Shown here: positions 1 to 64,000 of the stretch, one piece after another
How the letters are laid out: each line of letters begins with the position of its first letter
Position numbering within the stretch: the stretch's first letter is position 1
Source of the DNA: Panorpa germanica
Lineage: Eukaryota > Arthropoda > Insecta > Mecoptera > Panorpidae
DNA: 64,000 bases
Assembly (NCBI GenBank): GCA_963678705.1
Contig: OY783204.1
Location: forward strand, 1,240,001 to 1,304,000
Direction of reading: 5' to 3'
The notes under the pieces: generated by a model
The model's input: the letters and a program-made list of their open reading frames with translations, nothing else
Told to the model about the DNA's origin: nothing
Database searches by the model: none
Made by a program: the position numbers and the translations under genes

Positions 1-78
1 ACCTGTAAAAGTCAATGTGAAAGATATGAGTAAATGTAATGTAATGTAAAAGTAAATCACCACACGTACTATACGTAC

Positions 79-200
79 TGTTTTGAAATAATCGTTACGC
101 CACAAAATATGTAAGGCCGACTGCTGTCCGACGAATCCACCAATCCACCGTACATCGGATATTCGTTGGGCTGCGCTACAGTGCCACCGACTATGCGAAC
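79..200 (-). CDS. CUB-S1 protease, first exon of the trypsin-like domain
   Basis: Read on the minus strand, this exon begins with Val-Arg and then the activation sequence IVGG, the N-terminus of a mature S1A serine protease, and continues through PNEYPMYGGLV and YIFCGVTIIS, the usual first beta-barrel with its Cys. It starts after an acceptor ending TAACAG and ends at a donor GTACGT (73-78), so the next exon, with the catalytic His, should lie left of the window. Its phase (0) matches the donor of the exon at 1690-1781, joining Trp-Gln-Lys-Thr to Val-Arg-Ile-Val-Gly-Gly. Catalytic His, Asp and Ser are not visible. The family includes secreted salivary, gut and venom proteases of true bugs. 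Expression cannot be judged here. Confidence 0.75.
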
Positions 201-709
201 CTGTTACAGTGTTCGATATTACAGTACCTAATTGTAGTGCCACGAATAGCAACTATATTAAGTGCTTGTCAATGACTTTCTTAAGGTCGGATTCCTTAAG
301 TTAATGCAAATACAAATGTCCAAAAGTTGATAAAGCTATTCAAAATTCCTCACCTCACTTTTGATGACTCCATTTGTACTAAAAGTGTGTATAATTATAA
401 ATAATTGATTTTACTTATCTTATTTACCACTCTTAAAATATCAACACTTTATGAGTTGCTCGAGACAGCAGGAAGCACTTTATTTTACATTCTGTTGCAT
501 AACAGATGTTTTATAAATATTGAATAATTAATTATGACTAATTTTTAATGAGATAATTGTTAATATATCCTATAAAATTGCGAATTACTAAAAAATAATT
601 TGCAGGTAGAAATGATATGGCTGGAAATGGTAGCCAACCTTATTTAGAATAGTTTTACATAAAGACATGGTTCATAACCCCGTTATGTTAAAGGCATTTA
701 AACATACCG
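201..709. other. Protease intron, left part
   Basis: AT-rich sequence between the activation-site exon and a foldback element. I see no further exon or repeat in it. Confidence 0.3.
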
Positions 710-927
710 CCTTATTTTGTAACTTTTTCTCGGACGTCATGCGTCATGAATTGTACTAGTGTGACATTCATTTGTTCGTTAATATTGGCAAGCACAAATG
801 TGGTAAAAACGCAACTTCCGTTAAATCTTGTATTTGCCAATAATAGCAATAAATGAATGCGTCATGTATTGTGATCACTAGTTAAATTCATGACGCATGC
901 CGTCAAAGGAAAAGTTACAAAATAAGG
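710..927. repeat. Foldback (MITE-like) inverted repeat
   Basis: The left arm starts CCTTATTTTGTAAC and the right arm ends with its complement at 927. The arms match through TGCGTCATGAATT and, with an offset, again at TTGGCAA near the centre, giving an imperfect hairpin of about 218 bp. No ORF is present and I could not identify a target-site duplication, so the transposon family is unknown. It lies in an intron of the protease gene. Confidence 0.5.
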
Positions 928-1689
928 TCTATTGTATCGATCAATGTATTTTTAACATATAAAATTACAAAAGTCTTATTTTAGAGGAAACGGAATTGCA
1001 AGCAAATAAGCGGAAAAGTCTATGAATTTGAAAATTGAACTGATTTGGATATACCGCCATGTGAAATTCACAGCAGAAATTAAAAATTTAATTTCAATTT
1101 GATGAACAAAGATTTCATTAGCAGAAGCAAGATGAATGGAAAGGATTATTATTTAATCCATCCAAATTTAAGTAAGAAAAATTATCATTACAAAATTCCA
1201 CCTCAGTACCAGTATAAAATTAATCTTAAACCTGATGAAAGATGCTTACGTGGCTTATTAAGAAATTCATTTTATATTTGAATGCATAAATTTTAGTTTA
1301 TGTACAAAGATCTAAATTTAACAGCAAAATGATAAACGTGATTAACACCTTTTCTATTAATCCTAAATATTTGTCAAGTGATTCTAAATGAAATACATAG
1401 TAAATTATTTAACATTTCATAAAATACCAAATATTCCAATTTTTATTTAAAATTATTATATTTTATAAAATTTAAATTATGTTCACGTCAAAGCAAAATT
1501 GAATAAGTGAAAAAAAAAATTGGTATTTTATGATATAAGATTAAATTTATAAGATTAAATTTTTTATTTGATGTTGTTATGTTATTTGTAATATATTTTG
1601 TAAATATCGGTTATAGACAAGAAGAAAAGCCAATAACAAAAATAAAAAAAACATATTAAAATGCATTGTTAAATAACTTTGTGACATAC
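928..1689. other. Protease intron, no recognised feature
   Basis: Very AT-rich. A 60-codon ORF at 1099-1281 (+) has no recognisable similarity or splice context and is not called. Confidence 0.3.
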
Positions 1690-1781
1690 AGTTTTCTGCC
1701 AACCGCAGTTGCAGGTCGACGTCACAGCTGTCACGGTGCAGTTGATGCTGCCTCCAGATGAACTGCTGGTTGAACGTAGAA
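1690..1781 (-). CDS. CUB-S1 protease, CUB-to-protease linker exon
   Basis: On the minus strand this short exon follows an acceptor ending CGTTCAG and ends at donor GTATGT (1684-1689). It encodes a Ser-rich stretch, then GGSINCTVTAV and CNCGWQKT. In hemipteran CUB-type proteases the CUB domain ends with a Cys-x-Val strand followed by a CDCGW-like motif just before the activation site, so placement and phase fit the exon at 79-200. The exon or exons for the middle of the CUB domain, expected between 1782 and 3649, were not found; they may be degenerate or simply missed by eye. Confidence 0.65.
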
Positions 1782-3649
1782 CTGAACGTGTAACGAACAC
1801 GTATAAAAACAGACAACAGACATTCAGAGTTACGATAATTTACCTCTACACTAGAGAAATAAACCAAATTGACTTTCTTCCAACTCACCTATGCCCATCT
1901 TATTATCCCATGAGGAAACCTGGATGGAACGACCCCCACAGTAGTTTCTAGCATCCCTCATTGCAGGGTCGCCACTGGTAGACACTGATAACTTATCACC
2001 TTCACAGTTTGTCGACTGTAAATGTGAAAATTGCTGATTAAAGACACTTTTCAGTTCAGTGAATTCAAAGCAGTTCGACCCGGTATAGAAAAACTAGATA
2101 TCCCAAAAAAAAGTTTCGACGTGATGTAAACGCAATACGCGGAGCGCATGTCAATTGTGGATGATGCGAATTTCGGGAATTCAGTCGCTATTGAACACTT
2201 CGCGGAAAACGATAGAGCTATTGCTTAGAGAAAGCCATCATTATTTACCTAACATAAAGCGGTGGTTACCAGGTATTTCGCTCATCAAAAAATGGGTGCG
2301 AATGTTCGAAGCAAAGCGTTCAATTATGAAAAGTTGAAACGACAGTTGGTTTGCGAAACTCCTGACATTTCCATTCGTACACCACAACATGGCAATCAAT
2401 TTGCACCTAAAGCTGCTCTTACACTGGAACAGAGTACTTGCGACGCAATTACGCTTATACGATATTGTACTTGTCCAGTCAGTTTGAATACATACAATTA
2501 GTGGTGTATTGATAAACATTAAAGTAGAACTTGGTACATATAATAAAATGTGCCAATGCGAAACAACTCCTGTACTTTCTACTGAAAATAGTCATCATCG
2601 CAAGTAGGCGGTTCCAATGTGAGAGACCCCATAAGATTCCAATGAGGAGGGTGGGGGTATGTATGAGGTCAAAACGATAAAAGATAAGCATATTTTAGGT
2701 AATGTTTTTTGACGACACAATTAGTATATAGTTATTTCTATAACTACTACATGATAAAATAATATTTAAGGAATACTTTGTGAAATTTGTCACAAAGTCA
2801 TTAACAAGAAAAAGAGTGATTGTCCTTCATAACTCATCACTTGATGATCTCAAATTAAAAAAGCAAAATGATTTAATTAGTTGATAAGTTAAAGCAGGTA
2901 ACGCGATCGAGTTTTTTTTATTTTATTGATTTTTCAATTTTTTACAGCACTTGGAAGTCAAAATATCAATTTTTCATGAAAAAAATCAGAAATTTTGTTA
3001 TTTTAAATTACTTTAAAATTAAAAAAAGAAAAAGAACTCGACAACGCTACCTCAGCATTTATGTAAAGAAAGAGTGTGCACAATTTTAATAGAATCGATG
3101 CTTTAGATTTTGAACTAGAGAGTAAGCTAAGGAAAGAGAAAAGGCGTTGAAAAGTTTCAGAGAAAGACGAAACCAGACCAGAGGTGAAGACTTAAAACTC
3201 TATATCTCCCATAGTTATACTCCAATCCACTTCAAATTTTTACGCAATAAATTTATAATGTTCTACATTAATATAAATCTATAAAAAAAAATTAAAGAGT
3301 TGAAACCTTTCTCCCCCCTTAAACCTCAATTTGTTCAACCATATAAGTGGAATTAATTTTCTGTTATCGAATGAAGCACATTTTCATCTTGTTTCTCGCA
3401 ACTAGGGGAAGGTTCACATTTCAAAAAATTTCAATATGTATTTCAAAAAGCAATGAATATTTTTTAAACAAATGTCTTCTTTGTTTTTAATAGCGATTCA
3501 ATTCACCTCAAACCTAAACCATTAAACTATTTGCTAACAATATCCGCATTGTTTATACGAATTCGATATATGTCTTACTGCGCAGTACATGGTGATAACT
3601 ATTTAAACTATTTTTCTTCGTTTATGTGTTTCTATTGAGTTGTTCTTAC
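1782..3649. other. Protease intron region, missing CUB exon not found
   Basis: Expected to hold the second CUB exon on the minus strand, which I could not locate. ORFs at 2155-2691 on both strands are short and unrecognised. The stretch 2503-2575 resembles 48596-48665 (GTGTAT, GATAAA, ATTAAAGTA and CAAAACAACTCC-like words in the same order), suggesting an old dispersed repeat. Confidence 0.3.
3119..3121 (+). other. Candidate 3-nt microexon (AGA)
   Basis: AG at 3117-3118, triplet AGA, donor GTAAGC from 3122. The acceptor tract is weak, and the site lies opposite an intron of the minus-strand protease. This is the least convincing member of the series. Confidence 0.2.
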
Positions 3650-3883
3650 TTGTGGGATGACAAGACTGCAGCTGAGCTGCAGGATGTTGTTCTCGGGGGC
3701 GCGGATTAACCATCTACAGCTGGTGGAGGCACCGTAACCTCCAGCAATGCGAGTGTTTGCGTTGGTGGTTAGTGTTTGAGTGTAGTCACAATTTTGATAT
3801 TGCGCCCTGCATTGTGCAAACCATTGCACGACTAACAGAAATAAAACTAAAAGAAAACAAACGAAATTGTACAAGTTCAACCA
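3650..3883 (-). CDS. CUB-S1 protease, signal peptide and CUB start exon
   Basis: The minus-strand reading frame has a strong hydrophobic leader (NFVCFLLVLFLLVVQW), a cleavage-like AQCRAQ, then QNCDYTQTL and TSCRWLIRAP, the start of a CUB domain with its first two Cys residues, ending LSCSLVIPQ at a donor GTAAGA (3644-3649). The block between the two Cys residues looks short and lacks the usual Asn-Tyr-Pro motif. The natural start position reads TTG, not ATG, and TGA stands in frame six bases upstream of the open part. Either a start codon lies in an upstream exon joined after AAAG near 3884, or the start is lost and the gene is decaying. The role would be a secreted protease with a CUB binding module. 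Confidence 0.6.
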
Positions 3884-4434
3884 CTTTCAGCTGTTTGAAC
3901 AGAATAATTATAAGGAAATGAACTTACCAAACATTTTTCACACACCAACAGGTCTATCACTATTAGCAAAATAAGTAAAACGAAAAGAAAACACTTCTCT
4001 TTATGCGATGGAAGCGGATGGTTGTATTTGCAATGGTAGGTATTTATAATCGTGTATTTACAGAACAATTGTGTTATTAGTTTAACACGTGTTAAAAATA
4101 AATTACTATAAATATTGCCCGCAAGTAAACAACCAGTGACGACGGCAGGCTGTACTATAGCAGGACCACAAATATCAAATTATTTCTTAATAAGTCGAAA
4201 TATTGTAGGAGACCTTTCAATGAAACTACCAAACCAGGCGAACTGGGGGACCACTCGATATCATCACTTTTTGACATTATTCAATTGGGAAAAGTTTCAG
4301 CTCAATTTGCATCGTAGCACAAGCTGTGTAATGTTAAACCCCATGCGTTAAATAATACAATTCAAGCTCAAGAAAAACAACAAGTGCTCCAACATGTAAC
4401 GCTAACGATATATATCACGTTGTATATATATATA
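3884..4434. other. Upstream flank of the protease
   Basis: On the minus strand an ATG followed closely by donor GTAAGT near 3926-3940 and a pyrimidine-rich acceptor ending AAACAG at 3891 look like a short upstream exon and intron, but the phases I tried lead to a stop. A 78-codon ORF at 4115-4351 (+) is unrecognised. Confidence 0.25.
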
Positions 4435-5056
4435 TGTGGAAAGAACAAATAAATCAAGCAAACAAAGAACTCATAACTATGACACCCGTTCTAAGAAAGT
4501 CATAAAGAATGTGATTAATGAGGGTATGTTTTAAATAGAAACCAAGTGAAAGGTCGAAGCAATTATATTGTGTGAAACTTTAAACCAGTGACTGAATACG
4601 TAAGGGATGTGTTTACTAAAATTAACCAGGCGCATTCTTGGAAGTAATAAAAACAAACCTTTTTAAAGTCAAGCTGAAAACTAATGTAGGACTGAGTATA
4701 TATTAGCTAGAACTTAAGGTGGTGTATGCATTCATTGTTCTGTAGTTGTAAAGTAAACACCAACGTTTATATTGTAACCTTATTGTATTATTAGCATTAT
4801 TATTATCATTATTATTATCATCGTTATTATTTTATTCAATAAATGTATTAAACCAATTATGTGATTCTTTATCATCCTGACAAACCAACTAAGATATTAC
4901 ATAGTTGAATATTAATTGAATTGACATTTGCCCTAAATTAAATAAGAGTACCTTGATTCCACATCAGATTAGCGGATTGGTTATTGTTTTCCACATAAGA
5001 AGTTGGATAGTTCTTGTTTTCCACATTAGAGGTGGCATGGTACTCTCGTTTTCACA
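4435..5056 (+). repeat. 5' LTR
   Basis: TG at the start and CA at the end, 622 bp, nearly identical to the 3' LTR. It carries a copy of the last codons of the element's coding region (frame from YDTRSKK to EGMF), because the ORF runs into the 3' LTR. An AATAAA-like word lies in the ATT-rich middle. Confidence 0.85.
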
Positions 5057-5364
5057 TCAGAAGTGCGGATTAGCAGCTCGTAGCGAATTGAACTAAGTGC
5101 GCGAAGTGAATAATACAAAGAAGTGCGGATTAGTAACTCATAGTGAATTGAACTAAGTGCGGATTAGTAGCTCATAGCGAATTGAACTAAGTGCGCAAAG
5201 TGAATAATACAAAGAAGAATAATACAAGATAGTTTTCTACAAACAGTGCTTTCAAGTGATAATTCATTAGCGGAATAGTCGAGAATTTATAAGACGGACT
5301 TTATAATAGGACTAGCAAGTGAATTGTATCAGAAAAGTGTGTAAACTGTTTTACGAGGAGAAAA
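5057..5364 (+). repeat. Leader with tandem repeats
   Basis: Between the LTR and gag, a unit starting GTGCGGATTAG and containing GAATTGAACTAAGTGCG occurs at about 5063, 5125 and 5158, the middle one shortened. No primer-binding site starting TGG directly abuts the LTR, so the priming tRNA is not evident. Confidence 0.6.
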
Positions 5365-6906
5365 TTGAAAATGGCATATAACGTAAACATGAACGATACT
5401 ACTGTGGAAGATAGTTTGTTAGCTGGACGCTCAGGAAACTCAACATCTAATGAAGATAGGCTTAGAACAGAACTATTGCAGTTGAGTATCAGGAACAGTA
5501 CAATACAGGAACAGAAAATGAATCATCATGGGTTTATGCCGACACAGAACCTGGAATGTATACCTGTGTTTAACCCAGCAAGCACGGTATTGACGGCTAC
5601 AGCTTGGGTGCGAAAATTGGAGAAAATAGCAGACATTTATGGATGGAGTGATAAAGTGAAGCTTCATCAAGGTGTCAACAAGCTGCAGTGTGCCGCGAAA
5701 AACTGGTTTGATGCTAGTTTGAACGTAGTCAAGGATTGGACGACGTTCAAATACGAATTAATCAGGAATTTTCCAGTGGAGTACGATGAATCTGACGTAC
5801 ACATGGAACTAATGAAGAGACAACGAGAAACAAACGAAGCAATAGAAGATTATGTTTACTCGGTGAAAGCGATTGCCAGTAAGAGTGATAATATCAACAA
5901 AGACAACAAAGACTTGATAAGTGTGTTATCAATGTGCGACTTTAAAACAGTGCCCGATTTGTTGTTAAAAGTAAAACGTTACGATTCGACACTATTGCAA
6001 GTGCAAGAAAGGAATAATTTTAGTGTACGTAAGGACAGAACAAAAGACTCAAACGCGATAAAATGTTTTAATTGTAATGAACTTGGACATAAAGAAAACG
6101 TGTGCCGAAAAAGCAACGAATACCTTAATAGTAGAAGAGATGAATCAAGTGAAAAGATAAAAAGTGAAAGTAAAATAAAGTGTTTTAAATGTCACGAAGA
6201 GGGACATATTTCGAGAAATTGTACCGCGAATAAAACGAGTGATGCTTTGTTAGTGAACACAAATAAAACATGTAATATGACAAAAGACATGAGCATAGAC
6301 AGTATCAGTTTTAAATGTCTGATTGATACCGGAAGTGATCAGAATTTGATTAGAGCTGACGACTTCATTAAATTAAGTAATAAAGCGGTTGTGCGCGAAA
6401 ACAATATTGTATTGACTGGAATCGGAGGATTTAAAATCAAAGTTTTGGGTGAATTTAGTGCTCAAGTGAAAGTAGACAATGAACAGTACTGTACTAACTT
6501 TTTAATAGTTCCATCAAGTACAACTAGACATAGTGTTGTAATTGGTAAACCTCTGCTAGATCAAGTAGAAACCACAATAAGTGTAGACGGTATTACCATG
6601 CGAAAAAAGTACGAGAAAAGTGAGCAGAATAAAATATTAGGTGTAGCCGACGACGAAATCGTCATGGGTAATAACATTAGTCCAGGTACCAGGGCTAAAG
6701 TTGAGGAACTACTAAAAACTTATGAACCAAAAGTAACAAGGGTTACTGAAGCAGCAGAAATATACATGACCGATGAGGTTCCTGTTTTTTCAAAATTCGC
6801 GACGTATGGCTTACTGCGAACAAGAAGAAGCGGAGAAGCATGTAGAAACCTGGCTGAACGACGGCAAGGTCGAAGAGCAAGCATTAAACAAAACTTATCA
6901 GCGTAG
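5365..6906 (+). pseudogene. Gag-protease polyprotein with start of RT
   Basis: The 513-codon frame encodes a Gag capsid-like region, two CCHC zinc knuckles (CFNCNELGHKENVC near residue 234 and CFKCHEEGHISRNC near 273) and an aspartic protease with DTGSD at residues 321-325 and a later VIGKPLLD. Past about 6790 it shifts out of the natural frame: the start of reverse transcriptase, with the RRMAY and EAEKHVETWLNDG motifs, continues in the next frame, so a one-base indel lies around 6795-6805. Gag and protease look intact. Zinc knuckles bind the element's RNA and the protease would cut the polyprotein. Confidence 0.75.
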
Positions 6907-7378
6907 CATAAATACTACACCGTTCAAGTTGTTAACAGGTGTGACAATGAAAACAGAAGATGAGACGCATATCTCTCAGCTGCTAGAAGAAGGTAACCGA
7001 GAAATGCGAGAGGACGATTTGCAAGAGTTACGTGTTAACGCCCAGAAACAAATATTGAAAACACAGGAAGAGAATCCCAGGAATTTCAATAGAAATAGGA
7101 AACCAGCTAGGACATACAAAATCGGAGACATTGTGGCTGTAAACCACATAAAGCCATGGGGTGTGTTCTCAGACGACAGCGATTCTGAAACTGTAGATGT
7201 TGTGTCAGGTGCCGAACCGCAACCAGATGACCGCAGTGACGTATCGTCTTTAGGGGCCAAAGAAAAGTCGGACGGCCGTGTGGAAAGAACAAATAAATCA
7301 AGCAAACAAAGAACTCATAACTATGACACCCGTTCTAAGAAAGTCATAAAGAATGTGATTAATGAGGGTATGTTTTAA
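6773..7378 (+). pseudogene. RT stub fused to integrase C-terminus
   Basis: The frame opens with the first residues of a gypsy-type reverse transcriptase (EEAEKHVETWLNDGKVEE) and, near 6885, passes into integrase C-terminal sequence (NTTPFKLLTG, then a basic linker and KIGDIVAVNHIKPW). Everything between is deleted, a typical internal loss. The acidic tail (DDSDSETVD) and basic end run about 100 bp into the 3' LTR and stop at 7378, so the LTR doubles as coding sequence. The ATG at the track start is not a natural start. Confidence 0.7.
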
Positions 7379-7900
7379 ATAGAAACCAAGTGAAAGGTCG
7401 AAGCAATTATATTGTGTGAAACTTTAAACCAGTGACTGAATACGTAAGGGATGTGTTTACTAAAATTAACCAGGCGCATTCTTGGAAGTAATAAAAACAA
7501 ACCTTTTTAAAGTCAAGCTGAAAACTAATGTAGGACTGAGTATATATTAGCTAGAACTTAAGGTGGTGTATGCATTCATTGTTCTGTAATTGTAAAGTAA
7601 ACACCAACGTTTATATTGTAACCTTATTGTATTATTAGCATTATTATTATCATTATTATTATCATCGTTATTATTTTATTCAATAAATGTATTAAACCAA
7701 TTATGTGATTCTTTATCATCCTGACAAACCAACTAAGATATTACATAGTTGAATATTAATAGAATTGACATTTGCCCTAAATTAAATAAGAGTACCTTGA
7801 TTCCACATCAGATTAGCGGATTGGTTATTGTTTTCCACATAAGAAGTTGGATAGTTCTCGTTTTCCACATTAGAGGTGGCATGGTACTCTCGTTTTCACA
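7279..7900 (+). repeat. 3' LTR
   Basis: Starts TGTGGA and ends TTTTCACA, followed by TATATA that matches the 5' flank. It contains the stop codon of the integrase-tail ORF. Confidence 0.85.
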
Positions 7901-8396
7901 TATATATATATGCAATATTTATGCATTTATATATATTTATGTATTTATATATATTTGTTTAATTAATATAGACGGTACGTGTTATATTATTATAAAATGA
8001 TCTGTAATAGACAGTGGACGGCATTAAATATTTAATAAATAATTTTTATTTATAAAATATTCTGCTTAAGATATAAGTAATACATTAAAATCTTTAGCTG
8101 ACTAAATGGTTGATTTGGTGTCATAAACCTCCAGTAATATGAAAAAGTTCGCAGCCTCGCGATTTGGTAGAATAATGAAACTATCCCTGAAAATACGAAA
8201 TCATCTCCTCCCTCTTGCAAATTTTCCCTCTTCTAAAATTTCTTTCTACGAAGTCTGCAATTATTATATCTTTATATACAAGAATTTGCAGATTATAATT
8301 TAGTTTAAATTCTCAAAATGATTTTTTAAAGTTTGTTCATCCTGTTTTACACACCGGAGCTCTAAGCTATACTGATCAATATTAATAACATAACAG
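7901..8396. other. AT-rich stretch right of the LTR element
   Basis: Begins with TA-rich simple sequence into which the element inserted. No gene is recognised. Confidence 0.3.
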
Positions 8397-8399
8397 GAA
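8397..8399 (+). other. Candidate 3-nt microexon (GAA)
   Basis: Acceptor AACATAACAG ending at 8396, triplet GAA, consensus donor GTAAGT from 8400; an ACTGAT branch-like word lies about 25 nt upstream. Confidence 0.35.
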
Positions 8400-8402
8400 G
8401 TA

Positions 8403-9462
8403 AGTAGCATAATAATTTTATTATTTAGAAAGAATTCTACGAAATGATTAAATGTGCGCCACACAGCGGCCATTAAACCTTGGAAAATGGGACGTTCTCT
8501 GTATAGATAGTTTAGTAACGAAGCGTAACGTGGTGTGGCGTGTGTTCGCCGTGGTGATTTACTTTTTCAACGACAGGTGGTAGCCTGATATCGGAACACA
8601 CCTAAAAAAATATACATAAAATACAAAAAATAATGTAAAATACATAAATGAGTCCATCCTGGAAGAGGACGATGCCTTTGTATGGAAAGAGAAGATGTAA
8701 GTCAGATAACGCAAATTCACTTGCAAGGGCACTCAGAAAATTAATATAAAATTGAAAGACCCATCATATTTGGGATATCTAATTAATACAAGGAGAACTA
8801 TGAGCATTTACAGTAATTTCAAGAGATCTTTTCCCTCTCTTTCCCTCACTGCTGACGCAGCTCTACAAAATGAACCACAGTCAGATTGGAATAACTACGA
8901 TAACTAGTAAATAAAAAAATTTATTAAGGAAAAATAAATAGGCTCGTGCTCAGGTCTTACCTAAACTTAAAATAAAAAGCAAACTGTTACAAGACACTCT
9001 ATATTTACATAACTTTATTACCTAAAATAAAACTTTTAGATCCTTAGTTGTCAGGAATGATTCACCTCATTAGCGGTGGAATCTGAAACAGGAAATAATT
9101 TAAATTATGATGATATTATCAACGAATTTCCTAAAAAACGTTTAAGAAAATGAAATCAAATGGTCTATATTTATTCCAGTAACTCGCATACCAAGTTTCA
9201 TTTTATATTGCAGTAATATATAATTATCTTTAATAATTAATAATCAAATTTGTCCTTTCTAATAAATATGGAAATACAGTAAATTTTTATTTTTTGTACG
9301 AAAAGCGCTCAAAAGTTTGTACCATCTTTCATTTGCATTTTTTTGGAGCAGAAGCTTTTTGACTAGAAAATAAACATATTTACCAATAAAATGTTACGTT
9401 ATCCAATATTCGTGCATAAATGTAACATTCTTTTACGTAACCATGGCTTATTTTTATTCAAG
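8403..9462. other. Putative intron, unannotated
   Basis: No ORF of note. The part around 8460-8600 is richer in GC than its surroundings (GTAACGTGGTGTGGCGTG) but was not identified. Confidence 0.25.
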
Positions 9463-9465
9463 AAT
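9463..9465 (+). other. Candidate 3-nt microexon (AAT)
   Basis: T-rich acceptor TATTTTTATTCAAG, triplet AAT, donor GTAAGT from 9466. Confidence 0.45.
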
Positions 9466-9803
9466 GTAAGTAATTCTAAATCTTATCAACCAAATGGAAA
9501 TAAAAATTAAATCGACAAATGTCGAGAATTATCTAAGTATGCTTAAATCGGGGGCCCAAACTTTTCTGAAAAGCTATCAAATTCAATGCTGAAATACAAT
9601 ATGCAGAACAATAGGACTATACTTCTAATGCAGAATTTTTACTCACAGAAATGGAATTAAATCATCACCATGAAAAACATTTATTTTAATTACTTATGTT
9701 TCAACCTAGAGAAACAAATACCACTTTCTATGATACTTCGCATTCAATATTTCAAAATCATTTCGCAGTTCAATGTTTAAAATGGTATTCTTTTAATGTA
9801 CAG

Positions 9804-9806
9804 TTA
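9804..9806 (+). other. Candidate 3-nt microexon (TTA)
   Basis: Acceptor TTCTTTTAATGTACAG ending at 9803, triplet TTA, donor GTAAGT from 9807. Confidence 0.45.
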
Positions 9807-9809
9807 GTA

Positions 9810-10995
9810 AGTTGATGAGCACACCAGAACATTGACTTGTGAAGACTAAACATGACTCATTAGAGGACATTTTGATACTCAATACTTACTATCGTAATTC
9901 TATTTAATTTTGGTTATATCAATTACGCTATGATACAGGCCCGAGAAGTAATTACAGATTTATTTTCTTCAAATTAAAGAAAATTAATATAATTATATAA
10001 TAAAATATAGGATTAACAACATATATGCAACCCTCATTACATTAAGCCTTGTTCCCATGGCATGTGGTTTTCCGAGCCTTGTTTGCAACGTGTCATACCT
10101 CGCGTCGTGGGAACTTAAATACTTGATGTGACTGGGGTGTCCCATAGCACCCATTCCCATAGCCTGTTGCACATTGTGAAACATCGTGGTTTTCAAGTAA
10201 TGTTCTAGTAGTCATTTTGTAGTTTCAGGTTCAGTTCATTATGAAGGAATACTTTGTCGTCACTCTCCGTTTCATAAACTATTCATTCTTCTTGAAAATT
10301 ATTTCCCTTTGCATTTTACTAGTGTTATTTAAAGCAAGTTTTTAAAAAGAGAATCCAATTTTACTTGCAAATACTTCTTTATACAACTAATTAAATATAA
10401 GTGAACATTTAATATTATACTATTTTTGTACACTATTTGCCTAAAATAAATATTTAAAAATCATGTCCTTAAAGAGAAAACGGTTGAAATAAATAACGCA
10501 GATCTTATTCCAGCAAGACTAAGCAAATCAGGCTGTCACTTGACACTTGTGGCAGTCTGGTGTCCAAAACTACTAATGTGCATGCAGTATTACGTTGTGA
10601 CGTAAACTGAAGTTTTCCTTTCATGGAAAGTCAAATGAAAATGCAGCTTAGACTTTATTTACATTCTTTCTTACAATGGAATACTATGGAAAATGTACCG
10701 TTGAAAATTAAAATATTTATAACATAAAGTGCACTTTCCTCAATACAGGAATTACACAAGGTGCTCGAAAAGGAATTTTCTTTTCTCCAAAGAAGACGAC
10801 TACTAAAAAAAACATTTATTGATTGCTACTCGTAAAATACAGACATTTGAATATATTTTTTTAAATGATGTTATACAAATGTATATATGTAATAACTAGA
10901 CTGTGAGTGAAATGTGTTTTGAGGAATATATTTAGCCAACTCACTGAAAACAATATCACCAATCAAACTTCTGTTTGTTAAATACAAATGAATAG
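9810..10995. other. Putative intron, unannotated
   Basis: No recognised gene. A plus-strand ATG at 10241 opens 34 hydrophobic codons resembling a signal peptide but stops in frame without a good donor. Confidence 0.25.
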
Positions 10996-10998
10996 GCG
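10996..10998 (+). other. Candidate 3-nt microexon (GCG)
   Basis: Acceptor ATGAATAG, weak in pyrimidines, triplet GCG, donor GTAAGT from 10999. Confidence 0.35.
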
Positions 10999-11243
10999 GT
11001 AAGTTTAAAAATGATACTTACTCCTTAGATTACTTTATTTATATTGCAAGAGTTAACTAAATTATGCAACTGCATACTCAGTACATTATATTACATATAA
11101 AATTTGGGTACATTACTTTAAATATTAAATAAATATTATTTAAACCAATCATTACTAATGTTTAATTCTCGCACTGTTGTACCGGTGACCTGGTCTTACC
11201 TATCATTACCAATGAGACCTTAACAGTTATTACCATCCAAATA

Positions 11244-11263
11244 TCTTAATATATATAAATTAC
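11244..11263 (+). other. Helitron 5' terminus
   Basis: TC start followed by TTAATATATATAAATT; preceded by A at 11243, as expected for insertion between A and T. Confidence 0.8.
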
Positions 11264-11784
11264 GTGTCACTGTGTTGTCCTCGATGGACTCCTAAACTAC
11301 TTCACCGATTTTAATGAAATTTGTACACCGTCTGCAGTTTGACCCAGCTTGAAAGATAGGATACCTTACATCTCAATTTATTTATCTTATTGCTAATTAT
11401 TTGTCTATTAATTATTTGTTATATCCAAATACCAGCCACCCGATGCGTAATGGATGACTCATAGTCACACGGCACTAAGATCTAAGAACGCTGACACATG
11501 TTTACTACCAGAAACTGCATATTATTGTTTATACTTATATTAGTCGCATGATATTAAATAGTAAACAGTTGTAACCTATATATATAATCTTTAAACATAT
11601 TGTATTAATCTCAAACGTCTAAAGTACAGGTTAAATTTAGTTTGTAGTAAAGCGAAATACAGTGAATTTTACATGTAAGTATTATCACATAATTTATCAT
11701 TATATATATTGTTTCAATGCGCTATAATAGCGTGTTTTTCAGTTTTTTTTTCTTCTTTTTTTCTATATTTTTTTTTTCAGTCAA

Positions 11785-14700
11785 ATGCCACCGAAGAAAT
11801 CTAACCTCAACAACGCGAGGAGCACAAAGGCACGACGCAAACGCGTTGAAAGAGCTCATCAGTCGGCAGAACAAATCACAATAAGAAATGCAGCAAATGT
11901 AGAGCGTCGTGCACAAGAATGTCAAGAACAGCGTGACGAACGTCTGCGACAGAATATTGCAAGAACAAGAGCGGCACGAGTACGAGAACGACAGAGGCAG
12001 CGTTTGTTCGTCTTGCTTTCGAATATGCACCAGATATTAACTACTCTGCGCATTCAAAAATTGCTATCGGTGCAATGGATAAAGTATGCCAATATTGTCA
12101 GGCATTGAAATTTCGAAATGAAACACCCGGCATGTGCTGCGCATCGGGAAAAGTTGTGCTGTCACCTCTACCCACTCCGCCGGAACCTTTATTATCCCTT
12201 CTTGCTGGTGATTCAGATGATTCAAAATTATTTTTGCGTAAGATCCGCAAATTTAATTCTTGCTTCCAAATGACGTCATTTGGGGCAACTAAAATTTGCG
12301 ATCTCGCATCCCATGGACGTAATTTTGAAACTACATTCAAAATACAAGGCCAAGTGTACCATAAAATCGGATCATTGATGCCGATGCCTGATAATGATTC
12401 GAAATTTCTCCAAATTTATTTTATGGGCAATTGTGAAGAGCGCGTAACAACTCGGTGCCAGTATAATTTCATTGAACAAGCAGAGGAAAGAGCAATCGTG
12501 ATGTTGCTGGAAAATTTTTTAGAAGATCAGAATCAACTAATTCGATTGTTTAAAAGAGTTTCGCCACGATTGCAAAATGACAACTATCAAATCGTCATAA
12601 AAGCCGACAAAGTACCATTAGGTGAAAATGCTGGTAGATTCAATGCTCCAACTGTTGACGAGGTTGCTGTTATTATGGTTGGTGATCCAGTTGACAACAG
12701 AGCTATAAAAATTACACGGCGAGACAACACTGTCAGTACGATTTCAGATCTTCACCGTTCATATGATGCACTACAATATCCATTAATATTTTGGCAAGGA
12801 CAGGATGAATATCATATTAATATCAAACAGTGTGATCCAAATACCGGTAAATTTGACTATTAACTATGTATTTCCTAACTGTATGAACGGATTTTGATTT
12901 CTTTTTTCATTTTATTTTTTATTTTTTTAGGCGCTAATGGAAATAAAAAAGTTAGTTCTATGAACTACTACGCACACCGATTGATGGTTAGACTAAATCA
13001 GGACAACTATATCCTTCGATATCGTCAGCTATTCCATCAGTACATTGTTGATATGTATGCTAAGGTTGAAAGCGAACGCTTGCGATTTCTTCGATATAAC
13101 CAGGCTAAATTACGATCAGAAGAATACATTCACTTACGAGATGCTGTTGTTGGAAACATCGACGGAAATTTAAACCCCAATGACATCGGTAATGCTTTCA
13201 TTTTACCTTCAAGCTACATCGGCAGTCCACGGAACATGCAGGAATACATACAAGATGCGATGACTTACGTACGTCATTACGGCCGACCGGATTTGTTTAT
13301 TACATTCACATGTAATCCAAATTGGAAAGAGATACAAACTTTACTATCACCAGGACAACAAGCACTTCATCGTCATGATATTGTATGTACAAAAATTGAA
13401 ATCCTTAATTGATTTTATTGTTAAATATTCAGTTTTTGGTATCACACGTTGTTGGCTGTATTCGATTGAGTGGCAAAAGCGAGGTTTGCCTCATGCCCAC
13501 ATTTTAATTTGGCTTCAAGATAAAATCCGTCCAGAAGAAATTGATCAAATAATATCAGCCGAAATTCCAGACCCATCAATTGATCAAGAATTATTTGATA
13601 TTGTTACCAAACACATGATCCACGGGCCGTGCGGTGCTTTCAACATAACGTCACCATGCATGGAAAATGGAAAATGTAAGAAAAATTTCCCAAAGCCGCA
13701 CACGAATGACACTATCACGGATATTGACGGTTATCCAATGTATCGCCGTAGAAATACTGAGAATGGTGGCCACACATTCACAATACGACTGCCGAATTTT
13801 ACAAATCAAGTTGAACTTGATAATCAGTGGGTGGTACCATACTCACCATTACTTTCAAAAACTTATCAGGCTCATATCAATGTTGAGCTTTGCAGTTCTG
13901 TAAAATCTATTAAGTACATTTGTAAATATGTAAATAAAGGCAATGATTTAGCTATATTTGAAGTACAGAATGTAAATAAAAATGACGAAATAGTACGATA
14001 CCAAATGGGTAGGTACATTAGCAGCAACGAAGCTATTTGGCATATTCTTAGCTTTCCCATACACGAAAGAGACCCTTCTGTCCAGCATCTAGCAATACAT
14101 CTTGAAAACGGTCAACGTGTATACTTTACTGAAGGAAATGTTCTCCAAAGAGCGCTTGAGGCTCCAAAAACGACACTAACTGAATTTTTTACATTGTGTC
14201 AACAATCTGATATTTTTGGCCAATTCGCAAAAACATTGAAATATAGTGATGTTCCGCGTTATTTCACATGGAACAAATCCGGTAAAAAATGGGAACCACG
14301 AAAGCAAGGAAAACCACATCCTTCCATCACAGGCATATTCAAAGCTAAGACATTGGGGCGACTTTACACGGTACATCCAAAGCAAAGCGAGTGCTTCTAT
14401 TTACGTTTGTTATTGGTGAATGTTCCCGGACCAACGTCTTTTGAATTTCTGCGAACAGTTAATGGTCGAGTATTCAATACATACAAAGATGCATGTCGTG
14501 AACTGCAATTGCTAGAAGATGATAACCATTGGGACTTAACGCTTGCTGATGCTGCGTTAACATCAACGCCCAATAATATTCGTCAGCTGTTTGCAATTAT
14601 TTTGACGACATGTTATCCATCGCAAGCACAAACTTTGTGGGAAAAATATAAAAATTGTATGACAGAAGACATATTGCACCGAATTAGACAAACAGATCAA

Positions 14701-16280
14701 TACCAAAACATAGATTATACGCCAGAGATGTATAATGAAGCGTTACTGTTAATCGAGGATTTATGTGTTTTAATTTCAAATTTACCACTTAATCATTATG
14801 GTATGCCATCACCTGATCGCCCAGCCATGGATTTAGTCAACACCGATTTACAACGAGAAAAACAATTTGACCAAGGTAATTTAGCAACAATTATCGCGAA
14901 GAGCGAGCCATTACTGACAGCAGAACAAAAAATTATTTATGATCGGATTATGCTGGCTGTTGCTGCTGAACAAGGCGGTTTTTTTTTCTTGGACGCACCA
15001 GGTGGAACCGGTAAGACATTTTTAATATCGTTGATTCTTGCCAAAATACGGTCACAACAGAAAATTGCATTGGCAGTTGCATCGTCAGGCATTGCGGCTA
15101 CTTTGCTAGATGGTGGACGAACGGCACATTCAACATTCAAGCTGCCATTGGACATTCATCATAAACCAAATGCAATATGTATCATAAAAAAAAATAGTGG
15201 AATAGCTGCAGTGTTGCGGAAGAGTTCAATTATAATTTGGGATGAGTGCACAATGGCTCACAAATATTCACTCGAAGCATTGCATAGAACTATGCAAGAT
15301 TTAAACGGCAATGATAAACTTTTCGGTGGTGCTCTTTTACTTTTGTCTGGTGATTTCCGCCAGACCCTACCAGTTATACCTCGCTCCACTTTCACGGATG
15401 AAATTAATGCATGTTTGAAACAATCATTCTTATGGCGAAATGTTGAAACACTTCCATTGACCATAAACATGCGCGTACGATTGCAAAATGATCCATCAGC
15501 ACAAATATTTTCCGAACAATTACTAGATATTGGGAACGGTAAAATAGAACTGCAACCAAATACGCAATGCATTAAACTGCCAGACAATGTCTGCACTGTT
15601 TTTCAGGGAAAAAATGAATTGATTCAGAGTATTTTTCCGGATATACGAGTAATTACTTAAATCATAACTGGCTCAGTCATCGGGCTATTTTGGCAGCCAA
15701 AAATGTTGATGTTGACGAAATTAACTTCCAGATACAACAGTTGTTACCAGGCAATCTGATGTCTTTCAAATCAATAGATACTGTTGTTAATGAAAATGAT
15801 AGTGTAAATTTTCCAATTGAATTTTTAAATTCACTAGATATACCTGGAATGCCACCACATAATCTTCGATTAAAGATTGGTTCACCTATTATTCTCCTGC
15901 GTAATTTGAATCCACCTCAATTATGCAACGGTACGCGTTTGGTCGTCAAAAAGATCACCGGAAATATTATTGAAGCAACTATTTTAAGTGGAAAGTTTAA
16001 AGGGAAAGTGGTCCTATTGCCACGTATTCCAATGATACCGTCAGATTCTACCATACCCTTTAGAAGATTACAGTTTCCAATTCGTTTAGCTTTTGCCATG
16101 TCTATAAATAAGTCTCAAGGCCAAACAATGTCCATTTGTGGTTTACATTTGGAAAATCCATGTTTTTCTCATGGGCAGCTATATGTTGCATGTTCACGTG
16201 TAGGAAAACCGTCAAACCTATTTGTGTTAGCTAAAGACAGGTTAACCAAAAATATTGTGCACCAATTGGTGCTACATTAA
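11785..16280 (+). pseudogene. Helitron Rep/helicase, frameshifted
   Basis: A basic leader frame (11785-12108) shifts near 12000 into 12075-12863, which starts CQYCQALKFRNE, the Helitron N-terminal zinc region. An intron-like gap leads to 12894-13412, and a frameshift near 13385 to 13375-15660. That frame has the Rep motif LPHAHILIWL (HUH histidines) and YICKYVNKG (catalytic Tyr region), then the helicase motifs GGTGKT (Walker A, near 15001), WDECT (Walker B) and GDFRQTLPVIP. A further shift near 15650 leads to 15690-16280 with SINKSQGQT and VACSRVG, helicase motifs V-VI. All domains for rolling-circle transposition are present, only the frame is broken. Confidence 0.85.
12847..12930 (+). other. 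Intron inside the Helitron gene
   Basis: GTAAAT at 12847 and a T-rich acceptor TATTTTTTTAG ending at 12930 bound 84 bp that contain stop codons. Removing it joins Asn-Thr-Gly to Ala-Asn-Gly and on to KKVSSMNYYAHR in frame, which restores the family's usual order at this point. The fit is by motif only; no transcript is available here. Confidence 0.7.
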
Positions 16281-16749
16281 ATTGAAATTGAAAGTATTTA
16301 TAATTCAGAATAATAAATATTATTGTTGCCACCCTACCTACCTCATTTATAAGTTTGAGTGTTACATGTTATTTACTAAAAACTTCGTAATGTACTCATT
16401 TGTTACAAACTTGAATAAAAATGATAATGAATTTTGAATTTAATTCTTTTGTATTGATTTTTGCTTTAAATCAACTATACGAAAATTTTAATGAATTGTG
16501 TTTAAAGTCCTTCCCCTTCAAATCCCAAACCAGTAAATTTTTATACCAGCTTTAACGTTTTCGTCTTCGTTCGTAAATAATAATTTCATTGTAATAAGGG
16601 GTAACGGTAGTATAAAATCAGTCATGAAGGTCGCCATGTTTTTTTTACAAATGACATCTATGTAAAGAAGCATGGTAGTGCCCATGTCTGATGTTCTCCT
16701 ACCGTTCCTCTTAAATAGTTTACAACAATGTAATATGTCAAAAACGTTA

Positions 16750-16779
16750 GCCACAGCAACGCGTGGCCGGGTCAGCTAG
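16750..16779 (+). terminator. Helitron 3' hairpin and CTAG end
   Basis: GCCAC (16750-16754) pairs with GTGGC (16763-16767) around an 8-nt loop, followed by CGGGTCAG and the terminal CTAG at 16776-16779. This is the transposition terminator of Helitrons, not a transcription terminator. Confidence 0.85.
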
Positions 16780-16970
16780 TTTTATTTATATAACTTAGGT
16801 TTAATGGTTTTTTTATGATACCATAAACTCGTACTTGTGACTGTAGCGGGTAGAGATGTGACAAGTGGAAAAATGAAAAAAAGTATTTTGTCCCATCTCC
16901 ATTAGCTGGTGCACTCGTCCGTTTAAATAATATATTTCCATGTTGTTTTGACATTTTTGATTGTATACAG

Positions 16971-16973
16971 TTT
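16971..16973 (+). other. Candidate 3-nt microexon (TTT)
   Basis: Acceptor TTTTTGATTGTATACAG ending at 16970, triplet TTT, donor GTAAGC from 16974. Confidence 0.45.
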
Positions 16974-16976
16974 GTA

Positions 16977-17579
16977 AGCATGCTAACATTAATACTCGTA
17001 TTCACAAATTTAATGCAGTTTGCATTTGCCTTTATTTTATAATTATATCTTGACAAAATATTTACCAATACTTAAAGAAGTTTGCAATCCAAGTGTTAAC
17101 AAAATCGAAACATGTTGGAATAGCAATTGACACCGAAAACAGTTTATTTGTGATAACTTTACGAAAACGAAAACAATTTATTCGATTTAAACAAGCAAGC
17201 AACAAAAAAGCAGATTTTTTTTTTGATCTGGCAAAAAATGAACAGAAAAATATATAACGAAAAATTTATAGAGAAATCACATTTTTTGCCGTTTGCTTTG
17301 TTTCTTAAATCCATTTTAAACTTTCAAATGCCATTAGCATTCTAGTAATCAACCCAATGGATTCACTCGTAATTTCGTCACTTTTAACGACATTGAACAA
17401 CGTACTGCGTTGAATCATGATTCATGGCTTATGCAACGGCTAGATGAAATCACAACATTATTACTCACTTTACAATCTGTGTAACATTTAGTGATCAAAA
17501 AATTCGGCAGTAGTTTTCCTTACTTAGAATAATATGAACGAAATGTAGAAAACTAATTTTCCAAGTTTATTTTTTAAAG
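16977..17579. other. Putative intron, unannotated
   Basis: AT-rich sequence with poly-A and poly-T runs; nothing recognised. Confidence 0.25.
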
Positions 17580-17582
17580 GTT
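17580..17582 (+). other. Candidate 3-nt microexon (GTT)
   Basis: Acceptor TTTATTTTTTAAAG, triplet GTT, donor GTAAGC from 17583. Confidence 0.4.
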
Positions 17583-17585
17583 GTA

Positions 17586-18568
17586 AGCAAATAGAATTCT
17601 AATTTAAAGTGTAATAAGAACAAACGTGCAACTTTTTGGTTAGCATCCGTTGTATACGAGCCATAGCATTCGTTGACTTTGCAAGAGTGTCAGGAATTTA
17701 AATTGAAATAAAGGGAAATCTATTTTTTATATTATTTGAAAGAGACTTTTAGATTTAGATTTATTTAAATGTCGGACGCGGTTACGTTGTTCGAAGAGCA
17801 TTCCTTCAACCCAATCGCTTTCACATTGTTGGGGTGATATTTCGAGGACACGAACAAAGTAAAAGTCTATGCCTATTAGACCAGTTGATTGGCTTTATTC
17901 TTGAAACAATGCACCTTCAGGTCTTTGTTCTCCATAAAATAATTGTTCCTTCTTTAAGATAACATTGAACTCTCCGTTGCTCAGATGCTGCATTTTGTTT
18001 GTTTATGTAACAATTTAAACCATAAATTATGTGGTGCATAATCAGCCCTGGCTTAAGCCTTTACCGGCCCCAAGACAAAATATAAAATCCAAGCCCCTTC
18101 TGCTTGCTATTTAAAAACAGTAAAACAAAAAACAACTTTTAATATTATTAAATCAATGGTATCCTATTAATCTTTTTGTTAGCCTGTCTTAACCGGCAAA
18201 AACCTAATTGCTTACCTGAAATGAATTGTATTTAATCACAATTTGCTTTTACGGTATCATTTAATGATATCCAGTAACAATTGCTCCAATTGAATCCAGG
18301 ATCTGGACATTTGTCTTATCTGTTGGTTGGTTAATCCGTGTCTGTACATAATTCATTATTTAGTTCATGTATTACGTTTTATTTACAAATGAATTTTTAT
18401 TATTTGGAAATCTTGTTATGACGTCAGACAATTGATAGTGGATTTGTCAAACCTTAAAAAAATAGAAAAATGCAACATTGCAAATGACTGCTTTTATTTC
18501 AATTTGAGAGCCGTTGGACTGAAAATGTCTGAACTTGTCATTTAATATGTTACCTGGTTTACGAGCAG
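17586..18568. other. Putative intron, unannotated
   Basis: Nothing recognised on either strand. Confidence 0.25.
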
Positions 18569-18571
18569 ATA
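18569..18571 (+). other. Candidate 3-nt microexon (ATA)
   Basis: Acceptor TGGTTTACGAGCAG, triplet ATA, donor GTAAGT from 18572. It lies about 65 bp left of a LINE remnant, outside it. Confidence 0.4.
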
Positions 18572-18635
18572 GTAAGTACTACTTTCATTCATTTTACGGA
18601 TAAAATATATATCACAATTTATACTACAACACAGA

Positions 18636-18778
18636 CTGGGGCAAGAAGAGAGAAGGGGCAGTAGGTATTGGGGAACTGTAGAGGAGAAACACTGCAGGGT
18701 ATGAGACAGGGAGGAGGAAACGCTGGAACACATTAAGAACAGGTGTAAGGAGAGAGTGGAAAACAAAAGCGAGCTTTA
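18636..18778 (+). pseudogene. LINE ORF2 C-terminus, degenerate
   Basis: The plus-strand frame from 18636 reads LGQEERRGSRYWG, then EEKHCRV, a TGA where a Cys is expected, and REEETLEHIKNRCKER before a natural stop. This matches the closing zinc-binding region of a non-LTR retrotransposon family whose ORF2 ends with a GNE-R...RYW...CRxC...EHI...C pattern. Three minus-strand fragments elsewhere in the window share parts of the pattern. Purine-rich sequence continues to about 19560 without a clear frame. Confidence 0.6.
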
Positions 18779-19908
18779 ATAAATATTAAAAGGAAAAAAA
18801 AGTGGAAACGATAATATCATGGAGGGTCTGTCCAGAGGAGTCATGAAAGGTAAGAGGTGAAATACGGAGATACATACAATGAAGAAGGAGAAGAGATTCT
18901 CAAACAATATGTGAAAAATGTAACAGCCCACTAACGGTAACACATTCTTCGATGCTTCGAAGCAAGGAACGTCATGAAAACTTATCGACTTTATCAATAA
19001 AACAAATGTAATCTCTTTAACTTAAATACCAATACTCGTATCTATGCGTTGTAAATGTCTATAAATGTAAATATTCTTTTAAATGCTAAAACTATTAAAA
19101 GTTGATGAGGGTGATGCACTGAAAGTATTAAAAAAAAAGAATGGAACAGTGAGAATGAAGAAGGAGCCAGGAACATAAAGACAGAGTCAAGAGAAAAAGA
19201 AGCAGTCTGAAGTCACTAGATCGCATCGAATTATTCAGTACATTGCATTGAAATAAAAGCAAAAAATAAAAGAAATTCCAAAAAGAATCAGTGTTGGGAG
19301 AAGATGAAAAGTGGATTATGTCTGGAGAAGACATTGTAAGGAAAGTGGGTGCATAACGGAAATAAGAAGAAAGATAATCGGGAAGGAGAATAAATGGAAG
19401 AAGCTTCAGGTTGGAGAATGTGCACAACATGTGCGTTGACATTAAGAAGCGGACAGATCAATTGCTGGCAGGTAAGCAATGCCGAAGCGAAACCGAAGAG
19501 ATAGAAAACAGAAAAAAGGGAGGAAATGTTTAGAAGAAGACACGAGAAAAAGAAGAAAGGGTTTTTGAAAATAAGAACTTAATAAGAGACTAATTAGACT
19601 AAGATAAAAATGAAAGAAATGGAAAGAGCAACGTTTTCTGAATCGGTCGATCTACTTAAAATTCTTATAGGGAAATCAAAATTATAATTGGGTTGTGAAT
19701 TCATTTTTTAGGGGTATATTTGTTAATTAATTAATTGAAATATTGCTTGATACATTCAAAAATTGATTTATATAATATTTCTATTTAAATTTACTTAAAT
19801 TATATAATTATTAAAGGGAGAAAAATGACTATTTGAATCGTTAATAACTTCTGTAATATTGCGCCAACCACGACATGTACTATATTTTTAATTTATTATG
19901 TTCCAAAG
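18779..19908. other. Purine-rich region, probable decayed LINE sequence
   Basis: Rich in GAAGAAG and GGAGAA words up to about 19560, similar in composition to the LINE remnants, but with no readable domain. The long minus-strand ORFs here follow from composition. Confidence 0.3.
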
Positions 19909-19911
19909 ATG
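19909..19911 (+). other. Candidate 3-nt microexon (ATG)
   Basis: Acceptor TATTATGTTCCAAAG, triplet ATG, donor GTGAGT from 19912. Confidence 0.35.
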
Positions 19912-19914
19912 GTG

Positions 19915-20822
19915 AGTGTCGATTAACACACATAACATAGTCGCATTCCATTAAGGTTTGACAAATACATAGATTTAGGAAAGGAGTTTCTTATGCAATG
20001 TCAAAGAAACGCATATCATGAAATCGCATTATAGAAAACGTATACTTAATAGTTTATATATAAGGGGGCCGTCTGGAATTTTTCTTTTGAAAAGTTTTAC
20101 TTCGATATTGACAACACTAACGCGCTTGACATATTTACAGATATGTAGTATCAAACCTCCGATATAAAAATGTATTATTTTATATCGTACCGAAATTGTT
20201 TTCCATACATAATTCTTCCTTGAAAAAAATTAACAATGATTTAAACTATTCAAAGGTGTTGTTTTAACAGCAATTTTAAAAATAAACTAACAGATGGTCC
20301 ACCCTGTACATGTTTATATATATATATATATATACGACGCAATAAAGCAGACAACTACATCCAACAGTGTTCCGTACACAGTGGTTGGGGGCACTTTCGT
20401 AATTACGAGAAAAGAAATATATAGTATTGCCATAAAATGAATTGTTAACGCTGTAGATTGCCAACCGCTTATCTATAAAGTAAATATGAAAGTAAAGTGA
20501 GTGTAACGCAGCATGCTATTCAATACACTGTTAAATATTCACTTAAATTATACAACCAGATATATTATTTATAAATAATATACAATATGTGAATACTTTG
20601 AATGTTACTTTTAATAGATTGGATGTTGAATTAAAACTGTGCTTTGAACAGTGTGGTGTTAACGTGTATCGTTACAGGCTCATCGTTAGCCTGTAAAACT
20701 TCAAATAAAAACAAACGCCGGATAGCATTTTACAAAAGATCATTACTGGAATTTGAACTTCTTAAATGCAGTTTAAATTCTTATTCATTTTACGTATTAA
20801 TTTTCTTTATTGGAAAAAACAG
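19915..20822. other. Putative intron, unannotated
   Basis: Contains a TA dinucleotide run near 20315-20333 and no recognised gene. Confidence 0.25.
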
Positions 20823-20825
20823 ACA
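20823..20825 (+). other. Candidate 3-nt microexon (ACA)
   Basis: Acceptor with TTTTCTTTATTGG upstream, ending AAACAG at 20822; triplet ACA; donor GTAAGT from 20826. Confidence 0.4.
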
Positions 20826-21075
20826 GTAAGTTAAATAATATTGTATTATAGCCAGAGGTCTGCAGAATATTGAGCAGAATTGTAGCTATTCAAGTATATT
20901 CCAATATATTCAATTTGTCAATATTTGTCACAGGTTTAATTCCACAAGTATTTAGGTAATTCTGGGTGGCGTCTAGGTACTCTGGATTACAATTTCGTAG
21001 AAAAATTGAAAATAATTATAAACAAATTTTTTCTCTGTCCTTGGACTTGCTAATTTAAATATAACTTTTTTACTT

Positions 21076-21146
21076 GATAACAACCAAACCCAGAAAAATA
21101 ACTTCGGTCCGGGAATCGAACCTGAAGACACAACAATCTGACATCA
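21076..21146 (-). repeat. tRNA-derived SINE fragment
   Basis: On the minus strand GGTTCGATTCCCGGACC is a pol III B-box as in tRNA-derived SINEs, followed by GAAGTTATTTTTCTGGG. No cloverleaf can be formed, so it is not a tRNA gene. The tail resembles 31789-31866 on the plus strand. Confidence 0.5.
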
Positions 21147-21660
21147 ATTCTTGTAATAATAAGTTGATTCCTATAATAATAAAACCATTAATTCAAAATA
21201 TACAACAAAAATATGAAAAAATAAGAAAAACATGTATTTTGCCTAAAATATGCAAAATAAAAGTTGCTCTAATGAATTCAATTTGCCCCAAAACTCATTT
21301 TGAAAACTTAAAACGCGTAAATTTGTAAACACCTAAAATAATTCGTAGTAAATAAAATAAATCGACTCGTCAACACCAAAAATAGAATAATTCGTTTAAA
21401 ATATGAAAGAACGAGTATGAATGAATGTATAAAATAAAAATATGCATAATGCATATAAATTCAAGTCCTATTTTTATTATACAAGACACAACTATAAACA
21501 AAGTACTGTGTAACATAGCTTTTTTTAAGCAAAGTAATTAGGTCCATGACTCGACTATCCAGATATGATTTCGGTGTTTATTGCGTGACAGGATTGCACG
21601 AGTAGTTTGAATGGATTGATGTAACTTTCCCCTTTTTTCATTTACTTTCATTGTTTTCAG
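21147..21660. other. Putative intron, unannotated
   Basis: A-rich; an 84-codon ORF over 21074-21328 is compositional. Confidence 0.25.
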
Positions 21661-21663
21661 CTG
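21661..21663 (+). other. Candidate 3-nt microexon (CTG)
   Basis: Among the best acceptors in the series, CTTTCATTGTTTTCAG, preceded by more C/T; triplet CTG; donor GTAAGA from 21664. Confidence 0.5.
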
Positions 21664-22203
21664 GTAAGAATGACGTCTTTCATTAATTGTTGCTGAACAA
21701 AAACAAAGTACACGTACATCATCTCAAGATCCAAATATTTTCTTGTTTCACCCATTTAACATTTAGCACAGAGCATTAGTAAAGCTTAGATCAATTCCAA
21801 TAGCAACGTGAAGTTTTTGAATAAAGAAAAAATCCATTGATAATTTAAAATTTCAAATGAATTTGATTTAAGAAAATTGACAAAGCTACAAAACAGCACA
21901 ATAAAAGTGTCTTACTATTTGCACGGATCACATGTGTATGTTCAAATAGGGCGTTTGCTGCTGATCTGAATACGCGATATCGCACACTCCTTACGCACAT
22001 GCGATGGGATAAGTAAATGGGAAACGATAACATTTAAATTTAAGATTTGTATAATGTATTTTTAACATAAGCTCTGTATAGTTTTAGAAATATTTGAACA
22101 TATGATCACAAAGATTAATAGGACACATTAAAAATAAAAATAATGATAACGAATTCATTGCAAAAAAACATCGCCAAATAAAATATTTTATTGTAACATG
22201 AAG

Positions 22204-22206
22204 GAA
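22204..22206 (+). other. Candidate 3-nt microexon (GAA)
   Basis: Acceptor TTATTGTAACATGAAG, triplet GAA, donor GTAAGT from 22207. Confidence 0.35.
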
Positions 22207-22544
22207 GTAAGTACACGCTGATACTAGTTATGTTAATTATACGCAATAGATTACGTAAACCATGACTAGAGCTAAACTATCGACAAAATTATGAAACCAT
22301 TAAGTTAAAAATACGACGGAACCGTTGTACCTAGCATTATAGTAATACACGTATTTTGCTGAACTCGTATATCTGCAATATATTTCAGCTTCAATAAAAA
22401 ACGTGTCTTTAGAAAATGTTTTTGGTAAAATTTATTAATTGATTTGCTGAATATTGTGTTTCATATAATTGTTTTGCCTGCCGGCTCTGCAACTTCCTTT
22501 ACATTTCAATTAATTTAAACTAAACTTCCTCTAAGTTCCTCACC

Positions 22545-22790
22545 TTCTCTCTTCTATTTCTTCTTCACTCTTTTCCTGCAATACCTCATCCAGCCATAAT
22601 CCACTTTACACCTTTCCCCGACACCTACTCTAAATGTGCTCCACCTATCTCATCCTCCTTTCCACATATTCTGCAAGTTTTCTCGTCCTTTTTTCCCATT
22701 ATCTGCTTCCTCTTTCTTAGTTACCTAGTTTAAACCTCGCAATCATTCTCGTTTCCTTATTTTCCCGTTTTTCTAGGTATCCCCGTCGTT
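22545..22790 (-). pseudogene. LINE ORF2 C-terminus, degenerate
   Basis: Minus-strand reading gives ETRMIARFKLGN followed by a stop where Glu is expected, and about 50 bp on, in another frame, CRICGKEDE. Both are parts of the closing zinc region of the family also seen at 18636-18778 and 30540-31050. Several indels separate the pieces. The plus strand is pyrimidine-rich and gives meaningless ORFs. Confidence 0.6.
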
Positions 22791-23039
22791 TATTTGTCTG
22801 TCAAAAAATATTAATAAAATATAAATGAATATCAGAATAAATTAATTGTTTAAGCAACTAAGAGACTGCTTTTTTCTATTGCTATGTTTACTTAGCAATC
22901 GGTGCTGGAACAGAAATAGTTATAAATCCGATACAGGTTTAATTCAAGAAGATATTTTATAATTATTGATTAATAGTCAAATATTTTTATTATTATAGTA
23001 TAAACTAACTCGTTACTCGTAGTTACATTTATCATCTTG

Positions 23040-23290
23040 GTGCTACAATCCATGTAAACCCCTAGACTTCTTTAAGATTTTGTCCATTCCTTTCTATTGG
23101 CCACCTTCTTCTTCCAATTTCTCACTCCTATTGTCTAGAATTCCTCCACTTGTACTTTCTACCTCACCATCGTTTTCCTTGCACTCTTGCATCTCGTGGA
23201 TTTCCTTCCATAACTTTCTTAGCAGTTCTGTTTCCGTTCATTCTTTCTACATATCCTACCATTATGTAGTTTTTCCCCAGATTCGCGTCA
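23040..23290 (-). pseudogene. RTE-like LINE 3' end
   Basis: The minus strand reads YVERMNGNRTAKKVMEG, then PRDARVQGKRW and, after indels, GMDKILKKSRGLHGL with a stop. This is the C-terminal tail of RTE-like endonuclease-reverse transcriptases (RM...KK.L.G...R..GRPR.RW and a closing W..+....GL). It is a different LINE family from the one at 22545-22790. Only the tail survives, as usual for 5'-truncated copies. Confidence 0.55.
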
Positions 23291-23515
23291 CTTTATCGCT
23301 TTCTCGATATTTGCTATATAGTTTCATGTTTCTTCTCATTCTCCACTGCCCTTTTTACTTTCCTAAATTCGCAAAGATCACAACCGCTCTTCTCTAAAAC
23401 CCAAGTCTCCGTACTTTTAAACGCGCTGTAATAAGTGGCGATTCTTCAGTTTATAATTTTGCTACAGATTTCTATACAAATATTTAGCAAATAAATTATT
23501 CCGATATTATATTAG

Positions 23516-23518
23516 TGT
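23516..23518 (+). other. Candidate 3-nt microexon (TGT)
   Basis: Acceptor TTCCGATATTATATTAG, triplet TGT, donor GTAAGT from 23519. Confidence 0.4.
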
Positions 23519-23641
23519 GTAAGTAAAAGTCTGTTAATGTTTTCAATAGATTTGTGGCAAGAACAAGAAGAAGAAGTTCGACATATTGTTAAGGGGTTGT
23601 GTGGTAGTCAGAATTTAAAAGAAACGAATTTTATTTTGCAT

Positions 23642-24199
23642 CTGGGTGTCTCACAAAGATCCAACTATTTCGAGTAAGAGTACAAAAAACAAAGAAAGCA
23701 GTTGTTTTAAAATTGTTTATTGGTAAGAATTAATTCGCAAAGAAACAAATTTTTATTTTTTTGAATTATCATCGTTTATCATCCCTAAAAAGTTTCTGAA
23801 CATGAGGCCTGGATATCGACTCAATTTATTCTGTGATGTTTGTCCTCAACTCCGTTTTGTGGGGCATTATCGTACAAATTTAACCCAAGGTAAAATTATG
23901 GCAAAGTCTAGGCTCGTGGAAGGCTATGCAATGTCTCCCCTTCTTGAAATGATCTTTCCAGGGAACAATTCGTGTAGTGCATTCATCGACAACTCGATGT
24001 TATGGTTTTATTACTTGACGCCTCACCAATATTCCACAATCGATACTTCATTCGAAATGGAAGACGGCTTGCGAATGAGTGATCGTTCTCGAGAAACGCG
24101 CGCACAATGGCGCGTTGCTCTCTCGTGTACGCCATTATAGCAACTATACTTGAACCACGCTACCTAACGCCGCGCAGTATCGCTTTATGAGACACCCTG
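23642..24199 (-). mobile_element. Internally deleted DDE transposon
   Basis: The ends form terminal inverted repeats: C-T/A-GGGTGTCTCA-C/T-AAA at the left and its complement at the right. Read on the minus strand, an ATG at 24135 starts MAYTREQRAIVRAFLEND, a helix-turn-helix N-terminus like that of IS630/mariner-type insect transposases, ending at a stop after about 48 codons. Further on FPGKIISRRGDIAWPS can be read, the C-terminal motif just before the last catalytic Asp region. The catalytic core between them is missing, so this is a non-autonomous remnant. The 112-codon ORF on the plus strand over the same bases is a shadow. A target duplication is not clear. Confidence 0.65.
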
Positions 24200-24788
24200 T
24201 ATTTTAATAAACTTATATTTTTTATAAACAATGAACGTTTATAATCATTTTGCGATATTTGGAAAACAAAACGTTTAACCATGCACAAGAAGTTAATCTA
24301 TTAAACAAACTTTTTATTTCTTTGATTATTGATTTTCTATAAATCACTAAGAAGTACGGATGAACACGGCAAAGCGCTTCATGAAAGAGGCGTCTACAAT
24401 TAAGTTGATAACTTGGTCCAGAATTTTTTAACATTTTTTTTATTTCTGTAAAATTTACTTAAAATAGGTGTATAATGTAAGAACTTGTTACTATGGTTTC
24501 TCACCCTCTGAATCCACGCAACCCCTAAAACACTCGTAGAATAAAATTGGTTTAAGATATTAGTGCATTTGTTAGTCTTTGTTAATAGCTTACAGTTATC
24601 TTTTGTTAAATGAAATAATTTTTATTTATTTGAAATGAACAACAGATCAACCTGGTACGTATTATTTATGGCATACTATGAGTATTTTATATTTAATTTT
24701 TAGTAAATTTGAATAATTAAAAGACTACATGAGATACAATTATATTTTTTTGTTCCCCCATTGCTTCCATTACTACGGATACGAACAG
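24200..24788. other. Putative intron, unannotated
   Basis: AT-rich; nothing recognised. Confidence 0.25.
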
Positions 24789-24791
24789 ATT
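24789..24791 (+). other. Candidate 3-nt microexon (ATT)
   Basis: Acceptor CATTACTACGGATACGAACAG-like, with a CTTCC tract upstream; triplet ATT; donor GTAAGT from 24792. Confidence 0.45.
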
Positions 24792-25391
24792 GTAAGTATT
24801 TCATTTGATGAGGTGTGATTTAGTCCTACTTGCAGTAAAAATAGATTGGACAAGATGTAAGATGTAGATTTGTTCAGTTCCGGTCCATTGACTAGTTAAA
24901 CAAATTTAAACATTACGAAAACCACTTGAGCGGTTTGAAGAAGCAGAATAACAGAGTTAAGTCTAAGATTTCAGTGTTAGATAAGGAAAAGCACTTTTTG
25001 TGGCAAATTTCAATCTATTTTTCAAAGTAGCCGTTTTAGCTCTATACACTTTGTCCATCGATAATCCAAGTTTTTCAAGCACTTTATAAAACATTTTAAA
25101 TTCTGCAAAATAATAATAAGAACACACTGGCGATGCACGATACACACAGCACGAGAGTGTAGTGTGTTGCCTAGTTATTAAACAGCATATAGACGATTAA
25201 CTTTGTCTATTAAAAAAGTACACGTATTTCAAATAACCAAAAATACTGAACGACACTTTTGAAAATGACAACTCCACTCCTTTATAAATAATTCCATTAA
25301 ATTATTAATAAACTCCTTTAAATATAATTACTAAGAATAAAAGTATTAACATAGTTAAGAGAATATTTCATAATTCATTATAAAATTTAAG

Positions 25392-25394
25392 GCG
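25392..25394 (+). other. Candidate 3-nt microexon (GCG)
   Basis: Acceptor CATTATAAAATTTAAG, weak; triplet GCG; donor GTGAGT from 25395. Confidence 0.3.
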
Positions 25395-25952
25395 GTGAGT
25401 TTAATGGATCAATCAGTCACTGTTTTCTGATAATTTGGTTTATACGATAATTAGCAGATATTTGTTCTCCAGCAGATCATTCGTACTTAAAATATAAGGA
25501 CCTTTCACATTATGTAATAAAGAAAAATTCACTGTGTTTAACTTGGGCAGACTTGGGCGAATTCGACAAAAACGAAGTGCTGCCGTGTCGGAGGAGGTTA
25601 CGAAAAGAGGAGGATGTACGAGTATAGGAATAATGTCTACTTATTGTTGAGAATTACTAAAACAACAGCAAGTAGACGTAAAACAATTTAAGGGGACATA
25701 TTAATTCAAAATTTTATTTGGGGCCGAATTTTCCCAACGTTAAAAATTGTTAGAATTTTTTTTTTATTAATACTTCACGGGCTTCTTACGACAAAGGTCC
25801 TTTTTTCGCCTTTCTTAATTTATTTTACTTACATTTTACCAATTTGCATTTTATCTATTTACATTTTATTTATTAATACTCTACCTATACTTTTAAACCC
25901 GCTATATGCCATATCCTGTCTATCACTGAGCACACTGGCCATCTCGGATATC

Positions 25953-26365
25953 TTAACAGATCCTGCATACTCCATTTTTTAACAAAACTCTGTACAAATT
26001 ATTTCTGCAGGCCTCCGTTTCGGTACATTGGAAGATCAAATGTTCTGGATCTGCTACCTCTTCTCCACAATTGCACTTATCTTCTTGTACCAAGTGATTT
26101 CTTTTCATATGTGCCAATGCCCTTGTATGGTCTACCCTCAGTCTCGAGATAAGTGATAACACTCTTCTCGGACCTTGGGCTTTCTACCACCAACGACGTC
26201 CGCATACCAAATATACAATATTTGCTGAACTGAAAAAAAAATTTCCTTTTTCTGAATTGTTCCACATACCCTGCCACTTCTCTTTCACTTCATTTTTGCT
26301 CTTTGCCAATAAGTCCACTTCATATTGAATTTCTCCACTTGCTACTGTTCTAGCTGCTTGTTGTG
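25953..26365 (-). pseudogene. LINE ORF2 C-terminus (RNase H end and zinc motif)
   Basis: On the minus strand, AARTVASGEIQYEVDLL looks like the end of an RNase H domain. It is followed by KEKWQ and, after a frameshift near 26150, SRLRVDHTRALAHMKRNHL and CNCGEEVADPEHLIFQC, the CCHC-type closing motif of non-LTR retrotransposon ORF2 proteins with RNase H. The copy is 5'-truncated and broken. It differs from the RYW...CRxC family at 18636 and 22545. Confidence 0.65.
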
Positions 26366-27137
26366 TTAGAATTGTCTTTCCAAATTTGAAAAAAAGTTGG
26401 ACAAATAACGAACAAATTTTGAATATAAAAAAAAATTATATTTTGTTGAAAAAAATATTTCTTTTTAGTCAGTTTATATGAAAAATTATTTTAATATTGA
26501 ACGAGCTGAATATTTCAATTTAAAAATGGAATTTAAAATGAAATTCAACTCTCACACAAAAAAATGACGACGCTTTGTGACGGGGTAAATATACCATAAT
26601 CATAAAAAAAATGATTTTCTTGGGAACTTTTGTATAAAATACATGTATTTAATCTTTACCCACAAACATGTATTTAAAATGGTATTGATACCATTGCTAT
26701 CTCTGTCATTCACCCATTACAGTGTACACTGCTCGGTTTACATCTGCTCTAATGTCCGAGGTGCTTATTAATGAAGCTTACATAATTAAAACCAGCACCC
26801 ACACACTTTAAAAATGTTGACAAGCGTTAATTTTAAAAATGTGCGATTGAAAATTATCACAGATGAACTCTTAACCTCATAATCTTCTAAAATAGCGATA
26901 TTTTTCCTTAAAATATTTCACAATTATATGCAACAACAAAATAGTGTATAGAAAGTATATATATGTAACGGTTAAAGGCATACCATATTAGAAATGAGAT
27001 TGAGAAATGTTTGTTACTTCTACAGTTTAGAACCACTGATTGCTGTTTAAAATATAATATAAATATTGTGTGGACATATATTTGTTATTATGTTTAAAGT
27101 CCTACTCAAGTGATCCTACTCAAGTCTCGCTAACACA
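26366..27137. other. Unannotated stretch before the LRR copy
   Basis: AT-rich. At 26940-26949 AG-AAA-GTATAT has the microexon spacing but a weak donor and was not counted. Confidence 0.25.
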
Positions 27138-28553
27138 ATGAACTAGTACTCACTGTCTTTTGTGGTCATCTTGGTGTCATTTTCCTCGGTGGTGTTTGGT
27201 GAGAACGCAGTCTGCCACGATGGATACCATAAGAAAATTTGTGACGGTTTGGATATTTCAAATGACACTCTACAAGAACTAAAAGCATTGGACATTGTGT
27301 GCAACAATGAAAACGTATCATCACCAAGAAATTTAAAAACTCGCCAATTTTCTCCTGATAAACTGGAAAGGTTGAAGATTCTGAATTGTACAGTTTCTAA
27401 TATAGAAGGAAGAACTTTCGATGGACCTAAGAGATTATATAGCATTTGGTTTCGAAACAATGGAATAGAAAGCATTCACAACAATGCTGTTGGTGGAATC
27501 CCAAATCTTCTATACATAGATGTAAGTGAAAATAAAATAATGTTCATTAAATTTGGAACGTTTCAAAATTTAACAAATCTTATTGAATTATATTTGGATC
27601 AAAATTTGATTGAAAATGTAGACGATGGATCATTTAAAGATCTGCTACAATTGAATATATTGTATTTACAAAATAACAAAATTAGAAACGTAAACAAGGA
27701 AACGTTTAAAGGACTATCCAGCGTTACTTATTTTCATCTTTGGGATAATCTTTTCGAAGAATTAAAGAAGGAGGCATTTTATTACCTCCAGAAATTACGA
27801 ACTTTGTACATCAACAACAACAATATTAAAACCATTGAAGAAACATTTGCGCGTAATGAAAACCTAAAATTATTGGGACTATCAAACAATAGCATCACCA
27901 GGATAGAATCTTATTCCTTTAAAGGACTAGTAGTTTTAACGCGACTAGAGTTAGATCATAATAAAATCACTGATATGGATGTGGATGCTTTCAAAGGACT
28001 TGAAAAATTGTCAGATCTTTCATTAGACTTCAATAATATTTCAACAATTATCCCAGGTACTTTTAGTGGTGCCAAGCAGTGGTACAAACTATCTTTATCC
28101 AATAATCGTATATCACAGATTGGAAAAGATAACTTTCGAGGACTTAAAACTTTGGTACATCTGGATATTAGCTACAACCTTATAAAGGTTCTTTATCTGG
28201 AGAATAACAAAATTCGAATAATTGAAGGACACAGCTTTAAGAATAAGCCCAATTTACATTCGATATTTCTTTCTGATAACCAAATAACTGATGTTTATCC
28301 AGAAATGTTTGTGGGATTAACTACGGTTAAAATATTGGATCTAAAAAATAACCCGGTGCGATATTTGGATCCAGACACTTTTTGAGGTATTAAGATACAG
28401 TTTCTTAATCTGCGCCATGAACTGTCGGCTTCTTCTAGTGCTGTAAACGATTTCAGTTGCAAAACTATTCAGCTTAAGAACGTCTTCCTGTTTTTAGTAA
28501 TATTGGCAGTAACCGCAACGGCTATGTTACCCAACGTCATTACGAGAACATAA
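27138..28553 (+). pseudogene. Secreted leucine-rich-repeat protein with two in-frame stops
   Basis: An ATG at 27138 is followed by Asn and a TAG (27144), then an open frame that begins with a good signal peptide (YSLSFVVILVSFSSVVFG) and an N-terminal cap with Cys residues. About 12 leucine-rich repeats follow (pattern LxxLxLxxNxIxxIxxxxFxxL), the type found in Toll-like and other extracellular LRR proteins. Near 28185 one repeat seems shortened by an in-frame deletion (SYNLIK joined to VLYLENNKIR). The frame meets TGA at 28383 just after DPDTF and then stays open for 55 more codons, including a hydrophobic run (VFLFLVILAVTATAML) that could be a membrane segment, to TAA at 28551. Two isolated stops in an intact frame suggest a young pseudogene. 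Alternatives are a start in an upstream exon, or readthrough. No introns are seen. Confidence 0.7.
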
Positions 28554-28689
28554 TTCAACTGCTGCGAGGCGTTGTAGCTGCTGTACGGCACTGAATGATT
28601 ATATTTCCATCTATGTTTCAATAATCATTAGTGTACTTGTACCAACGCAAATGTATTTTAATTTAACGCCTGGCATCTAATTGAAATAG

Positions 28690-28692
28690 TGT
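28690..28692 (+). other. Candidate 3-nt microexon (TGT)
   Basis: Acceptor CATCTAATTGAAATAG, triplet TGT, donor GTAAGT from 28693; just right of the LRR copy. Confidence 0.4.
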
Positions 28693-29099
28693 GTAAGTAA
28701 ACCTTGATTTGGCTTTTATCTAGAAAGATCGTGCTGTTCGACGCACAAACCGAGATATTACAAACTATTTACATAAGACGTCTTGGCACAACTGTACCAT
28801 ATTGGTACAAAATGAGAAGATTGAAAAATATACCGTACACCGTAGTGGCATTATCGATTGAGAAAGATGCTTCATCGTTCCAGTTTTCTTTTTGAACTTC
28901 TGGTAGACGGTGCAATATTTCTTTCAATGGAATACGAATAAATTTGCAAGCTTCTGAATTCGTCTGCTTCTGAATTTGCAATAGAATACAATCAACACGA
29001 TGCACAAATGCTGAACGGTTACAAATTCAAATAAAAATGTGCTTGTTAATATTGTGTATTATTCCTACGTAATATCCAAAATATACTTTTCTTATATAG

Positions 29100-29102
29100 G
29101 TA
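29100..29102 (+). other. Candidate 3-nt microexon (GTA)
   Basis: Pyrimidine-rich acceptor ACTTTTCTTATATAG, triplet GTA, donor GTAAGT from 29103. Confidence 0.5.
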
Positions 29103-29105
29103 GTA

Positions 29106-30297
29106 AGTATTATTAAATATGAACACTACTATACTCATGGGCATGTACCCATATATATGTTGTGTTGTCTAGAATTACTGCTTTAACCAGTATCTAATTC
29201 TCTTCGGGAATTTAACGTCCATTTGGTAATGTGCACGAGTGTTCCACTCACGATGACGGCGCTTGCCCAATATTTTCATAGTAACTGTATCTACACATTT
29301 TATTTAATTATTTAAGTTGCTTTTTTACTATACTTGTATCATATTTATATATATAATAAAATCTAATACTAAGAAATGTTTTAACTATGGATCTAATTAA
29401 ATTTAGTTTATTCTAATTCCATTAGCAACTTCCTTAAAAGAAGTATAATAATAAGAAAAGAAGAATAATAATTGTGATATTTTCCTGCTTATGGTTGGTA
29501 GTCTGTATTTAGTTTGCATAAATTTTCTGTCATTTTCTTTAAGTAGATGTTTTGTTACGGTTTTACTTTGTTATCATACCTCTAAGACTTCATTAGCTGG
29601 GTAGCTCATACCTGTCTTGCTTTTAGAATAATTAATTTGTAATGCCACATCTTTGGTATTGCCGTAAGTTGTTCAATGCAGTTCAAGTTATTCCTCACAT
29701 TAAGTTCTTCGTAACCCGAATACAAACCCGTGTCTGATGATTTGGCTACTGCTATTTGACAACACAGGTCGCGATGAAGTCGAATTGTGTTCTTTCAGTT
29801 TGTGATTATTACTATCAACTGCGTCTCATGCTTTTATTATAAAATATTCTGCAAATTGTTGTTTCCCTTTCCTGTGACTTGTGAACAGGATCATGGCACA
29901 CTTTGAGAGATTGTTCTAACGTGTACAATAATGCTACATTTCAGTTCTAATTTCGCTAACACTCGTTTTAAACAAAGCAAATTTGATATTTGATACTGGC
30001 TTTCATTTTACAAGATTTTCATTGTTTTCTAAACATCAGTGGGTAAGAACAAATTTTAGATATTTCCTAACAGGAGATTACACTCTGCTAATCACATAAG
30101 AGTATAAGCATGTACAAGTACATGTTCATTTTTTTAATGAAAACATATTAATGTTAACAGTGTAACGCCGTGAAATTCAATACATCTTACTTATTTGCTC
30201 ATGCACAGACGGTCAGTAAAAATATTTTTCTATTTTATGTAAATTAAGAAAAAACGACCTATGAACGAATGAAGAATTGTACTTTAAACAACATCAG
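29106..30297. other. Putative intron, unannotated
   Basis: Nothing recognised. Confidence 0.25.
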
Positions 30298-30300
30298 GTT
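30298..30300 (+). other. Candidate 3-nt microexon (GTT)
   Basis: Acceptor TACTTTAAACAACATCAG, triplet GTT, donor GTAAGT from 30301. Confidence 0.4.
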
Positions 30301-30539
30301 GTAAGTAATGTAACATCACTCAATAAATCCGAATTTACCAAAATACTTCAATGGCAGAAAATACGCGTCTACATAAAAGGCAGTAATCCACAGAGATCAA
30401 TCTGCAATAAGGTTGGGAGGGGGTAAATCGGTACTACTCGCTACAGAATGCAATTTCTTATTTTACTGCCATATTACTCTTCATTTAATCTTATTTACTA
30501 TGCTAAAACTAAGTGACAATTAAAATCTATCTTCATCTC

Positions 30540-31050
30540 GTTTGTCTTTCTTATCTCTTCCCTTTCCTCTTACTTCCTAGAACTATCGTCTTCCTTCACT
30601 CTTTCCTTGCAATTTCTAATCCTCCTTTCAGCACATCCTGCATGTTTTCTCATTTTATTTTGTTCAATGCTTTCTCTTTCTTCGTTCCCTAATTTAAACC
30701 TCGCGGTCATTCTTGTCTCCTTATATTATATAACTGTTTGTATCATACACTGTATTTCGCTTCATCCTTTTCTCTTGTTGCACTTCTATTCCTCTTTCCC
30801 TTATAAGATATTGCAGTTCCCTCTCTCCTCTCTTAGTCTTTTTGTCTCCGTCACTGCTATCTCTCTACCTTCGTACTATTCTCTCCATTCCTGTTCCAGT
30901 TTCGTATTTTCCCTTTTTCTGATTTGTTCCACACCAATCTCAAAAACTCGCTTTTCCCTTTTATCTCCCTAACCTCTACTCGCAAATTCCTTGTTTGCCG
31001 TGAAGGTATTACTATCTTCAAAATGTAAGCCAAATTGTCATGATGGTACA
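30540..31050 (-). pseudogene. LINE ORF2 C-terminus, degenerate
   Basis: The minus strand reads WNKSEKGKIRNW near 30910, then, after several frameshifts, KETRMTARFKLGNEER around 30690-30735 and RNCKERVKEDDS before a stop near 30575. The ARFKLGNEER motif is shared with 22545-22790, and the Cys-Lys-Glu-Arg-Val ending with 18636-18778, so these are three copies of one LINE family. The 121-codon plus-strand ORF here is a pyrimidine-rich shadow. Confidence 0.6.
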
Positions 31051-31338
31051 ACACACATCCTTGTACGCAGGGTGGTTAGGAGGGGCATTAACAGGGTAAT
31101 TATGTGAAGAAGACCTCGTACATAATTAGACTGAGACCTAATACGCTTGTGATAAACCGAATCGGACAAATCAATTAAAAAGGCAAATGGTAAAATCTTG
31201 CTCGTTGTTGTAAATTGTCGAATTAATGCCAGTTTCAATTAGTACATACGAGTGTATACTAGCATGGCGGTACAATGAAATTGCTATTATTCATCTTGAA
31301 ATTCCTAAGTTGTGTGCTTTGTTTATTTTCTTACATAG

Positions 31339-31341
31339 GGG
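31339..31341 (+). other. Candidate 3-nt microexon (GGG)
   Basis: Strong acceptor TTATTTTCTTACATAG, triplet GGG, donor GTACGT from 31342. The next site is 123 nt downstream. Confidence 0.4.
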
Positions 31342-31464
31342 GTACGTTAATGAGAATATATAATGAAATATTTTTGTTTTTTAATTATGTATGAATAATT
31401 CGTTTCGTCATGTCTTCATTGATTGGTTGTCACTTTCGATTGTCGATGTAATTTCGCTCTGCAG

Positions 31465-31467
31465 TCA
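31465..31467 (+). other. Candidate 3-nt microexon (TCA)
   Basis: Acceptor TAATTTCGCTCTGCAG, triplet TCA, donor GTAAGT from 31468. Confidence 0.45.
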
Positions 31468-31788
31468 GTAAGTAAACTTTCATGCTACTAACTTCTCACT
31501 TACATTAAAAATGACGAAATATAACCGTTAGTTGCTTCTAGTAGAAGAATCGCACCAAATAATATTTCCATCACTAAATGTTATTATTGCTAATATTATT
31601 GCTAATTTAATACGCTAACAACCAATCATCTTAGAAAACGTCTAATGCTAAGGAGCACGCATCTGCAAAGAACAGAGACTTCGGAATTTCAGTACTTCAT
31701 TTTATGTTCAAAGAAATATAGTAACTTTTAAAGAGAAAAGAGAAAATATAAAACTTACTATTCGCAGAACAAGACGATTAATGCTTGA

Positions 31789-31866
31789 AGTCAGACGTCT
31801 GGAATCTCATGACACGGGTTTTGGGATTGATTCCAGAACCAGTGTTATGTTTTCTGGGGCTGATAT
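31789..31866 (+). repeat. tRNA-derived SINE fragment
   Basis: GGGATTGATTCC is a decayed B-box, and the downstream AGTGTTATGTTTTCTGGGG parallels the sequence after the B-box at 21076-21146. Old and truncated. Confidence 0.35.
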
Positions 31867-32071
31867 GTTTAATTGATTATAAGTTCACTTAATACACTAT
31901 TCATCTATGTAGCCCACAGGAGACCTTTACACCCTAAAAATTGTGTACATTGTAACATTTATTCAAAAAACTAAAATGACTAATAACTAATAAATTAAAA
32001 ACGCACGGCAATATGTGTAGACGGCATTTCCATTCTGCAAACGTTGTGAAACTTCCTTTTCCGTATCTCAG

Positions 32072-32077
32072 AGATGA
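32072..32077 (+). other. Possible 6-nt microexon (AGATGA)
   Basis: Good acceptor CTTTTCCGTATCTCAG ending at 32071 and donor GTAAGT from 32078, separated by six bases. It breaks the 3-nt rule and contains TGA in the frame of the triplets, so it may be unrelated. Confidence 0.25.
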
Positions 32078-32408
32078 GTAAGTAGATGGATGTTGAACCT
32101 GTTCAAAGTTATATTTAAGTAAATATTCTATTTAGAAATAGAATTCAAATTTGAAATGAAATCACAAATTTGTTATAAATTTAAATGAAATGTATCAGAC
32201 AAGCAGCGCGTTACGATGGGGAAAAACTAAAACGTGCAAATATTTTTTAGAAAGTCGCAATAATATTAATGAGATAATAACAATTATAAATCAGTCACGT
32301 TTATCTCTTTCCTGACGTCCGTTGCTTAACCTTCTACTTCGTAGAATTGCCATCTCTGTTATACAATAGATACCACTCTTACAGCTGTTACTAGCAAAGT
32401 TTTGATAT

Positions 32409-32421
32409 TACAAATGTAGTA
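32409..32421 (+). repeat. Target-site duplication, left copy
   Basis: TACAAATGTAGTA, matching 37681-37693 in 12 of 13 positions, directly before the LINE. Confidence 0.75.
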
Positions 32422-32631
32422 CGAGTTTACATCGAGTCTTCTTGGTGAGCGCACGTATTTACAATAAACAAAACAATAAAATAAATAGTGATCTTTTTTT
32501 TTTTTTTGCAAATTATAATATTTTTTTTTTCGTGATTTATTTTTATTTAAATTATAATTTATATTATTATTAAGTGTTATTAATAAGAAGTGAAGTAACT
32601 TCTATTTAATTATCACTGGTTAATTAACAAT

Positions 32632-34059
32632 ATGGATATGGAGGTTGAACCTCCCGATAAAAATCCGATCAATAAAAACAACTCTGTGACTAACAAATCA
32701 TTTCCTACAGATAAAACATCCAGTGATATAACAGAAAACTTAAATAACAATAGTGACAATGTTAAAAAAATATTTAATAATTTATACAACACAGAAACAA
32801 AATATGACTCGTATAAAGTAATGATAGTTAAAAATAATAGTGATGGAAATACATTTTTTAGTTCTCTTAAATTAGCAGAAATAATTTGTAAAATTAGCAA
32901 TAAATCTAATATAATAGAAATTAAAAAAGTGGGAAGAAATAGAGTAATCGTTCAATGTGCTAATGCAATACTAGCTAACGAAATTACCAAATCAACATTG
33001 CTGAAAAACAATGGGTATGAAGCGTTTATCCCATTTTACTGGTGCACAAAAGTAGCTATTATAAAAGGTGTTGATATAGAATATTCGGAAGAGACAATTT
33101 TAAATAATATAGAGTGTCCACCTTTTAAAGTAACGAGAGTGCAAAGGTTAAATCGAAAACTAAGAGTTGACGGAGCTATAAAATATGAACCCAGTACAAC
33201 AGTGAAATTATTCTTTGAAGGACTTGCTATTCCTGCTTATGTTTACATGTGGAGAGTGAGACGAGCATGTGAACCATTTGTACAACAGACGATACAATGT
33301 TATAATTGTTTTAAATTTGGACATGCAGCTACAAAATGTAGAGCAAAAGTAGCAAAATGTAAATTCTGCGGAAGTGAAGATCATTTACGTACTGCATGCA
33401 CATCTCCTAATCCGACATGCATAAATTGTAAACTTAACCACGAGGCTACAGACAATGAATGTCCTGAAAAAAAAAGACAAATCAAGATAAAAGATCTCAT
33501 GGCCCAACACAATCTCAGTTTTTATGAAGCAAAATTAGAATTAACAGAAAAAAATACAGACTATTTATACTCAGTAAGAACTCAAAACTCTTTTGAAGCT
33601 CTAAACTACAATGAGACTTTTCCCAATATCACTAATAAATACAATAGTATCAACATAATTCCAACATACAAACCAAACCCTTTAACCAGAAGAACCAATA
33701 CCAGAGTGAATAAATCAAATACAGGTAACTCATTACAAAGATCTTACAGTCAACCACAACCTACGACATCCACTAAAGAACCACTTCCAAAAAGAAGAAG
33801 AGAAGAAAAGAAACCTAACAATGAAGAAAGTGACACATTCCTTAAGAAAACTAATCAAGAAAAAAACAGAAAGCAAATCAACCAAGAGAAACCTGATATT
33901 ACAATGGAAAATTATGATAATGATACCTGCTATAAATCAATATATAATAAAAATAATGATGACAAAATTAAAGATACAAACAAAGACCCTAATATTACAT
34001 CCCAATCTCTTAGAAGCTACAAGAAACAAATATCTAGTGTACAATGGCCAAACTCGTAA
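32632..34059 (+). CDS. LINE ORF1 (Gag-like RNA-binding protein)
   Basis: 475 codons from an ATG in the first good context after the leader. An N-terminal acidic and Asn-rich part leads to an RRM-like region, then three Cys/His knuckles in a row: CYNCFKFGHAATKC (from residue 223), CKFCGSEDHLRTAC and CINCKLNHEATDNEC. The C-terminal part is basic and Asn/Lys-rich. Such proteins coat element RNA in the cytoplasm and guide it to chromatin. The frame is intact in this copy, although ORF2 is not. Confidence 0.8.
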   Translation: MDMEVEPPDKNPINKNNSVTNKSFPTDKTSSDITENLNNNSDNVKKIFNNLYNTETKYDSYKVMIVKNNSDGNTFFSSLKLAEIICKISNKSNIIEIKKVGRNRVIVQCANAILANEITKSTLLKNNGYEAFIPFYWCTKVAIIKGVDIEYSEETILNNIECPPFKVTRVQRLNRKLRVDGAIKYEPSTTVKLFFEGLAIPAYVYMWRVRRACEPFVQQTIQCYNCFKFGHAATKCRAKVAKCKFCGSEDHLRTACTSPNPTCINCKLNHEATDNECPEKKRQIKIKDLMAQHNLSFYEAKLELTEKNTDYLYSVRTQNSFEALNYNETFPNITNKYNSINIIPTYKPNPLTRRTNTRVNKSNTGNSLQRSYSQPQPTTSTKEPLPKRRREEKKPNNEESDTFLKKTNQEKNRKQINQEKPDITMENYDNDTCYKSIYNKNNDDKIKDTNKDPNITSQSLRSYKKQISSVQWPNS

Positions 34060-34268
34060 GAAAACATCAATATATAAATTAAGTTTATTTTTTAATAAAA
34101 ACTCTATTCACATCACTAAACCAAATCGATTAATAAATTTACTAAAATATTAAATCAACTATATCAACTATATAAATTATATAAACATAAAGAAAAAATA
34201 AAATATATAAATAAATCGAAAAACAAGACATCAGATATAAAAATTAATCATTAATTAAAACAGTTAAA

Positions 34269-35564
34269 ATGATAAATTTTATTCAATGGAATTGCAGAGG
34301 AGTCAGATATATTAAAGAGGAACTACAACATATGTTACAGAAGCATAACATACATATATGCATACTATCAGAAACGTTTTTAACAAAAAATCTCAATTTC
34401 AACATCAAAGGTTATTTTGTTGAAAGAGAAGATAGGATACAGAATACAAACTATAATCCCCACGGGGGTGTTGCTATCTTAAATCATAAATCTATAAAAT
34501 ATAAACGAGTAATGCTAAATAACCCATTTAATTCGGTCGAAATAGCTGGAATAATTTTAACACATAACGAAACTGATGTAATATGTATTTTATCAATCTA
34601 TGCTAAACCGAATCATAAACTATCTAATTCTAATTGGTCACAGATAAAACAACAAATAGATATTCCTGTTATACTTGCTGGAGATTTTAACGCGACTAAT
34701 CTTGCTTGGGATATAAATTGTCCAGGTAGTCAGTATGAAGGTAACGAATTGTTAGATTTCAAAGAAAACGAAAATCTAAATATTATCAACGAGGATAAAC
34801 CAACTAGAGTAAGCAATCTCAGTACAAGGGACAGTATATTGGATCTCACATTGGTATCAATGACGTTAACACAACAAATTACTTCGTGGCAAGTTCTTGC
34901 AGATAGCTTAGGTAGTGATCACTACCCAATTTTTTTCTGTTTGAATGACTATAATAAAGACCGTTACCGTACATCTGAATATTTAACGAGAAGAAATTTC
35001 CGAAAAGCAGATTGGGAGAAATATAGCCTTGAAATAGAAAGCAGAATTTCAAACCTTAGCACAAATGGAATCACAAGTAATCCCCAAGATGTTGAAAACA
35101 AATACAACCAATTTAGAGATGTTATTAATAATTCGGCAGACATACATATCCCATCTACCAGATTGTATAATATAACTCCTAATAAAATAAAACCGTCTTG
35201 GTGGGACACAGAATGCAATAAAATGATAGCTCAAAGAAAATTAGCACTAAATATTTTTAATAAAAACATGACAATGGCGAATTATTTAAATTATAAAAAA
35301 CATCAAGCTAAAACCAGACGATATTTTATAGCCAGAAAAAAAATAGAATGGCAAAATTTCTGCGAGAATTTAAACCCAAACACAACAACCAACATTGTCT
35401 GGAATAATATAAGAAAAATTAACAATAAAAGCTATAGTACTAAAAGGATAAGTGATAATGAAAATTTAATAGAAGAATTCATTAAAAAAAAATTTCCACA
35501 GAACAACAATTTAAATATTACTACCACCACCATCGTAAAAGATAATTTTCTAGATAATAAATAA
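34269..35564 (+). pseudogene. LINE ORF2, endonuclease part
   Basis: From the ATG the frame encodes an APE-type endonuclease: FIQWNCRG at the start, ILSETFL, GGVAIL, the catalytic GDFNATNLAWD, and GSDHYPI near residue 220. A linker follows to NFLDNK, where the frame ends. The natural frame continues one base off, with STGFDRINYKMI leading into the reverse transcriptase, so a single-base indel near 35560 separates the two halves. The enzyme nicks target DNA for target-primed reverse transcription. Confidence 0.8.
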
Positions 35565-35569
35565 AAATG

Positions 35570-37480
35570 AAGTAAATTTCGCGTTAAATCATAATAAAAA
35601 CAGTAGCACAGGATTTGATAGAATAAATTACAAAATGATACAAAACTTACCTGACAATGCAATAAATCATCTTACACAAATATATAATCTGTCATTAAAC
35701 ACTGCTGATATACCATTAGACTGGAAAAAACATATCGTTGTTCCTATATTAAAACCAGGAAAAGATCCAAACAAAGAAGAATCATTCAGACCAATTGCTT
35801 TACTATCATGTATGGGCAAAACTATGGAATCCATCATCAAAAACAGACTGGAGTGGTATCTCGAACATCATAAAAGATTACCTGAGTTACAATTTGCGTT
35901 TAGAAAAACAAGAAGTACGCAGCATAACTTAAACATATTGAATATCGATATTCAAAGAACATACAGTAAAAATCATTATATGATAGCTGCTTTCATTGAC
36001 ATTGAAGCTGCTTATGACAATGTTAATCTAAAAATATTAAAAGAAAAAGTAGAAAACATAGGTATATCTTCCAAAATATCCAACTGGATTATAAACTACT
36101 TCCAAAATAGAGAAATAACAGTTAGATACAATAATAAGTTAACTGGTCCTATACTATGTAATCACGGAATTCCACAAGGCTCAATATTATCTCCCTTATT
36201 ATTCAACATATACACAGAAAAGTTAACAACATTATCAGATAACAACACAACAGTACTGATGTATGCAGATGACATGGTTATTTATAGTATGGGCCATACA
36301 CAAGATATAGCTCAAAACAGATTACAATCGAAATTAAGAAAACTAGATATTTTACTAAAGGAAATCAAATTAAATATATCGTCAGAAAAAAGTAAAATAG
36401 TTATATTTACAAGGCATAGAATAAACTGCAGTCCAAAAATAACCATCAGAAATAAAAATATAACTGTTAGTTCAAATACCAAATTTCTGGGTATATTCTT
36501 TGATACGAAAAGCATGACAACAATACATACAGAAATAAATTTGTTCAAGAAGAATGACAGTAAGGAAATAACTTATCAAAAATATATGGAATATATAACA
36601 AAAGATGATATAAACTGGAGTATATGGTTTACCGATGGTTCATTCGAAAAAAACTCTAAAACTGGAGGAATTGGCATTTTCAATTATAATACAGATCAAC
36701 AGTACAAATACAAACTTAACAACATCACAAATTCTTATAATACAGAAATAACAACAATTATGAAATTACTAGAAATAATACAAAAAACTGACAATAAAAA
36801 TATATTAATCTTCACAGATTCTCGTAGTGTTTGTGTATCTTTAAATAACAATAAATTCAAAAACAATAATAATAACAAAATATGTTCAATTAAAGAATAT
36901 CTTTTAAAAATGGAAAAAAATGATATCAATGTTAAACTTATTTGGATTCCTGGACATGTAGGCATAAAAGGAAACGAAATGGCTGACAAACTGGCCAAAG
37001 AAGCTTGTGTAGATGGGGAAATAATCGAAATAAATTGGTCAATAAATGATTCCAAAAAAATAATTAAAGAAAATTGTATGGCAGAATGGCAGAATATATA
37101 TAATGAGAAAAGTCAAAGTACTGGAAAAATTTTTTTTGCAGCGAATCAAAAAATTCCAACAACCACATGGTTTAATAAAAACCATTCACGAAGATATATT
37201 TCAACAAATTGTGAAATGAATGAAATCTGGGCATTCTAGATGTCCAGCTCATCTATACAAAATAAATATAAAAGACACACCAAATTGTAGATGTGGAGAA
37301 GAAGGTTCTTTGGACCATATAATTCTAGGGTGTCATCTTTTAGCATAAAAAATTGATAGACTTTTAAATGATTTATGTAATGTAGCACAGTTCCCAGTTA
37401 ATATGTCCTGTTTAATGACAAGTGAAGCAACGGCGGAAATAGTAACAAACTTTGTGATAGAAAATAATATAGAAGTGTAA
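35570..37480 (+). pseudogene. LINE ORF2, reverse transcriptase, RNase H and tail
   Basis: The 35635-37239 frame carries RT motifs: SFRPIALLS, AAFIDIEAAYDNV (motif A), GIPQGSILSPLLF (motif B) and MYADDMVIY (motif C). After KFLGIFFDTKS the usual thumb and connection region of some 200 residues is missing, and the frame goes straight to RNase H (WFTDGSFE, IFTDSRSV, WIPGHVGIKGNEMADKLAKEA). A frameshift near 37200 puts the C-terminal motif (NCRCGEEGSLDHIILGC) in another frame to a stop near 37480. The thumb loss should abolish polymerase activity. Confidence 0.75.
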
Positions 37481-37680
37481 TTTAAGTTAGAATATTTTAT
37501 TTAGTATTTAATTTATTTTAGTATGTATTTAATTTTAAGTTAAATTTTTTAAAAGAATCAATTTGTTTGTATTTATTAGAATAATTATAATTTATATGTA
37601 AATTTTTATATAATTTTACAAATAAAACCAATGGCAAGAAGGCTGAATAAGCCAAAGCCTAAATTAAAAAAAAAAAAAAA

Positions 37681-37693
37681 TACAAATGTGGTA
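37681..37693 (+). repeat. Target-site duplication, right copy
   Basis: TACAAATGTGGTA directly after the poly(A) run; one mismatch with 32409-32421. Confidence 0.75.
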
Positions 37694-37914
37694 AACAAGA
37701 TATATAAAATCGATTACTTATAAGTTTACGAATTGTATGACTAATACTATCACGTCAAAAATATAACTAAATATTGGATATGCCAAAGTGTAAAAGCCAA
37801 TTGATTTGTATTAGCATAATATTTCAATAAAAATTTATAAAATGCGACTTTAAAAATGAGTTTACATGCCCATTGTTAATTAACCAGGTTGATCAAAGCT
37901 AATTGTACACACAG

Positions 37915-37917
37915 GAA
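37915..37917 (+). other. Candidate 3-nt microexon (GAA)
   Basis: Acceptor AATTGTACACACAG, triplet GAA, donor GTAAGT from 37918. The donor context matches the 8397 site (CAG-GAA-GTAAGT) but the flanks differ. The next site is 117 nt on. Confidence 0.4.
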
Positions 37918-38032
37918 GTAAGTTTCGTTTCACCGAGTCAAATTGTTTTACTACAATTCATATTTACTCGTATTAAGAAAAACCTATGATGACAACTGCC
38001 AACTGATAATTATTCTAACCTTGTATTTGCAG

Positions 38033-38035
38033 GTG
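38033..38035 (+). other. Candidate 3-nt microexon (GTG)
   Basis: Strong acceptor CTTGTATTTGCAG with a CTAAC branch-like word just upstream, triplet GTG, donor GTATGT from 38036. Confidence 0.45.
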
Positions 38036-38126
38036 GTATGTATAATGTGAAGGCCATGCGGACTCCATAGTACTTTAATCATTGAAAAATAACCGACAGC
38101 ACGGGGCGCTTTTTTTATATATAATT

Positions 38127-38284
38127 TTTCGGGCTTCCTAGGCACGTAGTACGTAGTCTGCTTTAACTTTACTTTAACTAAACTTTATATCTCGACAACA
38201 AGAATGATCTATTCATAGCCACTGCAGTTACGAAATTCGGTTTCGCAATTAAAAAGTCGGTGTTAACAGGAAGCGTCTGCGAAG
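38127..38284 (+). repeat. Dispersed repeat, copy 1
   Basis: Shares TCGGGCTTCCTAG, CACGTAG, CAACAAGAATGATCTATTCA and TTAACAGGAAGCGTCTGCG in order with 55235-55410. Family unknown; no ORF. Confidence 0.6.
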
Positions 38285-39612
38285 TCTGCAGCACCACCCT
38301 TTGAAGTTCATTTCTTGATATTGCTGTATCTTTAGTACGGGGCGCTGGGGTACGAGGAGTGCACCCGTAAAAAAAACTGTTCAGTTATCGGAGTATCGTT
38401 ATTAATTACAATGATTTGGTTAACTGGTAACATCTATTTGAAACTTTAAAAACGCATGAAAATTATTGGGTTGATTTTAAAAATTGAGTCAAATTTGAAA
38501 ACAGTGTGGATACCGTATCTACTTGAAAATTCAATAAAATTAGGGAAAATGAATTGGAAAATAGTAGTGTACATTATTTCCAAAAGTACCCGAATTAACC
38601 AGAAACGTATAAGCTTCCCAGAGATGATCCTTAAAGTACGATTTGCACCACTAAAGTACGGGATTGCACTGGGATGAATGCATATTTCTAGGTGTGCGAG
38701 ATTCCCGCATTAGTTGTTTGATTTGGATCTTCCCGATAACTGAGATGTGGTGTATTGTTTTGATGAGAACTCTTTTGCCATATGTAGTCGTTGTTCTTGA
38801 TGTTATAACTCGAACGTGGATTGCTTTCCTTTTTAAAGATCAATAGAGATTGTGCAACCATATCTGATATTGTCATTTTTTGTTTGATACAGCAGGTGTC
38901 ATCTTTTGAATTACCCTCGTGTACATTAAAAGACTATAAAATGTATACACTATAATAAATGTGTAAAATTATATGCAGATGTAAAAACATCCACGGTCTC
39001 CTGTTCCAATCGAATAGATAGCTTGTAGATAAGATAAATGGATTTAGATAAATCTGAATTCAAAAAAAAACAAATAAAACAATTTAACTTAATAAAAAAT
39101 ATAACTTAAAACTCTGTCAATATACAAAGGCGTTGTCTTCACTAGAAATAATCACATCATCTCACTTCAATCATATCACTTTTAAGTCAATAGGTTCACT
39201 ATCAATACAAGCTTCTTTTGCTAATTTATCTGTCATTTCGTTTCTAATAATTCCCGAGAAACAGGGTTTTCACATTTACTCATCATGAGTAAAAACTCGT
39301 TCAATTTACAGCAATTTCAACAATAAATGGAAGAGTCATTTCAATTACATTGGTTATTTCATTTATTGTATTTAATATACAAAGTTGATTGATGGAAAAT
39401 ACATTACACTTTGCGACTACTAATATAACTTTGAGTTTCTGCATCATCCTTGTGAAGAATAATATCAATGTACCTACGTCACTGGAAATCAATTTTACAG
39501 ATCAAGTTGCAATTTTACCATGTGACGTTTACTACGTCGTGTAAATGTACTAATACTTTTATATTAATTTGATTTTATTTTGGTTTTACTAATGGACTTT
39601 GGATTCAAATAG
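38285..39612. other. Putative intron, unannotated
   Basis: Short ORFs only; nothing recognised. Confidence 0.25.
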
Positions 39613-39615
39613 GAC
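39613..39615 (+). other. Candidate 3-nt microexon (GAC)
   Basis: Acceptor CTTTGGATTCAAATAG, triplet GAC, donor GTAAGA from 39616. Confidence 0.35.
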
Positions 39616-39618
39616 GTA

Positions 39619-40890
39619 AGAATTTGTATATATTTACTATTAATTTAATGGGGAATTATCAACACTAACATAAAGCTATCCACCTACTAAAATAGTTAAT
39701 GCCTTTTAAATAATAATAGCTTTCGTATTTAATTGAAGCAGGCTGTGCAGTGTACAGTCATCAAAGCATGCAACAAGTGTTGCAAATATTTTGTCTTTTC
39801 TTTCCGTGCTCTCGTGCTCTCATAGAGTTGTATTCCTTTTTGTAAACTTTTTGCCTACAAGACGTTTTTCTTATTTTAGTGCTGCATTTGTATCACAAGC
39901 TTATCTGTTACTTAAGTCCGGAAGTTGGCGGAAGTTTTCCTTTGCAGTTCAATTACTTTATCGCAGTCAACGTCTTTAACTTGATTGACTATCGCGCTAG
40001 CATAAGAGCATTGCAGACTTTGACGATGATGGTAACATCTTCACTGGAAATAGATTTTAACCCCAGTGTTTAAAGACATTTTGTAGATAATTTGCACAAA
40101 TTAAAATGAGTTAAATAGTTTTCCAGCTAAGTTTATTTGCAAACGTATAACGAATCAAAACTATTTCTATTAAACTAAAGCAGACCATATCTAAAATATT
40201 TAGAATTTCTAAAATATAGGAAATGCGTCATTGGGATAATAAGTTTTGGCTAAAATCCAAAGCGGTCATAGCGAGTTACCATATAACAAATTTTCTATGT
40301 ATTCAGGTCAATGATATTTTCTTTTAAACTATGAATTATGAAATAAATTAAAGACAAAATTAACTGTTTTTTAAGTAAATAATCAGAATTGCCAACGCAA
40401 TAATGCTTTCGTAATACGTTTTAAAATAAAATGTGTAAATGCTAAGATGTAAAAAGAATATAAATTTGGCAAATATCTTGATTTTGAAAATAACATTTTT
40501 ATTATATATAGTCGTAAAGATATTCTTCGTTATAATAAATAATAATTGGGTTATGAACCATTAACTTCACTTATAAGAAAGCGCACTGCTGTACGAGTAT
40601 ATTGAGAAGGTTACCTTTTGAAACCTCAAATATCCAAATATTTTTATTCAACTCACAATGTTATAGAACTTACTGACGATGGAAATAGTAATTTTTGTCG
40701 CTTGATGTTCAAAAGATCGAGCTCTTGATGTCATTTCTTCCTTACCTTCTTCATCACAACCATTTGGCTACCTTTTTAATCGCTGTAGCAGCTGTTGTGG
40801 CAATCCATCAAGTTTTCAGATAATGTGGTGACATAAAACGAAAAATAAATAAAATTATTTCTCAAGTTATTTACGTCATCAACTACTATA
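39619..40890. other. Putative intron, unannotated
   Basis: A 62-codon ORF at 39791-39979 is hydrophobic but has no splice context; nothing else recognised. Confidence 0.25.
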
Positions 40891-41624
40891 GTCCAAGATC
40901 CCAGACCGATCTAACATAACTTATTTTCAAAAGCATAGAACTTTCGGTTCTAAGTAGTCTCTACATGTACCTTTAATACCTGCGTATTTGTGGAGTTCGC
41001 TCGGTGATACCTGGGCAGGTACCAGGTGAGAAAGGTAACTAAAAATCAGAGTTACTTTACTTTAATTGTATGACTGATTTTTAAATATATTTTGTAGAAT
41101 GTTATTTCTGAAGTAAAATTAAAAGTGTAAGACGCTTTCCATTGGCCAGAACTTTTGTCAGACGCTTTAAAGCAAAAACATGTTAGTGGTCTCATAAACA
41201 CAACTACACTATATACTATATACTGTATATAATAAGGTGTACGCAATAGTATATACGCATACATATAGACTGAAACAGATTGTAAGTTTAGGAAGGGGAA
41301 CCGAGTCACCATGGATGTCAAGTTAATTTATTTTTTACAGAGCTTTAAAGCGTCTGACAAAAGTTCTGGCCCATGGAAAGCGTCTGACACTTTTAATTTT
41401 ACTTCAGAAATAACATTCTACAAAATATATTTAAAAATCAGTCATACAAATTTAAGTAAAGTAACTCTGATTTTTAGTTACCTTTCTCACCTGGTACCTG
41501 CCCAGGTGTCACCGAGCGAACTCCACAAATACGCAGGTATTAAAAGTACATGTAGAGACTACTTAGAACCGAAAGTTCTATGCTTTTGAAAATAAGTTAT
41601 GTCAGATCGGTCTGGGATCTTGGT
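40891..41624. repeat. Long inverted repeat (283-bp arms)
   Basis: The left arm 40891-41173 and right arm 41342-41624 are reverse complements over almost their whole length, with a handful of mismatches by eye (for instance TAACATAAC against TGACATAAC). The spacer is 168 bp. Words such as CAAGATCCCAGACCGATCT at the outer and GACGCTTTAAAGC at the inner ends mark the limits. It could be a foldback transposon, or could form a long hairpin RNA feeding siRNA. No transposase is encoded and the 92-codon ORF in the right arm is unrecognised. Confidence 0.8.
41279..41281 (+). other. Candidate 3-nt microexon (ATT)
   Basis: Acceptor ATATAGACTGAAACAG, triplet ATT, donor GTAAGT from 41282. It sits in the spacer of the long inverted repeat, so an RNA hairpin could expose it in the loop. 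Confidence 0.35.
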
Positions 41625-42092
41625 CTACTAGGATAATAACGACAGGAATATTTCGCAGCAAAATAAAATTCAAACTTTAAATTGATATATACTCGTATAT
41701 GGTAATTTTAGAATATTTCGTAACATAGAAACGTAGATACATTAATTAAACAATATTTCAATAAAGAAATTAAAAATCGATCCCTTAAATTCACAGTTCA
41801 GACTCCAATACAAAATAAGTATTTAACTTACTATAGATGAACATTTATCTGTAATGTTGGCACCCTCACGACTCCACTTCACGACGAAGTGTGAAATTCA
41901 ATGTGCTTTGTCGCAAATTGAACTTCATCTTGGTCATGGGAACTCATGGGGGTTGTTTTTAAGCGTTTAAATAGTATCAATGACTCAGTAACGCTGAGCA
42001 GTGAGCACTGTGCAGGTAGACCTTCCTATAGTTAGTAACTTTTAGTTTGTAACATTAACAATAAACCGTTTCATTTACTATTCCATTTCCAG

Positions 42093-42095
42093 CGG
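42093..42095 (+). other. Candidate 3-nt microexon (CGG)
   Basis: Very good acceptor TACTATTCCATTTCCAG, triplet CGG, donor GTAAGC from 42096; 150 nt to the next acceptor. A TTTAAATA word at 41966 with CAGTG about 34 nt on could be a promoter, but this is weak. Confidence 0.5.
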
Positions 42096-42245
42096 GTAAG
42101 CTTGAGAAAACAGCAAAAAAAATGTCTTGCCAATACTAATGTATACAATTAAATAAATTTATGTGAATACTAAATACAATTGATAAATATTTAAAAACCC
42201 TACCATTATGTAAACTTTTACGTTGCATGTATGTTATATACACAG

Positions 42246-42248
42246 AAA
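42246..42248 (+). other. Candidate 3-nt microexon (AAA)
   Basis: Acceptor TGTATGTTATATACACAG, triplet AAA, donor GTAAGA from 42249. Confidence 0.4.
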
Positions 42249-42391
42249 GTAAGATATTATTCCATTTATTCATAGAATCTTATTGAAACGCTAGCTCCAA
42301 GTTTGTTTTTGCTTCTCTGAATCATCAAAATATTTGCATTCAAAACGAGATTTAAAATAAAAGACCATACAACAATAAAATATTATAAGTA

Positions 42392-42455
42392 GCTGACGAT
42401 GGTGGGCGATGATGGACGTTGGCTGAAGTCCTTGGGTTCGATCTCTGTACGCTTT
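42392..42455 (+). repeat. Possible SINE fragment
   Basis: TAGCTGACGATGGTGG and, 35 nt later, GGGTTCGATCTC resemble pol III A and B boxes; no tRNA fold is possible. Confidence 0.25.
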
Positions 42456-42780
42456 ATATAAGATTTATAAGATTTATTGATACATAATCACAAACTTATT
42501 AACACACATATATGAACCACGACAACACAAAATCTTTCAACATAGTAAGAGGTTATCCGGTGATAGGACTCAGCATCGGAAATAGACCGATGACAAATAC
42601 AGTAATTAAAAAATGATAATTATACGTACCCAGCTAAAAGTAATACCTGAAATAGTGCTGAAGCCACGTATTTAAACAAAATATTACACCGTCAACGCGC
42701 GGGTGGGATGACGCATATGAGAATATTATAAACATCAAAATAATCATAACAAATATCATTTAGAAGATAAAATCTCTCTA

Positions 42781-43416
42781 TTAATAAATGCATGCAATAT
42801 TCATATTTGTATATCAATATCTTGCTTTTATTTTTAATTAATGTTAGAATTAAGATTTCTTTGTCTTAATTCATTTCTATTTTATACCTAGTTGTTTCAT
42901 ATGCACTGCTCTCTTTGAGCAAATTATAATATTTCTTATGTAAACATCCTTTGTTAATACGATTCACTTCTACCAGGGTGCGACACTACGCATTTGGTCC
43001 TAATTCGTTCTTATCGCTTCAACACTCAAACCTACAGCACGCTCAACCTTTTGGTGCATTTACATAAAATAATAATTACACATATTTTTATTTATAACTT
43101 AAGCCGCGAGTTACATTTACTTAGTGTCGTAACTAGTATTCTTATTAACTAAAATATTTAATCAATTTATATGTAATTCAATAGTGTAGTTTTAGAATAA
43201 ATGTAATCTAAAAAAGTTCTGATGTTTTGCTGTGTCTTTTATATAAATAAAAAATTGATAATAATTACTTTATAGCTAAAAGGTCTTTCAAAATCAAATT
43301 GTGCGCCCACTAAGATATTGAAAGAAACTGAGTGACATTTGCCGTTCGAGAACTTGGACACCGGCGACAGATCGCAGATACGCCTTAGCCAGCGTATAGA
43401 GCATCTCTATAAGGTC
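42781..43416 (+). repeat. Direct repeat, copy 1
   Basis: 636 bp beginning TTAATAAATGCATGC and ending CTCTATAAGGTC, repeated at 44622-45154. This copy has about 105 bp (around 43085-43190) that the other lacks. The ends are not TG..CA and no ORF is recognised, so LTR identity is not supported. Confidence 0.75.
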
Positions 43417-43871
43417 TAAAAAATACTATTCTGCTGTTGCTGTTTATATTTCCGTCTAAAATTATGTTACAGGACTATATAAACAGGATATAAAATGCTT
43501 CAACGATTTTTTCAAAACAGAATTAAGATTATATAAATAACAAAATCATTAGGGAGCAACTGAATTCGATAACAGTTTTATGTGCTGAATGTAAATCATT
43601 GAATAAAAAGAATATTAATCAACAACGGCATCATTGGAAAATTTATTTAAATATAAATCGTGAAATATAAACTAACTCAACGACGAATGCGCAAATTATA
43701 AGTATATATAACTTTGTTATAAGTAAAATATCAGGTAAATCATTTTGATAATATTTTCGTTGAACTTTTAAAATAACCAAGTGAACACTTACCAACAGAC
43801 ATAAAAGAGAACAGTGATCGACAACAACAAAAAGCTAATAATAATGAATTGCTTTAAATCAATGTCTACAG

Positions 43872-43874
43872 TAT
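43872..43874 (+). other. Candidate 3-nt microexon (TAT)
   Basis: Acceptor AAATCAATGTCTACAG, triplet TAT, donor GTATGT from 43875; 108 nt to the next acceptor. Confidence 0.35.
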
Positions 43875-43982
43875 GTATGTATTTATTAGTTATTATATAT
43901 GAATATTAGTCATATTAACCAGGAATAATTCATTTGACTAACTAAGCCTAACGACAAATCTGTTGCAACCATTTACTGAAAG

Positions 43983-43985
43983 GCT
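43983..43985 (+). other. Candidate 3-nt microexon (GCT)
   Basis: Acceptor CAACCATTTACTGAAAG, triplet GCT, donor GTGAGT from 43986. Confidence 0.35.
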
Positions 43986-44083
43986 GTGAGTTTCGTTTAA
44001 TATTTTCCGTAACATAACCTCCTGTAATCATACTCCTACTATTTAAGTGCAAGTTTTATTCAACGTGTTCTTGTTTCCAACAG

Positions 44084-44086
44084 CGC
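44084..44086 (+). other. Candidate 3-nt microexon (CGC)
   Basis: Very good acceptor GTTCTTGTTTCCAACAG, triplet CGC, donor GTAAGA from 44087; 98 nt after the previous donor. Confidence 0.5.
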
Positions 44087-44170
44087 GTAAGACATTCTAA
44101 AATAACAATTACTGATGTATGAACGATTGTTTGCCAATAGAAGTAACATATATAATTAACACACTAACAG

Positions 44171-44173
44171 TCA
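44171..44173 (+). other. Candidate 3-nt microexon (TCA)
   Basis: Acceptor ATTAACACACTAACAG, triplet TCA, donor GTATGT from 44174; 84 nt after the previous donor. Confidence 0.3.
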
Positions 44174-44621
44174 GTATGTTTTCACACTATCTATTGAAAC
44201 TTTGTACGTACGAGGGTTGATTGAACACGGGGATTGACGTAACACGGGGTACTTGTTAACAATCCTCCTAAATACCACAGAAAACATTAATGGCTTGTGA
44301 ACCATACCTAATTTCTATAAAAGAAGCGTGTTTCCAGTTTGCACCGGAAATGAAATATAAAACCCCATTAATCTAGTAACCACATAATACACCGTGCACC
44401 ATCAAGAATATAACATTTACCAAATAACCTCTACTAGTTAATTCTATGTAAAGAAAGAATAACCAATGCAATCGTACAGCCCAGTCAATACTAGCTATTG
44501 AACTATCTAGATTCCTCTGCTCCAAATGGCATTTGAAGTAATTGGATAAGTTGTGGAGTATAAAGTTCTCTTTAGGTTTGGTCCTAGGCAACATTTTATA
44601 CCGTTGTAGAGGTGATGAGTG

Positions 44622-45154
44622 TTAATAAATGCATGCAATATTCATATTTGTATATCAATATCTTGCTTTTATTTTTAATTAATGTTAGATTTAAGTTTTT
44701 CTTTGTCTTAATTCATTTCTATTTTATACCAAGTTGTTTTATATACACTACTCTCTGTGGGCAAACCATAATATTTCTTATGTAAACATCCTTTGTTTTA
44801 CGATTCACTTCTACTAGGGTTCGACACTACGCATTTGGTCCTAATTCGTTCTTATCGCTTCAACACTCAAACCTACAGCAGCACGCTTAACCTTTGGTGC
44901 ATATACATAAAATAAAAATTACACAAGTGTAGTTTAAAATAAATGTAATCTAAAATAGTTCTGATGTTTTGCTGTGTCTTTTGATATAAATAAAAAATTG
45001 CTAATAATTACTTAATAGCTAAAAGGTCCTTCATAACAAAATTGTGTGCCCACTAAGCTATTGCAAGGAACTGAGCGACATTTGCCGTTCGAGAACTTGG
45101 ACCGCCGACAGATCGCAGATACGCCCTAGCTAGCCTATAGATCTCTATAAGGTC
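44622..45154 (+). repeat. Direct repeat, copy 2
   Basis: 533 bp, similar to 42781-43416 but missing its internal 105-bp part; starts TTAATAAATGCATGC and ends CTCTATAAGGTC. Confidence 0.75.
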
Positions 45155-45298
45155 CAAACTCCACAACCAATTGAGTGTGAAGCGTTTAGCCGCATGTAAT
45201 AAGTTAACGTATGCATTTCTTGCTGAAGTCTTGGAGTTGATTAATGCAAATTGGAATGTTTCTTGAACATTCACTGAAGACGTGTTTAAATAAAGATA

Positions 45299-45560
45299 TC
45301 TTAGGATGAATCTCCGGCTTGTTTTCTAACGATTTTTAATTCCTCAATAAGCATTTCAATAAAGTTTTTTTTATTACATCGATTCGATAGAAACTTCTCT
45401 TGGCTGGCTGGCGCAATCGTTGTTTCATCAAAACAAACTTTGTAAGATGTTGAAAGAGATGTAGTTCTTCTGGGTTGTTCCATTACTTTAATGAATGTAG
45501 TAGTAGCCTGACCGTCGAATTCAACAACAATACTTAAGCCATAATGCGTTAATAATATAA
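45299..45560 (-). pseudogene. Fragment of an insect FDG...FLSN family protein
   Basis: The minus-strand frame contains VVEFDGQATTTFIKVMEQPRR and, about 35 residues on, EKFLSNRCNKKNFIEMLIEEL. Many uncharacterised insect proteins, often in repetitive genes, carry a VFDGY...H.RR...FL.N..NK..FI..L block, and the match in order and spacing is fair. The frame ends at a stop near 45301 and the upstream half of the 131-codon ORF (to 45696) is hydrophobic and may be chance. I know no established function for the family. Confidence 0.35.
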
Positions 45561-46941
45561 GCCAAAAATTTGACGTATTTATTAAAAAGAATAGAGAAAG
45601 TATCATCTTTGCTCCATAAGACGTGATGTAAAAGACCATATTGACAATGTATGTTATATTATCTTCATCCAGTTCGATATCAACGAGTGCTACCATATAT
45701 TATTTTGAAATTTTGTTTTCGTGATTTTTCTCATGCCAGTACCATCAAACAAAGATGTCGGATACAGACTCAGTTCACATTGTAGATATTGTTTCAGATT
45801 ACTGTCACACTATTTGTTTACATTCATTCTTTGAAATGGTTGCAATGGATCAACAGCAACTTTACAATCGTTAATCTTGATAGATTTGTATCTTAATATT
45901 TTATTATTTGTATAAATTAACAAAAAATTAATAAACCGATGTCTTATTTTTGAATAATATTTATAAATGCAATGTATCAATCAGTAAATAACTAAGTATT
46001 ACTATAGTATTTTAAGCAAAGAATTTACTTTATAAACCATATCATGTATTGGATTCCTCCAAGTTACTAGTATCATATATACGGGTAAGCTCTTCCCACT
46101 TAGTGTGTTCTATCTCAAGAACGATTAGTTGTATAAAACATTACCTAAGACCAAATTTGTAGAGATATTTATGCACTACTTCTTTAATGAGGTACAGAAC
46201 GTACCGTCAATACTAAAAGTTTATCTCTCGGTAATACGAAATGCAAAATTACCTATAATTAATATCAAATTTATATTAATTTAATTTAAATTTAAATTAA
46301 ATATTTTGAAAAATTAATATAAAATTTGGCAACGCTGTAAATTTACGTGTGTTGACGCATGCGTGATTTGATTCTTTGATCAATAAATTGTTATATTTTA
46401 TATAACATTTATTCCGATTTTGAATTTCCCGCTCAAATTGGCATTTGCAACGTTGCCAGCTTATAACCTACATTTACTGTTTCTTAAAGGTTTTATTTAA
46501 ATATTTTCGTAAATAGGTATCCTTTTGATAATTTTCTTTTTGCAATAGTTACAGAAAAGATTATTTTATATACACCTAGTTTTTTAAGCCGTGTCACCAT
46601 TTTTTTATAGTTAATAGTTATATTATGTGGTCAAATTGAGCTAAAAATTATGATTTGTATGGAAAATGACTATTTTTAATCATGTATAAAAAGAAAACTA
46701 TGAACCCTAGGTCTCTAAAATTTTGAGACAGCATGTATTTTAACTATTTGTATCGACCCTCCAAATTTCACAACGTTTTCATCATTTACGTTAACCTCCT
46801 GCACCTCCTTAATAACTACTAATATGATTTAATGCAAAACAAAAAAGATATCCACAAAAGACCGCTTTTTGCAAGCTTAGACCTTAAATATCACGACACT
46901 TTATAAACATTATAACAAAGATTTATTCAAGTTTATAGTAG
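45561..46941. other. Unannotated stretch with a small foldback
   Basis: TTGGCAACGCTG near 46326 and CAACGTTGCCAG near 46450 are inverted copies bounding about 140 bp, perhaps a MITE. Otherwise nothing recognised. Confidence 0.25.
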
Positions 46942-46944
46942 CAT
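46942..46944 (+). other. Candidate 3-nt microexon (CAT)
   Basis: AG at 46940-46941 after TTATAGT, triplet CAT, donor GTAAGC from 46945. An alternative AG gives six bases. Confidence 0.3.
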
Positions 46945-47213
46945 GTAAGCTTATTACTGTGCGAGTACTTATAGAACATTTTGAGTCATGTGTACTACAT
47001 AACGTTGATCAATTTTCACTGACAAATTCACTGTGGCACTTATGATGGCTGCCAAACAAATACAAAACAACGCAACGTCTTCGTCAGGTAACTTTGGGAT
47101 CACCCTCGTATGTACGGGTATTTTAGCGCATTTTTCTATTGCACTTATTTATAATTAATTTGTATTAATTTTTTCTTTGGTTGTTTCTATGTTGCTATCA
47201 TTATCGTAATCAG

Positions 47214-47216
47214 GAT
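47214..47216 (+). other. Candidate 3-nt microexon (GAT)
   Basis: Very good acceptor CTATCATTATCGTAATCAG with more T/C upstream, triplet GAT, donor GTAAGG from 47217. Confidence 0.5.
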
Positions 47217-47632
47217 GTAAGGAACAGTTTCTATTTGATATCAATAACAAAGCACTCTAAAACATGTCATCAATTAAAAATTGATTTGCCTCCGCTTTAC
47301 AATCTCCTTTAAAGTCCATTTAATCTTGCTTAAACTATACTTAACCTAATTTATAGTTCTAGTTTATCGTCCTTCTCTGCTTCTCGCAATAATGAAAAAA
47401 AACATAGTTTTTTTCAGGACACAGGAGCTTTCTGCGCATACCACCGCGACCCTTACTCATTAAGGCTCTATAATATTTATACCGCAAGTTATAAATACTT
47501 CACGCAGATACTTTTTTTTGTTTTATTATTTTGCAATGTTTCCAAACAAATTTTATTTGAAAGATATTTAATATTTGAAAATAAAGAAAGAATTTTTTGA
47601 GCGTGAATATTCTGTAATAATTGCTCCTATAG

Positions 47633-47635
47633 GCA
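47633..47635 (+). other. Candidate 3-nt microexon (GCA)
   Basis: Acceptor ATTGCTCCTATAG, triplet GCA, donor GTAAGT from 47636; 139 nt to the next acceptor. Confidence 0.45.
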
Positions 47636-47774
47636 GTAAGTGATTTTCAAAAAATAAGTAGATTTTAATTTTATAAATAAGGCTATAATTTTATAAAATA
47701 ATAATTTTATAAATAGTTCATAACTCACATCATCGATAAATGAAATTGAAGAAAATTCCTTTTTGCAACAACAG

Positions 47775-47777
47775 ACA
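47775..47777 (+). other. Candidate 3-nt microexon (ACA)
   Basis: Acceptor TTTTTGCAACAACAG, triplet ACA, donor GTAAGA from 47778; 102 nt to the next acceptor. Confidence 0.45.
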
Positions 47778-47879
47778 GTAAGAAAAAACGATCACTTGAA
47801 CATTGTCATAACGAGTGCACAAAGTAGTGACACAAAATAAAACCTTTTCTTTGTTTCACTGTTTATTTGCAAAACATAG

Positions 47880-47882
47880 GAT
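47880..47882 (+). other. Candidate 3-nt microexon (GAT)
   Basis: Acceptor GTTTATTTGCAAAACATAG after a CTTTTCTTTG tract, triplet GAT, donor GTATGT from 47883. Confidence 0.45.
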
Positions 47883-48116
47883 GTATGTTTCCTTACTTAT
47901 AACCACTAACTTAAGTCTATCATTAAGGATTCCTTTAATTACTGTATAGCGCCAATATCCGCATCCGCCTGAACATCCAGTTCGGCTGGCATAAGAATAA
48001 ATGCTTAATTCTCCTATAATTTTTCTAAATAAGTAGTGCCATCCTAATGACCTTCATTTTGTTTTCAGTTAACAAACTAAGACACAGTAACATTATTCCC
48101 TTGTTCACAATAACAG

Positions 48117-48119
48117 ATA
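48117..48119 (+). other. Candidate 3-nt microexon (ATA)
   Basis: Acceptor CTTGTTCACAATAACAG, triplet ATA, donor GTAAGC from 48120; 90 nt to the next acceptor. Confidence 0.45.
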
Positions 48120-48209
48120 GTAAGCTATTAAAACCGAATAGAGATTTACATATCAGGTTGTACTTGTTTTCTTAATTTATATTGACCATCAAAACTTATG
48201 TCTGAAAAG

Positions 48210-48212
48210 TGC
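48210..48212 (+). other. Candidate 3-nt microexon (TGC)
   Basis: Acceptor TTATGTCTGAAAAG, triplet TGC, donor GTAAGT from 48213. Confidence 0.35.
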
Positions 48213-48249
48213 GTAAGTATACAAAACATTTCGGTTAAAAGTACTTCTT

Positions 48250-48540
48250 ATTCTTTTAAGCCTGTCTGAGTATGGCACCGTAATTCGACGAATTTCGGCC
48301 GGACCTTAATTATCCGAACCCTATAAATGCAATGAGACCTCTCACACTGCAAGCTACAAAGGCGTCCGAATACGGGCGGCACCTACCTCTCACATTAGAA
48401 CTGTATAACAGCGAATTTTATCCAAGCGTTACCACCACCACAACGCTAACCTATCCGATCCTTTGTAAATGCAAACAGCCGCCTCAGACTGGAGGGGATA
48501 CCTAAGAACGCGGGATGTAAATATTCAATCGAACTAAATT
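48250..48540. other. GC-richer block, possible old repeat
   Basis: Clearly richer in GC than its surroundings (words such as CGGCCGGACC and GGCGTCCGAATACGGGCGG). No frame or family recognised; transposon origin is likely but unproven. Confidence 0.3.
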
Positions 48541-48806
48541 AAAATTCACACCAACCAGAATCAGATATATAATAAATGGTGGTTAATACCAATGGTGTAT
48601 CGATAAAAATTAAAGTAAAAGTTTGCTCTCATGATAAATTATATTAGTGCAAAACAACTCCAATACATCCCCTAGAGTACAAAAGTTGCTTGGAGTACTG
48701 TCGTATCTGTACGGGGTATGTATGCATTGTGACACACACAGTCGGTTTCTTTGATAATAAAAGCCGCTCATCCAACCCGCCAATTTACGTCCGAATTGGC
48801 CGTCGC

Positions 48807-48842
48807 TTAAATACGGTGTCATATTGCGACAGGCCTTAGTTC
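48807..48842 (+). promoter_or_regulatory. Possible TATA/Inr core promoter
   Basis: TTAAATA at 48807-48813 and TTAGTTC at 48836-48842, about 31 bp apart, fit the spacing of an arthropod TATA box and initiator, 77 bp before the ATG at 48915. Weak sequence evidence alone. Confidence 0.35.
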
Positions 48843-48914
48843 ACCTTCGAAGCAAGTGGCGCGAAATTCTATTCGCAGCTTAAACTTATCACACACAATT
48901 GAGAAACACTTACT

Positions 48915-49002
48915 ATGTCCTGGACAACGGAAATGTTAGAAGTATTACTTCAAATACACTTTGTTCTGAGCTTCTTCTTTGTTATCAACACACAAACAGC
49001 CC
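48915..49002 (+). CDS. Possible first coding exon with signal peptide
   Basis: ATG opens 29 codons: a short polar start (MSWTTEMLEVLLQ), a hydrophobic core (FVLSFFFVI) and NTQTA, a good signal-peptide cleavage site, ending one base into a codon at donor GTGAGT (49003). If real it is the first exon of a secreted protein whose next exons would be the 3-nt candidates at 49803, 51779 and beyond. A competing reading is that the T/C-rich bases are only the polypyrimidine tract of another 3-nt microexon (CCC, 49000-49002), since AG at 48998-48999 keeps the same spacing. Confidence 0.35.
49000..49002 (+). other. Candidate 3-nt microexon (CCC), alternative reading
   Basis: Acceptor ATCAACACACAAACAG after CTTCTTCTTTG, triplet CCC, donor GTGAGT from 49003. 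Mutually exclusive with the signal-peptide exon interpretation. Confidence 0.35.
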
Positions 49003-49489
49003 GTGAGTATAATTTGTAATGTACTGCTAACATACTCGTATATTATTTCTGTTTGTGCGATTAATTATTAATAATAATAATTGTGCCTACTAAAAACGTC
49101 TGAAATACAATTGGTGTCAGATGTAAATGTATTGATCAGAAACCGACGCTTCTTATTTTAGGCGTGCTAGCTTCAGCATTTTTTATTACATTTATTTTAA
49201 CACCAACCATACCATAACTGTATAATAATTATTTTTAAATTCAGCAATGTTTAACTCGATACTATTTCCGCTAACTCCGAAGCAATCGATATCGGCTTAA
49301 AATGTGTGATTGTATTTAAAGTCAGCTGTTAATTTGGTTCTACTGCCAAATATATGTTTCAAATATTAAATATTTATTTTTTTAAAGCGTGTCACTATAC
49401 ATTGCATTCTTACCACATTAAATCGTTAATTATATTTCATTTAATTAACCCAATTACTTATTCATAAAATCAACCTAAACTTAAACTGC

Positions 49490-49700
49490 AGCCATGTTTA
49501 CCTTCTTCTCATCGTCTCACTCTTTCTGCACTGTTGTCCTTTATTTAACAACTATAAACTCCATGATTCTCTCTCTTCCTTTTTTTTCTCCCATGTTCTC
49601 TGTACCTCCATCATCGATCTCCTTTTCCGCTGTGATCCTTATATTTACTACAATTAAACATCACCTCTTCTCCCCATATTTACCTGGCCACTAGAACTTA
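49490..49700 (-). repeat. Pyrimidine-rich block, possible LINE remnant
   Basis: Composition like the LINE ends at 22545 and 30540 (purine-rich on the minus strand), but no conserved motif can be read. Confidence 0.2.
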
Positions 49701-49802
49701 CTTTGACATTTTAAAATCAGTATATTTCTGCTTACTCAAATAACGACTTTTGGACTGCTATACTATAGAATGCAAATCTTAATGAAAGACATTGTTTTAC
49801 AG

Positions 49803-49805
49803 TTT
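49803..49805 (+). other. Candidate 3-nt microexon (TTT)
   Basis: Acceptor GACATTGTTTTACAG, triplet TTT, donor GTAAGT from 49806. Confidence 0.45.
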
Positions 49806-50173
49806 GTAAGTAATGTTCAAATAATATTTTATTTATTTGAAGACAAGTTATATGCTACTTGCGGAGACTTTGCAGAAAGACACAAAACGGAAACACTTAT
49901 TACGAAATTTGCACTAGATGAAATCTGTGACATTTTAAATGGACAAAATTATGTACCTGGCCAATGTACATTGCATAGAATGGATTCTGTATTTTTGTTC
50001 TTTCTGTCAAATTTATACCGTGTAATTATGTCCAAATGCACTTATATCCGTACAGGTATCTGATCGATCGAAACACAATGTGAGAGAGTAATTATTATAT
50101 TACAAATATGTAACAATACGTTGCGGAAAAGTTGACCGTAAAACTAAAAGCCGTATAAAAAAAATCAATTATT

Positions 50174-51325
50174 TTGATTCGTAGAACAATACGACCAATA
50201 CACTATTGCCAGCATTTTTGGCCGTATAACACGAAACATTGTTGTGCCCCAATTAATACAAGCCTTATAGCTAAATGGCGTATAAAGAGCGGCCGTAATC
50301 CGAGAAATAGGTGTATTCCGAAAATACATTACAATAACATAGCTGTTTCATCTTACAACAGAGGGAAGGAGGTGCACAGGTCATTGCATAAGGCACTACT
50401 TGATGGAAATAGTCCAGGAAAGTATACGAAGGAATATTCAAGTAGAAAATTTAGAGAGAATAAAAATATAAAACGAAGACGCTTAATGTTCCCCAAAAAT
50501 AAAAGGCCGAAGAAAAACGTTAGTCATGCTGATGAAGATTATGGCTTGCAGGAACAGCCTGATATGGAGCCGACCTATTATCAAAACAAACAAGAACAAT
50601 TTAAAAAATCACTTTGTAAAACCTCAGTGGAGATAATTGAGCTTGAAAAGAATACAAAAGAACAAAGTCGTAATACTTTGTGGAAACAAGAAAGATACAA
50701 GCGACTAACATCATCTTCATTTGGTAAAGTTTGTAAAATGAGAAAGAAGACATCTTGTGCAAATTTAGTAAAAAACCTTCTTTATAGCACATTTGCTGGA
50801 AATAAAGCAACAAGATATGGTATAGAAAAAGAACCTGTGGCTAAAAATGATGTATCGATGTTACTAAATTTAGAAATAGCAGATGCAGGTTTATTTATTG
50901 ACAAAAACTATCCATTTCTTGCAGCTAGTCCTGATGGACTAATAGGAGAAGATGGTTTAATAGAAATTAAATGTCCAGCTTCGGCAAGTATCTTAACACC
51001 AATTGCGGCAATAGAATCAAAGAAAGTAACATTTGGAACAATTACAAATGGCTTGTTTAAATTTAAAAAAAATCATGATTTTTACTATCAAATACAAGGG
51101 CAGCTACAAGTTACACAACGCAAATATTGTTTGTTTGTGTTTTGGACTCCTGTTGAAAAACCAAACAATATTCTCTATGAGAGAATTGAAAGAAATGAGA
51201 GATTTTGGGAAGAAGAAATGAAATCCAAATTATTATTTTTTTATAACGAATGCTTACTTCCCGAGATAGTAGACTCTCGATACCTTCGAAATATGCCTAT
51301 TCGAAATCCAGATCGTAATGGATAA
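50174..51325 (+). CDS. YqaJ-type PD-(D/E)XK nuclease, TE-derived fragment
   Basis: The open frame has two parts. Residues 1-110 resemble the end of a mobile-element protein found in many invertebrates (FWPYNTKHCCAPIN, KWRIKSGRNPRNR, SPGKYTKEY, then a basic run). Residues about 170-330 form a YqaJ/lambda-exonuclease-like fold: RYKRLTSSSFGKV, YGIEKEPVA near 217, FLAASPDGL near 251 with the catalytic Asp, IEIKCP near 263 with the Glu-x-Lys pair, and YYQIQGQLQVT near 305. The catalytic set looks complete. The true start is upstream and missing (the first codon is TTG), and CGTAG just before could be an acceptor. It is probably a truncated transposon gene rather than a host nuclease. Confidence 0.65.
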   Translation: MIRRTIRPIHYCQHFWPYNTKHCCAPINTSLIAKWRIKSGRNPRNRCIPKIHYNNIAVSSYNRGKEVHRSLHKALLDGNSPGKYTKEYSSRKFRENKNIKRRRLMFPKNKRPKKNVSHADEDYGLQEQPDMEPTYYQNKQEQFKKSLCKTSVEIIELEKNTKEQSRNTLWKQERYKRLTSSSFGKVCKMRKKTSCANLVKNLLYSTFAGNKATRYGIEKEPVAKNDVSMLLNLEIADAGLFIDKNYPFLAASPDGLIGEDGLIEIKCPASASILTPIAAIESKKVTFGTITNGLFKFKKNHDFYYQIQGQLQVTQRKYCLFVFWTPVEKPNNILYERIERNERFWEEEMKSKLLFFYNECLLPEIVDSRYLRNMPIRNPDRNG

Positions 51326-51778
51326 TTTATAATCAAGAAACCACAGTTTTATGTTTAGTTTTTATCAAATTAATAGGTTATAAAAGTACATATATTTATA
51401 TATCGTAATTTTAGAATATTAAAATTATTAAAAATTGTTACATTAAATTTTATTTGTTTTTTTTTAATTATATTATAATATAATTTAATTAAATTGTTAT
51501 ATTTTTATTTATTCTTAGTGTAAAATTTTATGGTTCTTTTATTTTAATGTTGTGCAACACTGGAAATCTTAATTACGCTTACAAATAGTTTTTATCCCTG
51601 AGATAAGACTTTTTAGCCACGCCTACGCACTCGTCTTTCCCTTCTACACTTCTTAAAACGCTTTGTTTATTTTAACTTACTCTGTGAGGAGACGATCGCC
51701 TTAACATAAGATGCTAACCCACAGAATACCTAACCTAAATTACAGAGGTTGTGAAATAGTAATATTTTGTCTAATCAG
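51326..51778. other. 3' flank of the YqaJ ORF
   Basis: Extremely T/A-rich; no terminal repeat of a transposon found. Confidence 0.25.
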
Positions 51779-51781
51779 GGA
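51779..51781 (+). other. Candidate 3-nt microexon (GGA)
   Basis: Acceptor ATTTTGTCTAATCAG, triplet GGA, donor GTAAGT from 51782; only 79 nt to the next acceptor. Confidence 0.45.
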
Positions 51782-51860
51782 GTAAGTTACACAAATAAAA
51801 ATTATGTATTCAATCGAATGTTTCGAAATCTAACAAAGAGTTATCTTTCTGCATAACTAG

Positions 51861-51863
51861 TGC
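51861..51863 (+). other. Candidate 3-nt microexon (TGC)
   Basis: Acceptor CTTTCTGCATAACTAG, triplet TGC, donor GTAAGT from 51864. Confidence 0.45.
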
Positions 51864-51866
51864 GTA

Positions 51867-53012
51867 AGTTTATTTTTATTCTCAACATAACCAACCAACT
51901 ACATTACTTCTGTACAGTTAAATTCTCCAGAAAACCAAATTGATTTTTAGATCGTTTCTCTGTATTTTTTTTTAAAAAGCACTGCAGTACGAATATCTAT
52001 CTCAAATAAACCAATAGAGAATGAAAATTTCCACTCAACCAAACATTAAACACTAATATATTTTTGTCATCGATAGTGAATTTGCAACAAAAATTAATAA
52101 CAGTAATTTGCATAACAACTATTAAGTATATCTTAAAAACGTTAAGTATATATTAAACTATATATTTATTCCGCGAAAATAAACTTTTAGAGTTTATTTC
52201 TAGACACTTATTTTGTTTGTGTTAACTTTTTGACATATTTAGCATATATTTGACAGTCAAATTGAATAGTAAATTTTAAAAAAATAGATTATTTTACTTA
52301 TTACTCAACCAGAATTATTTCCTTTTTGTATTATTGTTTTTGAATAATACTTAATGCAAGATTGCCTACTCCATTAATATAGTTAAAACAATAAGTTATA
52401 ATCCTACACACAGGCTGTTTTATATTGTATTATATTTAATTACATTGTAAAACAATTATTTCGAATAGTCTGTTATTTAAACTTTTAAATATTTGTTGAA
52501 ATTCCTTTTCATATTTTATAACAAACAAATTATTTTATTTCTTAGTACAAATAATACATAGAATAATAAAATATTAAGTTTTACATCCCTGTTTTATAGT
52601 TTTTTCAAAGACTATAAAACAGGGTCTGGAACATCAAAATCAGAATAGCACCTTCTAGTTTGTACCACATACTTCTTGTGTAAGATACCTGGGGCTGCCC
52701 TAGAATATTCAATAATCTGACCAATTCACACTTGTTCACCCCCCGTTCACACATGTTTTTTTAAATATGTCCAATATTCAACACTCTGTTCTATTTTACC
52801 GACACTTTAACTGAAAGTGCTTTCTTTCCCGCACAGATTTCAAATATTAGCCGAATGAACACAAACTTGTTAAGTATGTTAATAAATTAATGATATTTAA
52901 AATATTACATAATTGTGAAAAAATCACAATTTTGTGTAATTAAAATACTATTTCGTTAAATCAAAAAAAAAACCAATAAATTCTTCATATCTAATTTATA
53001 TCCGGACTATGA
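51867..53012. other. Gap with a perfect 14-bp hairpin
   Basis: CCCTGTTTTATAGT (52587-52600) and its exact complement (52611-52624) enclose a 10-nt loop. Otherwise AT-rich with nothing recognised. Confidence 0.4.
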
Positions 53013-53705
53013 CTATCCATTCAAATGAGATTTTTGATGTCGCTTTAAAGAACCAGAACGTGTGAAGTATTTATTGCACAAAGTACAAGGAAACGGTTTT
53101 AGTCCTAAATGTGTGTTTTTATGAGTCTCCAAATGATTTGATTGACTAAACGTTTTATTACATTCCTTACAAGAAAATGGTTTCAAACCTAAATATATGT
53201 TGTTATGTTGTTTTAAATTATATGAATTAGTAAATGTTTTACTACATTCGTTGCAAGAAAATTGTTTTAAACCTAAATGTGTGTTTTCATGTAGTTTTAA
53301 ATATGACGGATATTCAAACGATATATTACACAAATTACAAGAATGTTTTTTCCTTGCTGAATGAACCTTCAAATGTTTTATGATTTCAGGCTTATTATCA
53401 AACGATTTGTTACATACTTCACAGATATGGGGCTTCCAGTTTGTATTTAAACATTCTGGTTGTTCACTTTTTAATGGTTCGGCAACATCTTCAATTCGAA
53501 CTTCGAACGTAATTAAGTACTCATTGTTCCGTGCTAAAAATGCAGCCTCTTCCGACTTATCGTGTGGTTCGTCTTTAATCTCAGTTTTTATTTCATGGTA
53601 TGGCCCTGTTTTTTTGTCGATTCGTTCATCTTTTGCTATTTCTATTGGTTCAAGAGACCCAGCATCAATTTCTGGTTTTATTTGTTGCGATGTGCAATCT
53701 TCCAT
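53013..53705 (-). CDS. C2H2 zinc-finger protein, five fingers
   Basis: 230 codons from ATG at 53705. The N-terminal 100 residues are acidic and carry SUMO-type motifs (IKPE, IKTE, IKDE), as in insect transcription factors. Five C2H2 fingers follow (CEVC, CNLC, CNEC, CKEC, CTLC). The third ends HNNIY, so its last zinc ligand is Tyr instead of His and it may not fold. Linkers read HLGLKPF rather than the common TGEKPY. The likely role is nuclear DNA binding. It is paralogous to 56112-56870, with near-identical last fingers, and lies opposite to the microexon series, inside the long interval between the 51861 and 58364 sites. Confidence 0.85.
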   Translation of the reverse strand: MEDCTSQQIKPEIDAGSLEPIEIAKDERIDKKTGPYHEIKTEIKDEPHDKSEEAAFLARNNEYLITFEVRIEDVAEPLKSEQPECLNTNWKPHICEVCNKSFDNKPEIIKHLKVHSARKKHSCNLCNISFEYPSYLKLHENTHLGLKQFSCNECSKTFTNSYNLKQHNNIYLGLKPFSCKECNKTFSQSNHLETHKNTHLGLKPFPCTLCNKYFTRSGSLKRHQKSHLNG

Positions 53706-54090
53706 TATAACACAAAAAAATTTCAGTTAACTAAAATTTAAAAATATATATTACAATTAAAAAAAAAATGAAGAGGAATAATTAGTTACATATGAAGTTA
53801 GTGTAAAAAGCACATTTAAACCATTAAAGAATTTAAATCATTTTATAACACACTTTGTGTTTATTATTTACAAAAATATAAATAAAATCCTATAAATTTT
53901 TTCATTTAAAAATAAAATGATACAATACCTTTATTTATTAAATTCAATTAATTTAGACTATTGTCAATAACTGCAGTTGTTTATTTTTGTAAAATATTAA
54001 CGGAATGCAATGTACATATGAGCAGAGATAATACATATGAGCTGTCAAAATGACAAGTTTATTTTCGACCAGAGATTAGCAGTATGGAAT
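53706..54090 (-). promoter_or_regulatory. Upstream region shared with the paralog
   Basis: Upstream of both zinc-finger genes, in the same order, occur GTAAAATATTAAC, CTGTCAAAA and CGACCAGAGATTA-like words (about 53992-54075 here, 57232-57322 there). Conservation through the duplication suggests a first exon or promoter, though simple common descent also explains it. Confidence 0.4.
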
Positions 54091-55234
54091 TACATGGTCT
54101 TTTTTTAAGTCAGCAAGCTACGAGTACCATCCGTTATAATTCACACGTAAAAAATTATTTTGTGAACCGTGAATCAATGAGCTTATGGACCAGGACTTAA
54201 TTTCCATAAAACGGCGCTATATATTGATAAAGTTGACTGCCAGAACCTCAAATGTGCAATTATTTCAAATACCTTCTTAAATTTTACAAAATATTAACAA
54301 TTAAAAATGCAACTTTTTCTCTTTAATAATCCAACGTTATAGAAAGTTCTAATGAATGGTACGTCACATCCGACGATTTGCCATCTATGTATACATATGT
54401 GGTGTGTTATCCATCATCTATGGTTTCTGAAAACCCGGAGCTTCAATACCCGCCGGGTCCGGGTCCGAAATCAGATAATTTATTTATTGCAATTCATTTA
54501 TTATTTAGTTATGACATAATAATTTTTCAACTTATTTTCAATTGATAGCTGTAATATAGTGTTATTTAAGAAACACCAAAGTAGTAAGAAACTTAGCCCC
54601 CAATGAATATCTAAGTTTGGTGCAAGAATTTGCCAACACCGAGAATATTCGTGAGTTATCCGTGGATTTTATTGTGACTAAGCTTCTCTAAGTTCAACGT
54701 TCATTTTATTTATATTCCTAAAAATAAGAAACCCTTGGTTTTACTTTCCAAACTTATTTACACTTTATAGAGAATCACGAAAATTTATGAATCAATAATA
54801 ATTAGAGGTCACGAGTAGTGGTTTAACGGAAAATCGCGGTATTAGAATGTTTATTACCAATTAAAATGTGTCGACCTGCGAGACACTCAGGAATTCGGAA
54901 CCTGAAAATTGACAAGCTTCAAGATGTATCTCGGTTGATGAACACAATTACACTCCAGATTAAATGCAAATTGCGAAATAATAGCGAAACATTTATAATA
55001 TGTTTCAAACGAAGATACATTCTTCACAACCATCATAATATAAAACTTACGATATACGAGATGCAGTTATTAAATAACAAGAGTGAAACTGCCACAGAAG
55101 GCGTGTGTGTGTGTGCCAAATGCCAACGACCGATAGCGTTTATCGTGAAGCATTCTCTTTTGTATACAGTGCCTCTCGTTTCTGCAAATAAATCAGGATA
55201 GCTAAAGCCTTCGTTTTTTTATTTGAACTATGAA
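54091..55234. other. Spacer between zinc-finger genes
   Basis: The 111-codon ORF at 54866-55201 (+) shows no known motif and is not called. GTCACATCCGACGATTTG at 54363 is one arm of an inverted pair (see 58005). Confidence 0.25.
54363..54386. repeat. Inverted 24-mer, left arm
   Basis: Matches the complement of 58005-58028 with one mismatch; the two arms enclose the second zinc-finger gene. Confidence 0.55.
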
Positions 55235-55410
55235 TTCTCGGGCTTCCTAGACACGTAGCCTTTTATCGCTCCTAATACTGTTCTGCTTCTTTTTATCACG
55301 CTTATACTTTATATCCCGTCAACAAGAATGATCTATTCATGGCTACTGCTGTTATAAATTTTGGTTTCGCAGTCAAAAATGCAATGTTAACAGGAAGCGT
55401 CTGCGTGAAG
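55235..55410 (+). repeat. Dispersed repeat, copy 2
   Basis: Counterpart of 38127-38284, same orientation, with an internal region of about 40 bp that differs. Confidence 0.6.
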
Positions 55411-56111
55411 CCTTCGTTCACATTAGAGTTGTTTTTTTGTTTCGCCGGAATAATTAGACAAGTAATACTAGAATACTTGGAATACTAGATATGCAATCAC
55501 CAGTGCAAATTAACGTAGATTTTCAAAAAACAATTCTTCAGCCGACCTGTGGCCAAATATGCACTACCCATCAGCAAACTAGATGGCATCTTAAGAAAAT
55601 TTTAAAATCATTTTTTCTTTGTTGATAAACGCAGCTTTTTTAGTTTGGATATAAATAAAATAGCAATAATTTTTTACAATTGTTTATTCTGAAAATTGAC
55701 GTACTATTACAACAAAAATATAATACAAACTGAAAAACGGTGCTTGTAAAATATTGCGTGATTAGTTACAGTTACAAATATTCCGCCGTTAGTTCACAGC
55801 AATTTCTAATTCGTTGAACAAAATCGCAATATTGACATTATCAGTAACCAGTTCAGAAATGAGTTTTTCAAATTGAAATTGATAAAAGAATATACTAGAT
55901 GAAATTTCTTTTAGCGGCTATTGTTGTCTACACATTAATGACAATTAATACATTGATAAAAAAACTATGTAATAATTTGTGTTATGTAATTTATGAACAA
56001 GCCTTTTTATCAAAGTTTGAGTATGCACGTAAACTCCTGCCAATATAAATTATATTTAGATTAGGAAATATAAACGCGAATTACTCTAATGGGAAAGGAC
56101 ACCTTAGTACT
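55411..56111. other. 3' flank of the second zinc-finger gene
   Basis: AT-rich; nothing recognised. Confidence 0.25.
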
Positions 56112-56870
56112 TTAACCTAAATGAGATTTTTGATGTCGCTTTAAAGAACCAGAACGTGTGAAATATTTATTACACAAAGTACAAGGAAACGGTTTTAGTC
56201 CTAAATGTGTGTTTTTATGCTTTTCTAAATGATTTGATTGACTAAATCTTTTATTACATTCCTTACAAGAAAATGGTTTGAATCCTAAATGTAGGTTCTT
56301 ATGTTGGTTTAATGTAGAGGATTGTGTAAACGTTTTACTACATACGTTGCAAGTAAATGGTTTGAAACCCAAATGTATGTTTTTATGTTGTTTTAAATTA
56401 GATGATAGACTAAACGTTTTATTACATTCGTCGCAACAAAATGGTTTCAAAGCTAGATGTGTATTTTCATGTCGTTTTAAATGTGATGGGTATTCAAATA
56501 TTTTACTACACTTACTACAACAATATAATTTCTTAGTTGAATGACCCCGCAGATGTTTTACTATTTCTGCTTTAATATTAAATGGTTTGTTACATACTTC
56601 ACAAATATGAGGCTCTTGGCGTGTATTTAATTTTAAACTTTCTGGTTGTTCACTATTCAATGGATCTGCAAGTTTTTCTACCCGAACTTCGAAAGTAACG
56701 AAGTATGCATTGTCCCGCGGTGAAAATGTGCCTTCTTCTTTAACTTCTGTTTTTATTTCTTCAGGTGTTACTGTTTCTTTAACGACTTGTTCCTCTTTTG
56801 CAGTTTGCATTGACTCATACAATCCACCATCAATTTCTAGTTTTATTTGTTGACATTTATTATTTTCCAT
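56112..56870 (-). CDS. C2H2 zinc-finger protein, six fingers
   Basis: The frame is open to 56975, but the ATG at 56870 (MENNKCQQIKLEID) aligns with the start of the paralog at 53705 (MEDCTSQQIKPEID) and is preferred. The acidic N-terminus has IKLE, IKTE and VKEE SUMO-type motifs. Six complete C2H2 fingers follow (CEVC, CSKC, CDEC, CNVC, CKEC, CTLC), with HLGFKPF and HLGLKPF linkers. Compared with the neighbour it has one more finger (CNVCSKTFTQSSTLNQH) in the middle, a gain here or a loss there. All zinc ligands are present. It is probably a nuclear DNA-binding regulator of a lineage-specific family. Confidence 0.85.
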   Translation of the reverse strand: MENNKCQQIKLEIDGGLYESMQTAKEEQVVKETVTPEEIKTEVKEEGTFSPRDNAYFVTFEVRVEKLADPLNSEQPESLKLNTRQEPHICEVCNKPFNIKAEIVKHLRGHSTKKLYCCSKCSKIFEYPSHLKRHENTHLALKPFCCDECNKTFSLSSNLKQHKNIHLGFKPFTCNVCSKTFTQSSTLNQHKNLHLGFKPFSCKECNKRFSQSNHLEKHKNTHLGLKPFPCTLCNKYFTRSGSLKRHQKSHLG

Positions 56871-57338
56871 TGTAGTACAATTTTTGAGTTTACTAAAAGC
56901 AAAAATAAATTTATTCCCACTATGAAAAATATGAGCAAACTCAAAAAAAAAATTTATTAAATCAATGTTTAACAAAGTAAAACATGTCCATGTGTCATGA
57001 GGTTAATATTAAATATTTTATATAATAAATTAATGTATGTACAAAGGAAAAAAAGCACAAAGAAAATTAAAAGGATGATCGAAGCATTTAAACCATTTTA
57101 GTTATGCATTTTTGTTTATTACTATTAAAAATATGAAGCTACGTGAAATAAGAAATGAAATCCTGTAAAAATTACAAAGTAAATATAAAATGTTAAAATA
57201 CTTCTCAAATAACTGCTACTGTTTATTTTCGTAAAATATTAACAGAATTAGATGTAAACATAATTTGTATGTGTTGTGTCAACATTTTCTATGACCTGTC
57301 AAAAGGAACGACCAGAGATAATAGTCAGAGTTTACAAG
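56871..57338 (-). promoter_or_regulatory. Upstream region of the six-finger gene
   Basis: Holds the shared GTAAAATATTAAC, CTGTCAAAA and CGACCAGAGATAA block (57232-57322), counterpart of 53706-54090. Confidence 0.4.
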
Positions 57339-58363
57339 GTCCTCTTTTCAAGAATTCCAATAAGCGCATGTCGTTAATGGGGACGTGGGGTCCATACACT
57401 ACGTAGCTTGGTTAGGGGAGTGCATGGCTTCGGTAAAAAGTTAAGCAGGAATACGAAGCTACCTACATAGTTTTTGTCATTTTTAAGGATTGATTTATTC
57501 ACCAGATTTTTTTCAAGGGAAAAACTACATCCCACTTTGGAGGGGAAAGGAGCATGTCATATGTGATGACAAAAGATACGTTATGTCACATAGGGGGGAG
57601 GGGTTGAAAAGATTTATCACAAAATATTAAAAAATATATATATAAAAAAAAAACAAACGGCTATTTGGTTTATGGACAGTCGCTTGTGAACTATTTTTCC
57701 AGGTGTCCTTTTTTATTTTCGAATGAATTAATTGATAATGTATGTGTATTGGTCTTTGTTCACTGTACACTGGTGTACTCCCTTCACCCTTCCTTCTCTT
57801 CAGATGTTGAGTCGCCGAGAATTTTAGTTCATAGAAGATATAATATCCCAACAGGGGTCGTCTAAAGCGGCTTATTATAAAATAATTTTACTCTTTAATT
57901 TTATAATTTATATTTAGTGATAGTACCCTGTGATACACAATTCAGCTGTTAGCACTAAAAGACGTATCACACACGTGACTGTATACGTCTCTATCGTATA
58001 AATGAGATGACAAATCGTCGGATGTGACATTAGCTTACTTCTGTAGTTTTTACATTATTTAGAACTTCTTCTTTAAAAACTACTTCTGAAAATAATTAGA
58101 AGAAAAACGTAATATTTTTTGAAAAGTGTTAATCCAAAGTACAAACTCTGTAGTTAATAATGGGATAACACAATATCGGCCAAATAACACCGCAATGATT
58201 GACAGTTCTTGTTGAAAAACCCTATATTCGAGTATGATACATATATAGCATTGTCTTTTTTATATTCTATTTTAAGAAGCAGATGATGCTAAATTTTATA
58301 CTGTCTATTTATTTTACCTCTTGGTTTTACATCTACATCTACTACGGTGATTCAACATCGCAG
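57339..58363. other. Gap with GC-richer repeat-like segments
   Basis: 57360-57620 contains G-runs (GGGGAGGGG, CATAGGGGGG) reminiscent of transposon ends, but no pair of termini was found. Confidence 0.25.
58005..58028. repeat. Inverted 24-mer, right arm
   Basis: AGATGACAAATCGTCGGATG and on, the complement of 54363-54386; one mismatch. Confidence 0.55.
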
Positions 58364-58366
58364 GCC
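58364..58366 (+). other. Candidate 3-nt microexon (GCC)
   Basis: Acceptor GTGATTCAACATCGCAG after CTACATCTAC, triplet GCC, donor GTATGT from 58367. Confidence 0.4.
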
Positions 58367-58438
58367 GTATGTATTCATTTATTGAAAACTTAACTTTGAT
58401 TGAAGATTGATTATTTAACTATTTTAATATAAGTGTAC

Positions 58439-58560
58439 AGTGAAACTTTGCTTTACGAGTAATTCGCATAACGAGCTAAAAAAATTGTAAAAAAATGTAT
58501 CGCTTAACAAATTTAAGAAGCTCTACACTAAAGCGCTACTCATTTAGCATCGTTTTAAGG
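58439..58560 (+). mobile_element. Pogo/Tigger-like terminal fragment
   Basis: Begins CAGTGAAACTTTGC after TA and continues TTACGAGTAATTCGC and ATAACGAG, resembling the termini of pogo/Tigger-type elements (CAGT.AAACCTCGCTTAACGAG). Only one end is recognised. Confidence 0.4.
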
Positions 58561-58599
58561 TGACTGAAGAAACCAATCTTACTTCTATGATAGTTTTGA

Positions 58600-58860
58600 A
58601 ATATCACTTCCACATTGTTGTATGTCATTCTGCTCTGCGTCTTATCTTTGTATATCGTTTTACTTTCTATCCACTACACTTGCTTTTCAAATATTTTTTT
58701 GTCAACACATTACTTTTTATCTCTTTCTCATATACTTCAGTTCTTTCTGCTTCTCCCACCTTATCTTTCCGATCCCATTGGCCTTCTTCCGTCTTCCATC
58801 CTCCCCTTCTACATTCCTAGCACTATTAATGCCTAGTTCTCTTATTTCTCTTATTTCTGT
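58600..58860 (-). repeat. Pyrimidine-rich block, possible LINE remnant
   Basis: Overlapping plus-strand ORFs here come from T/C-rich composition like that of the other decayed LINE ends. No motif is readable. Confidence 0.2.
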
Positions 58861-58957
58861 GAACACGAGTATATTTTATTCCAAGTAAATAACCAAGTGA
58901 TAAAGTTTAAACCCTGTTTAAAGTAATTCTGTCATTTACAAATATTTTAATTAATAG

Positions 58958-58960
58958 AAT
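58958..58960 (+). other. Candidate 3-nt microexon (AAT)
   Basis: Acceptor AATATTTTAATTAATAG, triplet AAT, donor GTAAGT from 58961. Confidence 0.4.
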
Positions 58961-59193
58961 GTAAGTATATGCAACTGCTAAACAAAAGTCATGTACTATT
59001 TAATGATAAAAATGTACGTAATGTTACGTTTTATTATTCACTGGCGCTGAATAATGCAAAGCATGAACTAGATAAAACATAAACATAACTTTGTACAAAG
59101 GACCTAAACACGCCACACAACAACTAGCCGCTAAATGAAATCTCTTTGAGTTAATGAATTTGCTTTAAAATATTTGATATATTTAACTCACAG

Positions 59194-59196
59194 ACT
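59194..59196 (+). other. Candidate 3-nt microexon (ACT)
   Basis: Acceptor GATATATTTAACTCACAG, triplet ACT, donor GTAAGT from 59197. Confidence 0.45.
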
Positions 59197-59199
59197 GTA

Positions 59200-59858
59200 A
59201 GTATAGTCAAATCAATATCGATTTATAATCGATATCAGCACCTAGCAGCTTAGCACCCTTTCCTCGCATTTCTCGGTAGAAGCAGTGGCTAATTATTCTC
59301 GTTTATGGCTATAAATGACCATTTTTTAACTTTCATACGTAAACCAATTATATCCGGTTGCTTTCCAGCCTATCTGAAATTAATTTTTATTTATCAGCTT
59401 TCACCACGCAAATTACATTATTGAATTGTCAATCTATTTCAATCGATAAGTTACCAAAAAATCTAGATCTGGTTGGTAAAATGCAGGTCCAGGAACACTG
59501 GAATTTATTTTTTGTTAAAAAAGAACTTAAAAAAGTATCTTCTAAAACAATTGCACAAAACAATGAACATATAGCGAAATTAATTTTGGCAGAAACTTTG
59601 TAAAATGAAAGTTACGACAGTTTATATTTTAAAAATTATCGAAAACTATACTATGTATATGTGTTGTGTACCTAAAAAAATTATCTATACTTAATACAGG
59701 TGAAACGAAAAGATTAGAAAAAATTAATTTTATTATGAACTGATGGTATGAGTGGAAAACCGTTGCGTGTTCAAAACGAAAAAAAGCTAAATTCCTGGAA
59801 GGTATTTTCACTTCCCAGCAATACTTATACTTACATTATATTTACATTTACTCCACAG
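59200..59858. other. Putative intron with an unrecognised ORF
   Basis: The 81-codon frame at 59358-59603 ends KVSSKTIAQNNEHIAKLILA; no family recognised and no splice context. Confidence 0.25.
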
Positions 59859-59861
59859 GCA
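59859..59861 (+). other. Candidate 3-nt microexon (GCA)
   Basis: Acceptor TTACATTTACTCCACAG, triplet GCA, donor GTGAGT from 59862; the last member of the series in the window. Confidence 0.4.
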
Positions 59862-59864
59862 GTG

Positions 59865-61689
59865 AGTAAAACAGTTTCCTATTAAGACTCTACAAGTCAG
59901 AAATGTATTCTATCCACTATAATAAATTCATTTCATTCGAATTCAAGCAAATTTTCTATATGCATCACGAACTGTATTCGACCCATTTGTTTATTTTCGG
60001 GACAGTGTAAAAGTAACTTTATATATTTGTACAGTAAACAAATTGTGACGTTCAATTTGGCGGTATTTCGCTAGATTCAGAGTCACAGTCAAACAACAAA
60101 CGTTTTTCATAATTTAATTGTATTTTGGTTCATGTCTCACTGCCGTTACCGGAATATGCTTCAGTAACAATCGGGGTTACCGAGAGTTACCGAGTTGTTG
60201 CCACGTTGAGCACGTGCTGCAGAGAGTAGTTGAAAGGCAGTGAAACAGCGGACACAAGTAATATTTTGTTAACAGCTTCATATTATAAGTTGATACATAT
60301 TTGGAGATATAGTTTTTTATTATTTTATAATACGAGTATTTATCAGTTTTTGGTTTTTTTTAATGGAAATTTCGTTGATGAGTTTTGATTACTTAAATGT
60401 AATTACAACACCGGGCATGATTATATTAAGTGCGATGGATTTTTAGTTTTATATTGAATAATGATGTTAAAAAATTCTTTTGTAACGATGATATTTCTGC
60501 TAGTGTTTTTTTTTTGGTTTTTTTCTAGAATACTGTTTGGTGCGGATGTCATGAAAATCAATTTTTTTTTTTGGTATGAACTTACCTTTTTGCCCTGCAG
60601 TATTCATATATTTCGTTTTGCTAACTCATTCCACTGTTTTATTTTATGGTTTGTCATCGATGCAAAGAGATCTATTTTTGGATTATTTAAGTAGTTTGGA
60701 TTGCATAAAAAATATTTGATCGAGTTGCCCTAATGTATTATTTAACTGATAATTAACACCAATCCATGTGATATCTGATGCTTTGTATATTTATTTTTAC
60801 TGTTTTAATTAAATAATTTATCTTTAAATAGATTTATTGTGTTTATTTTTTCTATATTTTTTATTATTATTATTCAAATGTAATGAAGGATTGCATGCCC
60901 ATAAGTTCTGCGTTACAAAAGCATAACTCAGTTATATCAGATATCCTTAAGATATCGAATTCTCTTGTTGTATTATAAGTATCACTTCAATTAAATTTGT
61001 TTTTTTAAACTTACGAGTGAACTTGTAGTCGTACTGTTAGATATTGTTTATTGTTTGTTCAATATATAATACATATTCAATGTCAGATTCTGGTGAAAAC
61101 ACCTAACTATATCATCTCTGTTGTAGAAAAGAGAAGGAAATAGTCTGCGGGGACAATATATATATATATTCTAACTTCTACTTTTTAGAGTCTGCAAAAT
61201 ATAATTATTTAAATGAAGAAATAACTAGATGTAATCTTTAGTGCCGATCGTGCTTTGTTTAATAAATATTATTAATCCTTAACAATACTTGTTGTACTCG
61301 TATTAGGTTTTTACATTGTTTTGGTAATTCACCGCAGCTTAGAATCTTCGTTTAAATACATAATGTTCGGGGATTGACGGAGCCAGCGTCTGTCTATACC
61401 ATTACAGAAATATTTGTTGAAAAAGGATAGCATATACTTTAAACATACTGTACTGAACGAAATACCATACAAGTACACAAGTGTACGTTAAAAAATATAT
61501 TTTACTTGTCTAACCACATCTTCTTTCTTTCTCACTTATCACATTCTTTCCTTACTTTAAAGTGAAAATGACCTAAAAAAAATATATCCAAGTGTGAAAG
61601 AAACAGCTGCTACTTAATGAATGATGTTGGAAAAAGAAAGAATATTATTATGAAAACAATTCAGACAGCTAACACAAAATCTGTGACAG
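59865..61689. other. Unannotated stretch
   Basis: AT-rich with long T runs; no exon, repeat or RNA gene recognised. Confidence 0.25.
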
Positions 61690-63600
61690 GTTTTTTTTTT
61701 TTTTGTATATAATTTATTTATATTGCGATCTGTCATTGACATTTAACAATAAGTACATCTTGTACGGTATGCTTCCAGTGACACATCCGTTCTATTTAAA
61801 TTATATTATTTGATTAAGCCCTGAGGCGCCCTCCTCTTCAGTCTGCTGAAAATAGTCCTACCTTCCATTAGGTTGCACACTAATGTATTTGGGTGGTTCT
61901 CTAAACGGTCTTTGTGTTTCACCGTTCGGGTTTTAATTTACTCTCTCACTGTAGGTATGTCTAGATCATGGTGCAATCTCTTGTTTGTAATATACCATGG
62001 TGCGTCTACAATCATACGTAGTATTTTTGATTGAAACCTTTGCAAGATCTCTGTGTTTGAGTTGGCTGACGTGCCGTATAGTTGTAATCCATAAGTCCTT
62101 AGTGGTTTAAGTATACATTTGTACAATAATATTTTGTTCTCTATGGTTCTTGTAATCCTAGGGCCTTACGTTTTGTAAATATATGTTTCCTCCATGTGAG
62201 ACGCCTATCTAAGTAAATTCCCAGGGCCTTTTGCTTCATTTGCTTGTGGTATTTGGATTCCATTTAGCTTCACAGGTGGGCATGTATCGCGTTTGGTGGT
62301 AAACGTCACTTGTACTGATTTAGTTTCATTTGCCTTAATACGCCAGTCATGAAGCCAGTCGGATATGTTCGTTAGACTTATCTGCAACTTAGCAGAGGCA
62401 TCTATTGCATTTGTGTCCATGGCTAATACTGCCGTATCATCTGCAAATGTTCCGGTAACTACTCCTGCTGTCATAGGGAGATCTGCGGTGTAGTAGGTAC
62501 AATGTTGAACCCATCACACTGCCTTGAGGAACTCCAGCCTGTATCTTATAGAGGTTTGTTGTTTCCTCTCCCAGTTTCACAAAAAAAATGTCTATTACTA
62601 AGATATGATCTAATGAAGATAAAATAGTTTATAAGTAACATATTTTGGATCTTACAAAGCCGCCTGAGAAATGTCTAAAAAGGCTGCTGCACAGTACTGT
62701 TTCTTTTCAAAGCTTATATTTATATCGTGTATAAGTCGGTGGACTTGTTCAATAGTGTCATGTTTTCATGAGGTCTTAGGTATAGTAGATATATAGTAGG
62801 TCAGGTATTAATTTGTCCTCATTAAAGATTAGCATAAGTCATAAGACTTTCCATTACCTTCTAGGTGACTGGTAGCAAACTAATTAAGCGATATGACTTT
62901 ACTGCTTCCACACTTTTGCCTAGTTTAAGAATCATTATTATTTGTGCCACTTTCCATTGTAGAGGGACAAAACCTCTACGTAGAATGGCTTATATAATTG
63001 CGTTAAAAAGTTGATTCCTTCTTCGGGCAAGTGCTTGAGTATTTCAGCAGTAATTAAGTCGTATAACCCGGAGCTTTATGGCGATCCAATTTATTAATTA
63101 CCGTGCGAATTTCGCTCTTGGTAAATTTCTTTATAGGAGGATCCAGTTCTTGTGTTTGATCTAATATGCTGACTTTGTCGTTCTCCTTTCTGGGGAATCC
63201 TTCATTTGCGTTTGGAACAAAGACTTCCCTTAGATGTTTCGCAAAAGTGTTTGCCTTTTCAATATCGTTGCAAGCCCATCTGTCACTTCTACGCACTGGT
63301 GGTTGTGATAGGACCGGTCTATTTAGCCTTTTACTTGCTTTCCACAGAGAGTAGTCTATTGCGGGTAATGCGTCTAGGCTTGTTAAATACTTTTCTATTC
63401 CTAAATTCCTTTCATTCCTTAACAATTGCTTCAGTTGTGTCGTGATATTATTTAAGCGTGTTTTATCAAGTGGATATCTTGTTTTTTCCATTGTTTCCTT
63501 GCTTGGCGTTTCTCCTCTAGTTTTTCCCTTACTGAATGTGTGCATTGATTGGCATATTTATTTGAGTTTTTTGGAGTAGCCTCCAATCCAGATTCTATCC
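61690..63600 (-). mobile_element. Jockey-like LINE, 5'-truncated
   Basis: A run of T at 61690-61703 is the poly(A) of a minus-strand element. Reading leftwards from 63600, ORF2 sequence appears in order: the linker before RT (LNNITTQLKQLL, DYSLWKASKRLNRP), RT motifs VKSYRLISLLPV, AAFLDIS (motif A), AGVPQGSVMGS (motif B) and TFADDTAVLA (motif C), then the thumb (CILKPLRTYGLQLYG, RFQSKILRMIVDAPWYI). Many indels and stops interrupt it, so it is inactive. The 5' end is cut at about 63600, where it meets another LINE. Confidence 0.75.
61938..63545 (-). pseudogene. Jockey-like ORF2 remnants
   Basis: The readable pieces are 63054-63545 (pre-RT linker), 62820-63000 (RT fingers), 62640-62760 (motif A with Asp in FLDIS), 62205-62560 (motifs B and C, FADD) and 61938-62126 (thumb). 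Endonuclease sequence is absent because the copy is truncated. The closing Cys/His motif typical of some clades is not expected in Jockey and is not seen. Confidence 0.7.
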
Positions 63601-64000
63601 TCGGGATCCTATCACCACGGGCGAAACGTATACTGCATCTAGACTGTAGGTTTCCAGTAATTGGAGTAACAGGATATTATATTTGTCCCGTTTTTCCGCC
63701 GCCGCACGAAGCAGGCTGCCTCTGTTTTCAAACTTCACAGTCACATCAATTATGTACCCACATTTATTATTGATGAAGATAAGATCCGGCTTTAACAGAC
63801 CCAACCGGGATGTCAAGCACGGTTCTTTCATCATAATGCTGTTATTATGTGTTTTAGCTAGTTTCCTAATGAGTAAGTTGACTACTTCGTCGTGTCGCTT
63901 GATTCTTAGTGGTTTTAGTACGTACATGTTCCAAGTATATGCCCCATTAGAGGACAACCATCGCATGGTACATTATCGCTTCCTCCTCTGTTCACTAGCA
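63600..64000 (-). pseudogene. R2/R4-type LINE C-terminus with restriction-like endonuclease
   Basis: Minus strand, running off the window. PCDGCPLMGHILGTC is a CCHC motif, in another frame. Then RIKRHDEVVNLLIRKLA, an Arg/Leu-rich stretch, LLKPDLIFI (catalytic Pro-Asp) and YIIDVTVKFE (Asp and following residues) give the PD-(D/E)XK restriction-like endonuclease at the end of R2/R4/NeSL-group ORFs. It ends at VSPVVIGSRG, where Jockey-type sequence begins. Such enzymes nick specific targets, often in rRNA genes or simple repeats. The frameshift between the CCHC and the nuclease marks it as dead. Confidence 0.7.

What the first reader, a model, noticed from the sequence alone, without database searches (positions are those of the whole stretch)
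3119..59861. Series of about 45 acceptor-NNN-donor sites: a possible gene made of 3-nt exons
On the plus strand I find 45 places where AG is followed by exactly three bases and a strong donor (GTAAGN, GTGAGT, GTATGT or GTACGT). Many have clear pyrimidine tracts and branch-like words (21661, 29100, 38033, 42093, 44084, 47214, 47880). For this base composition I would expect only a few AGs at that exact offset from GTAAG by chance. The same search on the minus strand gave about three, in low-complexity or weak contexts. Flanks of different sites are unrelated, so it is not a dispersed repeat. Bicycle genes of aphids and MEG genes of schistosomes are known microexon genes, but uniform 3-nt exons would be new to my knowledge. 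Recursive (ratchet) splicing with a 3-nt core is the main alternative.
Basis: partly seen in the sequence, partly recalled or inferred. Interest (0 to 1): 0.95.

Follow-up and report, generated by a model that had tools for sequence, protein, structure and literature searches.

The report
Gene of three-base exons
A 57,000-base stretch of DNA, probably from an animal, carries 48 splice-site pairs that each enclose exactly three bases, which looks like a gene whose small protein is spliced together about one codon at a time.

Summary
On the + strand 48 places read AG-NNN-strong donor (reader: about 45). The other spacings from 0 to 500 give a mean of 5.2 (sd 2.3, maximum 13), and the minus strand gives 5 at spacing 3. 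The sites look like splice sites: T-rich, G-poor tract, C or T before AG in 41 of 48, mostly GTAAG donors, neighbours at least 82 nt apart. None of 48 lies in nested transposon or gene ORFs, against 46 of 141 weak decoys. GTAAGT is scarce elsewhere on that strand: 6, against 20 on the minus strand.

Best explanation: one gene with about 48 internal exons of exactly 3 nt, spliced stepwise, each step adding three bases and a fresh donor. Coding is supported, not proved. One codon per exon gives a stop-free 48-residue peptide with an early hydrophobic run. A shifted register, split as in aphid bicycle genes, gives a Cys-rich peptide with one stop and fits about equally well. Gene ends, species and transcripts are unknown. 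Nine literature searches listed no gene of uniform 3-nt exons; preprints and most subscription journals were not searchable. Microexon genes are known, so I call this an extreme new variant.

The parts
3119..3121 (+). 3-nt exon 1 of series, AGA (R); doubtful
   Evidence: leave-one-out score 10.0, weak acceptor
7972..7974 (+). 3-nt exon, ACG (T)
   Evidence: score 11.4
8397..8399 (+). 3-nt exon, GAA (E)
   Evidence: score 13.0
9463..9465 (+). 3-nt exon, AAT (N)
   Evidence: score 12.9
9804..9806 (+). 3-nt exon, TTA (L)
   Evidence: score 17.8
10900..10902 (+). 3-nt exon, ACT (T)
   Evidence: score 14.0
10996..10998 (+). 3-nt exon, GCG (A)
   Evidence: score 16.8
16971..16973 (+). 3-nt exon, TTT (F)
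   Evidence: score 14.0
17580..17582 (+). 3-nt exon, GTT (V)
   Evidence: score 12.7
18569..18571 (+). 3-nt exon, ATA (I)
   Evidence: score 13.7
19909..19911 (+). 3-nt exon, ATG (M)
   Evidence: score 11.9
20823..20825 (+). 3-nt exon, ACA (T)
   Evidence: score 20.3
21661..21663 (+). 3-nt exon, CTG (L)
   Evidence: score 12.7
22204..22206 (+). 3-nt exon, GAA (E)
   Evidence: score 15.5
23516..23518 (+). 3-nt exon, TGT (C)
   Evidence: score 12.4
24789..24791 (+). 3-nt exon, ATT (I)
   Evidence: score 16.9
25392..25394 (+). 3-nt exon, GCG (A)
   Evidence: score 11.1
28690..28692 (+). 3-nt exon, TGT (C)
   Evidence: score 12.1
29100..29102 (+). 3-nt exon, GTA (V)
   Evidence: score 18.9
30040..30042 (+). 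3-nt exon, TGG (W); doubtful
   Evidence: score 9.4
30209..30211 (+). extra candidate 3-nt exon, ACG (T), donor GTCAGT; not among the 48
   Evidence: score 14.1
30298..30300 (+). 3-nt exon, GTT (V)
   Evidence: score 19.2
31339..31341 (+). 3-nt exon, GGG (G)
   Evidence: score 15.2
31465..31467 (+). 3-nt exon, TCA (S)
   Evidence: score 14.1
37915..37917 (+). 3-nt exon, GAA (E)
   Evidence: score 18.4
38033..38035 (+). 3-nt exon, GTG (V)
   Evidence: score 14.7
39613..39615 (+). 3-nt exon, GAC (D)
   Evidence: score 16.2
41279..41281 (+). 3-nt exon, ATT (I)
   Evidence: score 13.6
42093..42095 (+). 3-nt exon, CGG (R)
   Evidence: score 14.0
42246..42248 (+). 3-nt exon, AAA (K)
   Evidence: score 15.1
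43872..43874 (+). 3-nt exon, TAT (Y)
   Evidence: score 11.7
43983..43985 (+). 3-nt exon, GCT (A); doubtful
   Evidence: score 6.8, lowest of the 48
44084..44086 (+). 3-nt exon, CGC (R)
   Evidence: score 14.3
44171..44173 (+). 3-nt exon, TCA (S)
   Evidence: score 16.2
46942..46944 (+). 3-nt exon, CAT (H)
   Evidence: score 13.2
47214..47216 (+). 3-nt exon, GAT (D); doubtful, makes the one stop of the shifted register
   Evidence: score 10.2
47633..47635 (+). 3-nt exon, GCA (A)
   Evidence: score 17.4
47775..47777 (+). 3-nt exon, ACA (T)
   Evidence: score 18.2
47880..47882 (+). 3-nt exon, GAT (D)
   Evidence: score 14.4
48117..48119 (+). 3-nt exon, ATA (I)
   Evidence: score 11.7
48210..48212 (+). 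3-nt exon, TGC (C)
   Evidence: score 13.6
49000..49002 (+). 3-nt exon, CCC (P)
   Evidence: score 19.0
49803..49805 (+). 3-nt exon, TTT (F)
   Evidence: score 14.3
51779..51781 (+). 3-nt exon, GGA (G)
   Evidence: score 17.1
51861..51863 (+). 3-nt exon, TGC (C)
   Evidence: score 16.1
58364..58366 (+). 3-nt exon, GCC (A); doubtful
   Evidence: score 9.5
58958..58960 (+). 3-nt exon, AAT (N)
   Evidence: score 18.1
59194..59196 (+). 3-nt exon, ACT (T)
   Evidence: score 20.5
59859..59861 (+). 3-nt exon, GCA (A), last of series
   Evidence: score 17.6
2642..2656 (+). weak candidate end of a first coding exon (ATG, 5 codons, donor GTATGTATGA); not claimed
   Evidence: donor score 8.8
4435..7901 (+). 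LTR retrotransposon lying in an interval between sites
   Evidence: LTRs 99.5% alike; gag, zinc knuckle
11785..16280 (+). Helitron lying in an interval between sites
   Evidence: Helitron_like_N, PIF1
32632..37239 (+). LINE lying in an interval between sites
   Evidence: RVT_1, RNase_H

Best explanation
The + strand carries one gene, at least 57 kb long, with about 48 internal exons of exactly 3 nt separated by introns of 79 to 6,500 nt. Three bases cannot carry acceptor and donor machinery at the same time, so I infer stepwise, mostly 5'-to-3' splicing: the growing mRNA is joined to a triplet, which brings a near-perfect GTAAGT-type donor to its end; that donor then attacks the next acceptor, and each turn adds three bases. 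It works like recursive splicing except that every turn leaves a triplet in the mRNA. The product is most likely a small protein encoded at one residue per exon; whether each exon is a whole codon or a split codon is not settled. Shown: the sites, their strand, spacing, splice-signal quality and absence from nested elements. Inferred: splicing, its order, translation.
For: 48 sites at k=3 on + against a mean of 5.2, maximum 13, at the other k from 0 to 500, and 5 on minus. T-rich, G-poor tract and YAG in 41 of 48, unlike 141 decoys. Neighbours at least 82 nt apart; 48 random points would have no gap under 80 in 4% of draws. 0 of 48 in nested ORF spans against 46 of 141 decoys, Fisher 2.7e-7. 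GTAAGT off the sites: 6 on +, 20 on minus, 17.8 expected; GTRAGT 8 against 28. Whole-codon reading has no stop; bases 1 and 2 depart from background and base 3 does not; hydrophobic run depends on codon order, p 0.011 for an 18-residue window. Codon model p 0.012 in whole-codon and 0.005 in shifted register against column shuffles.
Against: No RNA, no relative, no first or last exon. Coding evidence is modest: with column composition kept, absence of stops has p 0.086; against a model with fitted column composition neither register gains bits; base 2 is not unusual against weak-site triplets (p 0.15); the hydrophobic test is not significant for a 10-residue window (p 0.20); G at base 1 may be acceptor consensus. 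Two registers compete. No branch-point word is clearly enriched. Broader donor words are less depleted off the sites. Nothing explains why no exon is 6 or 9 nt long.
Confidence: 0.72

Rival explanations
1. The triplets are stepping stones for stepwise removal of one long intron or lie in an untranslated leader; they are spliced but are not code.
For: Sites have splice signals and the coding evidence vanishes against a model with fitted column composition.
Against: A noncoding stepping stone has no reason to be exactly 3 nt; stops and codon-model tests lean to coding in two registers. Ratchet points proper are AG|GT and depend on a cryptic exon with its own donor (PMC8605326, abstract and passages); here AG and GT are 3 nt apart, and second donors within 20-250 nt downstream are 3 of 48 at the strict threshold (random 6.9), though 16 of 48 at a looser one (random 12.0, sd 2.8).
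Confidence: 0.12
2. It is a divergent bicycle-type salivary effector gene of an aphid or relative, with exons starting at codon position 2.
For: The shifted register is the one in which nearly all bicycle exons start (PMC9168663, passages); it gives 7 Cys against 3.5 expected and two C-V-C words.
Against: No CYC motif; one stop; exons are all 3 nt while bicycle genes average about 17 exons and megacycle genes encode about 2000 residues. Species untested.
Confidence: 0.08
3. It is a decayed gene: the sites are real but the locus no longer makes a protein.
For: No gene ends found; many nested insertions.
Against: Splice signals are strong and uniform, stray donors are scarce, and no triplet is a stop in the whole-codon register.
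Confidence: 0.05
4. Chance, base composition, or a DNA motif unrelated to splicing.
For: No RNA evidence of splicing is in hand.
Against: Poisson 1e-29 for 48 against 5.19; simulations reach at most 11; a mere motif would not bring the tract, the intron-like spacing and the scarcity of free donors.
Confidence: 0.02

Closest known systems
Micro-exon genes (MEG) of schistosomes and tapeworms
   Same: Many tiny exons, lengths mostly divisible by three, long introns, small proteins; skipping can change single residues (PMC10526429, PMC7653826, abstract and passages).
   Different: 10-20 short exons, 6-81 bp in the text (3-81 in the abstract), mostly 15 bp; here about 48, all 3 nt.
Bicycle and megacycle genes of aphids, phylloxerans and scale insects
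   Same: Many small internal exons in one register; megacycle has 118 exons in about 100 kb (PMC9168663, passages and section 12).
   Different: Exon lengths vary and add up to larger proteins; no CYC motif here; register not settled.
Drosophila ratchet points (recursive splicing)
   Same: Composite acceptor-donor units used one after another.
   Different: AG and GT are 3 nt apart, not juxtaposed, so the triplet stays in the mRNA.
Single 3-nt exons (Ncam, Drosophila TnT and homothorax) and the 1-nt exon of Arabidopsis APC11
   Same: Show that exons this short can be spliced.
   Different: One per gene as described in the passages seen, not a run of dozens.

Membership tests
Micro-exon gene by the counting rule in PMC7653826 | at least 7 exons, half or more under 70 nt and divisible by three, run of 4 or more | tested here: inconclusive
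   Met by the predicted exons, but the exons are predictions without RNA.
Micro-exon gene (schistosome type) | exons of mixed length, mostly 15 bp | tested here: not met
   Only k=3 peaks.
Micro-exon gene (schistosome type) | secreted protein | tested here: inconclusive
   Hydrophobic run near the start in one register, start codon unknown.
Bicycle gene | CYC motifs | tested here: not met
   No CYC in any of the three registers; some bicycle homologues also lack it.
Bicycle gene | internal exons start at codon position 2 | tested here: inconclusive
   Register open.
Bicycle gene | N-terminal signal sequence, salivary expression, aphid relative | not testable with these tools
   Species, first exon and expression unknown.
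Ratchet point | AG|GT juxtaposed | tested here: not met
   k=0 shows 3 sites, background level; 4 of 48 triplets begin with GT.
Ratchet point | cryptic exon with its own donor downstream | tested here: inconclusive
   No excess at threshold 7, slight excess at threshold 6.
Spliceosomal (GT-AG) introns | GT start and AG end (set by the pattern), T-rich tract, minimum length | tested here: met

The most novel reading that the evidence does not exclude
A gene whose protein is assembled one codon per exon by a splicing ratchet that adds one codon per turn. Because each exon is a whole codon, any subset could be skipped without a frame shift, so the locus might make a very large family of peptide variants.
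Probability: 0.35. Interest if true: 0.97.

Novelty: new variant of a known kind. Interest (0 to 1): 0.9.

Why it matters
If true, it is a limit case for the spliceosome: dozens of 3-nt exons in a row, where exon definition cannot work and exon bases give the donor little help (no triplet ends in AG and 9 of 48 end in G). It would make order and fidelity of stepwise splicing testable in one transcript, would point to a class of genes that gene finders and short-read aligners are bound to miss, and would raise the question of how such a gene arises and why about 57 kb is kept for about 150 mRNA bases.

Tried and rejected
Chance or composition: rejected. Dispersed repeat: between flanks of different sites only short, weak matches besides the overlap of neighbours. 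Other exon lengths in the series: no peak. First and last exons: only weak candidates; a first exon was sought in all three registers, a last one in one register. Branch points: no word clearly enriched. Register: unresolved. Known families: Pfam none for either peptide; PDB none for the first, six matches of E 0.9-2 for the second, taken as chance. Rfam: none in the window. Relatives of nested elements, as a way to the species: none for the Helitron ORF in genome contigs or the YqaJ ORF in viral contigs. Papers: searches listed no gene of uniform 3-nt exons; I saw titles and starts of abstracts, and the lists were capped (20 of 10,203, 25 of 26, 25 of 124). Origin through introners whose target duplication supplies the triplet: one search, listing only; no sign of related introns here. 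One slip of mine: the script printed intron lengths as spacing minus 5 (77-6,498); with AG counted to the intron the right figure is spacing minus 3 (79-6,500).
Full report
OBSERVATION. The other spacings from 0 to 500 on + give a mean of 5.19, sd 2.26, maximum 13; 60 simulations each of Markov order 1, 3 and 5 never exceed 11 at k=3. The Poisson chance of 48 or more against 5.19 is about 1e-29. With C or T before AG the peak is 41, against 0-3 at other k from 0 to 12 on + and 0-6 on minus. A weight matrix built on the sites finds 30, 43 and 48 k=3 hits at scores of 16, 14 and 12 (the last two include the extra candidate at 30207); the other 61 combinations of k from 0 to 30 and strand give at most 2, 3 and 6. 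That table leans to k=3 because the matrix was trained there; leave-one-out scores of the 48 run from 6.8 to 20.5.

SPLICE-SITE QUALITY. The tract 18 to 3 bases before AG is 45% T and 10% G, against 31% and 18% at 141 weak AG-N3-GT decoys in the same stretch; the base before AG is C 27, T 14, A 7, G 0, against A 47, T 42, C 34, G 18 at decoys. The donor is GTAAG in 35 of 48. No triplet ends in AG and 9 of 48 end in G, so donor recognition must rest on the intron side, which fits the regular GTAAGT. Neighbours lie 82 to 6,503 nt apart, median 665, which makes introns of 79 to 6,500 nt. At 43,872-44,173 four microexons sit at steps of 111, 101 and 87 nt. No branch-point word is clearly enriched; the pattern YTAAY is in 22 of 48 upstream stretches, against a mean of 14.2 and maximum of 20 in shifted controls.

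SURROUNDINGS. The stretch holds an LTR retrotransposon (4435-7901, LTRs 99.5% alike), a Helitron (11785-16280), an LRR ORF (27162-28385), a LINE (32632-37239), a YqaJ ORF (50174-51325) and two zinc-finger ORFs on the minus strand (53013-53705, 56112-56975). None of the 48 sites lies in these spans (16.5 of 56.7 kb); 46 of 141 decoys do (Fisher 2.7e-7). The five longest intervals are those holding the zinc fingers, LINE, Helitron, LTR element and LRR ORF, so these look like insertions into introns. On + 22 of 28 GTAAGT words are at the sites; the 6 others compare with 20 on minus and 17.8 expected from a first-order model (two-sided binomial p 0.009), and GTRAGT shows 8 against 28 (p 0.0012). 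The broader words are less depleted: GTAAG 34 off the sites against 56 on minus (53.5 expected in all), GT[AG][ACT]GT 57 against 83 (72.2 expected in all). I read this as removal of stray donors from introns; strand composition could contribute.

CODING. Read as whole codons in order, the triplets give RTENLTAFVIMTLECIACVWVGSEVDIRKYARSHDATDICPFGCANTA, without a stop. Weak decoys have 17 stops in 162 (Fisher p 0.015), but with column composition kept 2.1 stops are expected and p is 0.086. Against the window's composition base 1 (p 5e-4) and base 2 (p 0.04) depart and base 3 does not (p 0.84), as for codons with a free third base; against weak-site triplets base 1 departs (p 3e-5) and base 2 does not (p 0.15). 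G at base 1 may partly be acceptor consensus. Codon order matters for a hydrophobic run early in the peptide: permutation p 0.011 for an 18-residue window, 0.015 for 15, 0.040 for 12, 0.046 for 20 and 0.20 for 10.

The register starting at base 3 gives NGKFNCVCYNDTGMYCVCMGWVRSGHSEICSLT*CNRYMPLWMRQYC: 7 Cys against 3.5 expected (p 0.022) and one stop, made with the weak site 47214. Its codon-model p is 0.005 against 0.012 for whole codons, and 0.0007 against 0.009 if that site is left out, a choice made after seeing the stop. The third register has 3 stops and no signal (p 0.35). A Dirichlet codon model on all 48 sites gives gains over neutral background of 5-14 bits for whole codons and 6-10 bits for the shifted register, the order depending on the prior; against fitted column composition neither gains. 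So coding is likely and the register open. Neither peptide matches Pfam; the PDB gives nothing for the first and six chance-level matches (E 0.9-2) for the second.

ENDS. No convincing first or last exon was found. The last 2 kb of the window hold minus-strand ORFs that I take for reverse transcriptase of a LINE from memory of such proteins; Pfam was asked about one of them only (63595-63966) and gave a sub-threshold match to another family. The series may therefore run on outside the window.

MECHANISM. Three bases between acceptor and donor cannot serve both at once, by established knowledge; the authors of the 1-nt exon paper argue likewise and suggest intron definition combined with recursive splicing (PMC4674806, passages). 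I infer a ratchet in which each joined triplet supplies the next strong donor. Ratchet points proper are AG|GT and need a cryptic exon with its own donor (PMC8605326, abstract and passages). The first is not met; for the second, second donors 20-250 nt downstream are 3 of 48 at threshold 7 (random 6.9) and 16 of 48 at threshold 6 (random 12.0, sd 2.8). Why the length is always three, never six or nine, is unexplained: frame keeping accounts only for multiples of three.

COMPARISON. MEGs have 10-20 short exons, mostly 15 bp (PMC10526429, abstract and passages). Bicycle genes average about 17 exons, nearly all internal ones starting at codon position 2; the M. sacchari megacycle gene has 118 exons for 2092 residues (PMC9168663, passages and section 12). 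Single 3-nt exons are known (PMC8042270 and PMC7392893, passages). By the rule of PMC7653826 (passages) the predicted gene would count as a micro-exon gene, but about 48 exons all of 3 nt is outside anything listed. Hence 'new variant of a known kind'.

LIMITS. No RNA, no relative, no species name; that it is an animal, probably an insect, rests on my reading of the nested elements. The protein database was off and the genome search did not complete.

Noticed in passing
27162-28385: An intact-looking leucine-rich-repeat ORF of 407 residues on the + strand, lying inside one interval between sites: a nested gene or an insertion.
   Followed up: partly
53013-53705 and 56112-56975: Two related C2H2 zinc-finger ORFs on the minus strand with 84-nt internal repeats, a local duplication inside one interval.
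   Followed up: partly
40889-41173 and 41342-41627: Inverted repeat with arms 97% alike, 168 nt apart, possibly a foldback element.
   Followed up: no
42781-43420 and 44622-45158: Duplicated blocks about 90% alike on either side of a cluster of four microexons; the copies themselves hold no site of the series.
   Followed up: no
59184-59205: The site at 59192 is nearly palindromic, so the minus strand also reads acceptor-TCT-donor there (59196).
   Followed up: partly
45301-45696: Minus-strand ORF of 131 residues in the sixth-longest interval, not identified.
   Followed up: no
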